In this document: piece after piece, positions 1 to 64,000 of the stretch
Layout: the number at the start of each line of letters is the position of its first letter
How positions within the stretch are numbered: position 1 is the first letter of the stretch
Source of the DNA: Oscillospiraceae bacterium
Lineage (GTDB): Bacteria > Bacillota > Clostridia > Oscillospirales > Ruminococcaceae
DNA: 64,000 nt
Assembly: GCA_017427265.1 (NCBI GenBank)
Contig: JAFRTG010000032.1
Location: forward strand, 62,001-126,000
Reading direction: 5' to 3'
Program-made: the position numbers and the translations under genes
Notes under the pieces: model-generated
The model's database searches: none
The model's input: the letters and a program-made list of their open reading frames with translations, nothing else
Told to the model about the DNA's origin: nothing

Positions 1-56
1 GTCTGTATTCTGATTTCATTTCACATGGCAGCGTGTTTGCCTGCCGCTGAACGCAC

Positions 57-668
57 TTACAGAATATTCGCCTTCTCGAAGTGCTTCCGGAACAGCTTTC
101 TGCTGAACAGGACGCCGAGAAGCGCGGCTGCTGCCGTGGCAGCGATCATGGCGATCAGCACCCAGCCGGGTGTCATGGCCCGGACTCGGTCACAGAATTC
201 CGCGCTCATGCCGCGGTCAAGATTGCTTTTGAAATATGCCTCGCGCATAATCCAGATCGGCAGGAAACCGCCGAGCAGATTCTGCGAAAACGCCAGATAG
301 CTGAGCGTATTGGCACCCCAGCTCCTGTAGCGTCCGAGTGCGGCAAAAATCTCGGCAAGCACCGCCGCGATGATCGCAACGACAATCACAATCCAGATGT
401 TGCCCATTGCCAGAAGAAATGCGCCCGGCAGAATGCCCGCAATCATGATCGGTCCTGTGATCTGTGTTTTCGCAACCATCAGCATGAACACCGGCGCGCT
501 GAAGAATGCAATCAGAACCGGCATCAGCAGATACAGTACCGGAACCGGCATACAGATTGAGCCAAAGATCACAAAGATCACAAAATAAATTGAGATGAAA
601 ATACCCGCCGTGATAAAACGCTTGGATTTTTTTCCTTCCTGCCTGTCAATATGTTTCATTTCAGCCAT
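57..668 (-). CDS. Trep_Strep/MptD-type membrane protein (putative ECF transporter S component)
   Basis: The protein is about 203 residues and very hydrophobic, with five or six predicted membrane segments after a basic N-terminus. It resembles the Trep_Strep/MptD family, which is thought to act as the substrate-binding S subunit of energy-coupling-factor transporters and is often encoded beside a pair of half-ABC transporters, as here. An in-frame ATG at 689 overlaps the stop of the preceding gene, but a GGGGAG motif lies just before the ATG at 668, so I place the start there. It is the last gene of the operon visible in the window; any partner T or A subunit would lie beyond the left edge. 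The substrate is unknown; context suggests a metal chelate or operon product. The family assignment comes from sequence character and context. Confidence 0.75.
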   Translation of the reverse strand: MAEMKHIDRQEGKKSKRFITAGIFISIYFVIFVIFGSICMPVPVLYLLMPVLIAFFSAPVFMLMVAKTQITGPIMIAGILPGAFLLAMGNIWIVIVVAIIAAVLAEIFAALGRYRSWGANTLSYLAFSQNLLGGFLPIWIMREAYFKSNLDRGMSAEFCDRVRAMTPGWVLIAMIAATAAAALLGVLFSRKLFRKHFEKANIL

Positions 669-685
669 TTTCAAACACTCCCCTG

Positions 686-2449
686 TCAAATCGTCTGCCG
701 GCCGATATTCCAGCCGGCTGTCTGCTGCTGAATACTGAAGAGCTTGTCGTAAAGCCCGTGAGATGCCGTCAGGGAATCGTGCGTTCCGGATTCGGCAACT
801 CTGCCGTTCTCCATCACGATAATCTGATCGACATTCGTAACTGTCCGGAGTCTGTGCGCAATCACAAGAACCGTCTTGTTCTGCGTCAGACCGGAGATTG
901 CATCCTGAATCAGCACTTCATTTTCCGGATCGAGTGAGGCCGTGGCCTCATCCAGAATCACGATCGGTGCATTTTTCAGAAGCGCACGCGCGATTGAAAT
1001 GCGCTGCCGCTCGCCGCCGGAAACCGTATTGCCGTTTTCGCCGAGCAGCGTCTGATAGCCATCCGGCATTCTGCTGACGAACTCGTCGCAGCAGGCGAGC
1101 TTTGCCGCACGCATGACTTCTTCATCCGTCGCGTTCATGTTGCCGATTTTGATGTTATTGAATACCGTGTCATTGAACAGAATGACATCCTGAAATACGA
1201 CCGTGACATAATCTGTCAGATGCTCCGGATCAATGGAACGCAGATCCGTTCCGCCGATGCGGATTGAACCGTCCGTGACATCCCAGAAGCGCGAAATGAG
1301 CTTTGCAACCGTACTTTTTCCGCTGCCGCTCGGCCCGACCAGCGCCGTGATCTTCCCCTCCGGAATCCGGAAGTTCACATCGTGCAGCACCTCTGTTTCC
1401 TGCTGATAGCCAAAGCTGACATGATCAAAATCAATGTCAAAGCGATCCAGCGCGGTATCCTTGCTGCCTTCCATTTTTTCAATATTGGACAGCTCCATGA
1501 CACGCTCACTGCAAACCTGCATATGGAAAATCTCCGGCATCAGTGTCAGCGTCGTGATGATCGGGCCGTAGACACGCACCGCGATCATCAGCGAAATGAC
1601 CAGCGTCGAAAGCACGAGCGTACCGCCGGAAAAGAGCGTCACACCGGCATATACCGTCAGTGCAATGCCGGCCTGCAGCACAAACTGTGCGCCGGAAAGC
1701 AATACGCCTGCACCGAGCTCCATTTTAACAGAAACACGGCGCATTTCATCCAGCGCGTTTTTCAGCGCACTGAACCGGTCTGCATTCAGAAAACAGGACT
1801 TGATGATCTTAATGCCCGCAATGTATTCCTGTGTCTGCTCGGAGGCACGCAGCTTCGCATTGACCTTCTCACGGCTCATTCTGTCCTGTCTGCGGCGGCT
1901 GAGCAGAATAATCAGCACCGAAACCGGCAGCGTGATAAACAGTGCAAGCGCCATGCGCCAGTCAAAGAATGCAAACCCGATGCAGATCAGTGTAACAGAA
2001 ATGATATTTGCAACGAGCGGCGGCAGCACATGGCTCAGCGTATGCTCAATGACAGCACAGTCCGACATCATATTCGCAGTCAGCTCTGTCAGATTCTTGG
2101 AATTGAACACCTTCATCGGAAGCTCACGAATGATCTCCGCGATGCGGATGCGCATATCAGATGCTTCCAGATAGGAATTCACGTATGTTTTCCGGTAATC
2201 ATTCTTGCTCGCAAAAAAGATTCCGACAGTACCCGCAAGACCGATTGCGGCAAGAATCCAGATTTTTTTCCATGAGACCTCTTCACTTGTCAGAGGCTTT
2301 ATCAGCTCGACAAAGATCTGCACGGAGATGAACACCGGGATCATCATGGTAATATTGGTCAGCGTGCAGGCTGCAATGCCTTTTTTCAGCTCCCGGTATC
2401 CTCTGTCAGACAGATGAAACATTTTCTTCAGATTCAGCATATCAAGCAT
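686..2449 (-). CDS. ABC transporter, fused membrane and ATPase domains (YbtQ-like half)
   Basis: This 587-residue half-transporter has a six-helix exporter-type membrane domain (about residues 20-320) and a C-terminal ATPase domain. Walker A (GPSGSGKST), the signature VSGGERQ and Walker B VILDEATASLD are all intact. It overlaps the upstream ABC gene by eight bases, so the two probably form a heterodimer. Pairs of this architecture next to siderophore-type NRPS genes include YbtP/YbtQ of the yersiniabactin locus, which despite the exporter fold import iron-siderophore; other relatives export. Direction cannot be decided from sequence. The first ATG is used; a second one nine bases downstream is also possible. 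Confidence 0.9.
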   Translation of the reverse strand: MLDMLNLKKMFHLSDRGYRELKKGIAACTLTNITMMIPVFISVQIFVELIKPLTSEEVSWKKIWILAAIGLAGTVGIFFASKNDYRKTYVNSYLEASDMRIRIAEIIRELPMKVFNSKNLTELTANMMSDCAVIEHTLSHVLPPLVANIISVTLICIGFAFFDWRMALALFITLPVSVLIILLSRRRQDRMSREKVNAKLRASEQTQEYIAGIKIIKSCFLNADRFSALKNALDEMRRVSVKMELGAGVLLSGAQFVLQAGIALTVYAGVTLFSGGTLVLSTLVISLMIAVRVYGPIITTLTLMPEIFHMQVCSERVMELSNIEKMEGSKDTALDRFDIDFDHVSFGYQQETEVLHDVNFRIPEGKITALVGPSGSGKSTVAKLISRFWDVTDGSIRIGGTDLRSIDPEHLTDYVTVVFQDVILFNDTVFNNIKIGNMNATDEEVMRAAKLACCDEFVSRMPDGYQTLLGENGNTVSGGERQRISIARALLKNAPIVILDEATASLDPENEVLIQDAISGLTQNKTVLVIAHRLRTVTNVDQIIVMENGRVAESGTHDSLTASHGLYDKLFSIQQQTAGWNIGRQTI

Positions 2450-4247
2450 TTCCTCTTTTCATTTTCCAGCTCAGCGCCTGCGTATAGCGTGCCCACAGTT
2501 CACTGTATTTCCCGTTTTTCGCGAGCAGCTCCTCATGCCTGCCCTGCTCCGCGATCCTGCCGTTTTCCACGACAAGGATCCGGTCGGCATCGGTGACCGT
2601 CGAGAGTCTGTGCGCGATCATGATGACGGTCTTGCCTGCCATCAGGCGGCTTAGCGCCTTCTGAATCAGGAATTCGTTTTCAGGATCGGCAAATGCAGTC
2701 GCCTCGTCCAGTACAAGAATCGGAGAATCCTTCAGGATCGCCCGCGCGATTGCAACACGCTGAATCTCTCCGCCGGAAAATTTTACGCCGCTCTGCCCGA
2801 AAACAGTACGGTAGCCGTCAGGCAGACTCATGATGAATTCATGACACTGCGCCGCTTTGGCCGCAGCAATTACCTCATCCTCTGTCGCATCCGGTCTGCC
2901 CATACGGATATTCTCAAGAATGCTCTGCTTGAATAAATAGTTGTCCTGGAACACAAAGCTGACCATGTTCATCAGATCCTTTGTTGCAATCCTGCGGATA
3001 TCCGTCCCGCCGATCGTAATGCTGCCGCCATCGACATCGTAAAAACGAGGGATCATGTTTGCAACCGTGCTCTTGCCGCCGCCCGAAGGGCCGACAATCG
3101 CCGTGACCTGTCCGGCAGGAATCGTAAAGCTGATGCCGTCCAGTGCCTTGATATCCTTCTCATAGGAGAAGGTCACATTCTCAAAGCGGATCTCATAGTC
3201 ATGCGGTACCGCACAGCCGGATTCTTCTGTCAGCGGCTTTTCCGCCAGTACCTTGTCCATGCGCTCAATGCCGTTGGCTGTGTTCATGCTGTTGACCATC
3301 ACGTATACGACCTTCATCAGAATCGCTGCGATTGCCGGCACAAACAGCAGATAGAACAGAAAATCCGTGAGAAAGCCGCGGTAATCCGCCGCACGCTTTC
3401 CGACATAAATGCCCATCGGAATCAGGAACAGGTACATATTGTTCAGAGCCGATGTCAGAACCGCCATGGCATTCTCATTGCTCAGTGTATACGGGATCAC
3501 CGAGTCGGTATACTTCTGAATGGAATCATGCAGCCGTCTGAACGAGAACACCGTCTGATTAAAGGCCTTGACAACCGAAATACCGCGGACATATTCCACG
3601 GATGCATTGCTCATATCCTCCAGTGCATCCTGATATACATTCAGGAGCTCGGAGGTTTTCTGACCGCCGTTTGCAATTCCCTGCAATTCAAACGATACAA
3701 CAATCGCCGCAAATGTGACCAGTCCGAAGCGCCAGTCTACAGCAAACAGAATGATAATCGCAGTGACCGGTGCAACCATTGCCGCGACCATGTCGGGAAG
3801 ATCGTGTGCAATGAAGCCCTCAAGCTGTTCAATGTTTTCATCCATGATCTTTCGCAGCTTGCCGCTGCCTTCCCGGATATGAAAACCGATCGGCAGCTTG
3901 ACAATGTGCGAAGCGAAATCGAGTTTCAGCTGATACAGGGTTCCGTATGCTGCAACATGGGAGACCGCCAGCGCCCCGAAATACAGCACAATGTTCAGAA
4001 ATGTGCCGCCCAGCGCCAGCAGTCCGTAGCGAAGCATCAGATCCGTATCGCGGATGTCCGGATAGTACTGAATAATAAGTGCAAGAATTTTGTAGATCGA
4101 ATAGTATGGAATAAAGCCGGCCAGTGCAGCTGCCGCCGAGAGAATGACAGAGATCAGACATAGTCCCTTTCTGATTTTCGTCAGCTCCATCAAACGCGGC
4201 AGGCCTGTTTTATACGGCTTTTCCGGTGTTTCCTTTTTACTCGCCAT
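2442..4247 (-). CDS. ABC transporter, fused membrane and ATPase domains (YbtP-like half)
   Basis: This protein of 601 residues has the same layout as its neighbour: membrane domain about residues 20-320 and ATPase domain about 355-590, with Walker A GPSGGGKST, signature FSGGEIQ and Walker B LVLDEATAFAD. The divergent D-loop region (AFADPENE) is typical of one half of heterodimeric transporters of the siderophore type. A longer frame opens at 4307, but GGAGGAC stands directly before the ATG at 4247, giving the start MASKK. It probably pairs with the ABC protein encoded at 686-2449 and moves the product, or a metal complex of it, across the membrane. Confidence 0.9.
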   Translation of the reverse strand: MASKKETPEKPYKTGLPRLMELTKIRKGLCLISVILSAAAALAGFIPYYSIYKILALIIQYYPDIRDTDLMLRYGLLALGGTFLNIVLYFGALAVSHVAAYGTLYQLKLDFASHIVKLPIGFHIREGSGKLRKIMDENIEQLEGFIAHDLPDMVAAMVAPVTAIIILFAVDWRFGLVTFAAIVVSFELQGIANGGQKTSELLNVYQDALEDMSNASVEYVRGISVVKAFNQTVFSFRRLHDSIQKYTDSVIPYTLSNENAMAVLTSALNNMYLFLIPMGIYVGKRAADYRGFLTDFLFYLLFVPAIAAILMKVVYVMVNSMNTANGIERMDKVLAEKPLTEESGCAVPHDYEIRFENVTFSYEKDIKALDGISFTIPAGQVTAIVGPSGGGKSTVANMIPRFYDVDGGSITIGGTDIRRIATKDLMNMVSFVFQDNYLFKQSILENIRMGRPDATEDEVIAAAKAAQCHEFIMSLPDGYRTVFGQSGVKFSGGEIQRVAIARAILKDSPILVLDEATAFADPENEFLIQKALSRLMAGKTVIMIAHRLSTVTDADRILVVENGRIAEQGRHEELLAKNGKYSELWARYTQALSWKMKRGNA

Positions 4248-4261
4248 TTCGTCCTCCAATA

Positions 4262-4759
4262 TCACGGTGTATTTGTCTGCTTCGTGATGACCTTCACCAT
4301 CAGACATTCATTGACATTCCGGCGAAATAATCCGTCGAAGTGATTGACTACCTCATAACCGTTTTTGCGGTAAATCTCAAATGCACGGTCATTGAAATCT
4401 GCAACCAGCAGATAGGCTCTTGTGCGCAGTGCTCCCAGCAGCCGCAGGCAGTCCTGTTCAAACGCCTGTAGCAGCTTTCTGCCGATTCCGGTATGCTGCT
4501 GATCGCTTCGCACAACGATCATATGCAGATACGGGAAAGAACGGAACATTCCGCGTGCCTGAAACCAGATAAATCCGACAGGCTGATCTGCCTGATCGGC
4601 AGCTACCAGAAAGCTGTCCTGCACAACAGCCTTTTCCAGTGCATCTGCAATCATATGCCGGTTCGGGTAGTAAACTGTTCCGAGACGGCTCTCAGCCAGC
4701 ATATCGCCGCAGGCCTGCATGTCCTCCGGCTGTGCGTCTCTGATTCGTATCTGCTCCAT
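4262..4759 (-). CDS. GNAT-family N-acetyltransferase
   Basis: This 165-residue single-domain protein has a GNAT fold. The acetyl-CoA binding motif A is visible as QHTGIGRKLL around residues 78-87, followed by the usual NGYE segment near the C-terminus. It lies between the carrier protein gene and the ABC pair in the biosynthetic operon. It could modify an amino group of the product or precursor, or give self-protection. AGGGGG precedes the ATG. Substrate unknown. Confidence 0.85.
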   Translation of the reverse strand: MEQIRIRDAQPEDMQACGDMLAESRLGTVYYPNRHMIADALEKAVVQDSFLVAADQADQPVGFIWFQARGMFRSFPYLHMIVVRSDQQHTGIGRKLLQAFEQDCLRLLGALRTRAYLLVADFNDRAFEIYRKNGYEVVNHFDGLFRRNVNECLMVKVITKQTNTP

Positions 4760-4769
4760 AACAGCCCCC

Positions 4770-5018
4770 TTACATTCTGGAAAAGATCACATCTGCAATC
4801 GAGGAAACGGTATCGAAATTCTCAAGCTCCAGATCGTCGAACGGGAGCGTGATTCCGAATTCTGCTTCAAACACAGAGATCAACGAAACAATATCAAACG
4901 AATCAATATATCCGCCGGTAATGAGCATTGTGTCTTCTGTGAGCTCGATGCTTTCCGCACCGTCGATGTTTGTGCGGATCAGCTCTGCGACCTTCGCTTC
5001 GATTTCCTGCCTGTTCAT
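4770..5018 (-). CDS. Acyl/peptidyl carrier protein
   Basis: A free-standing carrier protein of 82 residues. The phosphopantetheine attachment motif is IDSF, with Ser40, inside an otherwise typical four-helix acidic sequence. It lies directly downstream of the PP-loop enzyme gene and two genes from the amino acid:carrier-protein ligase gene, so it is the best candidate for the carrier charged by that ligase. It is one of three free-standing carriers in the operon. Confidence 0.92.
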   Translation of the reverse strand: MNRQEIEAKVAELIRTNIDGAESIELTEDTMLITGGYIDSFDIVSLISVFEAEFGITLPFDDLELENFDTVSSIADVIFSRM

Positions 5019-5041
5019 TCCCTGTCAACTCCTTTCAGTTT

Positions 5042-6064
5042 TTATTTGAGAATATCGCTGAGCGAATATCCCATTTTGGCAAGCGGCGGAATCAGATCGG
5101 TATCCTCAATCGGCGTACTGATGATTTCCAGTGCGCGCTGCCGCGAGAGCTCGCCGGCACGCACCATATCGCTCAGCTCTGTCTCATGCTGTGCATATCC
5201 GAACTGCTTCATCGCCAGATACTGTGCAACATAATTGAAGGAGCAGTTCGAGGATTTGTCCGGCCAGCTCCGCTTCGGAAGCGTAAAGCCGAGCTTTTCC
5301 GTGATGAGACTGAGAATCTCGCCTTCATTCCATTCAATGTATTTGAACGGCGAAAGCTGAACGATATCGCCGTAATGCTCACGGAAATATTTTGGCTGAT
5401 TGCTGTACATTTCTGTCAGCTCAGCATATTTGTCATCCTGAGAAAGAATATCAATGATATTCCGGTCAGATTCCTCATAGATCCAGAACAGTTCAAAATT
5501 CCGGATATACTGCTGTCCCTTCGTGTAACCGCCCAGCACAAGCCGGATGCCGTTCTGCCGGCACACATCCCGCACTGCCTTGTCGATCAGTGCATGGCAC
5601 ACTCTGCAATAATAGATTTTCTTTCCGGATTGCAGGCACTTCTGAAAAATGTCCAGCACATCCGCCGTCTTGAATACAACCAGATCAACGCCGAGCACAT
5701 CTGTCGCATTCCGCACATTGTGATACATCTCCTCCAGTGCAAAGCCGTTGTCAATGAAAACGGCCAGCGGCTTCAGATGCAGAATCTCCTTTGCAATGTA
5801 CAGCGTCATGATACTGTCCTTGCCGCCGGAAACGCTGACGGCACAGTCATATTTTCCGGCGTCCTTCGTAAAGCGTGCGACCTTCTTCTTCAGCAGATCA
5901 AGCCGTGCTTCCGGCGAAAGGCCGTCGATGCCGCCGCCCTTTTCCTCAAGCTGCCGGTGCTTTGTGCAGATCGGACAAAGCCCGTTTTCATTCAGCGGAA
6001 TATAACCTTCTGTTTCAGGCAGCACGCAGCATTTGCAGCGTTTTCTTTCAACATTATAGTTCAT
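5042..6064 (-). CDS. PP-loop ATP pyrophosphatase (N-acetyl sugar amidotransferase/AANH type)
   Basis: This 340-residue protein has the PP-loop signature SGGKDS at residues 79-84, so it should adenylate a carbonyl or similar oxygen to prepare it for attack by nitrogen or sulfur. The N-terminus has clustered cysteines (C10, C12, C13, C30, C33) and a second CxxC pair near residue 150, which suggests a bound metal. The nearest family is the WbpG/N-acetyl sugar amidotransferase group of adenine nucleotide alpha hydrolases; a distant relative (CtaC-like) acts in thioamide formation on carrier-bound chains in closthioamide biosynthesis. No glutaminase partner is encoded in the window. Placed beside a carrier protein and a carrier ligase, it most likely amidates or thionates a carrier-bound intermediate. 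That role is inference. Confidence 0.8.
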   Translation of the reverse strand: MNYNVERKRCKCCVLPETEGYIPLNENGLCPICTKHRQLEEKGGGIDGLSPEARLDLLKKKVARFTKDAGKYDCAVSVSGGKDSIMTLYIAKEILHLKPLAVFIDNGFALEEMYHNVRNATDVLGVDLVVFKTADVLDIFQKCLQSGKKIYYCRVCHALIDKAVRDVCRQNGIRLVLGGYTKGQQYIRNFELFWIYEESDRNIIDILSQDDKYAELTEMYSNQPKYFREHYGDIVQLSPFKYIEWNEGEILSLITEKLGFTLPKRSWPDKSSNCSFNYVAQYLAMKQFGYAQHETELSDMVRAGELSRQRALEIISTPIEDTDLIPPLAKMGYSLSDILK

Positions 6065-6082
6065 CCTGTTCTCCCCCGGATT

Positions 6083-7264
6083 TCACAAATCAACGTAGGA
6101 TGCAATCTCATCGCGGGTCTGCTGATCCCATTTTGAGACATCCAGCCCCTTCTGTGAAAGCAGCGCATAGGTCAGCCGCTCAATGCCGAACGCAAAGCAG
6201 GCTGTGTAGCAGAACGCACCGTTTGAAGATTTGATTGCATAGGGTTTGGAGAAGTGCGTTCTGTGCAGATTGGCAGATGCACAGGCGATGTACAGATCAC
6301 GCGCAGGAATCTTCCATTTGAATTCGCGCTTGGAATCGCCGAGCATCTGAAAGAGCCTGAGTTTTTTGTAGTTGCTCGCAAAAAACGAATCATTCGCCGT
6401 ATCGAGCTTGACATTGACCTGAAATGTGTCCGCCCAGAATTGCCAGAGTGCTCTGCTGCTTTCAATCCGCTCCGAGCATTGCTGCGGCGTTCCGAGGAAT
6501 ACATATTCCAGCATGTAAAACTCATTCAGCCGTGCCAGCTCCAGCACATTGTCGCCCTCATTGCGGAAGCATTTGCCGGCGATCATGAAACACAGCGGCT
6601 TTTTCTCATCAACGATGGTATTCTCAAAAATCGAATAGACAGGAACACAGGCGGCATTGCGCAGGACATTCACCGGCTGCTTCATCTCCGAGAAGATGCC
6701 GTCCGCTTTCGTACCGAAAGCAGCAAAGCGATCCAGCACATCCAGATCGTTTTTCATCACAGTCTGGAACATGATGTAATGCGGGAATGTCTCGAAATAT
6801 CTGCCCTTTTCAAAATTGTCAATCGGATAAAGCACGGGGAATTCATATTCACGCACATCTTCAAAATTCTGAAACGCAAATTCGCGGATCTTTTTGTCGA
6901 AGTAGCGGAACACCTTGAGGAACAGCCCGCTGTAGGCATAAACGCCCTTGCAGATCTCCATCACATCACCGCGGCTGACCAGCTCCGGAAAAACGGTTTC
7001 CGTATTGAGCGGCGTTCTGTCTGTATGATCGACCAGCGTTTTGATGTTCGATTCCCGGTCGGTAATCTTTCCGCCGTGAATCATCTCAAGCAGCCGGTCG
7101 ATTTTGCTGCGGACGTCCTGCTCTTTTTCGTCAAAGCAGCTGACGCCGATCTCTCTGCCGCTGACCTCGATTTTCTGGATATCCGGTGAAATATAGGAAA
7201 GCATATCGGAAATCACAGCAAAGTCGCTGTCCGTCTCATTGGAAAAATCATATCTGCAAATCAT
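6083..7264 (-). CDS. Class II aaRS-like amino acid:carrier-protein ligase
   Basis: This 393-residue protein is a class II aminoacyl-tRNA synthetase catalytic domain without any tRNA-binding domain. Motif 2 appears as CFRNEG (from residue 232) followed by LNEFYMLEYV, and motif 3 as FGIERLTYAL. Cys206, Glu253 and Cys356 have the spacing expected for the Cys/Glu/Cys zinc site of the SerRS-like aa:CP ligases known from Bradyrhizobium and relatives. Those enzymes activate a small amino acid and transfer it to the phosphopantetheine of a dedicated carrier protein. The N-terminus is about 75 residues longer than in those enzymes. The gene overlaps the NRPS stop codon by four bases and precedes the PP-loop and carrier genes. 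The amino acid is not predictable by eye. Confidence 0.85.
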   Translation of the reverse strand: MICRYDFSNETDSDFAVISDMLSYISPDIQKIEVSGREIGVSCFDEKEQDVRSKIDRLLEMIHGGKITDRESNIKTLVDHTDRTPLNTETVFPELVSRGDVMEICKGVYAYSGLFLKVFRYFDKKIREFAFQNFEDVREYEFPVLYPIDNFEKGRYFETFPHYIMFQTVMKNDLDVLDRFAAFGTKADGIFSEMKQPVNVLRNAACVPVYSIFENTIVDEKKPLCFMIAGKCFRNEGDNVLELARLNEFYMLEYVFLGTPQQCSERIESSRALWQFWADTFQVNVKLDTANDSFFASNYKKLRLFQMLGDSKREFKWKIPARDLYIACASANLHRTHFSKPYAIKSSNGAFCYTACFAFGIERLTYALLSQKGLDVSKWDQQTRDEIASYVDL

Positions 7265-10200
7265 ACGTTTGTGCGCTCCTTTATCATTGCAGCCCAGTCT
7301 TTGAAGAAGGGTCTGCTCAAAATCTCGTATAAATCAATCTCGGCACCGAAGCCGGAACGGATCGAAGCAGCAAGCATCCGTGCAGAACGCTCGCTGCCGC
7401 CGACCGAAAACAGACTGTCAGCCATGGAGAGCTCCGTACCCGGAAACAGCATTCTGCAGATATCCAGCAGCTGCATTTCCGTCTCTCCGGAATCATCTGA
7501 GAGCTGCTTCTTCGCTTCTGCGATCATGTCCGTCCATTCATCCAGCGTCGGATGATTCAGAATATCATAGACCTCCGGCGTGACGCCGAATTCCTTCCGG
7601 ATTGCGGCGGTCAGCTTCATCGCGCTGATCGAATCTCCGCCCATGTAATAAAAATTGTCATCCGGAGACAGCGCAGGATCCTCAAGAATCGAACAGCACA
7701 TCTCATAGAGCTTTCGCTTGATTTCACTTTCAAACTGAATTTCAGCCGCCTTCTCTGTATGCTGCACCGGCATCGCTGCGAGCTTTTTCCGGTCAGGCTT
7801 TGCATTGCGCGTCAGCGGCATTTCCTCCAGCTGAATCAGATGTGCAGGGATCATATACGGCGGCAGTGACGCCCGCAGTACGGCCTGCAGCTCCTGTGCA
7901 CCGATGCACCGGTCCGCGGTGAAATACGCAGCCAGCACCTTGGATTCAGCCGCCTGCACAACCACGCAGAGCTGTACGCCCGGAACCTGCTTGACTGCCG
8001 ATTCTATCCCGGCAAGCTCAATCCGCTTTCCGTTGATCTTGACCTGAAAATCCTCTCTGCCGAGGATGCGGATGCTGCCGTCCGGCAGATACATGCCCAT
8101 ATCTCCCGTGCGGTACATCCGGATGCCGTTCACTGAGAGAAAACGTCTTGCCGTTTCCTCCGGCAGACCGGCATATTCCTTCGCCACGCCCTTTCCTGCC
8201 ACAAACATGCCCCCGCGCACACCGACCGGGCAAGGCTCGAAATCGCTGTCAAGAATATAATAGGCTGTGTTCGGAAAAGGTTTGCCGTAGGGAATGAAGC
8301 TGCCTTCCAGATCTGCTGCCGTCACTTCGTGATAGATATTCCAGACAGTCGTCTCAGAAGGACCGCCCACGCTGAACATGCGGACAGCCGGGTTCATTTC
8401 GCGGATCTGTCTGAGCATTGCCGGTCTGATCCAGTCTCCGCCCAGCATGATGCACCTCAGATGCCCGACCGCTTCAGCCAGCCGCTTGTCCTCCGAGGCC
8501 AGCAGCATTTCCATAAACGCCGGAACAGAATTCCACACTGTCACGCCGTGTTCCAGCATCATTTCAATCCACCTGTGCGGATCTTTTTCCGAAACCGTAT
8601 CCGGTATGACCACCCTGCCGTGATATGCAGGCATAAAGATCATGTCAAACAGAGACATATCATGGCAGTAGTTTGTGACTGCAATGCAGGTATCTGCGTC
8701 GGAAATGCCGAACAGCTCTGCGGTGTGCAGCAGGCAGTTTATCAAGCCCTCCTGCCGCAGCACGATGCTTTTCGGTCTGCCGGTGGAACCGGATGTGTGA
8801 ATCAGAAATGCTTCATCATCCGGTTTCAGCTCACGAAAGATCAGCTCTGCACCGTTGATCTGCGCTGCATCCTCTGCCAGAACAATTTTATCAGCCGGCA
8901 GCTGCGGCAGAATATCGGCAAACGCCTGCTCCGTCACCAGCACACGGATTTCCGCACAACGGATGCAGTAAGCGATTGCTTCCGGCGGCTGTTCTGTTTC
9001 GATCGGGAAAAAAACATATCCGCCGCAGGCACAGGTAAGCTCCGCGATGAGCGGCCGGATTCCTTTCTGCAGCAGCAGGCCGACCCTTCCGCCGTCCGGC
9101 GCCGCACAGCGGATTGCCTGCTGGATCCCGGCTGCACCTTGCATCAGATCAGCATAGCTGTACGTTTTTCCGTTTACAAACGCTGCAGCGGCATCGCTGC
9201 GCTGTGTTAAGCTGCTGTGAAGCAGTCCGGAAAGGGTCTGCGGCACATCATGCACCGGGGTATCATTCGCCTGCCGGAGCAATGCTGCATCCTGTTCGGG
9301 GAGCGGCAGCACGGAGCATTCCAGTACCGACGCATCCTGCATGAGCTGCATACAGGTCTGCGCAAACATATCCGCAATGCCTTCTGCGGCTTGCCGCGAA
9401 ACACAGCAGGCATCTCCGGTCATTGTCAGCAGGACGCCGTCTGCCATCGGCTGCAGAATCGTCTCAAGATGCATGCCGCCGGTCAGCGCACGGAATCCCT
9501 TCTTCACAAAAACGGTATTGCCGTCCTGCACCGTATCCGTCAGACTTGTGAAGGTATACGGAACCTGTACATTTGTGCCTTGCAGTCTGCTTGCATGACG
9601 CAGAATCTCCACGCCGGAATACGGCGCCTGCTCCATGCGGATATTCAGCTCCCGGAGCAGCTGCTCCGCGAGACTGCGCACAGTCTGCCCATGCTCGTGG
9701 AAATGGCCGATCACGGTAAAATCCGCAAACAGACCGATCAGATTCTGCGATTCCGCTTCCCAGAACGGCCTGTGGCTGACAGGCAGATTCAGCGCGAAAT
9801 CCTTCGATTCCGCATAGCGTTCGAGCGTTTTGCAGTAGATCGCCAGAAGCAGTGAAAACGGTGTCAGGCAAACAGACTTCGCAATCTCCGAAAGCCGGGC
9901 CGGAAGTGCCGCAGGGAGCAGCCGTTCCGCCGTATAATACGTTCCTGCGGGAGCAGATTCATGCGGCAGGACAGGCGCATCCGGCAAAGCGGCAGCATGT
10001 GTCTGCCAGAAGGCATCCGCCTCCGCAGTATTCTCCGCCGCAAAGGGTTCCCATGCATCCCGGTAAACGGCAAAGCCTGCATCTTCCGGAAGTGCCTCGC
10101 CCGAATACGCTGCTTCAAGATCACGCAGCAGGATGCCCTGACTCTCTCCGTCAAAGTAAAGGCCGTCTGTGTGCGTAAAGATCACGGCATTCCGCTCAGG

Positions 10201-10560
10201 ATCGGCAATCACCGTGAATGTCACCGGCAGCGTCTCCGGCTGACAGGGCGCCTCTGCAAAAAACGCATTCCGCTGTTCGTCTGCAAGCCCTCGGAGCTCT
10301 GCAGCATCCGCCGCACGGATCAACGTGACAGCAGACGCCGTCCTCTCCCGCTGCTCCCACGTATATGCAGACGAGCAGACCGCACGCAGCATCGGATGCG
10401 CCGCATAGAGCTTCTGCACGGCTGCCTCAAACCGTTCGGGATCAAAGCCGGTGCAGCGAAGCTCATAGGATTCTTTCTCGCGCATCCGCGTACCGTCACC
10501 GTTCACTGTTCTTCCGGAGACATACGCTTTTTGCAGCGCAGTCAGCGGGAACACGTTCAT
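7261..10560 (-). CDS. NRPS: cyclization-adenylation-PCP plus a degenerate second PCP
   Basis: A 1099-residue nonribosomal peptide synthetase. Residues 1-420 are a heterocyclization domain: residues 132-140 (DGLYFDGES) fit DxxxxDxxS, and the opening LTALQKAYVSGR is Cy-like. Residues 430-930 are an adenylation domain (HTSGSTGRPKS at 588-598, YRTGD at 816-820, Lys near 921). A by-eye reading of the specificity pocket is D-M-F-N-M-G-V-V-W-K, between known Cys and Thr codes, in keeping with a Cys/Ser/Thr substrate. PCP1 (945-1015) has GGDS with Ser977. A second carrier-like domain (1025-1095) reads GGSERS, putting Glu1057 where the Ser should be. There is no terminal thioesterase domain; separate thioesterases are encoded upstream. 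The expected step is condensation and ring closure to a thiazoline or oxazoline. Confidence 0.93.
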   Translation of the reverse strand: MNVFPLTALQKAYVSGRTVNGDGTRMREKESYELRCTGFDPERFEAAVQKLYAAHPMLRAVCSSAYTWEQRERTASAVTLIRAADAAELRGLADEQRNAFFAEAPCQPETLPVTFTVIADPERNAVIFTHTDGLYFDGESQGILLRDLEAAYSGEALPEDAGFAVYRDAWEPFAAENTAEADAFWQTHAAALPDAPVLPHESAPAGTYYTAERLLPAALPARLSEIAKSVCLTPFSLLLAIYCKTLERYAESKDFALNLPVSHRPFWEAESQNLIGLFADFTVIGHFHEHGQTVRSLAEQLLRELNIRMEQAPYSGVEILRHASRLQGTNVQVPYTFTSLTDTVQDGNTVFVKKGFRALTGGMHLETILQPMADGVLLTMTGDACCVSRQAAEGIADMFAQTCMQLMQDASVLECSVLPLPEQDAALLRQANDTPVHDVPQTLSGLLHSSLTQRSDAAAAFVNGKTYSYADLMQGAAGIQQAIRCAAPDGGRVGLLLQKGIRPLIAELTCACGGYVFFPIETEQPPEAIAYCIRCAEIRVLVTEQAFADILPQLPADKIVLAEDAAQINGAELIFRELKPDDEAFLIHTSGSTGRPKSIVLRQEGLINCLLHTAELFGISDADTCIAVTNYCHDMSLFDMIFMPAYHGRVVIPDTVSEKDPHRWIEMMLEHGVTVWNSVPAFMEMLLASEDKRLAEAVGHLRCIMLGGDWIRPAMLRQIREMNPAVRMFSVGGPSETTVWNIYHEVTAADLEGSFIPYGKPFPNTAYYILDSDFEPCPVGVRGGMFVAGKGVAKEYAGLPEETARRFLSVNGIRMYRTGDMGMYLPDGSIRILGREDFQVKINGKRIELAGIESAVKQVPGVQLCVVVQAAESKVLAAYFTADRCIGAQELQAVLRASLPPYMIPAHLIQLEEMPLTRNAKPDRKKLAAMPVQHTEKAAEIQFESEIKRKLYEMCCSILEDPALSPDDNFYYMGGDSISAMKLTAAIRKEFGVTPEVYDILNHPTLDEWTDMIAEAKKQLSDDSGETEMQLLDICRMLFPGTELSMADSLFSVGGSERSARMLAASIRSGFGAEIDLYEILSRPFFKDWAAMIKERTNV

Positions 10561-10787
10561 TCTGTCATCCTTTCCGCAATGCCCGATACCGAGCCGAGCT
10601 CATAAAGCTCTGCCAGACTGATTTTCCTTCCGAATGTCCGGCGCAGTTCCATCTGCAGCTTCATCGCATCCATAGATGTGCCGCCGAGCTCCGTAAAGGG
10701 CTGCTCCTCACCGAAGGATTCCGGCAAATCCCGCAAAATGCCGGTAAAGATATCTCTGATTCTTTCAGATGCTTCGCTTTTACTCAT
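10557..10787 (-). CDS. Peptidyl carrier protein
   Basis: A free-standing carrier protein of 76 residues with the motif LGGTSMDAMKL, Ser38 being the phosphopantetheine site. Its stop overlaps the NRPS start (ATGA), and its own start overlaps the end of the stand-alone cyclization gene by eight bases. It probably works with that cyclization protein as a split module. Confidence 0.92.
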   Translation of the reverse strand: MSKSEASERIRDIFTGILRDLPESFGEEQPFTELGGTSMDAMKLQMELRRTFGRKISLAELYELGSVSGIAERMTE

Positions 10788-11886
10788 TTTCCCACACCTC
10801 AGTTATCCTCTTGATATAATGCGCGAACTGCTCCCGAAGGACAGCCTCATCAAACAATCCGTCAGGATAAACCCAGTCCGCGCGCAGACCATGAATCGTT
10901 TCAAAAATCTGACAGTCCACCGCAACCTCCGGTGTCTGCGAGATCATATAGGATACGCCGCCGAGCAGACTCTCAAACATCACCGGAACAAGCGGCACAT
11001 TCTCTGTATACGAAAACACAAACGCAGGCAGATCGCCGGACGGCTTGCTGTTCATCTGTTCCCCGTTCTGCAGCGCCGTGAGCTGTCTTTGCGTATTGTG
11101 CATCAGCGTCCGGATATCAGCACCCGTATCATAAAACAGCGGCACAAACAGCAGCCCGGTCGCATCCGTGACCTTGCCGGCTCTGTCTGCAATGCGGAAC
11201 AGCGGTACATTCAGCACAAAATGCTTTTGCTCCGACATTCTGCTCACCGCCTCACCGAACAGTGTCAGCAGTGCTGCAAATATACCGGTGCCGTCCTGCA
11301 GGCTCTTTTCCCTGATCCGCCGCAGCTCCGGTGCAGAAATCTCAGCCGTCAGCGCCTTGTACCGGCACCCGGACATCTCCGCCGGATTGTGCAGATACGA
11401 CGGATTCGGATAGGTCAGTGTCCTTGCTGCGTAAGCCTGTGCCAGCCGGTCAAGAATGACCTGAAAGCCGTAAACATCGCACATCAGCAGATCCAGATCG
11501 AAAATGAGCTTTGCTCGGCGGTCAGGCATCTGCACAAGCATCAGCCCGCAGAGATGACCTTCCTCTGCCCGCATTTTCCGATGCGAAAAGCTCTGCCGGA
11601 TTTTTTCAGTCTCCGCTTCGGCAAAATCCGCAGTTTTCCCTGAAAAATCAAAATACAGCACGCGATCCGTCAGCGGGGTATCCGCAAGCTCAGCGGTGCC
11701 GTCATTCCGGATACGCTGCCGCATCGCCGGCTCATGCTGCACGACATCCGACCATGCTTCCTGAAGGATACCGCAGTCAATTTCAGCGCCGTCAAATTCC
11801 AGATATACATGACATGCTGTTCCGCCGAGATGCGACTGTTTTTCGCGTCCGATCAGATAGGCTTCCTGCACAGCCGTCAGTTTCAT
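10780..11886 (-). CDS. Stand-alone NRPS heterocyclization-type condensation protein
   Basis: This 368-residue protein starts with LTAVQEAYLIGR and continues with a GG..CHVYLEFDG segment, a beginning typical of Cy domains in yersiniabactin and pyochelin synthetases. Its core motif (residues 132-140, DLLMCDVYG) matches DxxxxDxxS except that the last Ser is Gly. It is about 60 residues shorter than usual Cy domains. It could build a second heterocycle or only condense. It is co-translated with the carrier protein downstream and the aryl-AMP ligase upstream (four-base overlap). Confidence 0.85.
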   Translation of the reverse strand: MKLTAVQEAYLIGREKQSHLGGTACHVYLEFDGAEIDCGILQEAWSDVVQHEPAMRQRIRNDGTAELADTPLTDRVLYFDFSGKTADFAEAETEKIRQSFSHRKMRAEEGHLCGLMLVQMPDRRAKLIFDLDLLMCDVYGFQVILDRLAQAYAARTLTYPNPSYLHNPAEMSGCRYKALTAEISAPELRRIREKSLQDGTGIFAALLTLFGEAVSRMSEQKHFVLNVPLFRIADRAGKVTDATGLLFVPLFYDTGADIRTLMHNTQRQLTALQNGEQMNSKPSGDLPAFVFSYTENVPLVPVMFESLLGGVSYMISQTPEVAVDCQIFETIHGLRADWVYPDGLFDEAVLREQFAHYIKRITEVWENE

Positions 11887-13442
11887 GATTGTTCCTCCCG
11901 TCCGAGCATTCGCAGCAGCTCGTTTTTATCAACCTTTCCGACCGGTGTAAGCGGCAGCGCATCCGTCAGCCGAAGCATGTCCGGCAGATAAAAATCCGAA
12001 ACCTGCTCACTTTTCAGAAATGCGTGCAGCTCCTGCAGTGTCAGCGGCTTCTCCGTCACCGCCCAGACACAGATTTTCTGTCCCAGCTCCGCATCCGGAA
12101 CACCGATCACGGCACACTCCAGCACATCGTCGGAGCGGCAGATCCACTCCTCCAGTGCAGCCGGCATAATCTTTTCACCGGCGCGGTTGATCTGCTCGCG
12201 CACCCGGCCGAGTATCCGGATATTGCCCGCAGGTGTACGCAGAGCACGGTCACCGGTGAGGTAATAACCCTCGCTGTTGAAGGAGCGGCGGTTCGCCTCC
12301 GGATTCTCATAGTATCCGGTAATCGTATACGGCCCGCGCACAATAATCTCACCCGCAGTACCGTCCGGAACATCATTGCCGTCAGCATCGACAATCCGGT
12401 ACGTATCCTCCGGCGCGGAAGGTGTCCCCTGATCGTGCCAGCGCACCGCTTCCGGTGCATCACGGTCTGTCATGAAGGTCATGCCTTCGCTCATGCCGAA
12501 TACCTGTATCACCGTGCAGCCCATCAGCCGCTCTGCCGCAGCAGCCTCCTCCGGCCTGAACATCGCACCGCCGACCATCACATACCGCAGCGACGATACA
12601 TCATCGTCAGCGAACAGATTCCGGTAACGGATACACATATTCACCAGCGCCGGAACAAGACTGGTAATCGTTGCGCCGTAACGCTCAACATTCGAGAAAA
12701 ACTCTGTCATATCCGGATATTTCTGCATTACAACCGTTCCGCCGCACATCAGCGTCCCGATGATTCCCGGCGTGCCGAGCGCAAAGTTATGCGCCGCCGG
12801 CAGAATATTCAGCATCACGCTTTTCTCCGAAAGATCCGCACGCAAAGCCGTCACATATGCATTGTAGAGATAATCACGGTGCGTGCGCGGAATCAGCTTC
12901 GGAATGCCGGTCGTACCGCCGGACAGCGAAAGAAACGCAAGGTCATCCGCAGACGGAAGTTCCGTTGCGGCTTGTTCGCGTTCCGATGCAGCGTCATCTT
13001 TTTCAGAGATCAGGGCTTCCAATTCGTCCTCAAAAAACAGACGGTCCGTGCAGCCGTACTGCTCTGCAAGCTGACGGGCATTTTCTTCATAGCTGTATTT
13101 CAGATAGCGCCGTGTGAAGATCATCGCGGCAGGCTCTGCATTCCGGCAGATTCCGCCGATCACAATTTCCTTATGCGCAGGCAGGCACAAAATCGGAACA
13201 GCGCCGATGCGCGACAACGCAAAGAAAACCGCCGGAAACCAGACGGTGTTGGTCATTTGCATGATAACGCGGCAGCCGCGGACAATGCCCCGTTTCCGGA
13301 ACATGTCCGCCAGCGTCAGCGCTTTTTTGTATAACTGCCGGTAGCTCCATGCAGTCTGACCGTCCGTTACCGCGATATGCTCCTGATACCGCCCGCTCCA
13401 TTCCCGGAGCGCTGCATCCAGTGTCAGATTCGCAGTTCCCAT
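11883..13442 (-). CDS. Aryl-acid AMP ligase (DhbE/EntE-like)
   Basis: An AMP-forming ligase of 519 residues. The nucleotide motif SGGTTGIPK (174-182) is followed by LIPRTH, and the substrate-site segment LPAAHNFALGTPG (214-226) closely resembles the AHNYPLSSPG segment of 2,3-dihydroxybenzoate and salicylate ligases such as DhbE, EntE and YbtE. The catalytic lysine is in the C-terminal GKVDKNELL. The aryl-pocket Tyr and Ser are Phe and Thr here, so the acid may differ. No chorismate-derived aryl acid genes (isochorismate synthase, EntA, EntB, salicylate synthase) occur in the window. It probably loads a carboxylic acid starter onto one of the free carrier proteins. Confidence 0.87.
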   Translation of the reverse strand: MGTANLTLDAALREWSGRYQEHIAVTDGQTAWSYRQLYKKALTLADMFRKRGIVRGCRVIMQMTNTVWFPAVFFALSRIGAVPILCLPAHKEIVIGGICRNAEPAAMIFTRRYLKYSYEENARQLAEQYGCTDRLFFEDELEALISEKDDAASEREQAATELPSADDLAFLSLSGGTTGIPKLIPRTHRDYLYNAYVTALRADLSEKSVMLNILPAAHNFALGTPGIIGTLMCGGTVVMQKYPDMTEFFSNVERYGATITSLVPALVNMCIRYRNLFADDDVSSLRYVMVGGAMFRPEEAAAAERLMGCTVIQVFGMSEGMTFMTDRDAPEAVRWHDQGTPSAPEDTYRIVDADGNDVPDGTAGEIIVRGPYTITGYYENPEANRRSFNSEGYYLTGDRALRTPAGNIRILGRVREQINRAGEKIMPAALEEWICRSDDVLECAVIGVPDAELGQKICVWAVTEKPLTLQELHAFLKSEQVSDFYLPDMLRLTDALPLTPVGKVDKNELLRMLGREEQS

Positions 13443-13443
13443 A

Positions 13444-13695
13444 TCACTGCTGCATTTTGCGCACGATTGTCTCCGTCATCGAATTGACAGAGACAGGCTC
13501 AGCCAGATTGACCTCATCTGCCAGCGTCACCTGAAAATAATCCTGGCAGGAAAGGTAAAGCTGTACGATAATGATGCTGTCCGCGCCGAGATCCTCATAG
13601 AGCAGCGCATCCTCATCAATCTCACTCTGCTCCAGTCCCATCAGCTCATGCAGCAGATCCTTGATTTTTGTTTTGATTTCTTCTCTTGCAGCCAT
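13444..13695 (-). CDS. Acyl carrier protein
   Basis: A free-standing carrier protein of 83 residues with the motif EDLGADSIIIVQL; Ser40 is the phosphopantetheine site. It lies between the two AMP-forming ligase genes, with one base of overlap to the upstream ligase and one base between its stop and the next start, so it is probably the acceptor of one of the two adenylated acids. Confidence 0.93.
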   Translation of the reverse strand: MAAREEIKTKIKDLLHELMGLEQSEIDEDALLYEDLGADSIIIVQLYLSCQDYFQVTLADEVNLAEPVSVNSMTETIVRKMQQ

Positions 13696-15320
13696 TACGA
13701 TTTCCGTTTTCCTTTCATTGTAATCTCGCGCATCGCATCCTCAAGTTTGCTGCGGGATTCGATTTCATTGAGCATATCCTTCTTGGAGACCTCACCCTTC
13801 AGCGTTTTCGGCAGCGGATCGCGGAACACCATCACAGCGGCAAGGCGCTTGTAATGCGGCAACTCTCCGTTTCGCTTCTGAATCGCCCGGAACAGCTCAG
13901 ACTCCTCAAAGTTCTCATAGCTGTTCGCCGTATACAGCACCAGAACCGGCTCGTCGTCAATGCCGATAAAGCAGAACTGATCGGTCATGGTTTCCAGCAG
14001 GGAGAAATCCTCCTCCAGCTCCTCCGGATAGATGTTCTCGCCGGAATCGTTTACGATCATATTGCTGCATCTGCCCTGATAAAACAGGATGCCGTCCTTG
14101 ATCGTAAAGACATCGCCCGTGCGGTACATCTCGCCGAACCGTTCGATACGCGGAACAAATTCTCCGTGCTCCAGAATGCCGCTGTAAATGCACTTGTTGC
14201 CCAGAACAGCAAGCTCGCCCGTGCCTTCATCCGTGATCGAGCCGTCCTCCTGAACAATCTTTGTGATGTGGCCGTTCATCGCCGCACCGGAATACTCGCC
14301 GGGGATTCCCATATCAGGCTCCGTATTGAAATACCCGATGCTGACACAGCCGCCGATCTCGGTTCCGCCGTAAGCATTGGAGAGGCAGAAGCCGGTAGAA
14401 TTGACTGTATTTTTGAAGTCGGCATCAATCCGCGCACCGCCGATCATACCGTGCGTGAACTGCTCACCGAAGAATTCCCGGAATGTTTCCGGAGAGACTG
14501 CGCCGTACTTGTTCTGATAAATGCGGAAGATCGCCTTCCAGAGCGCAGGAACACCGTAGGTAAACCAGATCCGTTCGCGTTTGATCGCTTCCGTCAGTTC
14601 CAGAACGCCGTTGTTTTTCGGGAATACCATCGTGCAGCCCTGTCCCCAGAAGATCATCGGAACCTCAAAGCCGAAGATATGCCGCATCGGAAGCGTCACC
14701 AGCACGCGCGTCTCATGCGTCGGAATGTTCCACAGCGACTGCACAACCTCCGGAGATGCAAACGTGAAATTCTTGATGTTCTTCTGAATCTGCAGGATGA
14801 TTTCCGCATTGAACACGATCGTTTTGGCCGCACTCGATGTACCGGATGTGCAGACACACATCTGCGTTTCCCAGCAAACATGTTCCGGCTTGCCGGTTTC
14901 GGCAGCGGTCACATCCGCAAAGGAAATATCCCGCAGTCCTTCCGTTTCAAGCGGCGCATAGCTGATGATTGCAGCAAGATTGCCCATTTCCATCACACGC
15001 TTCAGACCGTTTCCGGCAATGTTCTCATCCACGCTCATGACCTTGTAGCCGATCATTTCCAGCGCCAGAAAAACCGGAAGCCAGTATACATGTGTTCTGT
15101 GGCGCAGCGCGATCCATCTGCCCTTTTCGATTCCCGCAAGCTCTTTTTCCAACGCTGCCGCAATAGCCTCGATCTTTGCGATATATTCATCACGGCTGAA
15201 GATGCGTTTTTCGTTGTTCTCATAGCATTCGGCAATCGGATAATCATTCGGGAATCCGAGAATCGAATGTGCGTAAAGCTCCTCAAAGGTATGTTTTACA
15301 TTGTTTCTGTCGTACTGCAT
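13695..15320 (-). CDS. AMP-forming acyl ligase
   Basis: This 541-residue member of the adenylate-forming family has the nucleotide motif CTSGTSSAAKT (157-167), NAYGGTEIGG in the A5 region, YRTGD and a C-terminal KGEVSKK carrying the probable catalytic lysine. It has no carrier domain. It is only remotely like the aryl ligase next to it and closer to the general acyl-CoA/acyl-ACP ligases found with free carrier proteins. It likely charges the carrier protein encoded at 13444-13695 with a second acid. The Shine-Dalgarno sequence is weak. Confidence 0.85.
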   Translation of the reverse strand: MQYDRNNVKHTFEELYAHSILGFPNDYPIAECYENNEKRIFSRDEYIAKIEAIAAALEKELAGIEKGRWIALRHRTHVYWLPVFLALEMIGYKVMSVDENIAGNGLKRVMEMGNLAAIISYAPLETEGLRDISFADVTAAETGKPEHVCWETQMCVCTSGTSSAAKTIVFNAEIILQIQKNIKNFTFASPEVVQSLWNIPTHETRVLVTLPMRHIFGFEVPMIFWGQGCTMVFPKNNGVLELTEAIKRERIWFTYGVPALWKAIFRIYQNKYGAVSPETFREFFGEQFTHGMIGGARIDADFKNTVNSTGFCLSNAYGGTEIGGCVSIGYFNTEPDMGIPGEYSGAAMNGHITKIVQEDGSITDEGTGELAVLGNKCIYSGILEHGEFVPRIERFGEMYRTGDVFTIKDGILFYQGRCSNMIVNDSGENIYPEELEEDFSLLETMTDQFCFIGIDDEPVLVLYTANSYENFEESELFRAIQKRNGELPHYKRLAAVMVFRDPLPKTLKGEVSKKDMLNEIESRSKLEDAMREITMKGKRKS

Positions 15321-15350
15321 GAATCTACTCGCTTTCTAATATTGATTTTC

Positions 15351-16367
15351 TTAAAATACGGCCGATACAACGCCCATATTGGCGCCGACCGCGCCGCCGA
15401 GCATCAGCAGTTTCCCGCCGCGCTGCAGAACACCTTTTTCAGCCGCCCAGCAAGCCATGATCGGAATATTAGCCGAACCGACATTGCCTGTTTCCTGCAC
15501 GATCTCCGGCAGTTTTTCAAAGCTGATCCCGATGATATTGCGGATATTCTTTGTGATCCATTTTGCGACCTGACTGACCAGAACGCAGTCAATATCGCTG
15601 CTGACCCAGCCGCTTTTTTCCATGACAGCCGGAATAAAGTTTCTGGTCACATCCTGATGCATGTCGATCAGCTTTTTTGTCGTTCCGGGAATATACATTT
15701 TCGACTGATCCGCCGGATAAATGACGCCGCCTCCCCAGATCACATTGTTGTTCCACATGGCCGGAACTGTCTGAAAGCGGGACGCAACGATTCCCTGTGT
15801 GCCGCCCGGCTCCGCCTTCGTGAGGATGAATGCGCCGCCGCCGTCACCGACCGAAAGCGCAGCAGTACCTCTTTGCAGAAGCTCCTCTTTATTATCGTAG
15901 TCAAATTTCGTCCACCGGGAGAGTGCCTCGCCGGCAACAACCAGCACATTTTCAGCCTTGCCGGACGCGATCAGACTGTCCGCGACATCCACGCCGCTCA
16001 TAAAAGCATTGCAGGCATTTTTAATATCAAATGAATATGCATTGCGGATATTCATTTTATCCATCACGACATTGACAGTCGCCGGTTCTGCAAAATCCTG
16101 CGTAATGGAGCAGAACAGAACCGCATCAATATCCTGCGGCTGCATACCGGCATGTTCCAGTGCCTTCATGCCGGCCTTTGCGGCAATATCCGAACAATGC
16201 TCATTTTCCGCTGCATAATGGCGGCGTTCGCAGCCGGTCAGCATACGCACCAGTCCCGGCTTTACGCCGAACCGGGAATAGCCCGCCATCTCCTCGATTT
16301 CCTCACTGGTATAAACCTTCTCCGGCAGATACATTCCGATGCCGGCAATTTTGCTGTAAATACTCAT
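15351..16367 (-). CDS. Beta-ketoacyl-ACP synthase III-like enzyme
   Basis: A 338-residue thiolase-fold protein of the FabH/KAS III type. The active Cys119 is in KNACNAF and Asn295 in TGNVGSA, but the position of the catalytic His is Gln266 (VSQVAKW where FabH has VPHQAN). That change argues against normal decarboxylative condensation and for acyl transfer or another Claisen-type reaction on a carrier-bound unit. A longer frame begins at 16451 inside the neighbouring thioesterase gene; the GGAAGGGA motif before 16367 decides the start MSIYSK. It lies between thioesterase and ligase genes of the operon. Confidence 0.87.
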   Translation of the reverse strand: MSIYSKIAGIGMYLPEKVYTSEEIEEMAGYSRFGVKPGLVRMLTGCERRHYAAENEHCSDIAAKAGMKALEHAGMQPQDIDAVLFCSITQDFAEPATVNVVMDKMNIRNAYSFDIKNACNAFMSGVDVADSLIASGKAENVLVVAGEALSRWTKFDYDNKEELLQRGTAALSVGDGGGAFILTKAEPGGTQGIVASRFQTVPAMWNNNVIWGGGVIYPADQSKMYIPGTTKKLIDMHQDVTRNFIPAVMEKSGWVSSDIDCVLVSQVAKWITKNIRNIIGISFEKLPEIVQETGNVGSANIPIMACWAAEKGVLQRGGKLLMLGGAVGANMGVVSAVF

Positions 16368-16389
16368 ATATTTTCCCTTCCGGACAGTG

Positions 16390-17124
16390 TCAGGCAGCAG
16401 TCCCGGCTGCCTTGTGCAGTGCTTTTCGGATGCAGCTGCGCAGATATGCAATCAGCTCATCCTTCTTTTCATTCAGATAAAAATGTCCGCCCTCAAATTC
16501 TCTGATCCCGTAGCAGATGTCGAAACAGTCCCGCCACCAGACAAGATCCTCCGATGCAAATTCAATGTCGTCTTTTCCGTACAGAACCACGCCGGCAGGC
16601 AGCCTGTGCACAGGCGGCTCATGCCCCGGATCGTATGTTTGCAGCACGCGAAGATCCGCGATGCAGAGATCCGTGAAATAGCGCAGCGCTTCCGGATGTT
16701 CCCACATATGCTCCGGCAGTCCGCCCAGCTTTTTCAGAAACGCGACGCCCTCTTCTTCGCAGCATCTGTAATGCTCCGGATCGACCTTGCACGGCGGCTT
16801 CTGTCCCGAAATCATCAGCAGCTTCGGCGGATTCTGCCAGCGCTCCTGAAGCAGCACGGCCGTTTCATACGCTACAAACGCACCGAAGCTGTGGCCGAAG
16901 AACATGTAGTCCTCGGCGCCGTCCCGCAGAATGCCGTGCTGCAGTTCCTCTGCGATGCTGTCGGCAGCGTCTGCGAACGATTTGTAATGCGGAATCTTAG
17001 ACTTTGTTGCACGCAGCGGATACTCGTACAGAACGACCTCATCTACGCCCTCAAAGCCGGCCTTTTTCAGAAATGTGTAATAAAAGGAAAGACCGCCCGC
17101 ATGCGGAAAGCAGATCAGCTTCAT
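16390..17124 (-). CDS. Type II thioesterase (alpha/beta hydrolase)
   Basis: This 244-residue protein is of the GrsT/YbtT/RifR type: FPHAGG near the N-terminus, nucleophile motif GHSFG with Ser79, and a C-terminal EGGHF carrying the catalytic His. Such enzymes clear wrongly primed or stalled carrier domains in NRPS and PKS assembly lines. It sits three bases downstream of a second, Cys-type thioesterase gene. Confidence 0.92.
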   Translation of the reverse strand: MKLICFPHAGGLSFYYTFLKKAGFEGVDEVVLYEYPLRATKSKIPHYKSFADAADSIAEELQHGILRDGAEDYMFFGHSFGAFVAYETAVLLQERWQNPPKLLMISGQKPPCKVDPEHYRCCEEEGVAFLKKLGGLPEHMWEHPEALRYFTDLCIADLRVLQTYDPGHEPPVHRLPAGVVLYGKDDIEFASEDLVWWRDCFDICYGIREFEGGHFYLNEKKDELIAYLRSCIRKALHKAAGTAA

Positions 17125-17127
17125 GTT

Positions 17128-18003
17128 TTACGCTCCGTTTCCGGCCATAAATTCCTGCGCGACCCTGTTCACAATCGGCACGCAGTTTTTATAGCCATCT
17201 ACCATAATCAAATGCCCGCCGTCGATTACCTCGATCCGGAAGTCCTTGCCCGCAACATGTTCCCAGCAGCGCATATCCTCCAGCGGTGTCATGGTATCGC
17301 GGTCGCCTGCCAGAACCGTGACATCCGTATCCACTTTGAAATATTCGCGCGGATTGTTCTGATAGCTGGATACGATCGTCTGGTCAACATCAAACAACGA
17401 CATGGTATGATTGGCAAATTCAAAGGATTTCAGCTGATTGACAATATCCGCGCTTTCCATTTCCTCATCGGAATAAATCTGCTCCGGGCGAACCGGAACA
17501 TATTTGCCGTTTTCCGCATAATTCCGGAAGCACTGTTCGGTATACTTTTTGCAGAATGCTTCAATCATTCCGCGGTCCTCAAAAACATGCTCCGGGAAAT
17601 AGCGTTCCAGCACCTCGATCATCTCCGGCTGCCGTCTGACATCAGAGAACAGCGAGGTTGCATAGGTATTGCCGTCCGGCGGATCACTGGCGCAGTAGAA
17701 CACATGAAACGGCCGCTTCAGATTGTTCTGAATAATGCGGCGGTACAGCTCATAGCTCGCCACCGAACCGAAGCAATACCCCATAATCATGTAATCGTCA
17801 TCCGGCTTCAGCTGTGTCAGCAGATTGCGGTAAAGATCGTCCGCAACCTCATCCATTGTCCGGAAGGGCTGCTCCTTCCGGCGCAGCCCGCGCCCCGCAA
17901 TCTCAAGCAAGCAGAGCTTGATCTGCGGATCAAGCAGCTTTGCCCACGGCAGATACGCCAGTGCCGAAGCAGCACCGCCCGGCACACAAAACAGTTTCAC
18001 CAT
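17128..18003 (-). CDS. Thioesterase-like alpha/beta hydrolase with Cys nucleophile
   Basis: This 291-residue member of the NRPS thioesterase family starts with FCVPGGAAS. The nucleophile motif is GYCFG, placing Cys77 where a Ser is usual; the acid (AGDRD) and His (DGGH) positions look intact. Cys-type thioesterase domains are known from some assembly lines that form strained rings or amides. Since the operon also encodes a normal Ser-type editing thioesterase, this one may be the product-releasing enzyme. That assignment is inference. Confidence 0.88.
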   Translation of the reverse strand: MVKLFCVPGGAASALAYLPWAKLLDPQIKLCLLEIAGRGLRRKEQPFRTMDEVADDLYRNLLTQLKPDDDYMIMGYCFGSVASYELYRRIIQNNLKRPFHVFYCASDPPDGNTYATSLFSDVRRQPEMIEVLERYFPEHVFEDRGMIEAFCKKYTEQCFRNYAENGKYVPVRPEQIYSDEEMESADIVNQLKSFEFANHTMSLFDVDQTIVSSYQNNPREYFKVDTDVTVLAGDRDTMTPLEDMRCWEHVAGKDFRIEVIDGGHLIMVDGYKNCVPIVNRVAQEFMAGNGA

Positions 18004-18041
18004 TCTTGTAGTTTTCCTTTCTGATACGCCTCTGAAATGCT

Positions 18042-18827
18042 TTACAGATAGCTTGCATTCAGATAACCGCCGTCCACTGCGATTGCCTGCCCCGTGATAT
18101 ACGATGCGGCATCTCCTGCGAGAAACAGGATCACGCCGTTCATCTCCCCGCGCATACCCGGTCTGCCGGCAGGAGCCTGACGGTTATATGTGGCTAACAC
18201 GATCTTATTATCAAATATATCCGAGGTCATTTCGCTTTCAAAGAGTCCCGGACACACCGCATTCACCGTAATGCCTTCGCGCATATAAGTCACAGCAAGC
18301 CCGGTTGTCAGGCCGCAGACAGCCGCCTTGGAAGCATTGTAAGCGTGGCGCGGAACAGTCTGTGACGCAACAAATGCATTGATAGATGCAACATTGATAA
18401 TGCGTCCCATCCGGCGCACCGTCATAAACGGCAAAACTGCGTCGCACATATTGGCCGTTCCCGTCAGATTCACCGCGATCTCCTTCTGCCATTCCGCTGC
18501 ATCCATCTCACCGACCTTGACCTTGCCGGTCACGCCGGCGCAGTTGACCAGCACTTCGATTGTGCCCTCAAACAGTTCGGCAGCCGCTTTGACAGCCGAT
18601 GCCGTCTGTGCCCTGTCGCTGACATCGCAGACAGCATACCCCGTTTTGACGCCGTATGCTTTCAGCTCTTCCGTCAATCCGGAAAGGCGCTCCCCGCGTC
18701 TGCCGATGAGAAAGACATTCGCACCGGCTTCAGCAAAGCCGCGGCTCACATCCGCACCGATTCCGCTCGTGGCACCGGTTACAATGACATTTCTTCCTTC
18801 AATGCAGAATATATTCCGGTATTCCAT
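18042..18827 (-). CDS. Short-chain dehydrogenase/reductase
   Basis: A 261-residue classical SDR: cofactor motif TGATSGIG at residues 17-24, NCAG in place of the usual NNAG, a Ser in NVASINAF and the YNASK catalytic pair. It resembles gluconate 5-dehydrogenase and FabG-like enzymes rather than EntA specifically. As the second gene of the operon it may reduce a keto group on a precursor. The substrate is unknown. Confidence 0.87.
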   Translation of the reverse strand: MEYRNIFCIEGRNVIVTGATSGIGADVSRGFAEAGANVFLIGRRGERLSGLTEELKAYGVKTGYAVCDVSDRAQTASAVKAAAELFEGTIEVLVNCAGVTGKVKVGEMDAAEWQKEIAVNLTGTANMCDAVLPFMTVRRMGRIINVASINAFVASQTVPRHAYNASKAAVCGLTTGLAVTYMREGITVNAVCPGLFESEMTSDIFDNKIVLATYNRQAPAGRPGMRGEMNGVILFLAGDAASYITGQAIAVDGGYLNASYL

Positions 18828-18866
18828 TTTATCTCTTACACCCTCCTGTTCCCTCTATATCCCGGA

Positions 18867-20123
18867 TCAGGAAACCGGGAAAAATATGCCGGTCAGCAGC
18901 ACTGTCAGCGCCGTCAGAAGTGCCTGAATACCGAAGCCGTACCGCACATAATCACGGAAGCGGTACCCGACACGCACCGTCATGCCGATGAAGCCGCTCG
19001 AAAGCGGTGTCAGGACTGCCAGCCCGGCGCCCATTGTTACTGCAATCAGAAATGATTTCGGGTTCAGCGCATACAGCTCCGCGAATTTCAGTGCAAACGG
19101 CAGAACGATAATAACCGTCGTCGTATTTGCAATAAAATTGCTGATAACAACAGCCAGCAGCGTGAATGCCGCAAGCAGCAGCAGCGGACTCATGTTCTGC
19201 GGGATATGCTGCATCAGCCATTCGCAGATACTTTGAATATGCCCGCTCCGGTTCAGCTCTGACGCCATGCTCACACTGCAGCCCAGCCAGATCAGTATGT
19301 TCCAGTCTATTTTGGAAAACGCATTCTTCTGCTGAACAGCTCCGCCGAACATACAGATCAGCGCGCCGATCACAGATGCGACACCGACTGTCACAAAGCC
19401 CGTCACAAACAAAAACAGCATCACCGCGCCGGAAATCAATGTGACTGTGATTTTGCGGCGGTTCGGTGCAAAATCAGGCTGATCCGTTTCCGTATCGCAG
19501 GATGACGGTGCAGCTTCACTCCAGAAGGAAGCGCTGCGCTTGCTCAGCACAAAGAAAATCCACAGCATTCCAGCCAGCAGAAGAATCAGCCCCATCGGCA
19601 GCATCTCAAACATGGAAATGCCGCTGCCGAGCGCATCCGAAGCCATAGATGATGCAATCAGGGTCGCAGGCGCACCGACAAGCGTACACTGCCCGCCCAT
19701 CACAGCACAGTAAATGACCGGAAGCGTGATGTTTTTCACTGCAATCTTCGGCGCAGAGCCGGCGATATGAATGCAAATAATCATCATCAATGCACATATC
19801 ACCTGATTATTCAGAAATGCAGAAAGCAGTGCCGCCGTCAGACCGGCAATTATAATCACAGAGCGTTCATTCCGCCCGGAAAGGCGTACAATCAGCTCCG
19901 ACGTCTTTGCGGATAATCCGCTTTCCTGAAACGCAATCCCGAAAATCTCCGTACCGAATACGATCAGAACGATGTCATTGGTAAAGCCTGCCATCATTTC
20001 AGACGGAGAGCATACGCCGCAGACAACCATCGCAATACACGCAGCCACCGAAACAGACGCCGCCGGAAACCGGTCCCAGATGAACGCAGCAACACATAGA
20101 ATAAGTATCAGCGCCAATTTCAA
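18867..20123 (-). CDS. SLC13/CitMHS-type permease
   Basis: A membrane protein of 418 residues with about 11 hydrophobic segments and two repeated halves, of the ion transporter superfamily that includes SLC13 carboxylate carriers and ArsB. Conserved-type segments include NNQVICALMM, GGQCTLVGAP and SNFIANTTTV. It is the first gene of the biosynthetic operon and may bring in or put out a carboxylate building block or the product. The start is TTG; an ATG AGA TAA mini-frame with a purine-rich leader ends one base before it. Confidence 0.8.
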   Translation of the reverse strand: MKLALILILCVAAFIWDRFPAASVSVAACIAMVVCGVCSPSEMMAGFTNDIVLIVFGTEIFGIAFQESGLSAKTSELIVRLSGRNERSVIIIAGLTAALLSAFLNNQVICALMMIICIHIAGSAPKIAVKNITLPVIYCAVMGGQCTLVGAPATLIASSMASDALGSGISMFEMLPMGLILLLAGMLWIFFVLSKRSASFWSEAAPSSCDTETDQPDFAPNRRKITVTLISGAVMLFLFVTGFVTVGVASVIGALICMFGGAVQQKNAFSKIDWNILIWLGCSVSMASELNRSGHIQSICEWLMQHIPQNMSPLLLLAAFTLLAVVISNFIANTTTVIIVLPFALKFAELYALNPKSFLIAVTMGAGLAVLTPLSSGFIGMTVRVGYRFRDYVRYGFGIQALLTALTVLLTGIFFPVS

Positions 20124-20124
20124 T

Positions 20125-20133
20125 TTATCTCAT
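20125..20133 (-). other. Two-codon mini-frame before the TTG start of the permease
   Basis: ATG AGA TAA ends one base ahead of the TTG start codon of the permease gene. The purine-rich stretch GGAGGGAAGGGGG lies 5-17 bases before this ATG and is too far from the TTG to be ideal for it. Ribosomes could start here and re-initiate at TTG. It may also be chance. Confidence 0.35.
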
Positions 20134-20157
20134 TCACACCCCCTTCCCTCCGTCTGA

Positions 20158-20173
20158 GTTAGCATTGTCTAAC
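20158..20173. promoter_or_regulatory. Operator-like dyad, copy 1
   Basis: GTTAGCATTGTCTAAC is a dyad with 5-base arms (GTTAG/CTAAC) and a 6-base centre. It lies 35 bases upstream of the permease start and shares 12 of 16 positions with a second copy at 20254-20269. The TTAG/CTAA arms recall half-sites of DtxR-family metal regulators, but the spacing is not that of the classical DtxR/IdeR box. It is also enclosed by a CCGTCTG/CAGACGG inverted repeat (20150-20156, 20192-20198). Confidence 0.5.
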
Positions 20174-20253
20174 CGGTGCACAAAAAAATGCAGACGGATG
20201 TACAGATCAGGTATCACGCATCAGTCAGCACAAAATCGGAATGATTTCCGGCA

Positions 20254-20269
20254 GTTATCATAGGCTAAC
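20254..20269. promoter_or_regulatory. Operator-like dyad, copy 2
   Basis: GTTATCATAGGCTAAC matches copy 1 in the pattern GTTAnCATnGnCTAAC. It overlaps a possible extra minus-strand -10 element (TATGAT, reverse complement of 20257-20262). Two copies 96 bases apart in the leader of the biosynthetic operon suggest control by a DNA-binding regulator, possibly a metal sensor. Confidence 0.5.
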
Positions 20270-20336
20270 TCCGCAGGCAAAAAAACACAGCCCGCGGCCG
20301 TTTCCCTTTCCAGTACAATCCTGTCATTTCGCTCAT

Positions 20337-20365
20337 ATTGTATCACAGGATTTCCAAAATGTCAA
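20337..20365 (-). promoter_or_regulatory. Promoter of the biosynthetic operon
   Basis: On the minus strand TTGACA (20360-20365) and TACAAT (20337-20342) are separated by 17 bases. Transcription would start near 20330 and give a leader of about 200 bases that includes both operator-like dyads before the permease gene. The rest of the 20124-20621 gap holds the divergent promoter at 20529-20557; nothing else was recognised there. Confidence 0.75.
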
Positions 20366-20528
20366 TAGCATTTCATTCTCCGATTCTGTTTTTCATCTTT
20401 TTGGACAATTTCTTTTTTGATTTCATATTATTATCGTGCGCATCACAAGGAGGGGCGGCGCGCAAATGCAGCGGCGCATCTGATTCACAGTGTTTCACCG
20501 CGCGAAACGCACCAAAGCAGCAAATGAC

Positions 20529-20557
20529 TTGCTTTTTTTCTGATTTTATGTTAAAAT
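20529..20557 (+). promoter_or_regulatory. Promoter of the dockerin/LRR gene
   Basis: TTGCTT (20529-20534) and TAAAAT (20552-20557) with a 17-base spacer, 65 bases upstream of the start codon at 20622. Confidence 0.6.
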
Positions 20558-20621
20558 ACAAACATCAAAGCGGCTTCGTTTTTGAAGCCTCATCACAGTA
20601 TCATCAGAAAGGAACGGTCAT

Positions 20622-22574
20622 ATGAATAAACTTATCAGTGCCGCGCTTGCAGTTTCCCTGCTGCTGACAGCGTGTCCGCTCCGGACAGCGGCAGCCGGAG
20701 AACCGAAAAAAGCCGATCTGGAGGATGCGGTCTACGAGCAGCTCCTGAAACAGGAGGAATACAACGACGGCGCAGACGGCGTTGTAACAGAAGAAGAATT
20801 GCAGCAAATTGATGTGCTCTCGCTGGACATGGAAAACGTCACCTCCCTTGATTTCCTCAGAAAAATGCCCGCGCTGAAAGCCCTGTGGCTCACGAACGGC
20901 AGCATCAGCGATCTTTCCGCCATTCAGGAATGCAGCGGCCTTGTCACGCTCGGCCTGCAGAATCTGCCGAATGTGAATGACATTTCCTTTGTAAAGGACA
21001 TGAATCTAACGACATTTTATCTCAATCTGAATCAGATTACCGATGAACAAATGCTGGACGTCATCCGGTTTCAGGATGCGGAAATTGAAACCGGCTTTTC
21101 TGCGGTCATCGGCGGGCTGCCCAATGCCATGCTGGCAACACAGGAGGTTTCCCTGAAGATCGACGATGCGGAGATTGCCTGCTCCGAGCTGCAAAGCGGA
21201 AAACCGGATGAAAGCCCGTATTCCGCCGCGCCGGTCTACGGCCTGAAGGAGGGCGAGACAACCTACTCTGTCTATTACAAGGATGCGGTCATTCACACCG
21301 GAACGATCAAGGTCAAGGCGCGTCAGCAGTCTGACCCCGCGCTGAAAAGCGATATCACTGCACCGGAGCTCGTTGCCTCAAGCTACTATACGCAGGATCA
21401 GCCGCTCGTGCTGAAAAACGGGACACTCAGCAAGCCGGAAAACGGCGGACTGACTGTTCTGGAACAGGATGTTGTTTCAGTATCCTCAGCGGGATTCTAT
21501 GACGATGCCGGCAAATACCGCGGTGCGGATATCACACTGCACAAGGACGGCACACTCTTCATAAACGGCGAAGTGCCGGAGGATGCAAAAGACATCAAAT
21601 TCAAGCAGATCAACTATAAATTCTGCATCGCGGAGGACGGACGACTGTTCTATCTGCGTGACGGACAGGGAAAGACCGTTCTGGACTACGTTTGCAGCGG
21701 AATCGCATCCTGTCCGGAGGATAATTCGATTTATGTGACCTCTGAGGACGGCGAGATTATCCTGATCCGCAGTATTTCCAAAAAGACAAATGACAGCACG
21801 GAAATACAGTACGCAGAGTACCCGACCGGAATCATGAATATCATCTGCTGCAACAACGACTATTTTGTGGATGAAAACGGCGTTCTGTGGTATGTTGACC
21901 GCAGAGGCGCCGGCGCACCGAGCGTCAAAAAGAAAACCGCTGATGTCACCTATGTCGGCTACCGGCATTACAATCAAAACACCTACGGCTGTGTGTATAT
22001 CAAAGCCGACGGAAACGCATATCAGGTTGAAAACGGTTCCCCTGTCACGCTGGACTTTGAAACGGAAGAACCGCTCGACGATCTTTATTATCTCAATGAA
22101 AATGTATTCCGTATCAACGGCAAAGGCGGCGCGTGGAGCTATGAAGCGCTGTTCCCCTGCGCCAATTATCATATCACGGACGACAATGTTCTCACGCTGC
22201 AATATGAAGGCAAATATGCTGCAATCACAAATGTCAGCAAGTATTTTGCGGCAACCGGCGATACCCTGACCGGCGATATCTATGCATACTTCATCCGGAC
22301 AGACAACACGGTTTGGAGCTATTCGTTCCTGAACGGCGAATTCCGCTGCATTGATGATGCATCTGAGCCGGAACCGCCGAAGCCTGCCAACGATATCAAC
22401 GGCGACGGCAGCTTTGACAAAAAGGACATTATTCTGCTTCAGGACTGGCTGCTCGGCAAACCCGATGTCAAACTGAACAATCCTGCATCGGCGGATTATG
22501 ACGGAAACAATCGCCTGGATGCAGCTGATCTTTCCGGGATGAAGCGTGCTTTGGCTGCAAATACAAACGCATAA
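20622..22574 (+). CDS. Secreted LRR protein with C-terminal type I dockerin
   Basis: A 650-residue exported protein. The signal sequence ends in LLLTAC, which fits a lipobox, so it may be lipid-anchored, although dockerin proteins are normally released. Residues about 60-150 contain leucine-rich-repeat-like strands (TSLDFLRKMPALKALWL and following). The middle, about 200-580, is beta-rich with no domain I can name. The C-terminus has two calcium-binding dockerin repeats (DINGDGSFDKKDI and DYDGNNRLDAADL), which would dock it to a cohesin on a cellulosome-like scaffold. AAAGGA precedes the ATG, and a strong terminator follows. Its substrate or role is unknown. Confidence 0.85.
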   Translation: MNKLISAALAVSLLLTACPLRTAAAGEPKKADLEDAVYEQLLKQEEYNDGADGVVTEEELQQIDVLSLDMENVTSLDFLRKMPALKALWLTNGSISDLSAIQECSGLVTLGLQNLPNVNDISFVKDMNLTTFYLNLNQITDEQMLDVIRFQDAEIETGFSAVIGGLPNAMLATQEVSLKIDDAEIACSELQSGKPDESPYSAAPVYGLKEGETTYSVYYKDAVIHTGTIKVKARQQSDPALKSDITAPELVASSYYTQDQPLVLKNGTLSKPENGGLTVLEQDVVSVSSAGFYDDAGKYRGADITLHKDGTLFINGEVPEDAKDIKFKQINYKFCIAEDGRLFYLRDGQGKTVLDYVCSGIASCPEDNSIYVTSEDGEIILIRSISKKTNDSTEIQYAEYPTGIMNIICCNNDYFVDENGVLWYVDRRGAGAPSVKKKTADVTYVGYRHYNQNTYGCVYIKADGNAYQVENGSPVTLDFETEEPLDDLYYLNENVFRINGKGGAWSYEALFPCANYHITDDNVLTLQYEGKYAAITNVSKYFAATGDTLTGDIYAYFIRTDNTVWSYSFLNGEFRCIDDASEPEPPKPANDINGDGSFDKKDIILLQDWLLGKPDVKLNNPASADYDGNNRLDAADLSGMKRALAANTNA

Positions 22575-22594
22575 CATGCCCGGATTTTATGACA

Positions 22595-22622
22595 AAAACA
22601 GCTCCCTCGCGGGAGCTGTTTT
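22595..22622 (+). terminator. Intrinsic terminator after the dockerin/LRR gene
   Basis: AAAACAGCTCCC and GGGAGCTGTTTT pair perfectly around a TCGC loop, 20 bases after the stop codon. It reads in both directions. Confidence 0.9.
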
Positions 22623-22765
22623 CAGCTTGCAGAAAAAGGATGCAGTTACAAGCATTTCATCAAATTGAGGCTGCAAAGGATTACGACCCTCCGGCAGGGT
22701 TTGGGACAGCGCCGCATAATGAATCCATCGGAACTGTTCCGATCTTGCTCTCTCTGAAAAAAAGA

Positions 22766-22794
22766 TTGCAATTTGTGACAAAGTGTGATATAAT
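22766..22794 (+). promoter_or_regulatory. Promoter of iorA
   Basis: TTGCAA (22766-22771), 17-base spacer, TATAAT (22789-22794). Transcription would start about 25 bases before the TTG start of iorA, so the leader is very short. Confidence 0.8.
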
Positions 22795-22827
22795 GAACCT
22801 ATCACCGCATTAAAGGAGTGAAACAAT

Positions 22828-24651
22828 TTGCACAGTGAGTTTTTAATGGGCAATGCCGCGATTGCACGCGGTGCCATTGCCGCCGGACTGAATGTGGTCT
22901 GCGGCTATCCCGGCACGCCCTCCACCGAGGTACTTGAGACCGCCGCAAAATGCAACAGGGGAAACCTGTACGTGGAGTGGTCTGTGAACGAAAAGGCTGC
23001 TCTTGAGCTTGGCGCAGGTGCGGCCTACTGCGGCGCACGGGCAATGGTCACGATGAAGCAGGTCGGCCTGAATGTTGCCTCTGATCCGCTCATGTCGCTC
23101 GCATACATCGGTGTAAAGGGCGGCACGGTCATTCTGGTGGCCGATGACCCCGGCCCCATTTCCTCACAGACAGAGCAGGATACCCGCACATTTGCTGCAT
23201 ATTCCAAACTGCCCTGCTTCGACCCTTCCTCCGTGCAGGAGGCCTATGACATGATTCAGGAGGCCTTTGCCTATTCCGAAGCATATCATACGCCGGTGCT
23301 CTTCCGCCCGACTACGCGCATCTGTCACGGATATGCCTCCGTCACGGTCAAGGATGAGGACGAATATCTCGTCAATACGCCGGAAGGCTTTGTGAAGGAT
23401 TCCTCCAAATGGGTTATTTTCCCGCGGCTTTCGTTCCGGGCACATGCTGACATTGAACAGCGCAACGCCAAACTCTCCGAAGTGTTTTCCGGTTATACGC
23501 GGAACGAAATCCAGCCTGCCGGAACCGGCATCCGGAAGGGTGTTGCGGCACACGGCATCAACTATGCATACACCGCCGAGGCGCTGCAGAATCTCACGGA
23601 AAAACCCGCTGTTCTGAAAATTGCAACGCCGTTCCCGTTCCCGGAACAGAAAGCGTTGGAATTCCTGCGCTCTGTGGACGAGGTGCTCTGCATCGAGGAG
23701 CTTGACCCCGTCATTGAACGTGCACTGATCTTTGTATGCGGAAAGTATCACCTTTCCGTCAATATCCGCGGCAAGCTCTCCGGCGATATGCCGGCTTCGG
23801 GTGAAAATACCTGTGCTTCCGTGGCAGCGGCGCTGGCGAAATTCATGGGCGCTGCCCTGCCGGAAACTGCCAAGCGCCCCGAACCGCCTGCCCTGCCGGT
23901 ACGTCCTCCGGTTCTTTGTGCAGGATGTCCCCACCGTGCTTCCTTCTACGCGGTCAAGCAGGCTATGAAAGGGCAGAAGGCTGTTTTCTGCGGAGATATC
24001 GGATGCTATACGCTGGGCAATGCCATGCCGCTCGATATGGTAGACACCTGCCTCTGCATGGGTGCGGGCGTCAACATCACGCAGGGCATCGGCAAAATTG
24101 AACCGGATACCGTATGCTTTGCCTTTGTGGGCGATTCCACGTTCTTTGCCAGCGCAATTACCGGCGCGGTCAATGCGGTATACAATCAGGCAAACATGAC
24201 GCTTGTGGTGCTGGACAACTCCACAACGGCCATGACCGGACACCAGCCGCATCCCGGTACAGGCCGGACGATGATGGGGCAGATCGTGGACAAGGTCAGC
24301 ATCGAAGCTGTTCTGCACGGCGTAGGCGTGAAAACCGTGGAAACGGTGAACCCGCTGGAGCTGGAAAAAGCCATCGAAACGGTAAAGCGCGTTTCCGCAG
24401 AGGACGGCGTCAAGGCGATCATTTTCAAGTCGCCGTGTGCCGTGCTCATCAAGCCGGAGAGCCCGGCCGTGATTGATACGGACAAATGTACCAACTGCCG
24501 CCGCTGTATCAAACAGCTTGGCTGCCCCGGTCTGGTGCTGAAGGACGGCCGCGTCCATATTGAACAGGCTCTTTGTACCGGCTGCGGACTTTGTGCACAG
24601 GTATGTCCGTTTGAGGCGATCGGAGGTGCATCATGCAGAGAAACATCCTGA
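22828..24651 (+). CDS. iorA: Indolepyruvate ferredoxin oxidoreductase, alpha subunit
   Basis: This 607-residue subunit oxidises arylpyruvates (from Trp, Phe, Tyr) to aryl-acetyl-CoA, passing electrons to ferredoxin. The N-terminal part binds thiamin diphosphate together with a central segment (GDIGCYTLG, GDSTFFASA, DNSTTAMTG). The C-terminus has two 4Fe-4S clusters: CTNCRRC with a later Cys, and CTGCGLCAQVCP. The start is TTG, selected by AAAGGAGTG. It overlaps iorB by 19 bases. The iorA-iorB-paaK order indicates amino acid fermentation or, in reverse, aromatic amino acid synthesis from aryl acids. Confidence 0.96.
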   Translation: MHSEFLMGNAAIARGAIAAGLNVVCGYPGTPSTEVLETAAKCNRGNLYVEWSVNEKAALELGAGAAYCGARAMVTMKQVGLNVASDPLMSLAYIGVKGGTVILVADDPGPISSQTEQDTRTFAAYSKLPCFDPSSVQEAYDMIQEAFAYSEAYHTPVLFRPTTRICHGYASVTVKDEDEYLVNTPEGFVKDSSKWVIFPRLSFRAHADIEQRNAKLSEVFSGYTRNEIQPAGTGIRKGVAAHGINYAYTAEALQNLTEKPAVLKIATPFPFPEQKALEFLRSVDEVLCIEELDPVIERALIFVCGKYHLSVNIRGKLSGDMPASGENTCASVAAALAKFMGAALPETAKRPEPPALPVRPPVLCAGCPHRASFYAVKQAMKGQKAVFCGDIGCYTLGNAMPLDMVDTCLCMGAGVNITQGIGKIEPDTVCFAFVGDSTFFASAITGAVNAVYNQANMTLVVLDNSTTAMTGHQPHPGTGRTMMGQIVDKVSIEAVLHGVGVKTVETVNPLELEKAIETVKRVSAEDGVKAIIFKSPCAVLIKPESPAVIDTDKCTNCRRCIKQLGCPGLVLKDGRVHIEQALCTGCGLCAQVCPFEAIGGASCRETS

Positions 24652-25202
24652 TTTGCGGCGTAGGCGGGCAGGGCATTGTCCTGACCGGAAAGCTCATTTC
24701 CGCCGCTGCAATGGCACGGGGCATCCCCGTCATGAGTGCCGAGACGATCGGCATGGCACAAAAGGGCGGCAGTGTATTCACTTTCCTGCGGCTGGGCGAT
24801 GATCTGCACTGTCCGATGTTCCCGCCTGCCAGTGCCGACCTGCTGATCGGCTTTGAGCCGGCCGAAGCTGTCCGGATGCTGCCCTATCTGAAGGAAGGCG
24901 GCAAGGTCATCGTCAATACACACGCGATCATGCCCGTCACCGCAGCGCTCTCCGGCAGCGATTACACCGGAACGGAAATGCTGGATTACCTGAAACAGCA
25001 GGTTCCCGCACTGACCGCGCTGGATGCCGATGCTGCATGCAAAGAACTCGGCTCGCCCAAGGTGCTCAACATGATTATGCTCGGTGCGGCAATCCGCGCA
25101 GAGGTTCTGCCGTTCACCACGGATGAGATCGAAGATGTCATGCGGAAAACCGTAAAGCCGCAGTTTGCTGAAATGAACGCCAGGGCGCTGCGCTATGAGT
25201 AA
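24633..25202 (+). CDS. iorB: Indolepyruvate ferredoxin oxidoreductase, beta subunit
   Basis: This 189-residue gamma-domain-type subunit starts with ILICGVGGQGIVLTGK and has the family segment SAETIGMAQKGGSV. It forms the active complex with the overlapping iorA product in the cytoplasm. Its ribosome binding site (GGAGGTG) lies within the end of iorA, so the two are translationally linked. Confidence 0.95.
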   Translation: MQRNILICGVGGQGIVLTGKLISAAAMARGIPVMSAETIGMAQKGGSVFTFLRLGDDLHCPMFPPASADLLIGFEPAEAVRMLPYLKEGGKVIVNTHAIMPVTAALSGSDYTGTEMLDYLKQQVPALTALDADAACKELGSPKVLNMIMLGAAIRAEVLPFTTDEIEDVMRKTVKPQFAEMNARALRYE

Positions 25203-25276
25203 GCGCTGCGCGCTGCCGGCGAAACGATACCGTTATTTCAGCTGGTAACAGCAATCTATGAAAGGAACACAATACC

Positions 25277-26512
25277 ATGAAAATTACCGAAGTACAGCTC
25301 GCACAGGTGAATGACCGCATCAAGGCGCTCATTGCAAGCAACAGCTTTTACGGCAAAAAGCTCGAACAGGCCGGCATCACCGAGGTCAAGACCGCCGATG
25401 ACTTTCTGAAGCTGCCGTTCTCCGAAAAAGCCGATCTCCGTGAGGCATATCCGCTCGGACTCATGGCCTGTCCGGAGGAAAAGATCGTGCGCATTCATTC
25501 TTCTTCCGGCACCACCGGCACACCGGTCATCATTCCCTATACCCAGAAGGACGTTGACGACTGGGCGACCATGTTCGCGCGGTGCTATGAAACAGCCGGC
25601 ATCACCAACAAGGACCGCATCCAGATCACACCCGGCTACGGCCTCTGGACTGCCGGCATCGGATTCCAGCTCGGCTGCGAGAAGCTCGGTGCAATGGCTG
25701 TCCCGATGGGTCCCGGCAACACCGAAAAGCAGCTCCAGATGATGCAGGATCTCGAAACAACGGTCATCTGCTCCACCAGCAGCTATGCGCTTCTGCTCAC
25801 GGAGGAAATTGAGAAGCGCGGCATCAAAGACAAGATCCGCCTGAAAAAAGGCGTGATCGGTTCCGAGCGCTGGAGCGCCAAAATGCGCGAGCGCATCGCA
25901 GAAGGTCTGGGCATTGAGCTGTATGATATCTACGGTCTGACCGAAATTTACGGTCCCGGCATCGGCATCAACTGCGAGCACAATACCGGTATGCACATCT
26001 GGGACGATTTCCTCTATCTGGAAATCATCGACCCCAACACCGGTCTGCCTGTTCCGGACGGCGAAACCGGCGAAATCGTCATCACCACGCTGTGCAAGGA
26101 GGGCGCGCCGCTGATCCGTTACCGCACGCACGACCTCTCCCGCATCATTCCGGGCGAGTGCCCCTGCGGACGGCACTATCCGCGCATTGATGTCATTGCA
26201 GGCCGCACCGACGACATGATGAAGATTAAGGGCGTCAATGTGTTCCCGAAGCAGATTGAGGAGGTTCTGGCGAAATTCCCGGAGATTTCCAGTGAGTACC
26301 AGATCCGCATTTCCCATCTGGACGGCAAGGATACCATGCGCATCTATGTGGAGACCAACGGCAGTGTCGATTTTGCAGATCTCGCAAAACGCATCGCTGA
26401 GGAGGTCAAGAGCCGCATCGGCTTTACACCCATTGTCAAGGTGGTTGAGATCGGCGTTCTGCCGCGCAGCATGAAAAAGACCGCCCGCGTCATCGACGAG
26501 CGGTTCAACTAA
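25277..26512 (+). CDS. paaK: Phenylacetate-CoA ligase
   Basis: A 411-residue AMP-forming ligase of the PaaK type, with SSSGTTGTPVIIPYTQ for ATP binding, the YGLTEIYGPGIG region and the C-terminal MKKTARVID lysine. It joins aryl-acetates such as phenylacetate or indoleacetate to CoA. With the two ior genes 75 bases upstream it could interconvert aryl acids and aryl-acyl-CoA, either yielding ATP from amino acid oxidation or taking up aryl acids for biosynthesis. A bidirectional terminator follows. Confidence 0.93.
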   Translation: MKITEVQLAQVNDRIKALIASNSFYGKKLEQAGITEVKTADDFLKLPFSEKADLREAYPLGLMACPEEKIVRIHSSSGTTGTPVIIPYTQKDVDDWATMFARCYETAGITNKDRIQITPGYGLWTAGIGFQLGCEKLGAMAVPMGPGNTEKQLQMMQDLETTVICSTSSYALLLTEEIEKRGIKDKIRLKKGVIGSERWSAKMRERIAEGLGIELYDIYGLTEIYGPGIGINCEHNTGMHIWDDFLYLEIIDPNTGLPVPDGETGEIVITTLCKEGAPLIRYRTHDLSRIIPGECPCGRHYPRIDVIAGRTDDMMKIKGVNVFPKQIEEVLAKFPEISSEYQIRISHLDGKDTMRIYVETNGSVDFADLAKRIAEEVKSRIGFTPIVKVVEIGVLPRSMKKTARVIDERFN

Positions 26513-26515
26513 GCA

Positions 26516-26557
26516 AAAACACTCTGTTCAGCGCAACCTGAACAGAGTGTTTTTTTG
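26516..26557. terminator. Bidirectional terminator between paaK and the ADP-ribosylglycohydrolase gene
   Basis: CACTCTGTTCAG (26520-26531) and CTGAACAGAGTG (26538-26549) form a perfect 12-bp stem flanked by A and T runs on both sides. It serves the two convergent genes. Confidence 0.92.
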
Positions 26558-26579
26558 TCAAAAAGATATCACTGCGCGG

Positions 26580-27386
26580 TCATTCACAATGTCCCCCGGC
26601 AGCATCAAACCGTTCCAGCACGGCAAGCAGATCCGCCGGCAGACGCTTTCTGCCCTCCTCCGCGATCGCCTCCGGCACGCCGTAAAATGCCTCTGCAATA
26701 CTGCCGGTGATGCAGGCAATTGTGTCTGTATCGCCGCCGAGCGAGACTGCGTTCCGGATTGCGTCCTCAAAGTCCGTGCTTTCAAGGAATGCAGCAAAGA
26801 CCAGCGGCATCGTCACCTGACAGGTCTCGTCATGACGGTTCTTTGCACGCAGCTCCGCACAGGTCCGGGAAAGATCATAGCCGAATTCCTGCTCGGTATA
26901 GGCCCTGATCTCCGCCATGCTGCTGCCGGTTCTTGCAAGATAGATTGCCGCAGCAGTCGCCTCTGCACCTTTGATGCCCTCAGGATGATTGTGCGAAACC
27001 TCTGCCGTCAGCGCCGCCATATGCCGCGTGGTATCAAGGTCGTCAAAGAGCCAGCCCGCCGCAGATGCACGCATCGCAGAGCCGTTGCCGAAGCTGCCGT
27101 AAGGCTTCGGGTTCTCCGTAAACAGCAGCCAGCGGATAAACATGCCGCCGTAACCCGCACGCGGATAGCGTCTGCCCCACTTCTGCATGGAACGGATGAG
27201 CGCCGCTCTGATCTCGTCATCAGATTGGCCGCGGGCATCCAGCAGAGCCTCCGCGACTGCGGCCGTCATCACAGAATCGTCCGTGAATTTGCTCTTTTTG
27301 CTGAACAGCGGGAAATCCTTCGTCTTGTCGCCCCGGTCAAACTCATAGGGCGCGCCGATCATATCGCCTAACATTGCTCCGATCAT
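26580..27386 (-). CDS. ADP-ribosylglycohydrolase family protein
   Basis: A 268-residue all-helical enzyme of the DraG/ARH family. The metal-binding motifs are visible as FTDDS near residue 34 and GGDTDT in the C-terminal part, and the catalytic-loop region contains GNGSAMR. These enzymes remove ADP-ribose from proteins, DNA or small molecules. A macrodomain gene lies two genes away on the same strand. No ADP-ribosyltransferase was found in the window. Confidence 0.92.
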   Translation of the reverse strand: MIGAMLGDMIGAPYEFDRGDKTKDFPLFSKKSKFTDDSVMTAAVAEALLDARGQSDDEIRAALIRSMQKWGRRYPRAGYGGMFIRWLLFTENPKPYGSFGNGSAMRASAAGWLFDDLDTTRHMAALTAEVSHNHPEGIKGAEATAAAIYLARTGSSMAEIRAYTEQEFGYDLSRTCAELRAKNRHDETCQVTMPLVFAAFLESTDFEDAIRNAVSLGGDTDTIACITGSIAEAFYGVPEAIAEEGRKRLPADLLAVLERFDAAGGHCE

Positions 27387-27436
27387 ATCGGATCCCTCCT
27401 TTTCTTTGATGATTCCAGTATATCACAGATCAAACG

Positions 27437-27473
27437 AAAAGTGGTCGTTTGCCAAGCGACAAATGACCACTTT
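27437..27473 (-). terminator. Hairpin downstream of the metallophosphoesterase gene
   Basis: Arms at 27438-27451 and 27460-27473 match at 13 of 14 positions around an 8-base loop. On the minus strand the stem ends in CACTTTTCG, a modest U-tract. Probably the terminator for the gene ending at 27509; it could also be an operator for the gene starting at 27386. Confidence 0.55.
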
Positions 27474-27508
27474 GGAACCGTTATTCTTCACAGCGCGCTG
27501 CAAATTGT

Positions 27509-29512
27509 TCAGGCCGCTTTTTTCCGTTTCCTGCACAGCAGCAGAACCGCAGCTGCCGGAACCGCAAGCAGCAGAATGCGCAGATCATCGCCGGTGGACG
27601 GCGCAGCAGTTTTTGCCTCGGATGCCGTAGTCTGTGCGGTTGTCTGCGTTGTATTCTGTAAAGCGGTCACGGCCGTTGTCTCAGGCGGCGCTTCATACGG
27701 ATGCTTCAGCGGGATCTCAGCATGCCGCACAATGCCGCCCTCAGCATGCATCAGGTCGATGCTGAATATGTCGCCGTCGCGGTAAAGAAAGGAGAACTGC
27801 CTGTTCGCACAGCCAATCACATGAGAAAGATAGCCGGAATGCGCATATGTGAAATGCAGCGTCAGAGAATCGCTGCTGAGGTCGGCGTAACGCTTTGTCG
27901 CTGTCAGCATATCGCCGTCTGTCATGAACATCTCTGTTTCATTTCTCGAATGATCGTGTCCGAACAGATAGAAAATGTCCATCTGATATTGCTCTGCATA
28001 GCGGTTGATGATTTCGGCAAGCTCATACGACATATCAACATTGTACATGTTTTCGCCCGACCAGCTGTAGAGCCGTGACAGGGAAGGATTGACAGACTCC
28101 GGCTGCAGCCCGATTACATGCAGTCCGGAATGCGCAGAGATTACGACCAGCTCGCCGTGATAGTTCTCTGCCGTTTTTTTCAGGAAGCTGTCCACATCGC
28201 CGATCACATCCTCATAGGAATAGCGGACGGTGCCGTTTTCTTCTTTGACGAGTCCGCCGTAATTGAGGCCGTAGACAAGGATGCTTTTTGCATACCGGCT
28301 GTTTTTTCCGTTTTTGGCAACTGCATCCGATTCGCCGAGAAAGATCGGTCCGCCTGCTGCCGGAAGCGCCTTCGCGGCACCGAGCTCAGCCGCCGCCGAC
28401 ATGATCGCAGAGGCCTCCGCGGAATCGTGATTGCCACCGACAAAAACCGCATCCAGCCCGCCGAGATGCGAAACCATCTGCGGGAAAAAGCGTTTCAGCT
28501 CCTTCTCCTTTTCAGCTGTCTTGCCGTTTACAAAATCGCCGCTGCAGATCACAAGCGCCGGGATATATCCGCCGGTTTTCTCCATGATTGCAGCAATCGC
28601 AGTATCAATCAGCTCGTATTCCTCATGGATATCAGAAAACGTCATAATCGAATCCGGCACAACGCCCTTTGCAATCACAAATGCCGCATCGGCAGAGCGT
28701 TCGCGGTAGAACACATTGTCGCTGTCATGCGCCGTGATCTGACAGTAAACGCTGTGTACGCCTGCAGGCAAACCTTTCAGCGATTCTGCTGTGAACTTCA
28801 CATCATTGCCGGGCTGTTCGGCACCGTCCGCATACCAGCGGATGCTGTCAACGGTCACGTCCGAAAGGCCGACGGAAAACACCGGCGCCGGATAACCGCT
28901 GCCCTCAATGACATAGGATTCCGCGGCAGGCTGTCTTGTAATGCAGCGCTCCAGCGTATCGCCGCAGGAATAAATGATGACCTCTGCGGCCTCTGCCCGA
29001 TCTGTTGTCAGTGAAAAAGGCTCATCGCTTCCCGCGTCATATTTCAGATACGATATGTTGCCGCTGCCGTTAAAGCAGAGCGCCGTGTCGTCATGATACC
29101 AGATGATATCGCCGGTCTCGTTGCCGGGATAATACGTCTCCAGATGACTGCCGTTTCGCGCGAGCGTGAAGCGTTCGGTTGAAAGATATTCCGTCCGCGG
29201 CGCAACACTGTTTGTCATGGTGTAGTCCGTAAAACGCCAGATATACTGCGTATTTCCGCTGTCGGTCGCAGCGAGCATCTGCTGCTCCCCTGCGCCGTTT
29301 TTCACGGTCAGAATATAATCCATGCCGTTCTCAAAGCGTCTGACCTTATACCATTTCTGTCCGTTTTCAAGCGTGAGGATGCCGTTCCGCTCATTCGCAA
29401 CTGCAATCGCGGTACAATAAGGCTCCGATGCAGAGAACGCTGAACAGGTCAGACAAACGGTGCACAGCATCATGACAGAGGTCAGTAAAACAAACAATCC
29501 TGCTTTTTTCAT
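27509..29512 (-). CDS. Secreted, cell-wall-anchored metallophosphoesterase
   Basis: A 667-residue exported protein with a signal peptide (to about residue 28). Its N-terminal half of about 280 residues is beta-rich with no named domain. A calcineurin-type phosphoesterase domain follows (about 290-560) with SDIH, SGDF, GGNHDS, SAHSGLH and GHDHS, so the dinuclear metal site is complete. The C-terminus has a Thr-rich stretch, an APSTGD sorting-like motif, a hydrophobic helix and a basic tail (CRKRKKAA), which fits a variant LPXTG wall anchor. It probably hydrolyses phosphate esters such as nucleotides outside the cell. It lies 38 bases after the macrodomain gene. Confidence 0.88.
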   Translation of the reverse strand: MKKAGLFVLLTSVMMLCTVCLTCSAFSASEPYCTAIAVANERNGILTLENGQKWYKVRRFENGMDYILTVKNGAGEQQMLAATDSGNTQYIWRFTDYTMTNSVAPRTEYLSTERFTLARNGSHLETYYPGNETGDIIWYHDDTALCFNGSGNISYLKYDAGSDEPFSLTTDRAEAAEVIIYSCGDTLERCITRQPAAESYVIEGSGYPAPVFSVGLSDVTVDSIRWYADGAEQPGNDVKFTAESLKGLPAGVHSVYCQITAHDSDNVFYRERSADAAFVIAKGVVPDSIMTFSDIHEEYELIDTAIAAIMEKTGGYIPALVICSGDFVNGKTAEKEKELKRFFPQMVSHLGGLDAVFVGGNHDSAEASAIMSAAAELGAAKALPAAGGPIFLGESDAVAKNGKNSRYAKSILVYGLNYGGLVKEENGTVRYSYEDVIGDVDSFLKKTAENYHGELVVISAHSGLHVIGLQPESVNPSLSRLYSWSGENMYNVDMSYELAEIINRYAEQYQMDIFYLFGHDHSRNETEMFMTDGDMLTATKRYADLSSDSLTLHFTYAHSGYLSHVIGCANRQFSFLYRDGDIFSIDLMHAEGGIVRHAEIPLKHPYEAPPETTAVTALQNTTQTTAQTTASEAKTAAPSTGDDLRILLLAVPAAAVLLLCRKRKKAA

Positions 29513-29550
29513 TGGTGCTCCCCTTCATGTTTATTTTGATAAGCCCGGAA

Positions 29551-30576
29551 TCAGGCGCCCAGAAGCGGCTGCCCGTACTGAAACAGCACGGCATTGATCT
29601 CAAAAATATCATAGATGCCGTTCTGCACGCAGTATGTGATAATCAGATCAAATTTATCACTCGGCGAGAATGTGAGCCCCGCACATGCCAGCAAACCGAG
29701 TATCTCCTGCATCGGCAGCCGGAGTGCGACGGCCAGCGCAACAGCGGTTTTCTTGGTCGGCTGATAGTCAGCCTTGCAGCGGATGCGTGAGAATACCTTG
29801 CGGTCGATGTTCGCCTTTTTATACACGGTCACATCGTCCATGCCGCTCGCGTCGATCAGCTTGAACAGGCGCTGCTGAAAGGTATCGCCCGCATCGCTGA
29901 GCACCTGATCGAGCGGCTTTGCAGCGGTACCGGCCGGGCTGTGAAATGACATGTTTCCGGCCTGAGACAGCCGCGCAGCGCGGCGTCTGCGGTATTCGCT
30001 CAGTACCCGGCTGTCTGCATATTCTGCATTTTCAATCGCCCGAACCTGATGCTCGTCGAGATAGGCGTCAATCGAGCCGACCAGCTTTTCCGAGAGGGCA
30101 AACGCCTCTGTGCCGAGCACGACCAGAATCACGTTCATTTCATGCGTCAGCAGAAATTTGCCGATTTCCGAGAGCGCAATGTTCAGCGCTTCGTCCTTCG
30201 GAAAGCCATAAACACCGGTTGCAATCAGCGGAAAGGCAATGCTCTCTGCCCGGAGCTCCGCTGCGAGCGCCAGCGTGTTTTCGTAGCAGGCACGCAGAAT
30301 ATCCTTTTCGCCGTGCAGCCCGTCCAGCCACGCAGGGCCGACTGTGTGAATGATGTATTTTGCAGACAGATTGAACGCAGGCGTGACCGCTGCCTGTCCC
30401 GGTGCGATGTCCCCGATCTTTCTGCGTTCTGCAAGCAGCGCCTCTGCGCCTGCGGCTGCATAGACTGCGCTGTCTGTTCCGCTGCCGAAAACCGGTCTGG
30501 GGTTTGCAGTGTTGACGATCACATCGGCGCTGACCTTTGTGATATCGTTCCGGATGATCTGAAACGGCATGGGCAC
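29551..30576 (-). CDS. Macrodomain protein with C-terminal helical HTH-like domain
   Basis: This 341-residue protein has an N-terminal macrodomain (about residues 3-165) with VIVNTANPRPVFGSG and a second loop ATGVYGFP, features of ADP-ribose binding or removal. The C-terminal part (about 230-341) is a helical domain containing YKKANIDRKVFSRIR and ending in QYGQPLLGA; this domain is widespread in Firmicutes and looks like an XRE-type helix-turn-helix. The pairing suggests that ADP-ribose signalling is linked to nucleic acid binding or protein contacts. The ADP-ribosylglycohydrolase at 26580-27386 is two genes downstream. Confidence 0.85.
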   Translation of the reverse strand: MPMPFQIIRNDITKVSADVIVNTANPRPVFGSGTDSAVYAAAGAEALLAERRKIGDIAPGQAAVTPAFNLSAKYIIHTVGPAWLDGLHGEKDILRACYENTLALAAELRAESIAFPLIATGVYGFPKDEALNIALSEIGKFLLTHEMNVILVVLGTEAFALSEKLVGSIDAYLDEHQVRAIENAEYADSRVLSEYRRRRAARLSQAGNMSFHSPAGTAAKPLDQVLSDAGDTFQQRLFKLIDASGMDDVTVYKKANIDRKVFSRIRCKADYQPTKKTAVALAVALRLPMQEILGLLACAGLTFSPSDKFDLIITYCVQNGIYDIFEINAVLFQYGQPLLGA

Positions 30577-30617
30577 CTCCTGTTCACGGATTGCGCTTCA
30601 AAGGACACTTTTATAAT

Positions 30618-30646
30618 ATTATAGCACAGGTACGCAAAAGATTCAA
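30618..30646 (-). promoter_or_regulatory. Promoter of the macrodomain gene
   Basis: On the minus strand TTGAAT (30641-30646), 17 bases, TATAAT (30618-30623), about 40 bases before the start codon. Confidence 0.75.
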
Positions 30647-30708
30647 GTCAAAAAGCACTTTTGCATCCCCTGTTCAGCCAATATTTCATAAAACATTTTT
30701 CAAATATA

Positions 30709-30737
30709 TTGAAATTTCTGTTTTTTTGTGCTATAAT
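30709..30737 (+). promoter_or_regulatory. Promoter of the gene at 30859
   Basis: TTGAAA (30709-30714), 17-base spacer, TATAAT (30732-30737). It is divergent from the macrodomain promoter, and the leader is about 115 bases. Confidence 0.8.
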
Positions 30738-30858
30738 ATAATGCAGAAGTGAGAGCCGCCGTGCAGTTCTCTCACAGAAACAGCTTCGCCCGGTCACGGC
30801 ATCCCGGCAGCACAAACAGCGATGCAGCATGTACCTTTTTACGCAGAAAGGAGAGAAT

Positions 30859-31386
30859 ATGACTCTTTTTCAGATTCCCGGCATCAAGGAACTGATTCAG
30901 ACCGAGCTTGCACAGGACGTCAGGCAAAAAAGTCTGGTTCAGAAGATGGAAGACCTGTTTATCACATCCTACAAACAGGAATATGTAACAGAAACGAAAA
31001 AAAACAGCACCAATCTGGTTGACCGCATCTGGCTCTATGCCTGCCTGATTGATGCGGCCATGAGCGAAAAAGCCAAGTATATGCCGGAAAAATACGGCTG
31101 CAAAAACGAATGGGAATCAGCCGTGCGCTGGCTGAAATTTGAACTGAATCAGAAAAAATTCTTCTCCGGCAAGCTCAAGCACGATGTCGCAGGGCTTTGC
31201 AGCCGTGCTTCCGCCTCGCTCGACTGCCTGAACCCGGAATCCTGCGGGCAGTCGCTGGTCGGCTGGGTTCAGAAAAACGGCGAAAGCCTGACCGAGCTCT
31301 ATGAGATCGTCAGCGATCTCCGCATCCGGCTGGACGCACTCGCGGATAAATATCAGCGCTACCAGTACTCACTGGAACCGGACTGA
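30859..31386 (+). CDS. Protein of unknown function
   Basis: A 175-residue predicted soluble, mainly helical protein that I do not recognise. It is rich in charged residues, has no signal peptide or membrane segment, and carries three Cys in the middle. A frame opens 30 bases earlier, but AAGGAGAG directly before the ATG at 30859 fixes the start MTLFQIPG. A YdcF-family gene follows after 11 bases, so the two may be co-transcribed. Confidence 0.7.
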   Translation: MTLFQIPGIKELIQTELAQDVRQKSLVQKMEDLFITSYKQEYVTETKKNSTNLVDRIWLYACLIDAAMSEKAKYMPEKYGCKNEWESAVRWLKFELNQKKFFSGKLKHDVAGLCSRASASLDCLNPESCGQSLVGWVQKNGESLTELYEIVSDLRIRLDALADKYQRYQYSLEPD

Positions 31387-31397
31387 CCGCGCGGAAT

Positions 31398-32189
31398 ATG
31401 ATGACAGATGAACCCATCCGCAGAATTGCAGGCGATCTTCTGATTGCCGCAGCCGGATTGCTGACAGCCGATGTTCTGCTGGTGATGCCGCGCAAAATCC
31501 GCACGGTCGTATTAAAGCAGAACTACCGCAAGGTTTTCTGCTGTCAGATGATTCTGTGTGCAATTTTGCTTGTATTTGCGTTTGATGTCCGCTTCGGGTT
31601 TCTGACGGGAATGCCGCGGAAGGCAGCAAATGTCATCGGCATGATTCTGCGCATCGGTGTGGATCTGCTGACGGCAGTGATCCTGTACTTCTGCGGCAGA
31701 GTCGCCGCGGGCAGCGTAATCCGGTCACGGGAGACGGCGAATCATGTGATTGTGCCGGGGCTTGCGCTCGAAAACGGCAGGCCGGTCGGCGATCTGTTGC
31801 TGCGCCTCGATTCTGCCGCGGCCTATGCAGCAGCGCATCCGGACGCCGTGCTGATTCTGACCGGCGGAAACCCCGATGCATCCGGGCAGACAGAGGCCGC
31901 GGTCATGCAGGCGCTTCTGCTGGAACGCGGTGTCAAACCGGAGCAGATGCGTCCGGAGGATCAGGCGGAAACGACAAAGGACAACTTCCGCAACACAGTC
32001 GGAATGCTCGCACCGGGAACGCCTGTTGTTCTGATTACGAGCAATTATCACATGGACAGAGCCGTCCGCACCGCAAAGCGTGCCGGCTTCAGCCGTGTTC
32101 TGCGCCGGCCGGCACGCTCCGGTCTGCTTTCCTACGGCGCAAATATGCTGTGGGAAGTCATTCTCGATATCAACGAAATCGAAAACTAA
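31398..32189 (+). CDS. YdcF/SanA-family (DUF218) membrane protein
   Basis: This 263-residue protein has two or three N-terminal membrane helices (about residues 10-100) and then a DUF218 domain with VPGLAL, LTGGNPD, EDQAETTKDNFRNT and ITSNYHMDRA, the conserved family segments. Family members are linked to envelope integrity and cell wall precursor handling, and biochemical function is not settled. The start has only a weak ribosome binding site, with a second ATG immediately following. Confidence 0.82.
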   Translation: MMTDEPIRRIAGDLLIAAAGLLTADVLLVMPRKIRTVVLKQNYRKVFCCQMILCAILLVFAFDVRFGFLTGMPRKAANVIGMILRIGVDLLTAVILYFCGRVAAGSVIRSRETANHVIVPGLALENGRPVGDLLLRLDSAAAYAAAHPDAVLILTGGNPDASGQTEAAVMQALLLERGVKPEQMRPEDQAETTKDNFRNTVGMLAPGTPVVLITSNYHMDRAVRTAKRAGFSRVLRRPARSGLLSYGANMLWEVILDINEIEN

Positions 32190-32192
32190 ACG

Positions 32193-32231
32193 CCGCATAT
32201 CCGATCATATTTCAAGCGGATATGCGGTTTC
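32193..32231 (+). terminator. Terminator after the YdcF-family gene
   Basis: CCGCATATCCG (32193-32203) and CGGATATGCGG (32217-32227) pair perfectly and are followed by TTTCTTTG. Confidence 0.8.
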
Positions 32232-32370
32232 TTTGTTCGCGATAGAGGTCTGCCGGCATCCCGGCTTTCCTGCAGCAGATCAGGAACAGCTCGCAGACGG
32301 TATTCGCTTCACACCGATGTGCTACCGAACATAAACCAATCTGACATTTTCATTCTGAAAGGAGCATTAC

Positions 32371-34326
32371 ATGAAATTACAAATCTATCTCACAGCAGGC
32401 CTGATTTTTCTGACCTCGCTTCCGTTCCATGCATCCGCGCTGGATGAGCCGGCTGAGCCGGAAAATCCTGCCGTGTTTTTTGAGGATTTCGACGATCCGG
32501 AACTGGATCCGGCCAAGTGGCTGATTGCGGAGACAACATGGGAAGGCGTCGGCGCGGGATCCTATGCCAAAGAATACAACGGCGGTGTCATACCGGAAAA
32601 TGTTTCTGTCGCAGACGGCAAACTGATTCTGGCGGGACACGGTAACCGTTATGAAGGCGATGTCCGCGGCATCGACCGCAACGGAAACCGCCGCGAAGAC
32701 GGGAAACGCAGCGGTGCAGCGATTGCAACAAGACAATACTTCAACTCCGGCAGATACGAAATCCGTGCAAAAGCAGCACCGGAAGCCGGCATCTTTTCAT
32801 CAATGTTTACGCTGGAAGCAGAAGAGAACTATAATACGCTCGGACAACGAGAAATCACTATGGATTCCGTCATGATGGAATTGCCCGCCCCGCGGGGAGA
32901 TGCCTTTCATTCGGTGACATGCGGCGGCGGTGCTGCATTATCCCAAGATGATTCAATCCCCGCGCACTTCCCGGATTGCCCGAATCAGGCAGACGGCGAA
33001 TTCCATACCTATCGCTTCGACTGGTATACAAGTAATTTACTCAATGAATATATTGAGTACTTTGTGGACGACAATCTGGTGTACAAGGCCGAATCCCATA
33101 ACTTGGTTCCAAAGAAAGCAGGACGATTCTGGCTCGCGCTTTATTTTTCCGGAGACTGTGCGAAGAATGCAGATTTTGATACCACGACGTTTGAAATTGA
33201 CTGGATCAGAATCACGCCGTGCCATCGCCCCGGCGATAAACCGCAAGCCGAAACATATCCGGATCGCGGCTGGGCATTGCCACCATCCAATCTGCCGGAC
33301 GGCTGGCTGCTGTGGCAAAGCAGTGATTCTATCGAAAGCCGGCTGTTCCTGCGTGCGCCGGACGGAAAAACGAAGCTGATCGACGGCGATTTTTACCAAG
33401 CCAAAAACGGCAGCTTCGGCCGCAGCCCCAATGAGATCGTGTTCACGGCAATCGACCGGGCGACAGACGAATGGGACATTTTCCGCCGGCAAAACGGGGA
33501 GATCACCAATCTGACGCAGAACAGCGGATTCCGGAACAAGGAGCCGAAATGGTCGCCGGACTGCAAACAGATCGTCTTTCAGCGCGGACGCCGGGATGAT
33601 GAGAAGGATGATTTTCAGTACGATCTTGCGCTGCTCGATCCTGATACCGGGACTGTTACCATGCTGACGGATGACGCCGCAGAGCAGGCAATGCCGTGCT
33701 TTTCGGCAGACGGGAATTCCGTCTACTATACAGAATATTCCGACGGCATCGGCGCCATCTGCCGAATGGATCTGAGTACCCGCAAAACAGAGACAATCTA
33801 CAGTGAACCCGGCGTAAATGCGTATGATCCGATCGTTTCCGGAAACATGCTGTATTTCACCGCATGGCACAGCGCAGAAAATCATCACGACCGTATTATG
33901 CAGTGTGACGGCGAGAACATCACGGAAATGCCGTTTAATTCCCCGGATTATGACTGTTCGTATGCCGGCCCTGCCAAAGACGGCATAGTCTTCAGCAGCA
34001 CGAAGAACGGCTCCTATGATTTGTACTATTTTGACGGTACGCAGACTGCTCCTCTGACAGCTTTGAACACGGAGATCAACGAAATCGGCACATGCTTTTT
34101 TCCTGCAGTGGAATACGACGTCAATCTTGACGGCGTTTGCAGCACGGAAGATGTGCAGGCACTCGGGAAATGGCTGTTCCAAGACCAAGCCGAATCCCGC
34201 ATCCTCGCATCCGCTATGTACCGGGAAGCATGCGTCCGCAGTATATCCGCTGCTGACCTCAACAGGGACGGCGTGCTGAATGCAGTGGACCTTTCGCTGC
34301 TGAAACGCAGGATTGCAGCACAATGA
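32371..34326 (+). CDS. GH16-like/beta-propeller/dockerin protein without catalytic residues
   Basis: This 651-residue secreted protein has a signal peptide (to about residue 23) and a GH16-type jelly-roll domain (about 33-290). A TolB/WD40-like propeller region (about 300-580; KWSPDCKQIVF, PCFSADGNSVYYT) and a C-terminal dockerin (DVNLDGVCSTEDV and DLNRDGVLNAVDL) follow. The GH16 catalytic ExDxE is missing: the matching stretch at 161-172 reads EITMDSVMMELP. It is therefore probably a carbohydrate-binding or decoy relative of the intact paralogue encoded tail-to-tail at 34394-36298. AAAGGAGC precedes the ATG. Confidence 0.88.
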   Translation: MKLQIYLTAGLIFLTSLPFHASALDEPAEPENPAVFFEDFDDPELDPAKWLIAETTWEGVGAGSYAKEYNGGVIPENVSVADGKLILAGHGNRYEGDVRGIDRNGNRREDGKRSGAAIATRQYFNSGRYEIRAKAAPEAGIFSSMFTLEAEENYNTLGQREITMDSVMMELPAPRGDAFHSVTCGGGAALSQDDSIPAHFPDCPNQADGEFHTYRFDWYTSNLLNEYIEYFVDDNLVYKAESHNLVPKKAGRFWLALYFSGDCAKNADFDTTTFEIDWIRITPCHRPGDKPQAETYPDRGWALPPSNLPDGWLLWQSSDSIESRLFLRAPDGKTKLIDGDFYQAKNGSFGRSPNEIVFTAIDRATDEWDIFRRQNGEITNLTQNSGFRNKEPKWSPDCKQIVFQRGRRDDEKDDFQYDLALLDPDTGTVTMLTDDAAEQAMPCFSADGNSVYYTEYSDGIGAICRMDLSTRKTETIYSEPGVNAYDPIVSGNMLYFTAWHSAENHHDRIMQCDGENITEMPFNSPDYDCSYAGPAKDGIVFSSTKNGSYDLYYFDGTQTAPLTALNTEINEIGTCFFPAVEYDVNLDGVCSTEDVQALGKWLFQDQAESRILASAMYREACVRSISAADLNRDGVLNAVDLSLLKRRIAAQ

Positions 34327-34350
34327 TTCACAATCGCTTTTCCAGATAGA

Positions 34351-34383
34351 AAAAAGGCGCTGATTTCGCATCAGCGCCTTTTT
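34351..34383. terminator. Bidirectional terminator between the two GH16 genes
   Basis: AAAAAGGCGCTGA and TCAGCGCCTTTTT pair perfectly around a 7-base loop, serving both convergent genes. Confidence 0.93.
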
Positions 34384-34393
34384 AAGTGCGTTA

Positions 34394-36298
34394 TCAATCA
34401 TCGCGCAGAGATATCGCTTTCACGCGCGAGAGATCAGATACATCGACGAAACTGTCGTCGTTGATGTTCGCAGCAACAGCATCGCGGAGAACTGTATTCT
34501 TTTTGCCGAGCAGCCAGTCTGTGAGTACCTGAACATCTGCGTCGCTGCATATGCCGTCTGCATTGACATCGCCCGGCACGGGCGGCATATAGCATGCGCC
34601 GAGTTCATTTTTTGAGCTGTTGATTTCCTGCAGCGAACCGACCTTTTTGCCGTCAAAATAGTACAAATCATAGGAGCCGTTCTTCGTGCTGCTGAAGAAC
34701 ATGCCGTCTTCTGCAGGGCCGGCATCCGAGCAGTCGTAATCCGGGGCATTAAACGGCATTTCCGTGACGCGCTGTCCGTCATACTGCAGAATCCGGTCGC
34801 AGCGGTTCTCAGCACTGTGCCATGCCGTGAAATAGAGCAGGTTTCCGGATGCGATCGGATAATACGCATTGACACCGGTTTCGCTGTAAATCGTTTCTGC
34901 CTTGCGCGTGCTCAGATTCATGCGCTGAACGGAGCCGATTCCGCCGGAATATTCTGTGTAGAAAACGGATTTGCCGTCCGGAGAGAAGCAGGGCATTGCC
35001 TGCTCCGCGGCGTCATCCGTCAGCATGGTAACAGTCCCGGTATCAGGATCCAGCAAAGCAAGATCGTACCGGAAATCATCGGCTGTGCTGTCCCAGCGTC
35101 CGCGTTTGAACACGATTTGCCTGCCGTCCGGCGACCATTTCGGATCCTCGTTCCGGAATCCGCTGTTCTGCGTCAGATTGGTGATCTTCCCGTTTTGCCG
35201 GCGGAAAATGTCCCATTCGTCTGCCGCCCGGTCAATCGCCATGAACACGATCTCATTTGGGCTGCGGCCGAAGCTGCCGTTCATTGCGTGGATGAAATCG
35301 CCGCCAATCTCCTGTACTGTGCCGTCCGGTGCGCGCAGAAACAGGCTGCTGTCCATCGCTGCATAGTTGCTGTAGCTGTGCCAGAGCAGCCAGCCATGCG
35401 GCAGATCCGGCGGAACATTCCAGCCATCGGAGGCATGCGTTTCATGCTGCGGCGTGTCGCCGGGTTCGTGGAACGGCGTGATTTTTGCCCAGTCGATCTC
35501 GAACACCGCAGTATCGAAATCCGGTCTGCCTGCCCACCCGTTCGGGAACCAGAGCCCAAGCCAGAAGCGGCTTTCATTCGTCGGAATAAATGCCTCGTTG
35601 GTGTAAAGCAGCTCATCGTCAAAATAGAAGTCAACACGCGGCTTCTCAGTGTCGCTGCCTGTGTGCCAGTCAAAGCGGTAGTTGTGGAACTGTCCGTCCG
35701 CTTGCGCACCGCAGTTTACAGAGTGGGTTCTGTAGTCATGCTCCGTGACCCATGTGGTGCAGTATGCGTCATTCAGACTTGGTTTGTCATACTGATCGCG
35801 GCCGGGAAACTCAATGTCGATCTCATGATTGACCTCGCTCAGATTTCCGTCCCTGTAGTTGTACTCGTATTCAAATGTCCACATGGCGGAACAGCAGCCG
35901 ATCTCCGGGGCTATTTTTGCGCGGATCTCGTAGCTGCCGGAGCCGAAGTAATCCCGCGTTGCAATGGCTGCGCCGCATCGCTTGCCATCTGCACGCTCTG
36001 TGCCGTCCCTGTTGATCCCGCGCACATTGCCCTCATAGAGGTTTCCGTAACCGGTCAGAATCAGCCTGCCGTCCGACAGGGACACATTCTGCGCGCGCAC
36101 ACCGCCGTTATAGTCAACGGGCATGCCGTCTTCGTCGGCGACAATGCCGCCCCAGTTCTTCTCTGCGATGAGCCACTTGCTGCTGTCAAGCTGTGTCCCG
36201 CTGAAATCGTCAAAAAAAACGTCATCTGCCGCAGTTGCAGGCACCGGCAGCGCGGTCATCCACAGCACGGCGGCTGCGGCGATAGCAAATGCTTTCAT
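34394..36298 (-). CDS. GH16 glycoside hydrolase with beta-propeller and dockerin
   Basis: A secreted enzyme of 634 residues with the signal peptide ending near residue 23. The GH16 domain (about 28-290) has an intact catalytic motif HEIDIEFPG with Glu159 as nucleophile, Asp161 and Glu163 as acid/base, as in beta-glucanases such as lichenases and laminarinases. A TolB/WD40-like propeller (about 300-570; KWSPDGRQIVF, PCFSPDGKSVFYT) and a dockerin (DVNADGICSDADV and NINDDSFVDVSDL) complete it. The propeller is almost identical to that of the convergent paralogue. It probably cleaves a beta-glucan while held on a scaffold. AGGAG precedes the ATG. Confidence 0.92.
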   Translation of the reverse strand: MKAFAIAAAAVLWMTALPVPATAADDVFFDDFSGTQLDSSKWLIAEKNWGGIVADEDGMPVDYNGGVRAQNVSLSDGRLILTGYGNLYEGNVRGINRDGTERADGKRCGAAIATRDYFGSGSYEIRAKIAPEIGCCSAMWTFEYEYNYRDGNLSEVNHEIDIEFPGRDQYDKPSLNDAYCTTWVTEHDYRTHSVNCGAQADGQFHNYRFDWHTGSDTEKPRVDFYFDDELLYTNEAFIPTNESRFWLGLWFPNGWAGRPDFDTAVFEIDWAKITPFHEPGDTPQHETHASDGWNVPPDLPHGWLLWHSYSNYAAMDSSLFLRAPDGTVQEIGGDFIHAMNGSFGRSPNEIVFMAIDRAADEWDIFRRQNGKITNLTQNSGFRNEDPKWSPDGRQIVFKRGRWDSTADDFRYDLALLDPDTGTVTMLTDDAAEQAMPCFSPDGKSVFYTEYSGGIGSVQRMNLSTRKAETIYSETGVNAYYPIASGNLLYFTAWHSAENRCDRILQYDGQRVTEMPFNAPDYDCSDAGPAEDGMFFSSTKNGSYDLYYFDGKKVGSLQEINSSKNELGACYMPPVPGDVNADGICSDADVQVLTDWLLGKKNTVLRDAVAANINDDSFVDVSDLSRVKAISLRDD

Positions 36299-36409
36299 GT
36301 GCTGCTCCTATTCTCCGTATACCATCGGCGTAAAGCGGATACCGTATGTTTATGGTCTGCATTTCGGAAAGCAGCACCGCATGTCAGATCATCGCACAGC
36401 GATCCGCTG

Positions 36410-37369
36410 TCACGCTCTGACCTCAATGACTTCGTTTTCCTGCAGCCAAAGCAGAAATTCCATTCGTGCCTGATCCTTGCACTCCGGTCTTACCATGTAG
36501 TACATATAGTGCTCAATCAGATTGAACATATCAAATGTGCGTCCCTCGATCTTGAACTGTTCAAAGCCCATCGGGATGAGCTTTCCCCAGATTTCATCCG
36601 GCGTGATGTGATTCTTCAGGCCGGTAACCTCAAAGAGCTTTTTATTCGGCCAAGGACATGCATTGAAGCGCGTAATCTCCGGGTGTTCTTCCTTCAGCTT
36701 TTCGTTGTCGAACGCCTTGCTTCCGCCGTACTTTCTCACATGTTCGGCATAGGCGATCTGCTGGATGCCGACTGAACGGTAATGCTGTGCACGCGACGGA
36801 CAATTCGGCTGGCAGCAGGCATTGACAAGCAGCTCGCACTTTTTCTTATCCGGAATTTTTTCCAGCACCTCATAATTATGGTTGAAGTCATAGTCAATGA
36901 CAACAATGTGATAGTCCTTCTGAACCTCCTGAATCAGCGTATCGGCGTCTGTGATACGCTTGCAGGTGGAGCTGGTGATCGGATAATTCGGGTAGTTTTT
37001 GCGAATGTACTCCTCCAGCAGCGGCGAGAACACAATTACCTCATTGAAGCCGTTATCCGCAAGCTGCAGAACCATATTGCAGAACTCATCGTGCAGATGC
37101 TTTTCTTCAATCATCGGATTCGTGAACGTAAAACGCAGCGGAATTCCTCTGTCATTATAAGCCTTAATCACGGACTTGATAAACGGCTTCTGACAGAAGC
37201 CGTCCTGCGTCCGGCCGCCGTTCCAGGTTGACTGCGGAAATGCACCGTAAACCGATGCGATCTCCACACCGTCCCGGAAATACTGCGGACAGTTTTTCAG
37301 AAACTCCGCAAATACGAGGTTAAATCTATACTTTGCGACGAAATCGGGCAAATGGAAACGTGCTTTCAT
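36410..37369 (-). CDS. U32-peptidase-like protein with clustered cysteines
   Basis: This 319-residue cytoplasmic protein resembles the U32/UbiU-UbiV/TrhP group: an EIASVYGA-like start, alternating beta-alpha units typical of a TIM barrel, and a cysteine cluster in ELLVNACCQPNCPSRAQHY that could bind an iron-sulfur cluster together with Cys131 or other residues. Members of the group modify RNA or quinones, or are annotated as collagenase-like peptidases; the exact role here is unknown. The ATG at 37381 follows AAAGG with no spacing, so the ATG at 37369 (MKARFHL) is the better start. Confidence 0.65.
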   Translation of the reverse strand: MKARFHLPDFVAKYRFNLVFAEFLKNCPQYFRDGVEIASVYGAFPQSTWNGGRTQDGFCQKPFIKSVIKAYNDRGIPLRFTFTNPMIEEKHLHDEFCNMVLQLADNGFNEVIVFSPLLEEYIRKNYPNYPITSSTCKRITDADTLIQEVQKDYHIVVIDYDFNHNYEVLEKIPDKKKCELLVNACCQPNCPSRAQHYRSVGIQQIAYAEHVRKYGGSKAFDNEKLKEEHPEITRFNACPWPNKKLFEVTGLKNHITPDEIWGKLIPMGFEQFKIEGRTFDMFNLIEHYMYYMVRPECKDQARMEFLLWLQENEVIEVRA

Positions 37370-37436
37370 TCCAATAAACATCCTTTCTCAACCCTGCCCG
37401 CGTTTTATTGTAAGAACATACAGGCAGGAAACTATA

Positions 37437-37466
37437 TGTATAGTATAGCATCCCATTGCCGTCCAA
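37437..37466 (-). promoter_or_regulatory. Possible promoter of the U32-like gene
   Basis: On the minus strand TTGGAC (37461-37466), 18 bases, TATACA (37437-37442). A nearby TATACT is an alternative -10. Confidence 0.4.
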
Positions 37467-37560
37467 AGTGTTAAAAAAATGTAAACATACTATTTCCAAA
37501 TTGTGATGATCCGCTTTTTCGCCGTCTGCGTATATACACGCAGGATACAAAACCGCAAAT

Positions 37561-39225
37561 TCAGTCCGCATTGACACGCAGATACATGGAAGGATTCTGC
37601 CGCACGCCGTTCAGCCGCACCTCAAAATGCAGATGCGGACCGGTCGAATCGCCGGTTGTCCCGATCAGCGCGATCGGCTGTCCGCGGCGCACCTTTTGTC
37701 CGGGCTGCGCAATCAGTTCGACGCAGTGCGCATAGAGCGTCTCCCAGCCGTTGCCGTGGTCAATCAGCACGAAATAGCCGTAGCTGTCATCCCATGTGGA
37801 AAGCTCGACCGTGCCGCCGTCACCCGCATAGATCTCGGAATACTCCGCAGCGCCGATATCCAGTCCGCCGTGGTCGCGCTCGCCGCCGAACAGGCTCGTG
37901 ATCTTTCCGCCGTCTACCGGCCATGCAAAACGACCGTTTCCGTCAATCACGGTATCGTAGCTGTAAGGCTGCGCCGTAAAGGTGCCGATGCCGATTTCTT
38001 TATCGACCGGGCGTTTTTTCAGGACGGATTTCAACACCTTCCGGCCGGTTTCCTCGCCGTTCGTATAGATGATCTGCACGGTCTGCTGCTTTTCGCCCTT
38101 GACGCCGCGGCGGAGCACATCTTCTTCTCCCTGCCGCAGCTCGGTCGTCTCAACAATCTTTGTCTCATAATCAAGGAAGGCAGTTTCCTCAACCGTTTTT
38201 GTGCTGACGATGGGCAAGCGGCGCTTGATAATCGGAACCGTCAGCTTTTTGCCCGCCGGCAGCACATCCGGAATCTCCGGATTCAGCCGCCGGATCTCAT
38301 CCGGCGTAACGGAAAACCGCAGCGCAACGGAATAAACCGTTTCATCAGCGCCCGCCGTATAGGTTCGCACGGTATGCTCCGCGGCGGTCAGTCTGTTTGC
38401 AAGCTCCTGCGCGGGCACCTGACTTTCCGTCAGATAGCTGCCCTTCTGATATGTCACGGAATCGGCAAAAAACACATCGTCAAGCTCGCCGCCGAACCGG
38501 TCGCTGAAATAGCTGAGCTCCCGCGTCAGCGCAGCCTCGATCGGATGCGTGTCATCAACCGCCCCGACAAATTCGTCATTGACATACACGCCCCAGCCGT
38601 TGAACAGCGATACATCCGCATTCTGCAGAATCTGGTCGGCAAGCGTTTCGGGCGTCAGCCATTGCATATTCCCCTCGCAGCGCTCCAGCTGCAGCGCGTG
38701 CTTCAGCGGGACGGCAACCTCTCCGCCGGTATACGAAAGTCGTTTGCGGACGATCTCCGCGGCTTCGAGATAATCCGACTCTGCGGAAACCATGCCGAGT
38801 GCATGGCCGTTCACCGCAACAGATACGCCGTACTGCTGATGCAGACCGCGGCTCACTGCTGCCCAAAGAATCAGGCAGCATGTTGCCGGAACAGCATAGC
38901 GAAACAGAACACGCAGAATACCGCCTCTCCCGAACAGGAGCGTTCCGGCAGCACGAAGAAAGGCTGCCGCCCCGGATGAACCGCTGCAAACGGCAGCACG
39001 GTAGGCATGCTGCGCAGCACGCACCGAGTCGGAACGGTCTGCGAAAAAGCGCCGGAGCACAGCAATCCCCTGCCCGATCAGCACCGCAATCAGCCTGCAG
39101 ATCTGTGCGGTCAGTTTCAGAATACCGCGCACCAGCAGAATCAGAATTTTCAGCAGAAAACGAAGTGCTGCCTTGCCGCATCGGCCTGATGCTGCCGGCA
39201 GCGCTGTCAAAAATGACGGCCGCAT
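37561..39225 (-). CDS. M23-family metallopeptidase with LysM and G5 domains
   Basis: A 554-residue protein. A basic N-terminal region of about 110 residues is followed by a membrane helix (about 108-124), a linker domain (130-280), LysM (about 286-332, ending LPAGKKLTVP), G5 (about 340-412) and a C-terminal M23 peptidase (432-545). The zinc ligands are visible as H452 and D456 in DHGGLDIG and H533 in GPHLHFEV, with H500 as the other active-site His. It should cut peptidoglycan cross-bridges at the cell surface. The architecture resembles that of cell-wall hydrolases involved in growth or sporulation in Clostridia. Confidence 0.92.
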   Translation of the reverse strand: MRPSFLTALPAASGRCGKAALRFLLKILILLVRGILKLTAQICRLIAVLIGQGIAVLRRFFADRSDSVRAAQHAYRAAVCSGSSGAAAFLRAAGTLLFGRGGILRVLFRYAVPATCCLILWAAVSRGLHQQYGVSVAVNGHALGMVSAESDYLEAAEIVRKRLSYTGGEVAVPLKHALQLERCEGNMQWLTPETLADQILQNADVSLFNGWGVYVNDEFVGAVDDTHPIEAALTRELSYFSDRFGGELDDVFFADSVTYQKGSYLTESQVPAQELANRLTAAEHTVRTYTAGADETVYSVALRFSVTPDEIRRLNPEIPDVLPAGKKLTVPIIKRRLPIVSTKTVEETAFLDYETKIVETTELRQGEEDVLRRGVKGEKQQTVQIIYTNGEETGRKVLKSVLKKRPVDKEIGIGTFTAQPYSYDTVIDGNGRFAWPVDGGKITSLFGGERDHGGLDIGAAEYSEIYAGDGGTVELSTWDDSYGYFVLIDHGNGWETLYAHCVELIAQPGQKVRRGQPIALIGTTGDSTGPHLHFEVRLNGVRQNPSMYLRVNAD

Positions 39226-39256
39226 CGGAACTCTCCTTTCATTTCACACTTTTTTT

Positions 39257-39286
39257 ATTATATGCGTTTTGCCGGTGAAAATGCAA
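39257..39286 (-). promoter_or_regulatory. Promoter of the M23 peptidase gene
   Basis: On the minus strand TTGCAT (39281-39286), 18 bases, TATAAT (39257-39262), about 30 bases before the start codon, with AAAGGAG between. Confidence 0.75.
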
Positions 39287-39368
39287 GCCCGCCGCTGAAA
39301 GTTCATGAATCTGCACAGGCTGACGCAGCAGTTTTGTTACATTTCGTGAATAAGAGCAACGGATTGAT

Positions 39369-39402
39369 AAAAAAATCACCCCGCAAAAGCAGGGTGATTT
39401 TT
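39369..39402 (-). terminator. Terminator of the S10-spc-alpha operon
   Basis: AAAATCACCC and GGGTGATTTT arms around GCAAAAGC-type inner bases, just after rplQ, with a T run on the minus strand. Confidence 0.9.
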
Positions 39403-39427
39403 GTAAGATCTCAGTCAACGGTAAGAA

Positions 39428-39790
39428 TTATACCAGCTGAATGATTGCCATTTCAGCAGCGTCACCGCGGCGCGGGCCAATCTTGACCATCTTTGTGTAG
39501 CCGCCGTTGCGCTCTGCGTACTTCGGAGCAATTTCGTCAAAGAGTTTCTTTGCGACGCTCTCCTTTGTAACATAAGCAAAGACCTGACGCTTCAGGTGAA
39601 GATCTGCAGCGGTATTCTCACTGGAGATCCCCTTCGCAATGGTGATCATCTTCTCTGCCATCGAACGAACTTCCTTCGCTCTGGTTTCGGTCGTTTCGAT
39701 CTGGCCGTTTTCAAGCAGATAGGTCACCATGCCGCGAAGCATAGCCTTTCTGTGATCCGTGGCTCTGCCGAGCTTTCTGGAACCCGCCAT
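39428..39790 (-). CDS. rplQ: 50S ribosomal protein L17
   Basis: L17 of 120 residues, with the family start [21 protein letters not shown]. It is a structural protein of the large subunit near the exit tunnel. Last gene of the alpha segment, followed by the operon terminator. Confidence 0.98.
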
Positions 39791-39847
39791 TGTGTTTCAC
39801 TCCTTTGTTAAATCTCCGGCATCTGGAATGCTTTGCCGGATCGGGAA

Positions 39848-40804
39848 TTAGTCATTGTCATCCGAGGAAAGGTCAAAGCCCAGAGACTGCAGCTTCTCCT
39901 TGACCTCATCAAACGATTTTCTGCCGAGATTCCGAACCTTCATCATCTCGTCTTCAGACCGGCTGATCAGATCAGCAACGGTATTGATGCCGGCACGCTT
40001 CAGACAGTTGAACGAACGAACCGACAGATCCAGTTCCTCGATGGTGGTTTCGAGCTTCTTCTCCTGACCGCCGTCAGTGGTATCCTGAAGAACAGGCTCC
40101 GAAACCTTTTCATCCGAGAGGTTGACGAACAGCTGCAGGTACTCAGCAAGCAGGCTTGCAGCCTGGGAAAGTGCATCGTTTGCACCGACCGTACCGTCTG
40201 TCCAAACCTCAATCGTCAGCTTATCAAGGTCTGTTTCCTGACCGAGGCGCGTATCCTCGACTTTGTAATTCACCTTCAGAACCGGGGTGTAAATACTGTC
40301 AACCGCAATCACATCCAGCGGAAGATTCTGTCTGGTCTGCTTGTTGCGCTCTGCGGAGACATAACCTCTGCCGCGGTCGAGCATAATCTGCATATCGAGC
40401 TTTGCGCCCTTGCCGATCGTCGCAATATGCGGGAACGGCGGCAGGATCTCGACCTCAGAATCCGTGCGGATATCAGCAGCGGTGACCTCACATTCACCCT
40501 GGGCGTCAATATAGATGGTCTTGGGACCGTCTCCGTGGAGCTTTGCGGTCAGACCTTTGATCGCAAGGATAATTTCAGTGACATCCTCCTTGACACCGGG
40601 GATGGTTGAGAGCTCGTGATGAACACCATCGATCTTGACGGCATAAACTGCCACACCGGGCAGAGAGGAGAGCAGAATCCTTCTGAGACTGTTACCGATC
40701 GTAATGCCGTAACCACGCGGCAGCGGTCGGATCTCGAACTTGCCGTACTTTCCGTCGCCGTGCAGTTCTTTCGTCTCAATTTCCGGCTTTTCCATTTTCA
40801 GCAT
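39848..40804 (-). CDS. rpoA: RNA polymerase alpha subunit
   Basis: The 318-residue alpha subunit. The N-terminal domain (about 1-230; [20 protein letters not shown]) dimerises and nucleates polymerase assembly, and the C-terminal domain (about 250-310; [20 protein letters not shown]) binds UP elements and activators. The C-terminus is acidic (DLSSDDND). Typical position between rpsD and rplQ. Confidence 0.98.
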
Positions 40805-40885
40805 AAATACCCTCCTGTTGTGTAATCAGTTGTGTGGTGCGGCTGAAGGAACAACACCAAACAGCCGCTCGGTATATGCCCGAGA

Positions 40886-41485
40886 TTACTTGGAGTACAA
40901 CTCAACGATGAGGTGCGTTTGTGCTTCGTACTCGATATCGTCAGCAGAAGGCATGCGCACGACAGTTGCAGAGAAGTCATCCTTCTTGGCTTCGAGCCAG
41001 AGCGGAGTTACTCTGTCAGCGGTCGCTTCAACGGTGGCCTTGAACTTCTCGGAAGTTCTGTCCTTCTCGCGCAGTGCGATCACATCGCCGACCTTAACAC
41101 GGTAGGAAGGAATGTTGACCTTCTGGCCGTTGACGGTGTAGTGTGCATGTGCGACAAGCTGTCTTGCCTCACGTCTGGTGAGCGCGAGACCCATACGGAA
41201 AACGACATTGTCCAGTCTGGATTCGAGGCAGGTGATGAGGTTATCACCGGTCTTGCCTTCCATCTTATTTGCAAGCTCAAAGTAGTGTCTGAACTGCTTT
41301 TCGAGCATGCCGTAGATAAACTTCAGCTTCTGCTTCTCCTTCAGCTGGAGACCATACTCAGAAACCTTTTTGCGGTTGTTTGCATTCTTGAAGCGGATAG
41401 ATTCCTTCTTGGAAACGCCCATGACTCCCGGGCTGATACCAAGCGTTCTGCACTTCTTCAGAATCGGTTCTTTCTGTACTGCCAT
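40886..41485 (-). CDS. rpsD: 30S ribosomal protein S4
   Basis: S4 of 199 residues, an early assembly protein of the small subunit, with an S4 RNA-binding domain (SRLDNVVFRMGLALTRREAR). An ATG six bases upstream overlaps the GGAGGTGA ribosome binding site, so MAVQKEP at 41485 is preferred. In this organism S4 is part of the alpha segment. Confidence 0.97.
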   Translation of the reverse strand: MAVQKEPILKKCRTLGISPGVMGVSKKESIRFKNANNRKKVSEYGLQLKEKQKLKFIYGMLEKQFRHYFELANKMEGKTGDNLITCLESRLDNVVFRMGLALTRREARQLVAHAHYTVNGQKVNIPSYRVKVGDVIALREKDRTSEKFKATVEATADRVTPLWLEAKKDDFSATVVRMPSADDIEYEAQTHLIVELYSK

Positions 41486-41504
41486 CTTCATTCACCTCCA
41501 CTAA

Positions 41505-41906
41505 TTATACGCGTCTTCTCTTCGGAGGACGGCAGCCGTTGTGCGGGATCGGTGTGACGTCCTTAATCATGCGGACTTCAAGACCGACGGTCTGCAGTGC
41601 ACGGATTGCAGCCTCTCTGCCGGAGCCGGGACCGTTGACATAAACTTCAACGCTCTTGAGGCCGTGCTCCATTGCTGCTCTTGCAGCAGTTTCTGCAGCG
41701 CTCTGTGCAGCAAACGGGGTAGACTTCTTCGAGCCGCGGAATCCGAGCTCACCGGCGGATGCCCAGGAGATCGCGTTGCCCTGTGTATCGGTGATCGTCA
41801 CGATGGTGTTGTTGAACGTGGACTGAATATGCACCGCGCCGTTTTCGATGTTCTTACGCTCTCTGCGGCGTCTGATCGTGGTTACCTTTTTCTTTTGCTG
41901 TGCCAA
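41505..41906 (-). CDS. rpsK: 30S ribosomal protein S11
   Basis: S11 of 133 residues, with [16 protein letters not shown] and the terminal [12 protein letters not shown]. It lies on the platform of the 30S subunit and interacts with S7 and mRNA in the E site. Usual order rpsM-rpsK-rpsD. Confidence 0.98.
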
Positions 41907-41920
41907 GATACAGTCCCTCC

Positions 41921-42289
41921 TTACTTCTTCTTGTTCGCAATGGTCTTTGCCGGGCCCTTGCGCGTTCTTGCATTGGTCTTTGTGCGCTGTCCTCTGACAG
42001 GCAGACCCTTACGGTGACGGACACCGCGGTAGCAGCCGATATCGACGAGACGCTTGATATCCATTGCCACCTGGCGGCGCTTATCGCCTTCCACGAGGCA
42101 GTTCGCGTCAATGTACGCACGAAGCGCTGCGACATCGTTCTCGGTAAGATCCTTGACTCTGGTATCCGGATTGATACCGGTTTCCTTCAGAATCTTGGTT
42201 GCCGTCGTACGACCGATACCGAAGATATACGTGAGACCGATTTCCACGCGCTTATTCTTCGGGAGGTCAACACCAGCGATTCTAGCCAT
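41921..42289 (-). CDS. rpsM: 30S ribosomal protein S13
   Basis: S13 of 122 residues, starting [21 protein letters not shown]. It forms the head-to-50S bridge and contacts P-site tRNA through its basic tail. Follows rpmJ in transcription. Confidence 0.98.
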
Positions 42290-42320
42290 ATTCCTTATTA
42301 CACCTCCAAATGGTCAGGGA

Positions 42321-42467
<147 letters not shown>

Positions 42468-42686
42468 TTATTTCGAGCGCCAAGTGATTCTGCCCTTTGT
42501 CAGATCGTAGGGCGACATCTCGACTGTAACGTGGTCACCGGGGACGATTCGGATATAGTTCGTTCTCAGCTTGCCGGAAATATGTGCAAGGATCACATGG
42601 CTGTTGCTCAGCTCCACCTTGAACATGGCATTCGGCAGGGCATCAACAACCACGCCTTCCACTTCAATTACATCCTGTTTCGACAT
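42468..42686 (-). CDS. infA: Translation initiation factor IF-1
   Basis: A single S1-fold (OB) domain of 72 residues with [20 protein letters not shown] and ending [12 protein letters not shown]-1 occupies the 30S A site during initiation. An upstream in-frame ATG is ignored because AAGGAGGT precedes the ATG at 42686. The start lies inside the end of the KOW gene (23-base overlap). Confidence 0.97.
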
Positions 42687-42993
42687 CGTCGATGACCTCC
42701 TTGCGGATTTGATTTTGTTTTGACAGCGGACGTTTCGCCGCTTCATTGAGCGGATGGAGCGCTGCTCTCAGCGCCTTATCCGTGAGGCTTTCAAGCGAAA
42801 GCGTCTGCTTTGTTGCCTGAACATGCGCGGGATTTTTCCGCTTCGGTCTGCCGAGCGGCCTTGTTTTGCCGTCAGCGAGCAGAAGCTCCGCACCGTCCAG
42901 CCCAGTGACGAGGAAAAACCTGCCGGCATCTCTGCCTGCGGTTGCCAGCACAATCATGCCGGGCTTACAGATCATTCTCTGCATCGCCGTCAC
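42664..42993 (-). CDS. KOW-domain RNA-binding protein (L14e-like)
   Basis: A basic protein of 109 residues. The N-terminal half has a KOW-type motif ([23 protein letters not shown]) like that of archaeal L14e. The gene regularly lies between map and infA in Clostridia. The probable start is GTG at 42993, overlapping the map stop as GTGA; ATG at 42984 is the alternative. A role in ribosome assembly or translation is suggested by position only. Confidence 0.85.
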
Positions 42994-43736
42994 CGCTTCG
43001 TCATAATCACAGGACCGTTTGCAGTGATGAGAACCATGTGCTCAAAGTGTGCCGAAGCAGAGCCGCTGTCTGTGACAACCGTCCACTTGTTCGGCATTAC
43101 ATGCACGCCGTCTCCCTGCAGATTGATCATCGGTTCAATGCAGATCGTCATACCCTCCACGAGCCGCAGACCGTGGCCTGCTCTGCCGTGATTGGGAATC
43201 TCCGGATCCTCATGCACTTCTTTTCCGATGCCGTGGCCGCAGTAATTCTGCACGATGCCGTAGCCCCGTTCGCGGCAGTAAGCCTCAACGGTATGGGAGA
43301 CATCGCCGATGCGGGCACCGGGCACTGCCTGTTCAATGGCAGCATAAAGAGAAGCATTGGTGTCATCCAGCAGCCTGCGAATCTCCGGCTTGACTTCCCC
43401 GACGGGGAATGTGAAGCAGGTATCGCTGTTCCAGCCCTTGTAGCAGGCACCCAGATCAACGCTGACGATATCGCCCTCATTGATTCTTCTGGTACCGGGA
43501 ATGCCGTGGATGACTTCCTCATTGACCGATACACAGGCGCTGGCCGGAAATCCGTACAGTCCGAGGAAATTCGGAGTTGCGCCGTGTGAGGTGATTACCT
43601 GATGAACAATTTTGTCAACATCCTTTGTTGTCATGCCGGCACGCAGCTTTGTCTCAACGACGTTGAGCGCTTCTGCTGCGATCTTTCCGGCTTCGAGCAT
43701 TTTCTCGATTTCAGATTTGCTTTTGACAGAGATCAT
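42990..43736 (-). CDS. map: Methionine aminopeptidase, type I
   Basis: This 248-residue enzyme removes the N-terminal Met from nascent proteins. The metal-binding residues are visible in DLGACYKGWNSDTCF, in GHGIGKEVHE and in the C-terminal Glu segments. An upstream ATG overlaps the adk stop, but the TGAGG spacing favours MISVKSKSE at 43736. It is coupled to adk and to the KOW gene. Confidence 0.96.
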   Translation of the reverse strand: MISVKSKSEIEKMLEAGKIAAEALNVVETKLRAGMTTKDVDKIVHQVITSHGATPNFLGLYGFPASACVSVNEEVIHGIPGTRRINEGDIVSVDLGACYKGWNSDTCFTFPVGEVKPEIRRLLDDTNASLYAAIEQAVPGARIGDVSHTVEAYCRERGYGIVQNYCGHGIGKEVHEDPEIPNHGRAGHGLRLVEGMTICIEPMINLQGDGVHVMPNKWTVVTDSGSASAHFEHMVLITANGPVIMTKR

Positions 43737-43747
43737 TTTCGGCCTCA

Positions 43748-44386
43748 TCAATCCTGAATACCGAGTGCTTCATACACGAGCTTGGTCGTATCGGCAACTT
43801 CCTCCTGACCTTCAACGGTCACGAGCTTGCCGGTCTCCCAGTAATAATCCTTCAGCGGAGCGGTCTTTTCTTCGTAGACATCCAGTCTCGAAAGAACCGT
43901 CTCCGGCGCATCATCGGCACGCTGAACGACCTTGCCGCCGCAGGCATCGCAGATGCCGGGCTCGGTGGTCGGCTTGTACTCGATGTGGTAAGAAGCGCCG
44001 CACTGCTCGCAGACCCGTCTGCCGGACATTCTTGCGATAATGCGCTCATTTGCGACATGGATTTCCAGCACCTTGTCGATGGTCACGCCCATCTCATCGA
44101 GCGCCTGTGCCTGAGCGACTGTGCGGGGGAATCCGTCGAGGATATAACCGTTTTTGGCATCGGGCTCAGCGATGCGGTCCTTGAGGATACCGATAACGAT
44201 ATCGTCGGAGACCAGCGCACCGCTGTCCATTGCAGCCTTGGCCTTCAGGCCCAGCTCCGTACCGTTTTTCACGGCTTCACGGAGCATATTGCCTGTAGAG
44301 ATCTGCGGAATGCCAAGCTTATTGGAGATTGCTTCTGCCTGGGTACCCTTACCGGCACCCGGTGCACCTAACAAAATAAGGTTCAT
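43748..44386 (-). CDS. adk: Adenylate kinase
   Basis: This 212-residue enzyme interconverts ATP, ADP and AMP. P-loop GAPGAGKGTQA at the N-terminus; the lid domain carries a four-Cys zinc site (CEQC and CDAC), the long zinc-lid form of Gram-positive bacteria. Its usual place is after secY. Confidence 0.98.
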   Translation of the reverse strand: MNLILLGAPGAGKGTQAEAISNKLGIPQISTGNMLREAVKNGTELGLKAKAAMDSGALVSDDIVIGILKDRIAEPDAKNGYILDGFPRTVAQAQALDEMGVTIDKVLEIHVANERIIARMSGRRVCEQCGASYHIEYKPTTEPGICDACGGKVVQRADDAPETVLSRLDVYEEKTAPLKDYYWETGKLVTVEGQEEVADTTKLVYEALGIQD

Positions 44387-44412
44387 TTGATCGCATCCTC
44401 CTTTGTTTCAGA

Positions 44413-45756
44413 TCAGCCAAGGAATCCCTTGTGATGACGCATCATCAGCTGAGATTCCAGCGTCCGGACTGTCTCGATTGCGACGCTGACGACGATCAGG
44501 ATCGAAGTACCGCCCATCGACGAAACGTCAATCTGAGCCACATTCAGGAAGATGATCGGGAAGACAGCGACAATACCGAGGAACACCGCACCGACCAGAG
44601 AGATCTTGGACAGAACTCTGTGGATGTAATCGGAGGTTGGCTTGCCGGGACGAATGCCGGGGATACCGCCGTTGGACTGACGAAGGTTGTTCGCCATTTC
44701 AACCGGATTGTACTGAATTGCTACATAGAAGTAGTTGAACAGGATAATCAGGATGAAGTAAACGACAGCGTAGGAATAACTTCTTGTGCTGAAGAAACTG
44801 ACCATACCGGCATAGAACTTCTCAAATGCGGAAGCATTGGTGAGATCCTTCAGCGGCTCCTTGAAGATGGTAAACATCGAAGGAAGCGACATAAAGCTCA
44901 TTGCGAAGATGATCGGCATAACACCGGACATACAAACCTTGATCGGAATGTGGGTGCTCTGGCCGCCGTACTGCTTTCTGCCGACAACACGCTTAGCGTA
45001 CTGGACAGGAATGCGGCGCTCGGCCTCGTTCATAAAGACGATTCCGACGACCATCAGAACGAAGATCAGCAGGTAAATGATGATCTTGATGAAGTTGGCA
45101 TTTGCGCCCTGCTTCGTGCTGATCAGGCCAATGAGCTGACCGATATCGGTCGGGATTCTTGCAACGATACCTGCAAAGAGGATCATGGAAACGCCGTTGC
45201 CGATACCTTTTTCATTGATGCGGTTGCCCATCCAGATGACCAGAGAAGAACCGGCCATAAAGGACAGGATGATGACGAACATCGCAAAGATGCCGGCCGC
45301 ACCGGTCGTATGTGTAACAGCAGAGAGGCCGTCGGAATTGATATGCTTCAGTGCGAGGTAATACGCAACTGCCATGAATGCCGAAAGGCCGAGCGCAACA
45401 AACGATGTAATCGCGTTGAGCTTCTTTCTGCCGTCCTCGCCTTCCTGCTGGAGACGTTCCAGCGGCGGAAGTGCGTAAGTCAGGAGCTGGATAATAATGC
45501 TTGCGTTGATATACGGCGTAACGCCGAGGCAGAACATGGTCGCCTTGGAAAGCGCACCGCCGGAGAGGATATCAAGGTACTCAAGGAAGTTACCGTTGCT
45601 TGCCTTTTCCGTCATCCACTGAGTGACGATCTCCGTATTGAGGAACGGTACCGTAATAACGCAGCCCAGACGGAACACTGCAATGATGAAGAGAGTGAAC
45701 AAAATCTTCTTCCGGATCTCGGGAATGCCCCAAGCTGTCTTGAGCGTTTTGAACAC
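44413..45756 (-). CDS. secY: Preprotein translocase subunit SecY
   Basis: The 447-residue ten-helix channel protein of the Sec translocon. Characteristic segments include LGVTPYINASIIIQLL (helix 2 plug region), GNRINEKGIGNG and RRIPVQYAKR in the cytosolic loops. Located between rplO and adk, the standard order in the spc segment. Confidence 0.98.
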   Translation of the reverse strand: MFKTLKTAWGIPEIRKKILFTLFIIAVFRLGCVITVPFLNTEIVTQWMTEKASNGNFLEYLDILSGGALSKATMFCLGVTPYINASIIIQLLTYALPPLERLQQEGEDGRKKLNAITSFVALGLSAFMAVAYYLALKHINSDGLSAVTHTTGAAGIFAMFVIILSFMAGSSLVIWMGNRINEKGIGNGVSMILFAGIVARIPTDIGQLIGLISTKQGANANFIKIIIYLLIFVLMVVGIVFMNEAERRIPVQYAKRVVGRKQYGGQSTHIPIKVCMSGVMPIIFAMSFMSLPSMFTIFKEPLKDLTNASAFEKFYAGMVSFFSTRSYSYAVVYFILIILFNYFYVAIQYNPVEMANNLRQSNGGIPGIRPGKPTSDYIHRVLSKISLVGAVFLGIVAVFPIIFLNVAQIDVSSMGGTSILIVVSVAIETVRTLESQLMMRHHKGFLG

Positions 45757-45757
45757 C

Positions 45758-46201
45758 TTACATCACCTCAGCCTTCCCGCCTGCCTTTTCAATTTTTTCT
45801 GCTGCGGAAGCAGAGAATTTTGCAGCCTGAACAGTCAGCTTGACATTCAGGTCGCCTTCGCCGAGGATCTTCACGCCGCCGTTCTCAATCTTGGAGATGA
45901 GGCCGGCTGCCTTGAGCAGCTCTGCGTTTACGACAGTGCCCTCAACAAAGCGGTTCAGATCACCGACATTGACGGTAGCATAACGTGTTGCAAAAATGTT
46001 GTTGAAGCCGCGCTTCGGGATACGTCTTGCGAGCGGCATCTGGCCGCCTTCAAAACCGATTCTGACGCCGCCGCCGGAACGTGCATTCTGACCCTTGTGG
46101 CCCTTGCCTGCAGTCTTGCCGTTTCCGGAGCCGTGGCCTCTGCCAATGCGCTTGACGGGACGGTTAGAATCAGCTGCGGGTGTTAATTCATGAAGCTTCA
46201 A
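45758..46201 (-). CDS. rplO: 50S ribosomal protein L15
   Basis: L15 of 147 residues, with [22 protein letters not shown] and the [17 protein letters not shown] signature. A late assembly protein of the large subunit. One base separates it from secY. Confidence 0.98.
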
Positions 46202-46221
46202 TGGTTCGCACCTCCTTGCCG

Positions 46222-46398
46222 TTAAGCTTCCGTCACCTTTACGAGGTGGATAATCTTATTGATCTTGCCCTGCGTCGCCGCGTTATCAGGCTGCGTGGTA
46301 GCATCACCGATCTTGCGGAGACCGAGCGAATGAGCGGTTGCGATCTGATCCTGCTTTCTGCCGATCAGGCTCTTTACAAGCTCTACTTTTTTAGCCAT
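46222..46398 (-). CDS. rpmD: 50S ribosomal protein L30
   Basis: A small gene of 58 codons ([18 protein letters not shown]...), with the L30 signature around SLGLRKIGD and stop TAA at 46222-46224. GGAGTGAG precedes the ATG. It lies between rpsE and rplO as usual. Confidence 0.96.
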
Positions 46399-46419
46399 CT
46401 GAGCTCACTCCTAACTCGA

Positions 46420-46923
46420 TTATTTGCCGAAGATTTCAGCAGTGGTCTTGCCGCGCTTTGCTGCAACGCTCTTGGCGTCGGTGCACTCGCAGAGACCTGC
46501 GATCGTTGCACGAACGACGTTGCACGGGTTATTGGAACGCTGGCTCTTGGTACGGATATCCTGAATGCCTGCCATTTCGATGACCGCACGGACCGGACCG
46601 CCGGCGATCACGCCGGTACCGGGAGCAGCGGGCATCATCAGAACACGGCCTGCACCGAACTTACCGATAACCTCGTGGGGGATGGTGGTTCCGCGAAGGT
46701 TGATGCGGACAAGATTCTTCTTCGCATCCTCAATGCCCTTGCGGATAGCATCCGGAACTTCGCCGGACTTACCGAGACCGAAGCCGACGATACCGTTTCC
46801 GTTACCGACAACAACCAGTGCCGAAAACTTCATGATACGGCCGCCCTTAACGGTCTTGCTGACACGGTTAATGGAGACAACTCTCTCCATCAGCTCCATG
46901 TTTGTTGCATCAATCAGTGCCAA
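46420..46923 (-). CDS. rpsE: 30S ribosomal protein S5
   Basis: S5 of 167 residues, with the double-stranded RNA-binding part [21 protein letters not shown] and the [19 protein letters not shown] segment. It is important for decoding accuracy. Confidence 0.98.
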
Positions 46924-46940
46924 TCAAAGTCCCTCCTTTA

Positions 46941-47300
46941 TTAGAACTTCAGCCCATTTTCACGGGCGCCGTCTGCAAGCTCCTGCACTCTGCCGTGGTA
47001 GAGATAACCGCCGCGGTCGAATACAACTTCCGTAATACCCTTGTCAGCAGCCTTCTTTGCGATGGCTGCACCGACGAGGCGGGCACCTTCCTTGTTGCCG
47101 CCGTTGCCGCCGAAATCCTTATCCTGGCTGGATGCGGCTGCCAGCGTAATGCCTGCAACATCATCAATGAGCTGTGCATAGATGTGCTTGGTGGAGCGGT
47201 AAACGCTCAGTCTCGGACGAGCAGCGGTACCGGAGATCTTCGCACGAACTCTGCGGTGTCTCTTGAGACGGGCTTTGTTGCTGTCAATTTTCTTTACCAT
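46941..47300 (-). CDS. rplR: 50S ribosomal protein L18
   Basis: L18 of 119 residues, with [20 protein letters not shown] and [20 protein letters not shown]. It binds 5S rRNA with L5. Confidence 0.98.
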
Positions 47301-47318
47301 AACAATGCACCTTTCTCC

Positions 47319-47867
47319 TTACTTCTTGCCCTTACCGGCCTTACCTTCCTTACGGATGATGTGCTCGCCGTCGTAGCGGATGCCCTTGCCCTTATAGGGT
47401 TCCGGCGGACGCTTCTCACGGACTTCTGCTGCAAACTGACCGACCTTCTGCTTGTCGTAGCCATTCACGACGATCGTGTTTGCATTCGGCACATCAACGG
47501 TAATGCCGTCGATCTCGGGCATCACAACCTCATGCGAGTAGCCGAGGTTCATGACGAGCTTCTTGCCGTCCTTCTTGGCACGGTAGCCGACGCCTTCGAT
47601 GACGAGGGTCTTGCTGAAGCCGGTGTTGACACCGAAGATCATGTTTGCGATGAGCGTTCTGGTGAGACCGTGCAGTGCGCGGTTCTCTTTGTTATCGTTG
47701 GGACGGGTAACAGTGACGCTGCCGTCCTCAACCTTGACCTGCATAGCAGTATTTGCGCGATACGAATTCTCGCCCTTCGGTCCCTTGACAGTGACCAGAT
47801 TGGTATCGTCAACCGTAACGGTGACGCCGGCAGGAATCGCAATCGGCATTCTTCCGATTCTAGACAT
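47319..47867 (-). CDS. rplF: 50S ribosomal protein L6
   Basis: L6 of 182 residues, with two related domains and the C-terminal PPEPYKGKGIRY signature. It lies near the GTPase-associated centre. Confidence 0.98.
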   Translation of the reverse strand: MSRIGRMPIAIPAGVTVTVDDTNLVTVKGPKGENSYRANTAMQVKVEDGSVTVTRPNDNKENRALHGLTRTLIANMIFGVNTGFSKTLVIEGVGYRAKKDGKKLVMNLGYSHEVVMPEIDGITVDVPNANTIVVNGYDKQKVGQFAAEVREKRPPEPYKGKGIRYDGEHIIRKEGKAGKGKK

Positions 47868-47885
47868 AATGCGTTTCCTCCTTTA

Positions 47886-48284
47886 TTACCAAACGTAAGC
47901 GAGAACCTCGCCGCCGACATTGAGCTCTCTTGCCTTCTTGTCGGTCATGATACCCTTAGAAGTAGATACAATCACGATACCGAGACCCTTACGAACCTTC
48001 GGCATATCCGCGCAGGAGCTGTAAATTCTCAGACCCGGCTTGGAAATGCGGCGCAGGCCGCTGATTACGGATGCTCTGTTATCGTCATATTTCAGGGTGA
48101 TGCGGATGATGCCCTGCTTGCCATCTTCGATGACCTGGAAGCTCTTGACATAGCCTTCGTCGGTCAGAATCTGGGTGATGGCCTTTTTCACGTTGGAAGC
48201 AGGAACGTCAACGGTCGCGTGCTTTGCGGTAGCAGCGTTACGGATTCTGGTCAACAGATCCGCAATGGTATCGGAAATTTGCAT
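47886..48284 (-). CDS. rpsH: 30S ribosomal protein S8
   Basis: S8 of 132 residues, starting [13 protein letters not shown] and ending in a [16 protein letters not shown] segment. A primary rRNA-binding protein of the small subunit. Confidence 0.98.
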
Positions 48285-48314
48285 ACCAAATGACCTCCTT
48301 TTCTATCGTCCGGT

Positions 48315-48500
48315 TTACCAGCTAGCCTTCTTGACACCGGGAATCTGACCGTCGTGTGCAAGCTCTCGGAAGCAAATTCGGCAAATACCGAACTTTCTGA
48401 GATAGGCATGGGGTCTGCCGCAGATTTTGCATCTGTTATAAGCGCGCGTCGAGTACTTCGGTGCTCTCTGCTGCTTCAGGATCATAGATTTCTTTGCCAT
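48315..48500 (-). CDS. rpsN: 30S ribosomal protein S14, zinc type
   Basis: The short 61-residue type Z form with two CxxC pairs (CKIC and CRIC) that bind zinc. The zinc form is normal for Firmicutes; no zinc-free copy is in the window. Confidence 0.97.
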
Positions 48501-48513
48501 ATAACCCTCCCGA

Positions 48514-49053
48514 TTACTTTGCGAACGGAGCGCCGAGCAGCGTCAGCAGCTCTTTGGCTTCTTCGTCGGTAGAAGCGGTAGTGATGAAGTTGATATCCAT
48601 ACCGCGGACCTTATCAATTTTGTCGTACTCAATTTCCGGGAAAATGAGCTGTTCCTTGATACCGGTAGAGTAGTTGCCCTTACCGTCAAAGGAATTGGGA
48701 TTGATGCCGCGGAAGTCACGGACACGCGGGAAAGCAACATTGAAGAGCTTATCCACAAAGTCCCACATCTTCTCACCGCGCAGCGTCACCTTGACGCCGA
48801 TCGGCATGCCCTCACGGAGCTTGAAGTTTGCGACGGACTTCTTTGCACGGCAGATAACCGGACGCTGACCGGTGATGAGAGAGAGGTCTCCCATGATCGC
48901 GTCGATTGCCTTGGCATTTTCTTTTGCTTCGCCTGCGCCGACGTTGACAACGACCTTGTCAAGGCGCGGGATCTGCATGACGTTCTTGTAACCGAACTTG
49001 CTCATCAGCGCCGGAGCGACGGTGCTGACATAATAATCTCTCAGTCTAGCCAT
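48514..49053 (-). CDS. rplE: 50S ribosomal protein L5
   Basis: L5 of 179 residues, with [20 protein letters not shown] and [18 protein letters not shown]. It contacts 5S rRNA and P-site tRNA. Two adjacent ATGs exist; the second (MARLRDYY) has the better spacing from AAAGGAG. Confidence 0.97.
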
Positions 49054-49065
49054 CATCGTACTCCT

Positions 49066-49425
49066 TTACTCAAATGTCGCGCCGCACTTCTTGCAGACGC
49101 GGAGCTTGATCTTCTTGTCGCCCTTTTCCTCGACGGTATGACCGACTCTGGTGGGCTTGCCGCACTTCGGGCAGATCAGCTGAACCTTGCAGGCATAGAT
49201 CGGGGACTCAGCCTTGACGATGCCGCCCTGCTGACCGACTCTGGTCGGCTTGACATGCTTGGTGATCATGTTGATGCCTTCAACGATGACCTTGCCCTCC
49301 TTCGGGCTGACTTCCAGGACCTTACCGGTCTTGATCTTCTTCTTTTCGACGTCGGTGTACTTATCAGCAGGATCACCGACCAGCAGGCGAACGGTGTCGC
49401 CCTTCTTTACGTGAACATTACTCAT
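49066..49425 (-). CDS. rplX: 50S ribosomal protein L24
   Basis: L24 of 119 residues, with a KOW motif (VKKGDTVRLLVGDPAD) at the N-terminus. It has a C-terminal extension with CPKC and CKKC pairs that looks like a zinc ribbon. It starts large-subunit assembly. Confidence 0.97.
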   Translation of the reverse strand: MSNVHVKKGDTVRLLVGDPADKYTDVEKKKIKTGKVLEVSPKEGKVIVEGINMITKHVKPTRVGQQGGIVKAESPIYACKVQLICPKCGKPTRVGHTVEEKGDKKIKLRVCKKCGATFE

Positions 49426-49439
49426 CGGGGCACCTCCAA

Positions 49440-49808
49440 TTACAGGACTTCCGGTGCGAGGGAGAGGATCTTGACATAGTCATGCTCTCTCAGCTCTCTT
49501 GCGACCGGTCCAAAAATACGGGTCCCGCGAGGGGTCTTGTCTTCCTTGATGATGACAGCAGCGTTCTCATCGAAGCGAATGTAGGTTCCGTCATCTCTGC
49601 GGAGACCCTTCGCGGAACGGACGATGACTGCCTTCACAACATCGCCTTTTTTCACAACGCCGCCGGGTGTTGCTTTCTTAACGGAAGCCACAACCACGTC
49701 ACCGACGTTTGCATAACGTCTGCGGGTGCCGCCCAGCACGCGGATGCACATAAGCTCTTTCGCGCCGGTGTTGTCTGCAACCTTTAAGTAAGACTGCATT
49801 TGAATCAC
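49440..49808 (-). CDS. rplN: 50S ribosomal protein L14
   Basis: L14 of 122 residues, starting [20 protein letters not shown] and ending [12 protein letters not shown]-like. It forms an intersubunit bridge. A gap of 94 bases separates it from rpsQ; no feature was recognised in it. Confidence 0.98.
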
Positions 49809-49902
49809 AGCAGATTCCTCCTATCTGAATTGCGCTGCCGCTCCGCACGGATTTTGCCGTATGGATTTGCGGCTGCTGCGCACGTTTTGTTTGAAAGCGG
49901 AA

Positions 49903-50169
49903 TTACTTTGCTTTTTCGATGATCTCAACGACGCGCCATCTCTTATCCTTGGAAAGCGGACGGGTCTCCATCACGAGAACGCGGTCACCGATTCTGCACT
50001 CGTTATTCTCATCATGCGCCTTGATCTTAACAGTACGCTTGACGATCTTCTTGTACAGCGGATGCTGGACATTGTCTGCGATTGCGACAACGATGGTCTT
50101 ATCCATCTTATCGCTGACAACCTTGCCGGTACGAGTTTTTCTCAGGTTTCTTGCGGTAGTCTCACTCAT
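49903..50169 (-). CDS. rpsQ: 30S ribosomal protein S17
   Basis: S17 of 88 residues, with the OB-fold signature [13 protein letters not shown] and MDKTIVV core. A longer frame from 50232 includes unrelated residues; AAGGAGGACATGTC before the ATG at 50169 gives the start MSETTARN. Confidence 0.97.
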
Positions 50170-50185
50170 GACATGTCCTCCTTCC

Positions 50186-50386
50186 TCATGCATTCGCCGC
50201 AGTCTGAGCGGCGCGCATGCAAGTCTTGACACGGGCGATATCCTTTTTCACTGCCTTGAGTCTTGCAGTGTTCTCAAGCTGGTTTGCAGCAAGCTGGAAG
50301 CGGAGGTTGAAAAGCTCCTCCTTCAGGCTCTGAAGCTGCGCAGCCATTTCTTCGTAGCTCATTTCTCTGATATCAGATGCCTTCAT
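50186..50386 (-). CDS. rpmC: 50S ribosomal protein L29
   Basis: The helical 66-residue L29 ([19 protein letters not shown]...) near the exit tunnel. The ATG overlaps the rplP stop as ATGA, so translation is coupled. Confidence 0.97.
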
Positions 50387-50829
50387 GCCTGTGCACCTCC
50401 GTCCTGCTCATTCTTTGCAACGATCTTGCACTTAACGGGCAGCTTGTGCATTGCCAGACGCAGAGCTTCCTTCAGATCCTCCTGAGAAATCGGCTTATCC
50501 TTATCGGCACCGATCTCGAACATCACTCTGCCCGGCTTGACAACTGCGACCCAGTACTCCGGAGAACCCTTACCGGAACCCATTCGGGTCTCGGCCGGCT
50601 TCTCGGTGATCGGCTTATCCGGGAAAATCTTGATCCAAACCTTACCGCCTCTCTTGATACGACGGGTCATGGCGACACGGGCTGCCTCGATCTGATTGGA
50701 AGTGATCCAGGACGGCTCCAGTGCGACGAGACCGAAATCGCCGTACACAACGCGGTTGCCGCGGTATGCCTTACCGGTCAGACGACCTCTGTGCACGCGG
50801 CGGTACTTAACTCTCTTTGGAAGCAGCAT
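50383..50829 (-). CDS. rplP: 50S ribosomal protein L16
   Basis: L16 of 148 residues, starting [16 protein letters not shown], with [20 protein letters not shown]. It lies near the peptidyl transferase centre. A longer frame runs back into rpsC, but AAGGAGGTTCC before 50829 decides the start. It overlaps rpsC by 23 bases. Confidence 0.97.
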
Positions 50830-51658
50830 TTGCGGAACCTCCTTCTCTTCTGTTCTGACCCTGCGGACGGTCACCGCGCGGTCTGCGGTCGCCGTTGTTG
50901 TTGAAATCGCGGCGCGGTCTGCGGTCGCCGTTGCCGCCGTTGCGGTCATCTCTGCGGCGTCTGTTGTCGCGCGGACGATCGTTCTTGCGCTCATAGCGCT
51001 CCTTGTTGGCAGCAGCCTTTGCAGCGTCACCCTTCAGAATCTCACCCTTGTAGATCCAGACCTTGATGCCGATTCTGCCGTAGGTGGTGTTTGCCTCAGC
51101 AAAGCCGTAGTCAATGTCAGCACGGATGGTCTGCAGCGGAATGGTACCCTCGTGATAGCACTCAGAACGTGCGATTTCAGCGCCGCCGAGACGGCCGCCG
51201 CACTTGATCTTGATGCCCTTTGCGCCGGACTTCATGGTTCTGCCGATGGAGCCCTTCATGGCACGGCGGAAGGATACACGGTTTTCCAGGTCAGAAGCGA
51301 TCTTTTCAGCAACGAGCTGTGCGGAAAGATCCATGTTCTTGATCTCGATGATGTTGATGGCAACGGACTTGCCGATGCGCTTCTCAATCGTTGCGCGGAG
51401 CTTATCAATCTCCGTGCCGCCTCTGCCGATGATCAGACCCGGCTTTGCGCAGTGGATGTGAATGCGAACCTTTTCAGGAAGGCGTTCAATCTCAATGCGT
51501 GCGATGCCTGCTGCATACAGAGACTTCTTAATGAACTCGCGGAGGTTATAATCCTCGACGAGGGTGTCACCGAAGTGCTTTTTATCAGCGAACCAGCGGG
51601 AATCCCAGTCCTTGATAACGCCGACTCTCAGGCCGTGCGGATTCACTTTTTGTCCCAT
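50807..51658 (-). CDS. rpsC: 30S ribosomal protein S3 with long charged C-terminal tail
   Basis: S3 of 283 residues, about 60 longer than the usual 215-230. The KH domain ([20 protein letters not shown]) and C-terminal S3 domain ([18 protein letters not shown]) are normal. After about residue 217 comes a low-complexity tail rich in Arg, Asp, Asn and Gly (repeats of [17 protein letters not shown]), ending SKES. The tail should be disordered and may bind RNA on the 30S head near the mRNA entry. Confidence 0.97.
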
Positions 51659-51664
51659 AGGATT

Positions 51665-52030
51665 TTATGCCTCCCTTTCCTTCAGAATAATTGTGATATT
51701 CGAGGTGCGCTTGTTGATGCGGAATGCTCTGCCCTGTGCACGCGGCTGGATCCGCTTGAGGATCGGGCCCGGACCGACATAGCATGCAGCAACATAAAGC
51801 TGATCCTTATTCATGGAATGATTGTTATCAGCATTTGCAATCGCGGAATTGAGGAGCTTCTTGACGATCGGGCAAGCTGCCTTCGGGGTCAGATCCAGAG
51901 CTGCGATTGCTTTCTCTACGGGCTGATTACGGATCAGGTCGAGCACGATCTGCACTTTTCTGGGGGAGATGCGCTCGCCGCGAAGGATTGCCTTCGCTTC
52001 CGGCTCGTAGTTGAATTCATTCTTCGCCAT
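51665..52030 (-). CDS. rplV: 50S ribosomal protein L22
   Basis: L22 of 121 residues, with GERISPRKVQIVLDLIRNQ and an extended loop lining the exit tunnel, where macrolide resistance changes occur in other species. Confidence 0.97.
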   Translation of the reverse strand: MAKNEFNYEPEAKAILRGERISPRKVQIVLDLIRNQPVEKAIAALDLTPKAACPIVKKLLNSAIANADNNHSMNKDQLYVAACYVGPGPILKRIQPRAQGRAFRINKRTSNITIILKEREA

Positions 52031-52050
52031 GCGAAATTTCCTCCTTCCGA

Positions 52051-52335
52051 TTACTTCTTGCCGTTGTTGGACGTTTTGGAACCGGCATGGCCCTTAAAGG
52101 TTCTGGTCGGAGCAAACTCGCCGAGTTTGTGGCCGATCATTTCCTCAGTAACGAAAACCGGAATGTGCTTGCGTCCGTCGTGAACCGCAAAGGTGTGGCC
52201 GACAAATTCCGGGAAAATCGTGGAAGAGCGGCTCCATGTCTTGAGAACCTTCTTCTCTCCGGTTTCATTCATAGCGACAACGCGCTTGTAAAGGGCTTCC
52301 TGAACGTAAGGACCCTTCTTAACACTTCTGCTCAT
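52051..52335 (-). CDS. rpsS: 30S ribosomal protein S19
   Basis: S19 of 94 residues, starting [14 protein letters not shown] with [15 protein letters not shown]. It binds the 30S head with S13. Confidence 0.98.
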
Positions 52336-52351
52336 GAGTCAGCCTCCTTTC

Positions 52352-53185
52352 TTATTTACCGTTGCGGCGCTTCACGATGAGCTTATCGGAAGGCTTGTGA
52401 TGCTTACGGGTCTTATAACCGAGTGCCGGCTTACCCCACGGGGTAACAGGACCCGGACGTCCGATCGGGGACTTGCCCTCACCACCGCCGTGCGGGTGGT
52501 CATTCGGGTTCATAACAGAACCGCGGACAGTCGGGCGGATACCCATGTGACGGGTACGGCCTGCTTTACCGATGTGGACATTTTCGTGGTCAATGTTGGA
52601 GACCTGACCGATGGTCGCTTTGCCGATGACCGGAACCTTTCTCATCTCGCCGGAAGGCAGACGAACCAGTGCATAAGCACCTTCCTTGGACATCAGCTGA
52701 GCCTGGTTTCCGGCAGAGCGGACGAGCTGGCCGCCTTTGCCCGGATAAAGCTCAATGTTGTGAATGAACGTACCGACCGGGATATCTGCGAGCGGCAGGG
52801 CGTTGCCCGGCTTGATGTCGCAGTCAGAGCCGCTGCGGACGGTATCGCCGACCTTGAGGCCGTGCGGTGCGAGGATGTAGCGCTTTTCGCCGTCCTCATA
52901 CTGAACCAGCGCGATGAATGCGCTTCTGTTCGGATCGTACTCAAGAGAAATGACGGATGCATTGATGCCGTCCTTGTTGCGCTTGAAGTCAATGATTCTG
53001 TACTTCGGGCGCGTACCGCCGCCGTGATGGCGAACAGTGATTCTGCCGTAGTTGTTGCGGCCGGACTTTTTCTTCAGCGTAATGCAGAGAGACTTCTCAG
53101 GGCCGTTCTTGGAAAGGCTCGAGTAGTCGGTCACGGTCATACCGCGGCGGCCCGGAGTTGTCGGCTTATAAGCCTTAATTGCCAT
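52352..53185 (-). CDS. rplB: 50S ribosomal protein L2
   Basis: L2 of 277 residues, with [20 protein letters not shown] containing the conserved His needed for peptidyl transfer, and the [15 protein letters not shown] end. Preceded by an unusually structured gap (53186-53283). Confidence 0.98.
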
Positions 53186-53220
53186 TTGATTTCACTCCTT
53201 AATTTCAATGCTTACTTATC

Positions 53221-53281
53221 GGGAGCATGACTCCCATACAACAGGCTGCTGATCTCAGCAGCGGGTTTCTGACCGGAAACC
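53221..53281 (-). other. Three consecutive hairpins between rplW and rplB
   Basis: The 98-base gap contains three inverted repeats in a row: GGGAG/CTCCC (53221-53235), the perfect GCTGCTGA/TCAGCAGC (53245-53262) and GGTTTC/GAAACC (53264-53281). No T run follows, so they do not look like terminators. They may act as RNA processing or protein-binding sites. Confidence 0.55.
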
Positions 53282-53283
53282 GA

Positions 53284-53607
53284 TCAGAACATACCGTCGA
53301 AGAACTCGATGGTGCCGTTGCGCTTTTTGCCCTGTGCATCAGCGGACGGCTCCGGATTGACAGTGACAACTGCCTTTTTCCAGCTTGCGGTCTTGCCGAG
53401 GTATCTGCCGACACGCTTTGCGCGGCCGCGGACGTTCACGGTGTTGACCTTTGTAACTTCGACGTTAAAGAGCTTTTCGACTGCATCGGCAATTTCAAGC
53501 TTATTTGCGTCTTTCGCAACCTTGAAGGTGTACTTGCCCTCCGGCAGAATATCGGTGGTCTGCTCGGTGATGACGGGCTTCAGAATAATATCCTGCGGTG
53601 CCTTCAT
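53284..53607 (-). CDS. rplW: 50S ribosomal protein L23
   Basis: L23 of 107 residues, with IILKPVITEQTTDI at the start and VNTVNVRGRAKRVGRYLG. It forms the docking site for SRP and trigger factor at the tunnel exit. Overlaps the rplD stop by four bases. Confidence 0.98.
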   Translation of the reverse strand: MKAPQDIILKPVITEQTTDILPEGKYTFKVAKDANKLEIADAVEKLFNVEVTKVNTVNVRGRAKRVGRYLGKTASWKKAVVTVNPEPSADAQGKKRNGTIEFFDGMF

Positions 53608-54230
53608 TTTGCATACACCTCCTCGATTTTTGCAACAGCGCCCTTGCTGACGATGAACTTATCATAGTTGAGAATGTCATAAACATTCAGCGTGTTGACC
53701 GCTGCAGTCTTGACGCCGGGGATGTTTGCAGCACTCTTATAAACGTGCTTGTCAGCCTCCTGCGTTACGATCAGTGCCTTGCCGGTGACCTCCAGGCCCT
53801 TCAGCATATTGACGATCGTCTTGGTCTTGAAGCCCTCGACTGCGAGGTTATCAATAACCATGAGGTTCTGATCGAGAACCTTCTGGGAGAATGCAGAAAG
53901 CATTGCCAGACGGCGAACCTTCTTGTTGAGGCTGTAACGGTAGCTTCTCGGCTTCGGGCCGAGTGCCACACCGCCGTGATACCACTGCGGCGCACGGATC
54001 GAACCCTGACGTGCATGACCGGTGCCCTTCTGACGGTACGGCTTTCTGCCGCCGCCCGCGACCTCGGTACGGGTCAGAGTGGACTGTGTGCCCTGGCGCT
54101 GATTTGCGAGATAGTTCACGACGCAAGCGTGCATAACTGCTTCGTTCGGGGTAATGCCGAACACAGCGTCATTGAGCTCGGTTTCGGAAACCTTCTTGCC
54201 GTTCATATCATAAACCGGAACATTTGCCAT
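53604..54230 (-). CDS. rplD: 50S ribosomal protein L4
   Basis: L4 of 208 residues, with the tunnel loop region GGGRKPYRQKGTGHARQGS. In E. coli L4 also represses its own operon through the S10 leader; whether this holds here is unknown, but the leader upstream of rpsJ does carry an attenuator-like hairpin. Confidence 0.98.
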   Translation of the reverse strand: MANVPVYDMNGKKVSETELNDAVFGITPNEAVMHACVVNYLANQRQGTQSTLTRTEVAGGGRKPYRQKGTGHARQGSIRAPQWYHGGVALGPKPRSYRYSLNKKVRRLAMLSAFSQKVLDQNLMVIDNLAVEGFKTKTIVNMLKGLEVTGKALIVTQEADKHVYKSAANIPGVKTAAVNTLNVYDILNYDKFIVSKGAVAKIEEVYAK

Positions 54231-54248
54231 TTCTGATTTCCTCCTTCC

Positions 54249-54884
54249 TTAACCCTTTTTCACGCTGTTGGTAATGGTGACGAGGCTGCCCTTCGGACCC
54301 GGAATCGCGCCGCGGACTGCGATGAGGTGATTCTCAGCGTCAACGGAGACGATGCGGAGGTTCTGAACGGTGACTGTCTCAGCACCCATATGACCTGCCA
54401 GACCCTTGCCCTTGTAGATACGGGACGGAGAGGAGCAGGCGCCCATGGAACCCGCCTGACGGTGAACCGGACCGGTACCGTGGGTTTCCTTCAGTCTGTG
54501 CTGGCCGTAGCGCTTGATCGGACCTGCATAGCCCTTACCCTTGCTGGTGCCCTGCACGTCAACAATATCGCCTGCCGCGAAGATATCGGGCTGGATGGCG
54601 TCGCCGACATTGTAAGCGTCACAGTCCTCAAGGCGGAACTCACGCAGGGTGCGCAGTGCACCGGTGTTTGCCTTGTCGAAGTGACCCTTCAGCGGCTTGT
54701 TGACCTTGTCCGCCTTGGCTGCGCCAAAACCGACCTGAATTGCATTGTAGCCGTCATTTTCCACAGTCTTCTTCTGGACGACGAAGCAGGGACCCGCCTC
54801 GACAACTGTGACCGGCACGACCTTGCCGGCTTCGTCGAAGATCTGCGTCATGCCGATCTTCCTGCCAAGAATGGCTTTCTTCAT
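54249..54884 (-). CDS. rplC: 50S ribosomal protein L3
   Basis: L3 of 211 residues, starting [19 protein letters not shown] and containing [20 protein letters not shown] near the peptidyl transferase centre. Confidence 0.98.
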
Positions 54885-54934
54885 GTTGGTATCCTCCTTT
54901 GGTTATTGGTTGACGCTTCCGCGCCAACTTGACC

Positions 54935-54957
54935 GGCGGCTTGAAGAAGCAGCCGCC
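54935..54957 (-). other. Hairpin between rpsJ and rplC
   Basis: GGCGGCT (54935-54941) and AGCCGCC (54951-54957) form a 7-bp stem in the 97-base gap. A weaker stem-like repeat (CGC/GCG within TTGG...CCAA) lies next to it at 54906-54927. No U-tract. Confidence 0.45.
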
Positions 54958-54981
54958 AATAGCGAAAATCCCTTGGGGAGA

Positions 54982-55299
54982 TTATTTCATCTCCATGCTG
55001 ATCTCAACGCCAGCGGGAATTTCCAGTCTTGTGAGAGCGTCCATAGTTGCCTTGGTCGGGCGCAGGACGTCGATCAGGCGCTTGTGCGTGCGCATTTCAA
55101 ACTGCTCACGGCTGTCCTTGTACTTGTGAACTGCGCGGAGGATCGTTACGATCTCCTTGTCAGTCGGAAGCGGGATCGGTCCCGAAACCTTCTGTGCGCC
55201 GCCGCGCTTTGCGGTGTCCACGATTTTGGCTGCTGCGGCATCAACCGTCGCATGCTCATAGCCCTTGATCCGAATTCTCAGTTTTTCGCTGCCTGCCAC
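54982..55299 (-). CDS. rpsJ: 30S ribosomal protein S10
   Basis: S10 of 105 residues, with [20 protein letters not shown] and [12 protein letters not shown]. In other bacteria it also forms part of antitermination complexes with NusB. The start is GTG, preceded by AAGGAGG. First gene of the operon after a leader of about 420 bases. Confidence 0.98.
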
Positions 55300-55428
55300 T
55301 TGATTTAGCCTCCTTCAGATTTTTTGTTTGCCTTGGGGGCATGAAGTGAGCGCCTATGTGTCATTGCCGGAATGTTCCCCGCCGCAGCTCTTACAACTGC
55401 GCCGCGTGTTTCCTGAACCGAAGTCCAT

Positions 55429-55461
55429 AAAAAACCCCGCTGCAAGTTCTCTTGCACCGGG
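55429..55461 (-). terminator. Attenuator-like terminator in the S10 operon leader
   Basis: On the minus strand CCCG-G-TGCAAG, loop AGAA, CTTGCA-G-CGGG pair with one internal mismatch and are followed by a run of six T (55429-55434). It lies between the promoter at 55724-55752 and rpsJ, so read-through must be regulated. The rest of the 55300-55723 leader holds no gene that I can support. Confidence 0.75.
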
Positions 55462-55723
55462 CTTCCGGAATGAGATACGCAGAGAGTGTCTCTGCCGTTT
55501 GTACGCAAAAAGACTTCCGACCTGCACGCAACGGTTTTCCTGTACAGTCAGACCTGTAAGACGGCCAGACCGACGCCTTCAACCGAAGCATGCGGTTTCG
55601 CAGCTTTTCACACACACAGTGCATTATCTCAATTCGCCCGTCTAAGCGGACATGCTCCGCACGAATTCCCGGCCACAGCCGCAACCTCGTGTTTCTTAGC
55701 ATATCTTGTGCATCAGCCTTATC

Positions 55724-55752
55724 ATTATAACACAAAGCAGCAGGAATTGCAA
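55724..55752 (-). promoter_or_regulatory. Promoter of the S10-spc-alpha operon
   Basis: On the minus strand TTGCAA (55747-55752), 17 bases, TATAAT (55724-55729). Transcription would start near 55717. The -35 lies in one arm of the hairpin at 55737-55775. Confidence 0.85.
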
Positions 55753-55775
55753 GTGTGAATCGCAATTCCTGCTGT
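55737..55775 (-). terminator. Terminator-like hairpin after the WG-repeat lipoprotein gene
   Basis: Arms 55737-55750 and 55762-55775 match at 13 of 14 positions around an 11-base loop. On the minus strand the stem is followed by TTTGTGTT. It should end transcription of the upstream lipoprotein gene while overlapping the S10 promoter. Confidence 0.7.
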
Positions 55776-55825
55776 AGAACTTTGCTGAATATTACAAACG
55801 ATATTTGGTCACTATTGCCATAGTA

Positions 55826-57583
55826 TTATCCGGCCTGATCGTTCCGCGGAACATTGAGCACCGTCGAGATATTTTCTTCGGTACAGGTATAGGTACCGGC
55901 GTCATAGATCACATCGTCCGTATAGAGCTCCTGCCACAGCCGGATATATTCATCCTTGCTGCAGGGATTGCCGTCCAGCACATAGGATGCCTCGCCGTTC
56001 ACAACGGTCATGCCGAAGGAACGCACACCGACAAAGGTATTGCCTTCAAGTCTCCGGAACTCATACGCTACGGTCTCGCCGATCGCGCCGCCGAACAGCA
56101 GCAGATTGTGCTGCGGGAAATATTTGCATGTGCCGTAGCCGTCGCAGCACACATTGCCGAGGTTGAACGCCGCACCGTCAATATATGTGAACATCTCAAC
56201 CTCATTGTTATCCGGCTCAAATCCGTAATCCTCAAACCAATGCAGCACCAGCTCCGGAACATTGTCCGCGTTGATGTCGCAGAGCGTGAAGCGCACATTC
56301 TCTCTGTTGTCATACTGCCGCAGCACAGCCGCATAGGCATAGCTCCAGTCGTTGCCGTTCGCCTCAACAATCTGCGGCGTCTCGCCGACGATCTTCGGCG
56401 TGCCGTGGCTGCCGCCGAATGCGATGATGCCCCAGAGAAGGCTGTCCGGATCCTGTACCCATGCAAGCCCGCCCACAACCGGACGCGCATTCGCAAAGGT
56501 TCCGACCGGCACCACAACACTGGATGCCTCCATATTATAGTATCCGCCCTGGCTGCCGGTGTTCAGCGCCAGATAGCCCTCGGTCGGCATATACGGCAGC
56601 GTCACATCCATAGATGTGTCGGGGTCATCCTCTCTGCAGCGGGATTCGCCGTAATCATAAACCATATCGCCGTCATAGGCAAACGGCAGCACCATTCTGC
56701 CTGCTTCGTTGAGATAGCCCCACCGGCCGTCCCGCAGGAACGCCGCAATGCCATCCTTGAAGTCCGTGCCGTTTTCATAGTTGAGTCCGGCTACAATCTG
56801 CATACCGCGGACGACACCATAACCCTCGCCCATCTTGCCGACTGCATTTTTATCTGTCTCCGTATAATTCCGCGGAATCGACATGTTCCGCGCCGTAACC
56901 GTATCCGGCATATCTGACGGAAGCATCGTCAGACGGTGCAGCAGCTGCAGCTCCACACCGGCTTCCGTTTTTCGCACCAGCGACATTTCCATTCCGCCCG
57001 GCACGCTGTATTCCGGATCGCAGATGCAGTCCATACCCGCCGGCTCTTCCCGGATCGGTGAGCCGCAGACCGGGCAGTACAGACCGTTTGTCCGCACCGC
57101 AGTTTTTCCGGCCGTGCAGAAGCACAGACCCTCCGCTTCCTTCGAGGTGCTGTCGGTAAACAGGAAGTGTGCGCGCTCCCCCTCCGGCATCCAGTTATGC
57201 GTGCAGCAGAATTCCGGTTCGACAAGAATATTGCCGTTGCTGTCGATCAGACCGATTTTCCCGCCGCGTGTCATCACAGAATAGCCCTCTGTCAGGATAT
57301 CGCCGTAGTTATAGGCACCCGGTGCAGCATTGAAGGGATTGATATCATCCGCCTCCAGGAACGGCTCACGGTACCATGTATAATTGCCGAGCGCAGCAAT
57401 CTCTTCGGGACTCAGCTGCACCGGACGGGTCTCAACAGGATCCGCCTGAGGTTCCTCCGCAGCAGTTGTCTGTATGGCAGGAACAGGTTTCTCTGTCTGC
57501 CCGGAGTTCGCCGTTGAATCGCCGCAGCCGCAAAGCAGCAGGGAAAGTGCTGCAGCAGCCGAAAGATATCGCATCCTCTTCAT
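55826..57583 (-). CDS. Lipoprotein with WG-type repeats
   Basis: This 585-residue protein has a lipoprotein signal (LSLLLCGCG) and should be tethered to the outer face of the membrane. The middle contains WG-repeat-like units (GKIGLIDSNGNILVEPEF, DGRWGYLNEAGRMVLPF). A CPVC pair and other Cys (CICD) may bind metal, and a DINADNVPEL calcium-loop-like segment lies in the C-terminal third. A TTG opens the frame 15 bases earlier, but GAAGGTG spacing favours ATG at 57583. It stands alone between pnp and the S10 operon. Function unknown. Confidence 0.75.
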   Translation of the reverse strand: MKRMRYLSAAAALSLLLCGCGDSTANSGQTEKPVPAIQTTAAEEPQADPVETRPVQLSPEEIAALGNYTWYREPFLEADDINPFNAAPGAYNYGDILTEGYSVMTRGGKIGLIDSNGNILVEPEFCCTHNWMPEGERAHFLFTDSTSKEAEGLCFCTAGKTAVRTNGLYCPVCGSPIREEPAGMDCICDPEYSVPGGMEMSLVRKTEAGVELQLLHRLTMLPSDMPDTVTARNMSIPRNYTETDKNAVGKMGEGYGVVRGMQIVAGLNYENGTDFKDGIAAFLRDGRWGYLNEAGRMVLPFAYDGDMVYDYGESRCREDDPDTSMDVTLPYMPTEGYLALNTGSQGGYYNMEASSVVVPVGTFANARPVVGGLAWVQDPDSLLWGIIAFGGSHGTPKIVGETPQIVEANGNDWSYAYAAVLRQYDNRENVRFTLCDINADNVPELVLHWFEDYGFEPDNNEVEMFTYIDGAAFNLGNVCCDGYGTCKYFPQHNLLLFGGAIGETVAYEFRRLEGNTFVGVRSFGMTVVNGEASYVLDGNPCSKDEYIRLWQELYTDDVIYDAGTYTCTEENISTVLNVPRNDQAG

Positions 57584-57704
57584 AAGATTCACCTTCAATT
57601 CTCTTATTATTATATAGTATCGTGAAAATGCCGCAGATCCGTTTTGTGCCGATGCCGGAGCCGCTCCGGCCGGAAAGATTTGTCATGAGAGAAACTGAAA
57701 AGTG

Positions 57705-57738
57705 CAAAAGCAGACCGAAGCAAAAGCTCCGATCTGCT
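57705..57738 (-). terminator. Terminator after pnp
   Basis: Arms 57709-57721 and 57726-57738 pair with two G-U pairs around a TTTT loop. On the minus strand TTTTGC follows. Confidence 0.75.
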
Positions 57739-57748
57739 CTCATCCGTG

Positions 57749-59878
57749 TCAATCCTGAACGAGCTGTTTTCTGGCCTCCAGCTCAGCAAGTGCATCCTTT
57801 CTGGAAAGAGAGATCTTGCCCTTGACATCGTCAATCTCCATGACCTTGACGACGATCTCATCACCGAGAGAAACGACGTCTTCGGTCTTCTCAACGCGCT
57901 GCTTGTCCAGCTTGGAGATATGTACAAGTCCCTCCTTGCCCGGAACGATCTCGACAAACGCGCCGAAGGTCTGGATACCGGTAACCTTGCCCTTGTAGAT
58001 TGCGCCGATTTCCGGACCGTTTGCAATGGTATCGACGATCTGGATCGCCTTTCTTGCATTTGCAAGGTCGATGCCGGAAACAAAGACGCTGCCGTCTTCA
58101 TTGATGTCGATCTTGACATCGCACTCAGCAGAGATCTTCTGAATGACCTTGCCGCCCGAACCGATGACCTCGCGGATCTTATCGACCGGAACGCGGGTCT
58201 GAAGCATCTTCGGTGCGTAATCGGAAACCGTATCACGCGGTGTCGGGATTGCCTTCAGCATGATCTCGTCGAGAATATAAAGTCTTGCCTTGCGGGTCTT
58301 TTCAAATGCTTCCTTGATGATTGCCGGGGTCAGGCCGTCAACCTTGATATCGACCTGAATTGCGGTGATACCCTTGTGCGTACCGCCGACCTTGAAGTCC
58401 ATATCGCCGAAGAAGTCCTCAAGGCCCTGAATATCGACCATCGTCATGAACTCGTCGGAATCCGGCTTCGTAATCAGACCGCAGGAGATACCTGCAACCG
58501 GTGCCTTGATCGGCACGCCGGCATCCATCAGTGCGAGCGTTGAGCCGCAGATGGAGCCCTGCGAGGTCGAACCGTTGGAGGAAAGCACCTCAGAAACAAG
58601 GCGCATTGCATACGGGAATTCGTCAACGGAAGGCAGAACCGGAACCAGAGCCTTTTCTGCCAGTGCACCGTGGCCGATCTCGCGGCGTCCCGGTCCTCTG
58701 GAGGGCTTGGTCTCGCCGACGGAGTAGGACGGGAAGTTGTACTGGTGCATGTAGCGCTTGGATTCCTCGTTCTCATCGAGGCCGTCGATGCGCTGTGCAT
58801 CGGAGACCGGGCCGAGGGTTGCGATCGTCAGAACCTGTGTCTGGCCGCGGGTGAACAGGCCGGAGCCGTGAACACGCGGGAGAACGCCGACTTCCGCAGC
58901 CAGCGGGCGGATCTCGTCGATCTTTCTGCCGTCCACGCGCTTGCCCTGATAGAGCCAGTCGCGGACGATGGTTTTCTGGAGCTTGTAGATGCACTCGTCA
59001 ATCATGCCGATGCGCTCTTCATTCTCCGGATCGAACTTTTCGTGAATTGCGTTCTTAATCGGAAGCAGTCTTGCCTCGCGGACGTTCTTGTCGTTTGTAT
59101 CGAGTGCGAACTCAACGTCCTTGCGTGCAAATGCCATAATGGCGTCGAACAGCTCGTGATCGACCTCCATCGACTCGAAGGTGAACTTCGGCTTGCCGAT
59201 TTCCTTCTGGATATCGGAGATGAAGGCAACGAGCTTTTTGATTTCCTCATGTGCCTTGAGGATGCATTCGAGCATCAGGTCATCCGGAACCTCGTTGGCG
59301 CCTGCCTCGATCATGACAATCTTCTGTGCAGTTGCAGCAACGGTCAGCTTCAGATCGGAGACAGCTCTCTGCTCCTTGGTCGGCATCAGAATGATCTCAC
59401 CGTCAACCAGTGCGACCTCCACGCCGCCGATCGGGCCGTTCCACGGGATGTCGGAAATCGAAATTGCAACCGAGGTACCGATCATGCCGAGGATTTCCGG
59501 CATTGCGTCCTGATCGACCGCCAGAACGGTCATCACGACTGCAACATCATTGCGCATGTCCTTCGGGAACAGCGGACGGATCGGTCTGTCCACACAGCGG
59601 GACGTGAGGATTGCGTGCTCGGTGGGCTTGCCCTCGCGCTTCATGAAGCTGCCGGGGATTCTGCCGACGGAATAGAGCCGCTCCTCGTAATCGACGGAAA
59701 GCGGGAAGAAGTCAATGCCGTCACGCGGCTTTTCGCTGGCTGTGACATTCGCCATCACGACTGTATCGCCGTAGCGAACCCAGCAGGAGCCGTTGGAAAG
59801 CTCGCAGGTCTTGCCTGTTTCCACGGAAAGCTCACGGCCGCAGAAGGTCGTCTTGAAAATCTTATGATTCTCGAACAT
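57749..59878 (-). CDS. pnp: Polyribonucleotide nucleotidyltransferase (PNPase)
   Basis: This 709-residue enzyme degrades RNA 3' to 5' by phosphorolysis. It has two RNase PH domains (about 1-140 and 300-530), a KH domain (IREVIGSGGKVIQKI, about 560-610) and an S1 domain (GAIYKGKVTGIQTFGAFVEI, about 625-695). AAGGAGG before the ATG at 59878 sets the start MFENHKIF. It follows rpsO, with a strong hairpin between the genes. Confidence 0.97.
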   Translation of the reverse strand: MFENHKIFKTTFCGRELSVETGKTCELSNGSCWVRYGDTVVMANVTASEKPRDGIDFFPLSVDYEERLYSVGRIPGSFMKREGKPTEHAILTSRCVDRPIRPLFPKDMRNDVAVVMTVLAVDQDAMPEILGMIGTSVAISISDIPWNGPIGGVEVALVDGEIILMPTKEQRAVSDLKLTVAATAQKIVMIEAGANEVPDDLMLECILKAHEEIKKLVAFISDIQKEIGKPKFTFESMEVDHELFDAIMAFARKDVEFALDTNDKNVREARLLPIKNAIHEKFDPENEERIGMIDECIYKLQKTIVRDWLYQGKRVDGRKIDEIRPLAAEVGVLPRVHGSGLFTRGQTQVLTIATLGPVSDAQRIDGLDENEESKRYMHQYNFPSYSVGETKPSRGPGRREIGHGALAEKALVPVLPSVDEFPYAMRLVSEVLSSNGSTSQGSICGSTLALMDAGVPIKAPVAGISCGLITKPDSDEFMTMVDIQGLEDFFGDMDFKVGGTHKGITAIQVDIKVDGLTPAIIKEAFEKTRKARLYILDEIMLKAIPTPRDTVSDYAPKMLQTRVPVDKIREVIGSGGKVIQKISAECDVKIDINEDGSVFVSGIDLANARKAIQIVDTIANGPEIGAIYKGKVTGIQTFGAFVEIVPGKEGLVHISKLDKQRVEKTEDVVSLGDEIVVKVMEIDDVKGKISLSRKDALAELEARKQLVQD

Positions 59879-59941
59879 AGGAAAAAGCCTCCTTGAATAT
59901 TTATTTTTCTGTGTGTATTTCTTTTGTTCATCCGTCATCTG

Positions 59942-59995
59942 TTAGCATAAAATCATAGTCTGCATAAAGGGCTGCAGCCCATGATTTCATGCTAA
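59942..59995 (-). other. Long hairpin between rpsO and pnp
   Basis: TTAGCAT..AATCAT (59942-59956) pairs with ATGATT..ATGCTAA (59981-59995), 14 bp with one mismatch. The loop contains the perfect palindrome GGGCTGCAGCCC (59969-59980). There is no U-tract. In E. coli a hairpin at the same place is cut by RNase III and used for PNPase autoregulation; a similar role is inferred. Confidence 0.65.
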
Positions 59996-60043
59996 ACCGG
60001 CGGCAGAACAGCAGAAACCGCACAAAATGTCCGTAAACAGAGA

Positions 60044-60073
60044 CAGAGGGAGAAGGTTGCCCCCCTCCCTCCG
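60044..60073 (-). terminator. Weak terminator-like hairpin after rpsO
   Basis: CGGAGGGAG and CTCCCTCTG pair on the minus strand around a 12-base G-rich loop and are followed by TCTCTGTTT. It may give partial termination between rpsO and pnp. Confidence 0.4.
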
Positions 60074-60085
60074 TTGCTTTGCGTC

Positions 60086-60352
60086 TTACTTACGCAGGCC
60101 AAGGCGCTCAATCGTCGCTCTGTAACGCTCGATATCCTTCTTCTTCAGGTATGCGAGCAGGTTGCGGCGGCGTCCGACCATCTTGAGCAGACCACGGTAG
60201 GAGTGGTGGTCGTGCTTGTGCTCTTTCAGATGCGCGTTCAGGTCGTTGATCCGACGGGTCAGAATTGCGATCTGCACCTCAGGAGAACCGGTATCGCCCT
60301 CATGGGTAGCATTTGCAAGGATGACCTCTGTCTTCTCTTCCTTACGAAGCAT
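60086..60352 (-). CDS. rpsO: 30S ribosomal protein S15
   Basis: S15 of 88 residues, with [20 protein letters not shown] and [18 protein letters not shown]. It binds the 16S central domain. A longer frame starts at 60379, but AGAGGTG before the ATG at 60352 gives MLRKEEK. Confidence 0.98.
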
Positions 60353-60460
60353 GTGTTTCACCTCTTTCTGTATTATCAATCCGGTAAACGCAGGTGGGGG
60401 AAGGTGAAAACCTCCTGCAAACGGCAGGCATACTCCCGAATCCGCGTAAACGGTCTATTT

Positions 60461-60489
60461 ATTATAACATATTCTGCACGTTTTGTCTA
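60461..60489 (-). promoter_or_regulatory. Promoter of rpsO-pnp
   Basis: On the minus strand TAGACA (60484-60489), 17 bases, TATAAT (60461-60466). The leader of about 100 bases contains a CCTGC/GCAGG hairpin, as might be expected for an S15 autoregulatory leader. Confidence 0.75.
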
Positions 60490-60590
60490 TGAATAAATTA
60501 TGAACATTTCGTGAACTGTAATATTCTGTCATAAAATGCAGGCAGGGTTTTACAGTCCGGATACAATCGAATGACAATCCGCCGCACCGC

Positions 60591-60619
60591 ATTGACTTCC
60601 CCTGCTGATTACAGTATAA
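60591..60619 (+). promoter_or_regulatory. Promoter of the lipoprotein gene at 60676
   Basis: TTGACT (60591-60596), 17 bases, TATAAT (60614-60619). Confidence 0.85.
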
Positions 60620-60675
60620 TGCAAATAAAGGTTTTTGTCAATCCTTTCCTTACAAAACAACAACGAGGTATCACA

Positions 60676-61707
60676 ATGAAACAGAATGTATTTTTGATGA
60701 CCTGTGCTGCTGCGCTGCTCCTGACAGCCTGCAGCATAACCGGAAATGAAGGGCTGTATGATACGGAACCGCAGATTGCAGAATCCGTTCCGGAGCAGGC
60801 GGATGCAGCAGAGCCCGCCGCAGCGGCAGTGCCGGAATCCGCTGAGATTATGCTGCCCGATCTTTCCGCATTCGGCATCGACACCGGCGCCTTCACGCGC
60901 TGCGATGAGCCGGAGATCCGGACATACGGCGAGCACTCTGAACGGGAGTTCAGCGGCGACCTGCCGTCCGAACAGTTTACCGTTTATAAAAATGAACGCG
61001 GCGACAGACTGTTCTTTGACGGGTACGGCCGTCTCCGCGGCTACAGCGACCGTGTACAAACTTCATGGAATTACGAACCCGAACATCCGGAAGAGCCGGA
61101 AGACTCAGGCACATATTATTCATCATTTCAGGGAACACTGCCGTCCGGATCCGATCTGGATTCATACCTTATCAAATACGAGGAAAGCGACGGGAACGGC
61201 GGATTTCTCAGATCGGTGCGGCTCGACGAGTCGCAGCTGCGCCCTGAACAGGAATACAGAGATACCGCATACAGCATTCTGAACGCTGTCGTGCCGGACT
61301 TCGAACTGTTCACAGACCGGGAAGAGAAAATCCTGTATCAGTACGAAGGCACCAGCATCTTTGTCCCGTGCTCGGTCTCGGCCAGCCGTTCCTATGCAGA
61401 GTATATTTCAGACAAAGCGTATGTTGATCTCAAGGCAGACGGAACGCTCGAATCGTTCAGCATTGAATACGCCGACATCGCAGACCCTTCTGCTTCGGAT
61501 ACGCTTCATAACAGTGCGGCAGAGCTGTGCGCAAGATGCCAGCGTGAACTTTCACCCGATTTCATCCGCATATCCGAAGAGGAATCTTACGGATACTGTG
61601 CGAATATCGGCGGACAGCTCTACGGATTCTTTACCTTCACATGCGAATACGGCGATCCGGATCAGCCCGCATACGGCTGCTACGAGTATGCGGTGCGCGG
61701 CGACTGA
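60676..61707 (+). CDS. Lipoprotein of unknown function
   Basis: A 343-residue lipoprotein: signal MKQNVFLMTCAAALLLTAC with lipobox LTAC, then an acidic Ala/Glu/Pro-rich linker and a beta-rich domain with no family I recognise. A frame opens at 60571, but it would include the promoter; GAGGTATC and the signal peptide fix the start at 60676. It stands alone, with its own promoter and terminator. Confidence 0.8.
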   Translation: MKQNVFLMTCAAALLLTACSITGNEGLYDTEPQIAESVPEQADAAEPAAAAVPESAEIMLPDLSAFGIDTGAFTRCDEPEIRTYGEHSEREFSGDLPSEQFTVYKNERGDRLFFDGYGRLRGYSDRVQTSWNYEPEHPEEPEDSGTYYSSFQGTLPSGSDLDSYLIKYEESDGNGGFLRSVRLDESQLRPEQEYRDTAYSILNAVVPDFELFTDREEKILYQYEGTSIFVPCSVSASRSYAEYISDKAYVDLKADGTLESFSIEYADIADPSASDTLHNSAAELCARCQRELSPDFIRISEEESYGYCANIGGQLYGFFTFTCEYGDPDQPAYGCYEYAVRGD

Positions 61708-61766
61708 ACAGGAACACCTTCTCTGCTGACGGATTATCCGCCGGCAATATCTGATATCCCCCGAAA

Positions 61767-61796
61767 CCCCTGCTGCTCCGGCGGCAGGGGCTTTTT
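61767..61796 (+). terminator. Terminator after the lipoprotein gene
   Basis: CCCCTGCTGC and GCGGCAGGGG pair around TCCG and are followed by CTTTTT. Confidence 0.9.
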
Positions 61797-61818
61797 GCCG
61801 TATCCGCAGAATTTCTGC

Positions 61819-61847
61819 TTGACATTATCACTGTTTTGTTGTACAAT
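61819..61847 (+). promoter_or_regulatory. Promoter of the aconitase gene
   Basis: TTGACA (61819-61824), 17-base spacer, TACAAT (61842-61847), about 35 bases before the start codon. Confidence 0.85.
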
Positions 61848-61885
61848 AGATATGTATAATTATATCCGAAAGGCAGGAATCTAAA

Positions 61886-63823
61886 ATGGGTCTTACCATG
61901 ACAGAAAAAATCCTCTCTGCACATCTTGTGGAGGGCGAGCTTGTCCGCGGCACCGAGATCGGCATCCGCATTGACCAGACACTGACGCAGGATGCGACCG
62001 GCACCATGGCGTATCTTGAATTTGAAGCAATGGGTGTGCCGCGCGTCCGCACCGAGCGTTCCGTCGCATACATCGACCACAATACGCTCCAGAACGGCTT
62101 TGAAAACGCCGACGACCATCGCTTTATCGGCAGCTGCGCGAAGAAGCACGGCCTCTTTTTCTCCCGTCCGGGCAACGGCATCTGCCATCAGGTGCACCTG
62201 GAGCGCTTCGGCATTCCCGGCAAGACCCTGATCGGTTCCGATTCCCATACTCCGACCGGCGGCGGCCTCGGTATGCTGGCCATCGGTGCAGGCGGCCTGG
62301 ATGTTGCTGTCGCAATGGGCGGCGGCGCATACTATATTACATGTCCGAAGGTTGTCAACGTGAAGCTCTCCGGCAAGCTCAGCCCGTGGGTCGCTGCAAA
62401 GGACGTCATCCTTGAGGTGCTGCGCAGAATGTCCGTCAAGGGCGGCGTCGGCAAGGTCATCGAATATACCGGCGAGGGCGTCAAGACACTGACCGTTCCG
62501 GAGCGTGCAACCATCACCAACATGGGCGCAGAGCTCGGCGCAACGACCTCCGTATTCCCGTCTGACGAGATGACAAAGGCCTTCCTGAAGGCACAGCAGC
62601 GCGAGGAGGTATGGGTTCCGCTCGCAGCCGATCCCGATGCCGTTTACGACGAGGTCATCGAGATCGACCTCTCGAAGCTCGAACCGCTCGCAGCCTGCCC
62701 GCACTCCCCGGACAATGTCAAGTCCATGAGCGAAATCGGCAAGCTGAAAATCGACCAGGTCTGCATCGGCTCCTGCACGAATTCCTCGCTGCTCGACATG
62801 ATGAAGGTCGCCTACATCCTCAAGGGCAAGACCGTCCATCCGGATGTTTCGCTCGCCATCGCACCGGGCTCCAAGCAGGTGCTCAATATGATCGCTGCAA
62901 ACGGCGCGCTCGGCGACATGATCGACGCAGGCGCCCGTATTCTGGAATCCGCCTGCGGTCCGTGCATCGGCATGGGACAGTCGCCGAACTCCGCAGGTAT
63001 CTCCCTGAGAACCTTCAACCGCAACTTTGAAGGCCGCTCCGGCACAAAGGACGGTCAGATCTATCTGGTTTCCCCGGAAACCGCTGCGGCTTCCGCACTG
63101 ACCGGTTACCTGACCGACCCGCGCACGCTCGGTGAAATGCCGGAATTCAAGCTGCCGGATGTCTTTACCGTCAACGACAACATGGTCACGCTCCCGGCTG
63201 AGGAGAAGGATATGGACAGCGTCGAGATCAAGCTCGGCCCGAACATCAAGCCGTATCCGGAAACCCATCCGCTGCTTGAGACCATCGACGCACCGGTCTC
63301 GCTCAAGGTCGGCGACAACATCACCACAGACCACATCATGCCGGCAGGCGCAAAGATTCTGCCGCTGCGTTCCAATATTCCGAAGATCTCCGAGCACTGC
63401 TTTGCAGTCTGCGACGAGGAATTCCCGAAGCGTGCCAAGGCACTCGGACAGAGCATCATCGTCGGCGGCGCAAACTACGGTCAGGGTTCTTCCCGTGAGC
63501 ATGCTGCGCTCGCCCCGCTCTATCTCGGCGTCAAGGCCGTGCTGGTCAAGTCCTTTGCGCGTATTCACCGTGCAAACCTCATCAACGCAGGCATTCTGCC
63601 GCTGACCTTCGTCAACGAGGCAGACTACGACAAGATCGCACAGGGCGATCAGCTGGAGCTCGCGGGCGTCCGCAAGGCCGTCGAGGAGGGCAGAACGGAA
63701 CTGACTGTCATCGACAAGACAAACGGCGCGGAGATTCCGGTGCTCTGTGAGCTGACCGGCCGTACCAAGGATATCATGCTCGCCGGCGGTCTGCTCGACT
63801 TCACCCGCGAAGCGCTGAAATAA
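61886..63823 (+). CDS. Aconitate hydratase, short form
   Basis: A 645-residue aconitase-superfamily enzyme converting citrate to isocitrate through aconitate. The 4Fe-4S ligands are in GSCTNSS and in ACGPCIGMG (two Cys). The substrate-binding GSDSHTPTGGGLGML and swivelling-domain GGANYGQGSSREHAA are present. It is shorter than AcnA or AcnB (about 750-900) and matches the compact anaerobe-type family of about 640-660 residues. Homoaconitase or isopropylmalate isomerase is unlikely because both domains are fused in one chain. It probably feeds 2-oxoglutarate and glutamate synthesis. Confidence 0.92.
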   Translation: MGLTMTEKILSAHLVEGELVRGTEIGIRIDQTLTQDATGTMAYLEFEAMGVPRVRTERSVAYIDHNTLQNGFENADDHRFIGSCAKKHGLFFSRPGNGICHQVHLERFGIPGKTLIGSDSHTPTGGGLGMLAIGAGGLDVAVAMGGGAYYITCPKVVNVKLSGKLSPWVAAKDVILEVLRRMSVKGGVGKVIEYTGEGVKTLTVPERATITNMGAELGATTSVFPSDEMTKAFLKAQQREEVWVPLAADPDAVYDEVIEIDLSKLEPLAACPHSPDNVKSMSEIGKLKIDQVCIGSCTNSSLLDMMKVAYILKGKTVHPDVSLAIAPGSKQVLNMIAANGALGDMIDAGARILESACGPCIGMGQSPNSAGISLRTFNRNFEGRSGTKDGQIYLVSPETAAASALTGYLTDPRTLGEMPEFKLPDVFTVNDNMVTLPAEEKDMDSVEIKLGPNIKPYPETHPLLETIDAPVSLKVGDNITTDHIMPAGAKILPLRSNIPKISEHCFAVCDEEFPKRAKALGQSIIVGGANYGQGSSREHAALAPLYLGVKAVLVKSFARIHRANLINAGILPLTFVNEADYDKIAQGDQLELAGVRKAVEEGRTELTVIDKTNGAEIPVLCELTGRTKDIMLAGGLLDFTREALK

Positions 63824-63838
63824 TCAAACACTCAGTAA

Positions 63839-64000
63839 ATGAGAGGCTTCAGAACTGTTTTAGAACATCCGGTTCATGCAATCATTGCTTTCGCAGCAGT
63901 CGGACTGGTTTACTGGCTCCTGCCGAAACTGAAGCCGGACTGGAGCCGGAAAACAATCCGGTTTGCAGCACTGATTATCGGCGTGCTGATGCTGATTCTG
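63839..64000 (+). CDS. N-terminal part of a membrane protein (cut by the window end)
   Basis: An open frame from ATG at 63839 with 54 codons and no stop before the window ends. It encodes MRGFRTVLEHPVHAIIAFAA, a first membrane helix, a short basic loop and the start of a second helix (FAALIIGVLMLIL). No strong ribosome binding site is seen; it may be translated with the aconitase gene that ends 16 bases earlier. Family unknown. Confidence 0.55.
   Translation, partial: MRGFRTVLEHPVHAIIAFAAVGLVYWLLPKLKPDWSRKTIRFAALIIGVLMLIL

What the first reader, a model, noticed from the sequence alone, without database searches (positions are those of the whole stretch)
57..20123. Undescribed-looking NRPS/carrier-protein operon mixing Cy domains, an aaRS-like carrier ligase and a PP-loop enzyme
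About 18 same-strand, often overlapping genes encode two cyclization-type proteins, three free carrier proteins, two AMP-forming ligases, an aa:CP ligase, a PP-loop enzyme, a KAS III-like enzyme, two thioesterases, an SDR, a GNAT, an SLC13-type permease, an ABC pair and a Trep_Strep protein. The Cy domains, aryl-AMP-like ligase and YbtP/YbtQ-like pair recall the yersiniabactin/pyochelin type of metallophore, but the aa:CP ligase and PP-loop enzyme do not belong to those pathways. No phosphopantetheinyl transferase or aryl-acid synthesis gene is in the window.
Basis: partly seen in the sequence, partly recalled or inferred. Interest (0 to 1): 0.92.

Follow-up and report, generated by a model that had tools for sequence, protein, structure and literature searches.

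The report
Iron-controlled gut-bacterial siderophore gene cluster
A gut bacterium carries an 18-gene assembly line, apparently switched by iron, that probably builds a small sulfur-containing iron-scavenging molecule in an unusual way, and close versions of it occur in other gut bacteria, one of them a named strain that could be tested.

Summary
In detail: 18 minus-strand genes (57-20123), 8 of 17 junctions overlapping, largest gap 39 bp. The operon runs on outside the window into ECF-transporter genes. Five relatives, including Lachnospira pectinoschiza M83, split it in two. A core recurs in all six loci: aaRS-like carrier ligase, two carrier proteins, PP-loop enzyme, KAS III (cut short in one), GNAT. 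An aryl/cyclization NRPS add-on occurs in 5 of 6; the sixth genome has no detectable condensation domain. The PP-loop enzyme carries the Fe-S cysteine triad of the closthioamide thioamide synthetase CtaC, complete in none of five sugar-context paralogues, so sulfur insertion on a carrier protein is likely. The KAS III lost its FabH-type His in 6 of 6. All six promoters carry the palindrome GTTAG-N6-CTAAC (4 exact, 2 with one mismatch), the core of the equibactin DtxR-type operator; exact copies sit close upstream of feoA or feoB in 4 of 6 genomes, more loosely in 2. Best reading: an iron-regulated siderophore operon combining a CtaC-like sulfur-inserting core with a yersiniabactin-like module. 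New variant of a known kind; product, substrates and regulator unproven.

The parts
18867..20123 (-). SLC13/CitMHS-type permease, first gene of the operon
   Evidence: CitMHS 200 bits, Na_sulph_symp 70 bits
18042..18827 (-). SDR oxidoreductase
   Evidence: adh_short_C2 190 bits; 48% identical copy in the L. pectinoschiza cluster
17128..18003 (-). type II thioesterase (TE2)
   Evidence: PF00975 82 bits
16390..17124 (-). type II thioesterase (TE1)
   Evidence: PF00975 105 bits
15351..16367 (-). KAS III-like acyltransferase (core); Cys119 and Asn295 kept, FabH His replaced by Ser
13695..15320 (-). LigA, divergent AMP-forming acyl ligase (core)
   Evidence: PF00501 90 bits; nearest solved relatives 4-coumarate-CoA and acyl-CoA ligases
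13444..13695 (-). free carrier protein CP1 (core)
   Evidence: PF00550 32 bits; attachment Ser in 6 of 6
11883..13442 (-). EntE/DhbE-like aryl-AMP ligase (add-on); pocket read as N F T S M G V T
   Evidence: TIGR02275 444 bits, below its cutoff 724; PDB DHB- and salicylate-AMP ligases; pocket read by eye
10780..11886 (-). standalone cyclization (Cy) domain (add-on), DLLMCD motif
   Evidence: best PDB hits PchE and HMWP2
10557..10787 (-). free carrier protein CP2 (add-on), attachment Ser kept in 3 of 3
   Evidence: PF00550 52 bits
7261..10560 (-). NRPS Cy-A-CP-(degenerate CP) (add-on); A-domain pocket read as D M F N M G V V
6083..7264 (-). aaRS-like amino acid:carrier-protein ligase (core); predicted Zn ligands C206, E236, C328
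   Evidence: NF005479 149 bits, below its cutoff 357; PDB 4h2w 2.9e-31; the three residues invariant in 6 of 6
5042..6064 (-). PP-loop (AANH) enzyme, predicted Fe-S-dependent thiotemplated sulfur insertase (core): SGGKDS 79-84, C153, C156, C274
4770..5018 (-). free carrier protein CP3 (core), next to the PP-loop gene in 6 of 6 loci
4262..4759 (-). GNAT acyltransferase (core)
   Evidence: PF13508 45 bits; in all six loci
2442..4307 (-). ABC half-transporter, YbtP/IrtA-like
   Evidence: PDB 6p6i_A 371 bits (YbtP by its link to entry 8vsi, inferred), IrtA 324, YbtQ 282, Sav1866 266; eukaryotic tandem transporters score higher over two stretches
686..2449 (-). second ABC half-transporter of the pair
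57..689 (-). Trep_Strep membrane protein, predicted S component of an ECF transporter; EcfT and double ATPase follow outside the window (G000:C30:61242-61949 and 59728-61245)
   Evidence: PF09605 187 bits; CbiQ and two ABC_tran stretches
20337..20365 (-). sigma-70-like promoter TTGACA-17-TACAAT, 11 of 12 matches, TG before the -10
20158..20173 (.). operator palindrome GTTAG-N6-CTAAC, exact
20254..20269 (.). second operator copy, 1 mismatch

Best explanation
The operon makes, exports and recovers a small sulfur-containing siderophore under iron control. Core line: the aaRS-like ligase charges an amino acid (glycine or another small one; inferred) on CP3; LigA charges a second acid on CP1; the KAS III, having lost the FabH-type His, moves the CP1 acyl group to the CP3 amine instead of extending a chain; the PP-loop enzyme, with a [4Fe-4S] cluster, replaces an oxygen by sulfur on the CP3-bound product (thioamide, or a thiocarboxylate). 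Add-on: the EntE-like ligase loads an aryl acid on CP2, and the Cy domains with the NRPS add Cys (or Thr/Ser) and cyclize it. TEs edit or release, the ABC pair and the Trep_Strep-ECF transporter move the product, and a DtxR-type repressor at GTTAG-N6-CTAAC shuts the operon when iron is plentiful. Shown by sequence: gene set, motifs, conservation, operator and its feo association. Inferred: all substrates, which CP serves which enzyme, reaction order, product, regulator binding and transport direction.
For: Iron: operator (at most 1 mismatch) within 400 bp of the first gene in 6 of 6 clusters, against 5-17 of 2000 shuffles each. 68 exact sites in the six genomes against 16 for the reversed pattern. 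In G000 they precede both feoAB loci; in G399, G408 and G797 an exact site lies close to feoA or feoB. EqbA, a DtxR-like repressor whose binding is raised by Fe2+ and Zn2+, has the same core in its operator (PMC3672683). Peripla_BP_2, FecCD and ABC ATPase genes follow the L. pectinoschiza cluster. Sulfur: complete Fe-S triad in 6 of 6 core, 8 of 8 carrier- or ligase-context and 0 of 5 sugar-context PP-loops; CtaC activity falls when any of the three is changed (PMC6772006). Core independence: G399 has the core genes and no detectable condensation domain. KAS III His lost in 6 of 6, kept in two sister clusters in whose fetched stretches no PP-loop gene was found.
Against: The core PP-loops form their own clade, not inside CtaC's, and their best curated family is the sugar amidotransferase WbuX (130 bits against a cutoff of 203). 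No sulfur-mobilising gene is in the operon (none in the CTA cluster either). EqbA binding was also raised by Zn2+ and partly by Mn2+, and no regulator was shown to bind here. The feo link is loose in 2 of 6 genomes: about 2.3 kb downstream in G796, a 28-33% FeoB match in G397. 7 of 26 fetched site stretches matched none of my 15 query proteins. The operator has 1 mismatch in G399 and at the G408 cluster promoter. The A-domain pocket fits no Cys code fully and the EntE pocket fits none of the listed aryl acids. L022 has only a KAS III fragment and no LigA. The ABC proteins also score well in MsbA-type families.
Confidence: 0.6

Rival explanations
1. An ordinary aryl-thiazoline siderophore of the yersiniabactin/equibactin type; the aa:CP ligase, KAS III and PP-loop genes do minor tailoring or are unrelated riders.
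For: EntE-like ligase, Cy domains, HMWP2-identical Cys code in the G408 and L022 A domains, equibactin-like operator. Two gut isolates are reported with antiSMASH 'equibactin' clusters.
Against: The 'riders' are the part conserved in all six loci; the Cy/EntE/NRPS part is missing from G399. No thiazoline reductase-like family was seen among the 18 genes.
Confidence: 0.17
2. A thioamide copper or zinc chelator (chalkophore-like) or thioamide antibiotic, closer to closthioamide in purpose.
For: CtaC-like Fe-S PP-loop, carrier-protein logic; EqbA binding also responds to Zn2+.
Against: Operator shared with feoAB in the same genomes; FecCD-type genes beside the L. pectinoschiza cluster.
Confidence: 0.12
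3. The PP-loop enzyme is an amidotransferase (WbuX-like), giving an amide or amidine on the carrier-bound acyl group rather than a C=S group.
For: TIGR03573 is its best curated family; the only PDB sequence match is an N-acetyl sugar amidotransferase.
Against: Below the family cutoff; the Fe-S triad is complete in 6 of 6 core and 0 of 5 sugar-context enzymes; no glutaminase family among the 18 operon genes.
Confidence: 0.1

Closest known systems
Equibactin locus eqbA-N of Streptococcus equi (PMC3672683: abstract, passages and section 7 seen)
   Same: EntE-type aryl ligase, Cy-NRPS, type II TE, PPTase, YbtPQ-like ABC pair plus a second ABC importer, no aryl-acid synthase found, operator core GTTAG-N6-CTAAC
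   Different: no aa:CP ligase, PP-loop enzyme or KAS III named in the passages seen; has a thiazoline reductase and larger NRPS; its regulator gene is in the cluster
Closthioamide cluster ctaA-K (PMC6772006: text parts 1 and 2 of 3 read; cluster read in G555, L065)
   Same: free carrier proteins, AMP ligase, Fe-S PP-loop sulfur insertase acting on a carrier-bound substrate
   Different: uses ATP-grasp CtaD and peptidyl transferase CtaG where this one has an aaRS-like ligase and a KAS III; no operator was looked for there; PP-loop in another clade
Yersiniabactin/pyochelin synthetases (HMWP2, PchE)
   Same: closest solved relatives of the standalone Cy domain; aryl-Cy-A logic
   Different: here split into separate proteins, with an extra core line and no dedicated salicylate synthase found
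Amino acid:[carrier protein] ligase (PDB 4h2w)
   Same: SerRS-like by sequence, three aligned predicted Zn residues
   Different: about 100 N-terminal residues outside the matched stretch; below the NF005479 cutoff

Membership tests
aryl-thiazoline siderophore cluster (yersiniabactin/equibactin type) | aryl-AMP ligase of the EntE/YbtE family | tested here: met
   TIGR02275 444 bits though below equivalog cutoff 724; DHB- and salicylate-AMP ligases best PDB hits
aryl-thiazoline siderophore cluster (yersiniabactin/equibactin type) | Cy domains with DxxxxDxxS | tested here: inconclusive
   NRPS Cy has it (DGLYFDGES); standalone Cy has DxxxxD but Gly for Ser
aryl-thiazoline siderophore cluster (yersiniabactin/equibactin type) | Cys-activating A domain | tested here: inconclusive
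   Window DMFNMGVV: 5 of 8 positions seen in some Cys code of PMC3672683 Table 1; G408 and L022 DLYNMSMI match HMWP2 8 of 8
aryl-thiazoline siderophore cluster (yersiniabactin/equibactin type) | salicylate or DHB synthesis genes | tested here: not met
   one chorismate-binding enzyme in 5 of 6 genomes and none detected in 1; equibactin likewise needs supplied salicylate
aryl-thiazoline siderophore cluster (yersiniabactin/equibactin type) | thiazoline reductase | tested here: not met
   no such family seen among the 18 genes; no dedicated model was run and the rest of the genome was not searched
CtaC thioamide synthetases | SGGxDS plus CxxC...C Fe-S triad | tested here: met
   6 of 6 core proteins
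CtaC thioamide synthetases | falls in the CtaC clade | tested here: not met
   own clade 100/100; CtaC groups with G480_NRPS
CtaC thioamide synthetases | O-to-S exchange on a carrier-bound amide | not testable with these tools
   needs enzyme assay
WbuX N-acetyl sugar amidotransferase | scores above TIGR03573 cutoff | tested here: not met
   130.4 against 203.2 bits
amino acid:[carrier protein] ligase | scores above NF005479 cutoff | tested here: not met
   149 against 357 bits
amino acid:[carrier protein] ligase | Zn-binding Cys-Glu-Cys (identity of the ligands recalled) | tested here: met
   C206, E236, C328 aligned with 4h2w and invariant in 6 of 6
KAS III (FabH) condensing enzymes | Cys-His-Asn triad (recalled) | tested here: not met
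   His replaced by Ser/Thr in 6 of 6; Cys kept in 5 of 5 that cover the site, Asn in 6 of 6
ECF transporter | S, T and A components together | tested here: met
   Trep_Strep, CbiQ and a double ABC ATPase in G000; that Trep_Strep is the S subunit is inferred from gene order
DtxR-regulated iron operon | operator shared with known iron genes of the same genome | tested here: met
   feoAB in G000; close in G399, G408, G797, looser in G397 and G796
DtxR-regulated iron operon | repressor binding in presence of Fe2+ | not testable with these tools
   needs EMSA

The most novel reading that the evidence does not exclude
A previously unrecognised class of siderophore from strict anaerobes: an NRPS-independent carrier-protein core (aaRS-like ligase, His-less KAS III, Fe-S PP-loop sulfur insertase) builds a thioamide or thiocarboxylate chelating unit, suited to ferrous iron in the gut, which is released as such in some species and joined to an aryl-thiazoline unit in others.
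Probability: 0.4. Interest if true: 0.88.

Novelty: new variant of a known kind. Interest (0 to 1): 0.72.

Why it matters
How strict gut anaerobes compete for iron is little known, and few of their siderophores are described (recalled). If right, this gives a testable iron-scavenging pathway in gut clostridia, a second biological use for carrier-bound sulfur insertion besides closthioamide, and a wider clostridial iron regulon defined by one operator. It would also show that an aaRS-like carrier ligase and a KAS III without its His can stand in for NRPS modules.

Tried and rejected
Considered and rejected: a toxin or defence role (no such family among the 18 genes apart from generic P-loop matches of the ABC ATPases; Pfam; PADLOC was not run); a mobile or phage origin (no relative of the aa:CP ligase in viral contigs; the 20 plasmid matches listed of 94 are 28-33% identical over 71-78% of the protein; I did not look for integrases). 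Internal promoters and terminators: 16 and 18 found against shuffle means 14.0 and 17.8, so no evidence of a split operon, nor proof of one transcript. Structure prediction of the aa:CP ligase and KAS III could not be run. Literature: I saw listings, of which one search showed 12 of 25, 9 of 10, 20 of 544, 12 of 17 and 10 of 16; no listed title described this cluster. In two announcements (PMC6328661, PMC6675978; passages only) antiSMASH names an equibactin cluster in gut isolates; whether these hold the core genes was not tested.

Limits: relatives were sampled, not exhaustive: aa:CP ligase in 5 of 394 order genomes including the own one, the other four at 17.6-21.4 bits; 4 of 30 genus genomes; 6 of 391 class genomes at 1e-12; 3 of 299 genomes of the family of G796 at 1e-50; 5 loci from a scan by two short peptide patterns. 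The sugar- and carrier-context labels are my own reading of neighbouring genes, and one of the carrier-context set (G782) also has sugar-type neighbours; I used 13 of the 20 non-core places. Two of the five sugar-context proteins keep one of the three cysteines. The protein in G555 is called CtaC because D77, S78, C154, C157, C284 and the gene order fit the paper; the species name is recalled from the genome length. G399 is 95% complete, so a missed condensation domain is possible.


Full report
Observation. 8 of 17 junctions overlap and the largest gap is 39 bp. A promoter TTGACA-17-TACAAT (11 of 12) lies at 20365-20337, upstream of the first gene; internal promoter- and terminator-like sites do not exceed shuffles. 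The window is G000:C30:62001-126000, and the gene run goes on outside it with EcfT (107 bp after Trep_Strep) and a double ATPase. The KAS III probably starts at 16367. The second carrier domain of the NRPS looks degenerate: Ser in the window, Asn in G397 and L023.

Relatives. The aaRS-like ligase is rare. It was found in 4 of 30 genomes of the genus and, beyond the own genome, only as weak matches in 4 of 394 genomes of the order. A scan of named genomes gave five loci: Ruminococcus sp. UBA4275 (the contig of G397), two Oscillospiraceae MAGs (the contigs of G408 and G399), a Lachnospiraceae MAG (L022) and Lachnospira pectinoschiza M83 (L023). G397 holds all 18 genes in order at 75-95% identity. 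L. pectinoschiza holds 17 of the 18 (no SLC13 match in the fetched stretches) with the KAS III at 73%, a PPTase beside it, EcfT- and double-ATPase-like genes, and after them a Peripla_BP_2 protein, a sirohaem-type protein, a FecCD permease and an ABC ATPase. G408 and L022 have a CP-Cy-A-CP NRPS, an EntE-like ligase, a TE and a PPTase beside the core. G399 has PPTase, GNAT, aa:CP ligase, KAS III, PP-loop, CP3, LigA, CP1, the ABC pair, Trep_Strep and EcfT- and double-ATPase-like genes, and no NRPS or EntE match in the fetched 40 kb; no condensation domain was detected in its whole genome (95% complete). So aa:CP ligase, CP3, PP-loop, KAS III, CP1, GNAT and transporters recur in all six loci; LigA in five. 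In L022 the KAS III and one ABC gene are cut short and joined, and LigA is missing; in a MAG this may be a deletion or an assembly fault.

The PP-loop enzyme. It has SGGKDS at 79-84, C153/C156 and C274. In CtaC of closthioamide, changes of D77 or S78 abolished and changes of C154, C157 or C284 diminished activity (PMC6772006, text parts 1-2 of 3). A PP-loop protein in G555 with exactly these positions, in a cta-like gene order, served as CtaC. The triad is complete in 6 of 6 core proteins and in 8 of 8 others that I classed as carrier- or ligase-context, and in 0 of 5 sugar-context ones, two of which keep one cysteine. In the tree the core is one clade (100/100) of uncertain position and not inside CtaC's. 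It scores below the WbuX cutoff. I therefore infer sulfur insertion on a CP3-bound substrate by a separate subfamily; the atom added is not shown.

KAS III and ligases. FabH-type Cys is kept in 5 of 5 core proteins that cover the site and Asn in 6 of 6, while the His of the HQAN motif is Ser or Thr in 6 of 6; G795 and G804, which carry an aa:CP ligase and a KAS III but no PP-loop match in the fetched stretches, keep the His. Acyl transfer rather than Claisen condensation is inferred. The aa:CP ligase matches PDB 4h2w, keeps the three residues that I recall as its zinc ligands, and has about 100 N-terminal residues outside the match. The window's A domain reads DMFNMGVV, L. pectinoschiza DMFNIGVL, and G408 and L022 DLYNMSMI, the last identical to HMWP2's Cys code in Table 1 of PMC3672683. 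The EntE-like pocket reads NFTSMGVT, unlike the DHB, salicylate and 3-hydroxypicolinate codes there; only its Ser278 recalls SnbA. These codes were read by eye from the alignments. Five of six genomes have a single chorismate-binding enzyme and one has none detected, so a dedicated isochorismate or salicylate synthase is unlikely; equibactin also needs supplied salicylate.

Iron control. The leader has GTTAGACAATGCTAAC and a 1-mismatch copy. All six clusters have a copy with at most 1 mismatch within 400 bp of the first gene (4 exact; G399 and G408 with 1 mismatch), against 5, 17, 13, 15, 11 and 8 of 2000 dinucleotide shuffles. The EqbA operator of equibactin contains GTTAG-ATGTAT-CTAAC, and EqbA (DtxR-like) binding is raised by Fe2+ and Zn2+, less by Mn2+ (PMC3672683 passages). 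The own genome has 12 exact sites against 1 for the reversed pattern; their neighbours include feoA and feoB (two loci), another Trep_Strep gene, a MacB/FtsX-type ABC pair, a DUF2325 gene and enolase. The five relatives have 15, 10, 9, 11 and 11 sites against 4, 3, 4, 0 and 4. A site lies within about 150 bp of feoA or feoB in G000, G399, G408 and G797. In G796 (L. pectinoschiza) three sites precede a same-strand run with feoA about 2.3 kb on, and in G397 the FeoB match is only 28-33% and about 460 bp away. Seven of the 26 fetched stretches had no match to my 15 query proteins. A DtxR-family gene lies at G000:C30:52662-53051, about 9 kb from the window's start and near enolase; a second one is at C25. 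That either binds these sites is inferred.

Transport. The ABC protein at 2442-4307 scores 371 bits to PDB 6p6i_A (taken as YbtP from its link to entry 8vsi), 324 to IrtA, 282 to YbtQ and 266 to Sav1866; eukaryotic tandem transporters score higher over two stretches, and MsbA-type families also match well. In S. equi eqbHIJ was needed for import. Direction of transport here is not shown.

Conclusion. The operon is best read as an iron-regulated siderophore system in which a carrier-protein core related in logic to closthioamide is joined to a yersiniabactin/equibactin-like module. It works like both and is a full member of neither: several defining features fail (membership table). The product, its substrates, the sulfur step and the regulator all need experiment.

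Noticed in passing
G000:C30:53291-53306 (L011 9291), G399:C5:16910, G408:C49:21881, L141 2916: The iron-type operator lies about 150-170 bp before enolase in 4 of the 6 genomes (not located in the others' fetched stretches), so enolase may belong to this iron regulon; in G000, G399 and G408 enolase also neighbours the cluster.
   Followed up: partly
G795 (L036-L037) and G804 (L081-L082): A sister gene set: aa:CP ligase, KAS III with the His kept, AMP ligases, carrier proteins and an ABC ATPase with a large permease-like protein, with no PP-loop match in the fetched stretches. Its product is unknown.
   Followed up: partly
G000:C7:109414-124797 (open frame 5404 aa), also G397:C117: A very large NRPS with four condensation matches in one open frame of the own genome, about 15 kb from the Sfp-like PPTase at C7:139695-140384.
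   Followed up: no
L022 9070-9140: One ABC gene is cut short and runs into the middle of the KAS III gene; LigA is missing. Deletion or assembly fault in a MAG.
   Followed up: partly
G000:C30:55581-56381 and G399:C5:18507-19340: An LCM-type methyltransferase gene near both clusters (Pfam for G000 only), with a 1-mismatch operator just before it in G399; G796 has a 25% relative beside an operator site (L120).
   Followed up: partly
G000:C48:50418-51020 and G397:C126: Another Trep_Strep gene with an exact operator and an ABC exporter-type gene near it, and no biosynthesis genes noticed in the fetched stretch: possibly uptake of foreign siderophores.
   Followed up: no
window 20622-22574 (+) and 22828-24651 (+): Divergent neighbours: an LRR protein with a dockerin domain and a 2-oxoacid (indolepyruvate-type) oxidoreductase; not part of the operon.
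   Followed up: no
G555:C1:1170179-1171051 (L067): A PP-loop match inside a 2150-aa open frame in an NRPS context, possibly a PP-loop domain fused into a synthetase.
   Followed up: no
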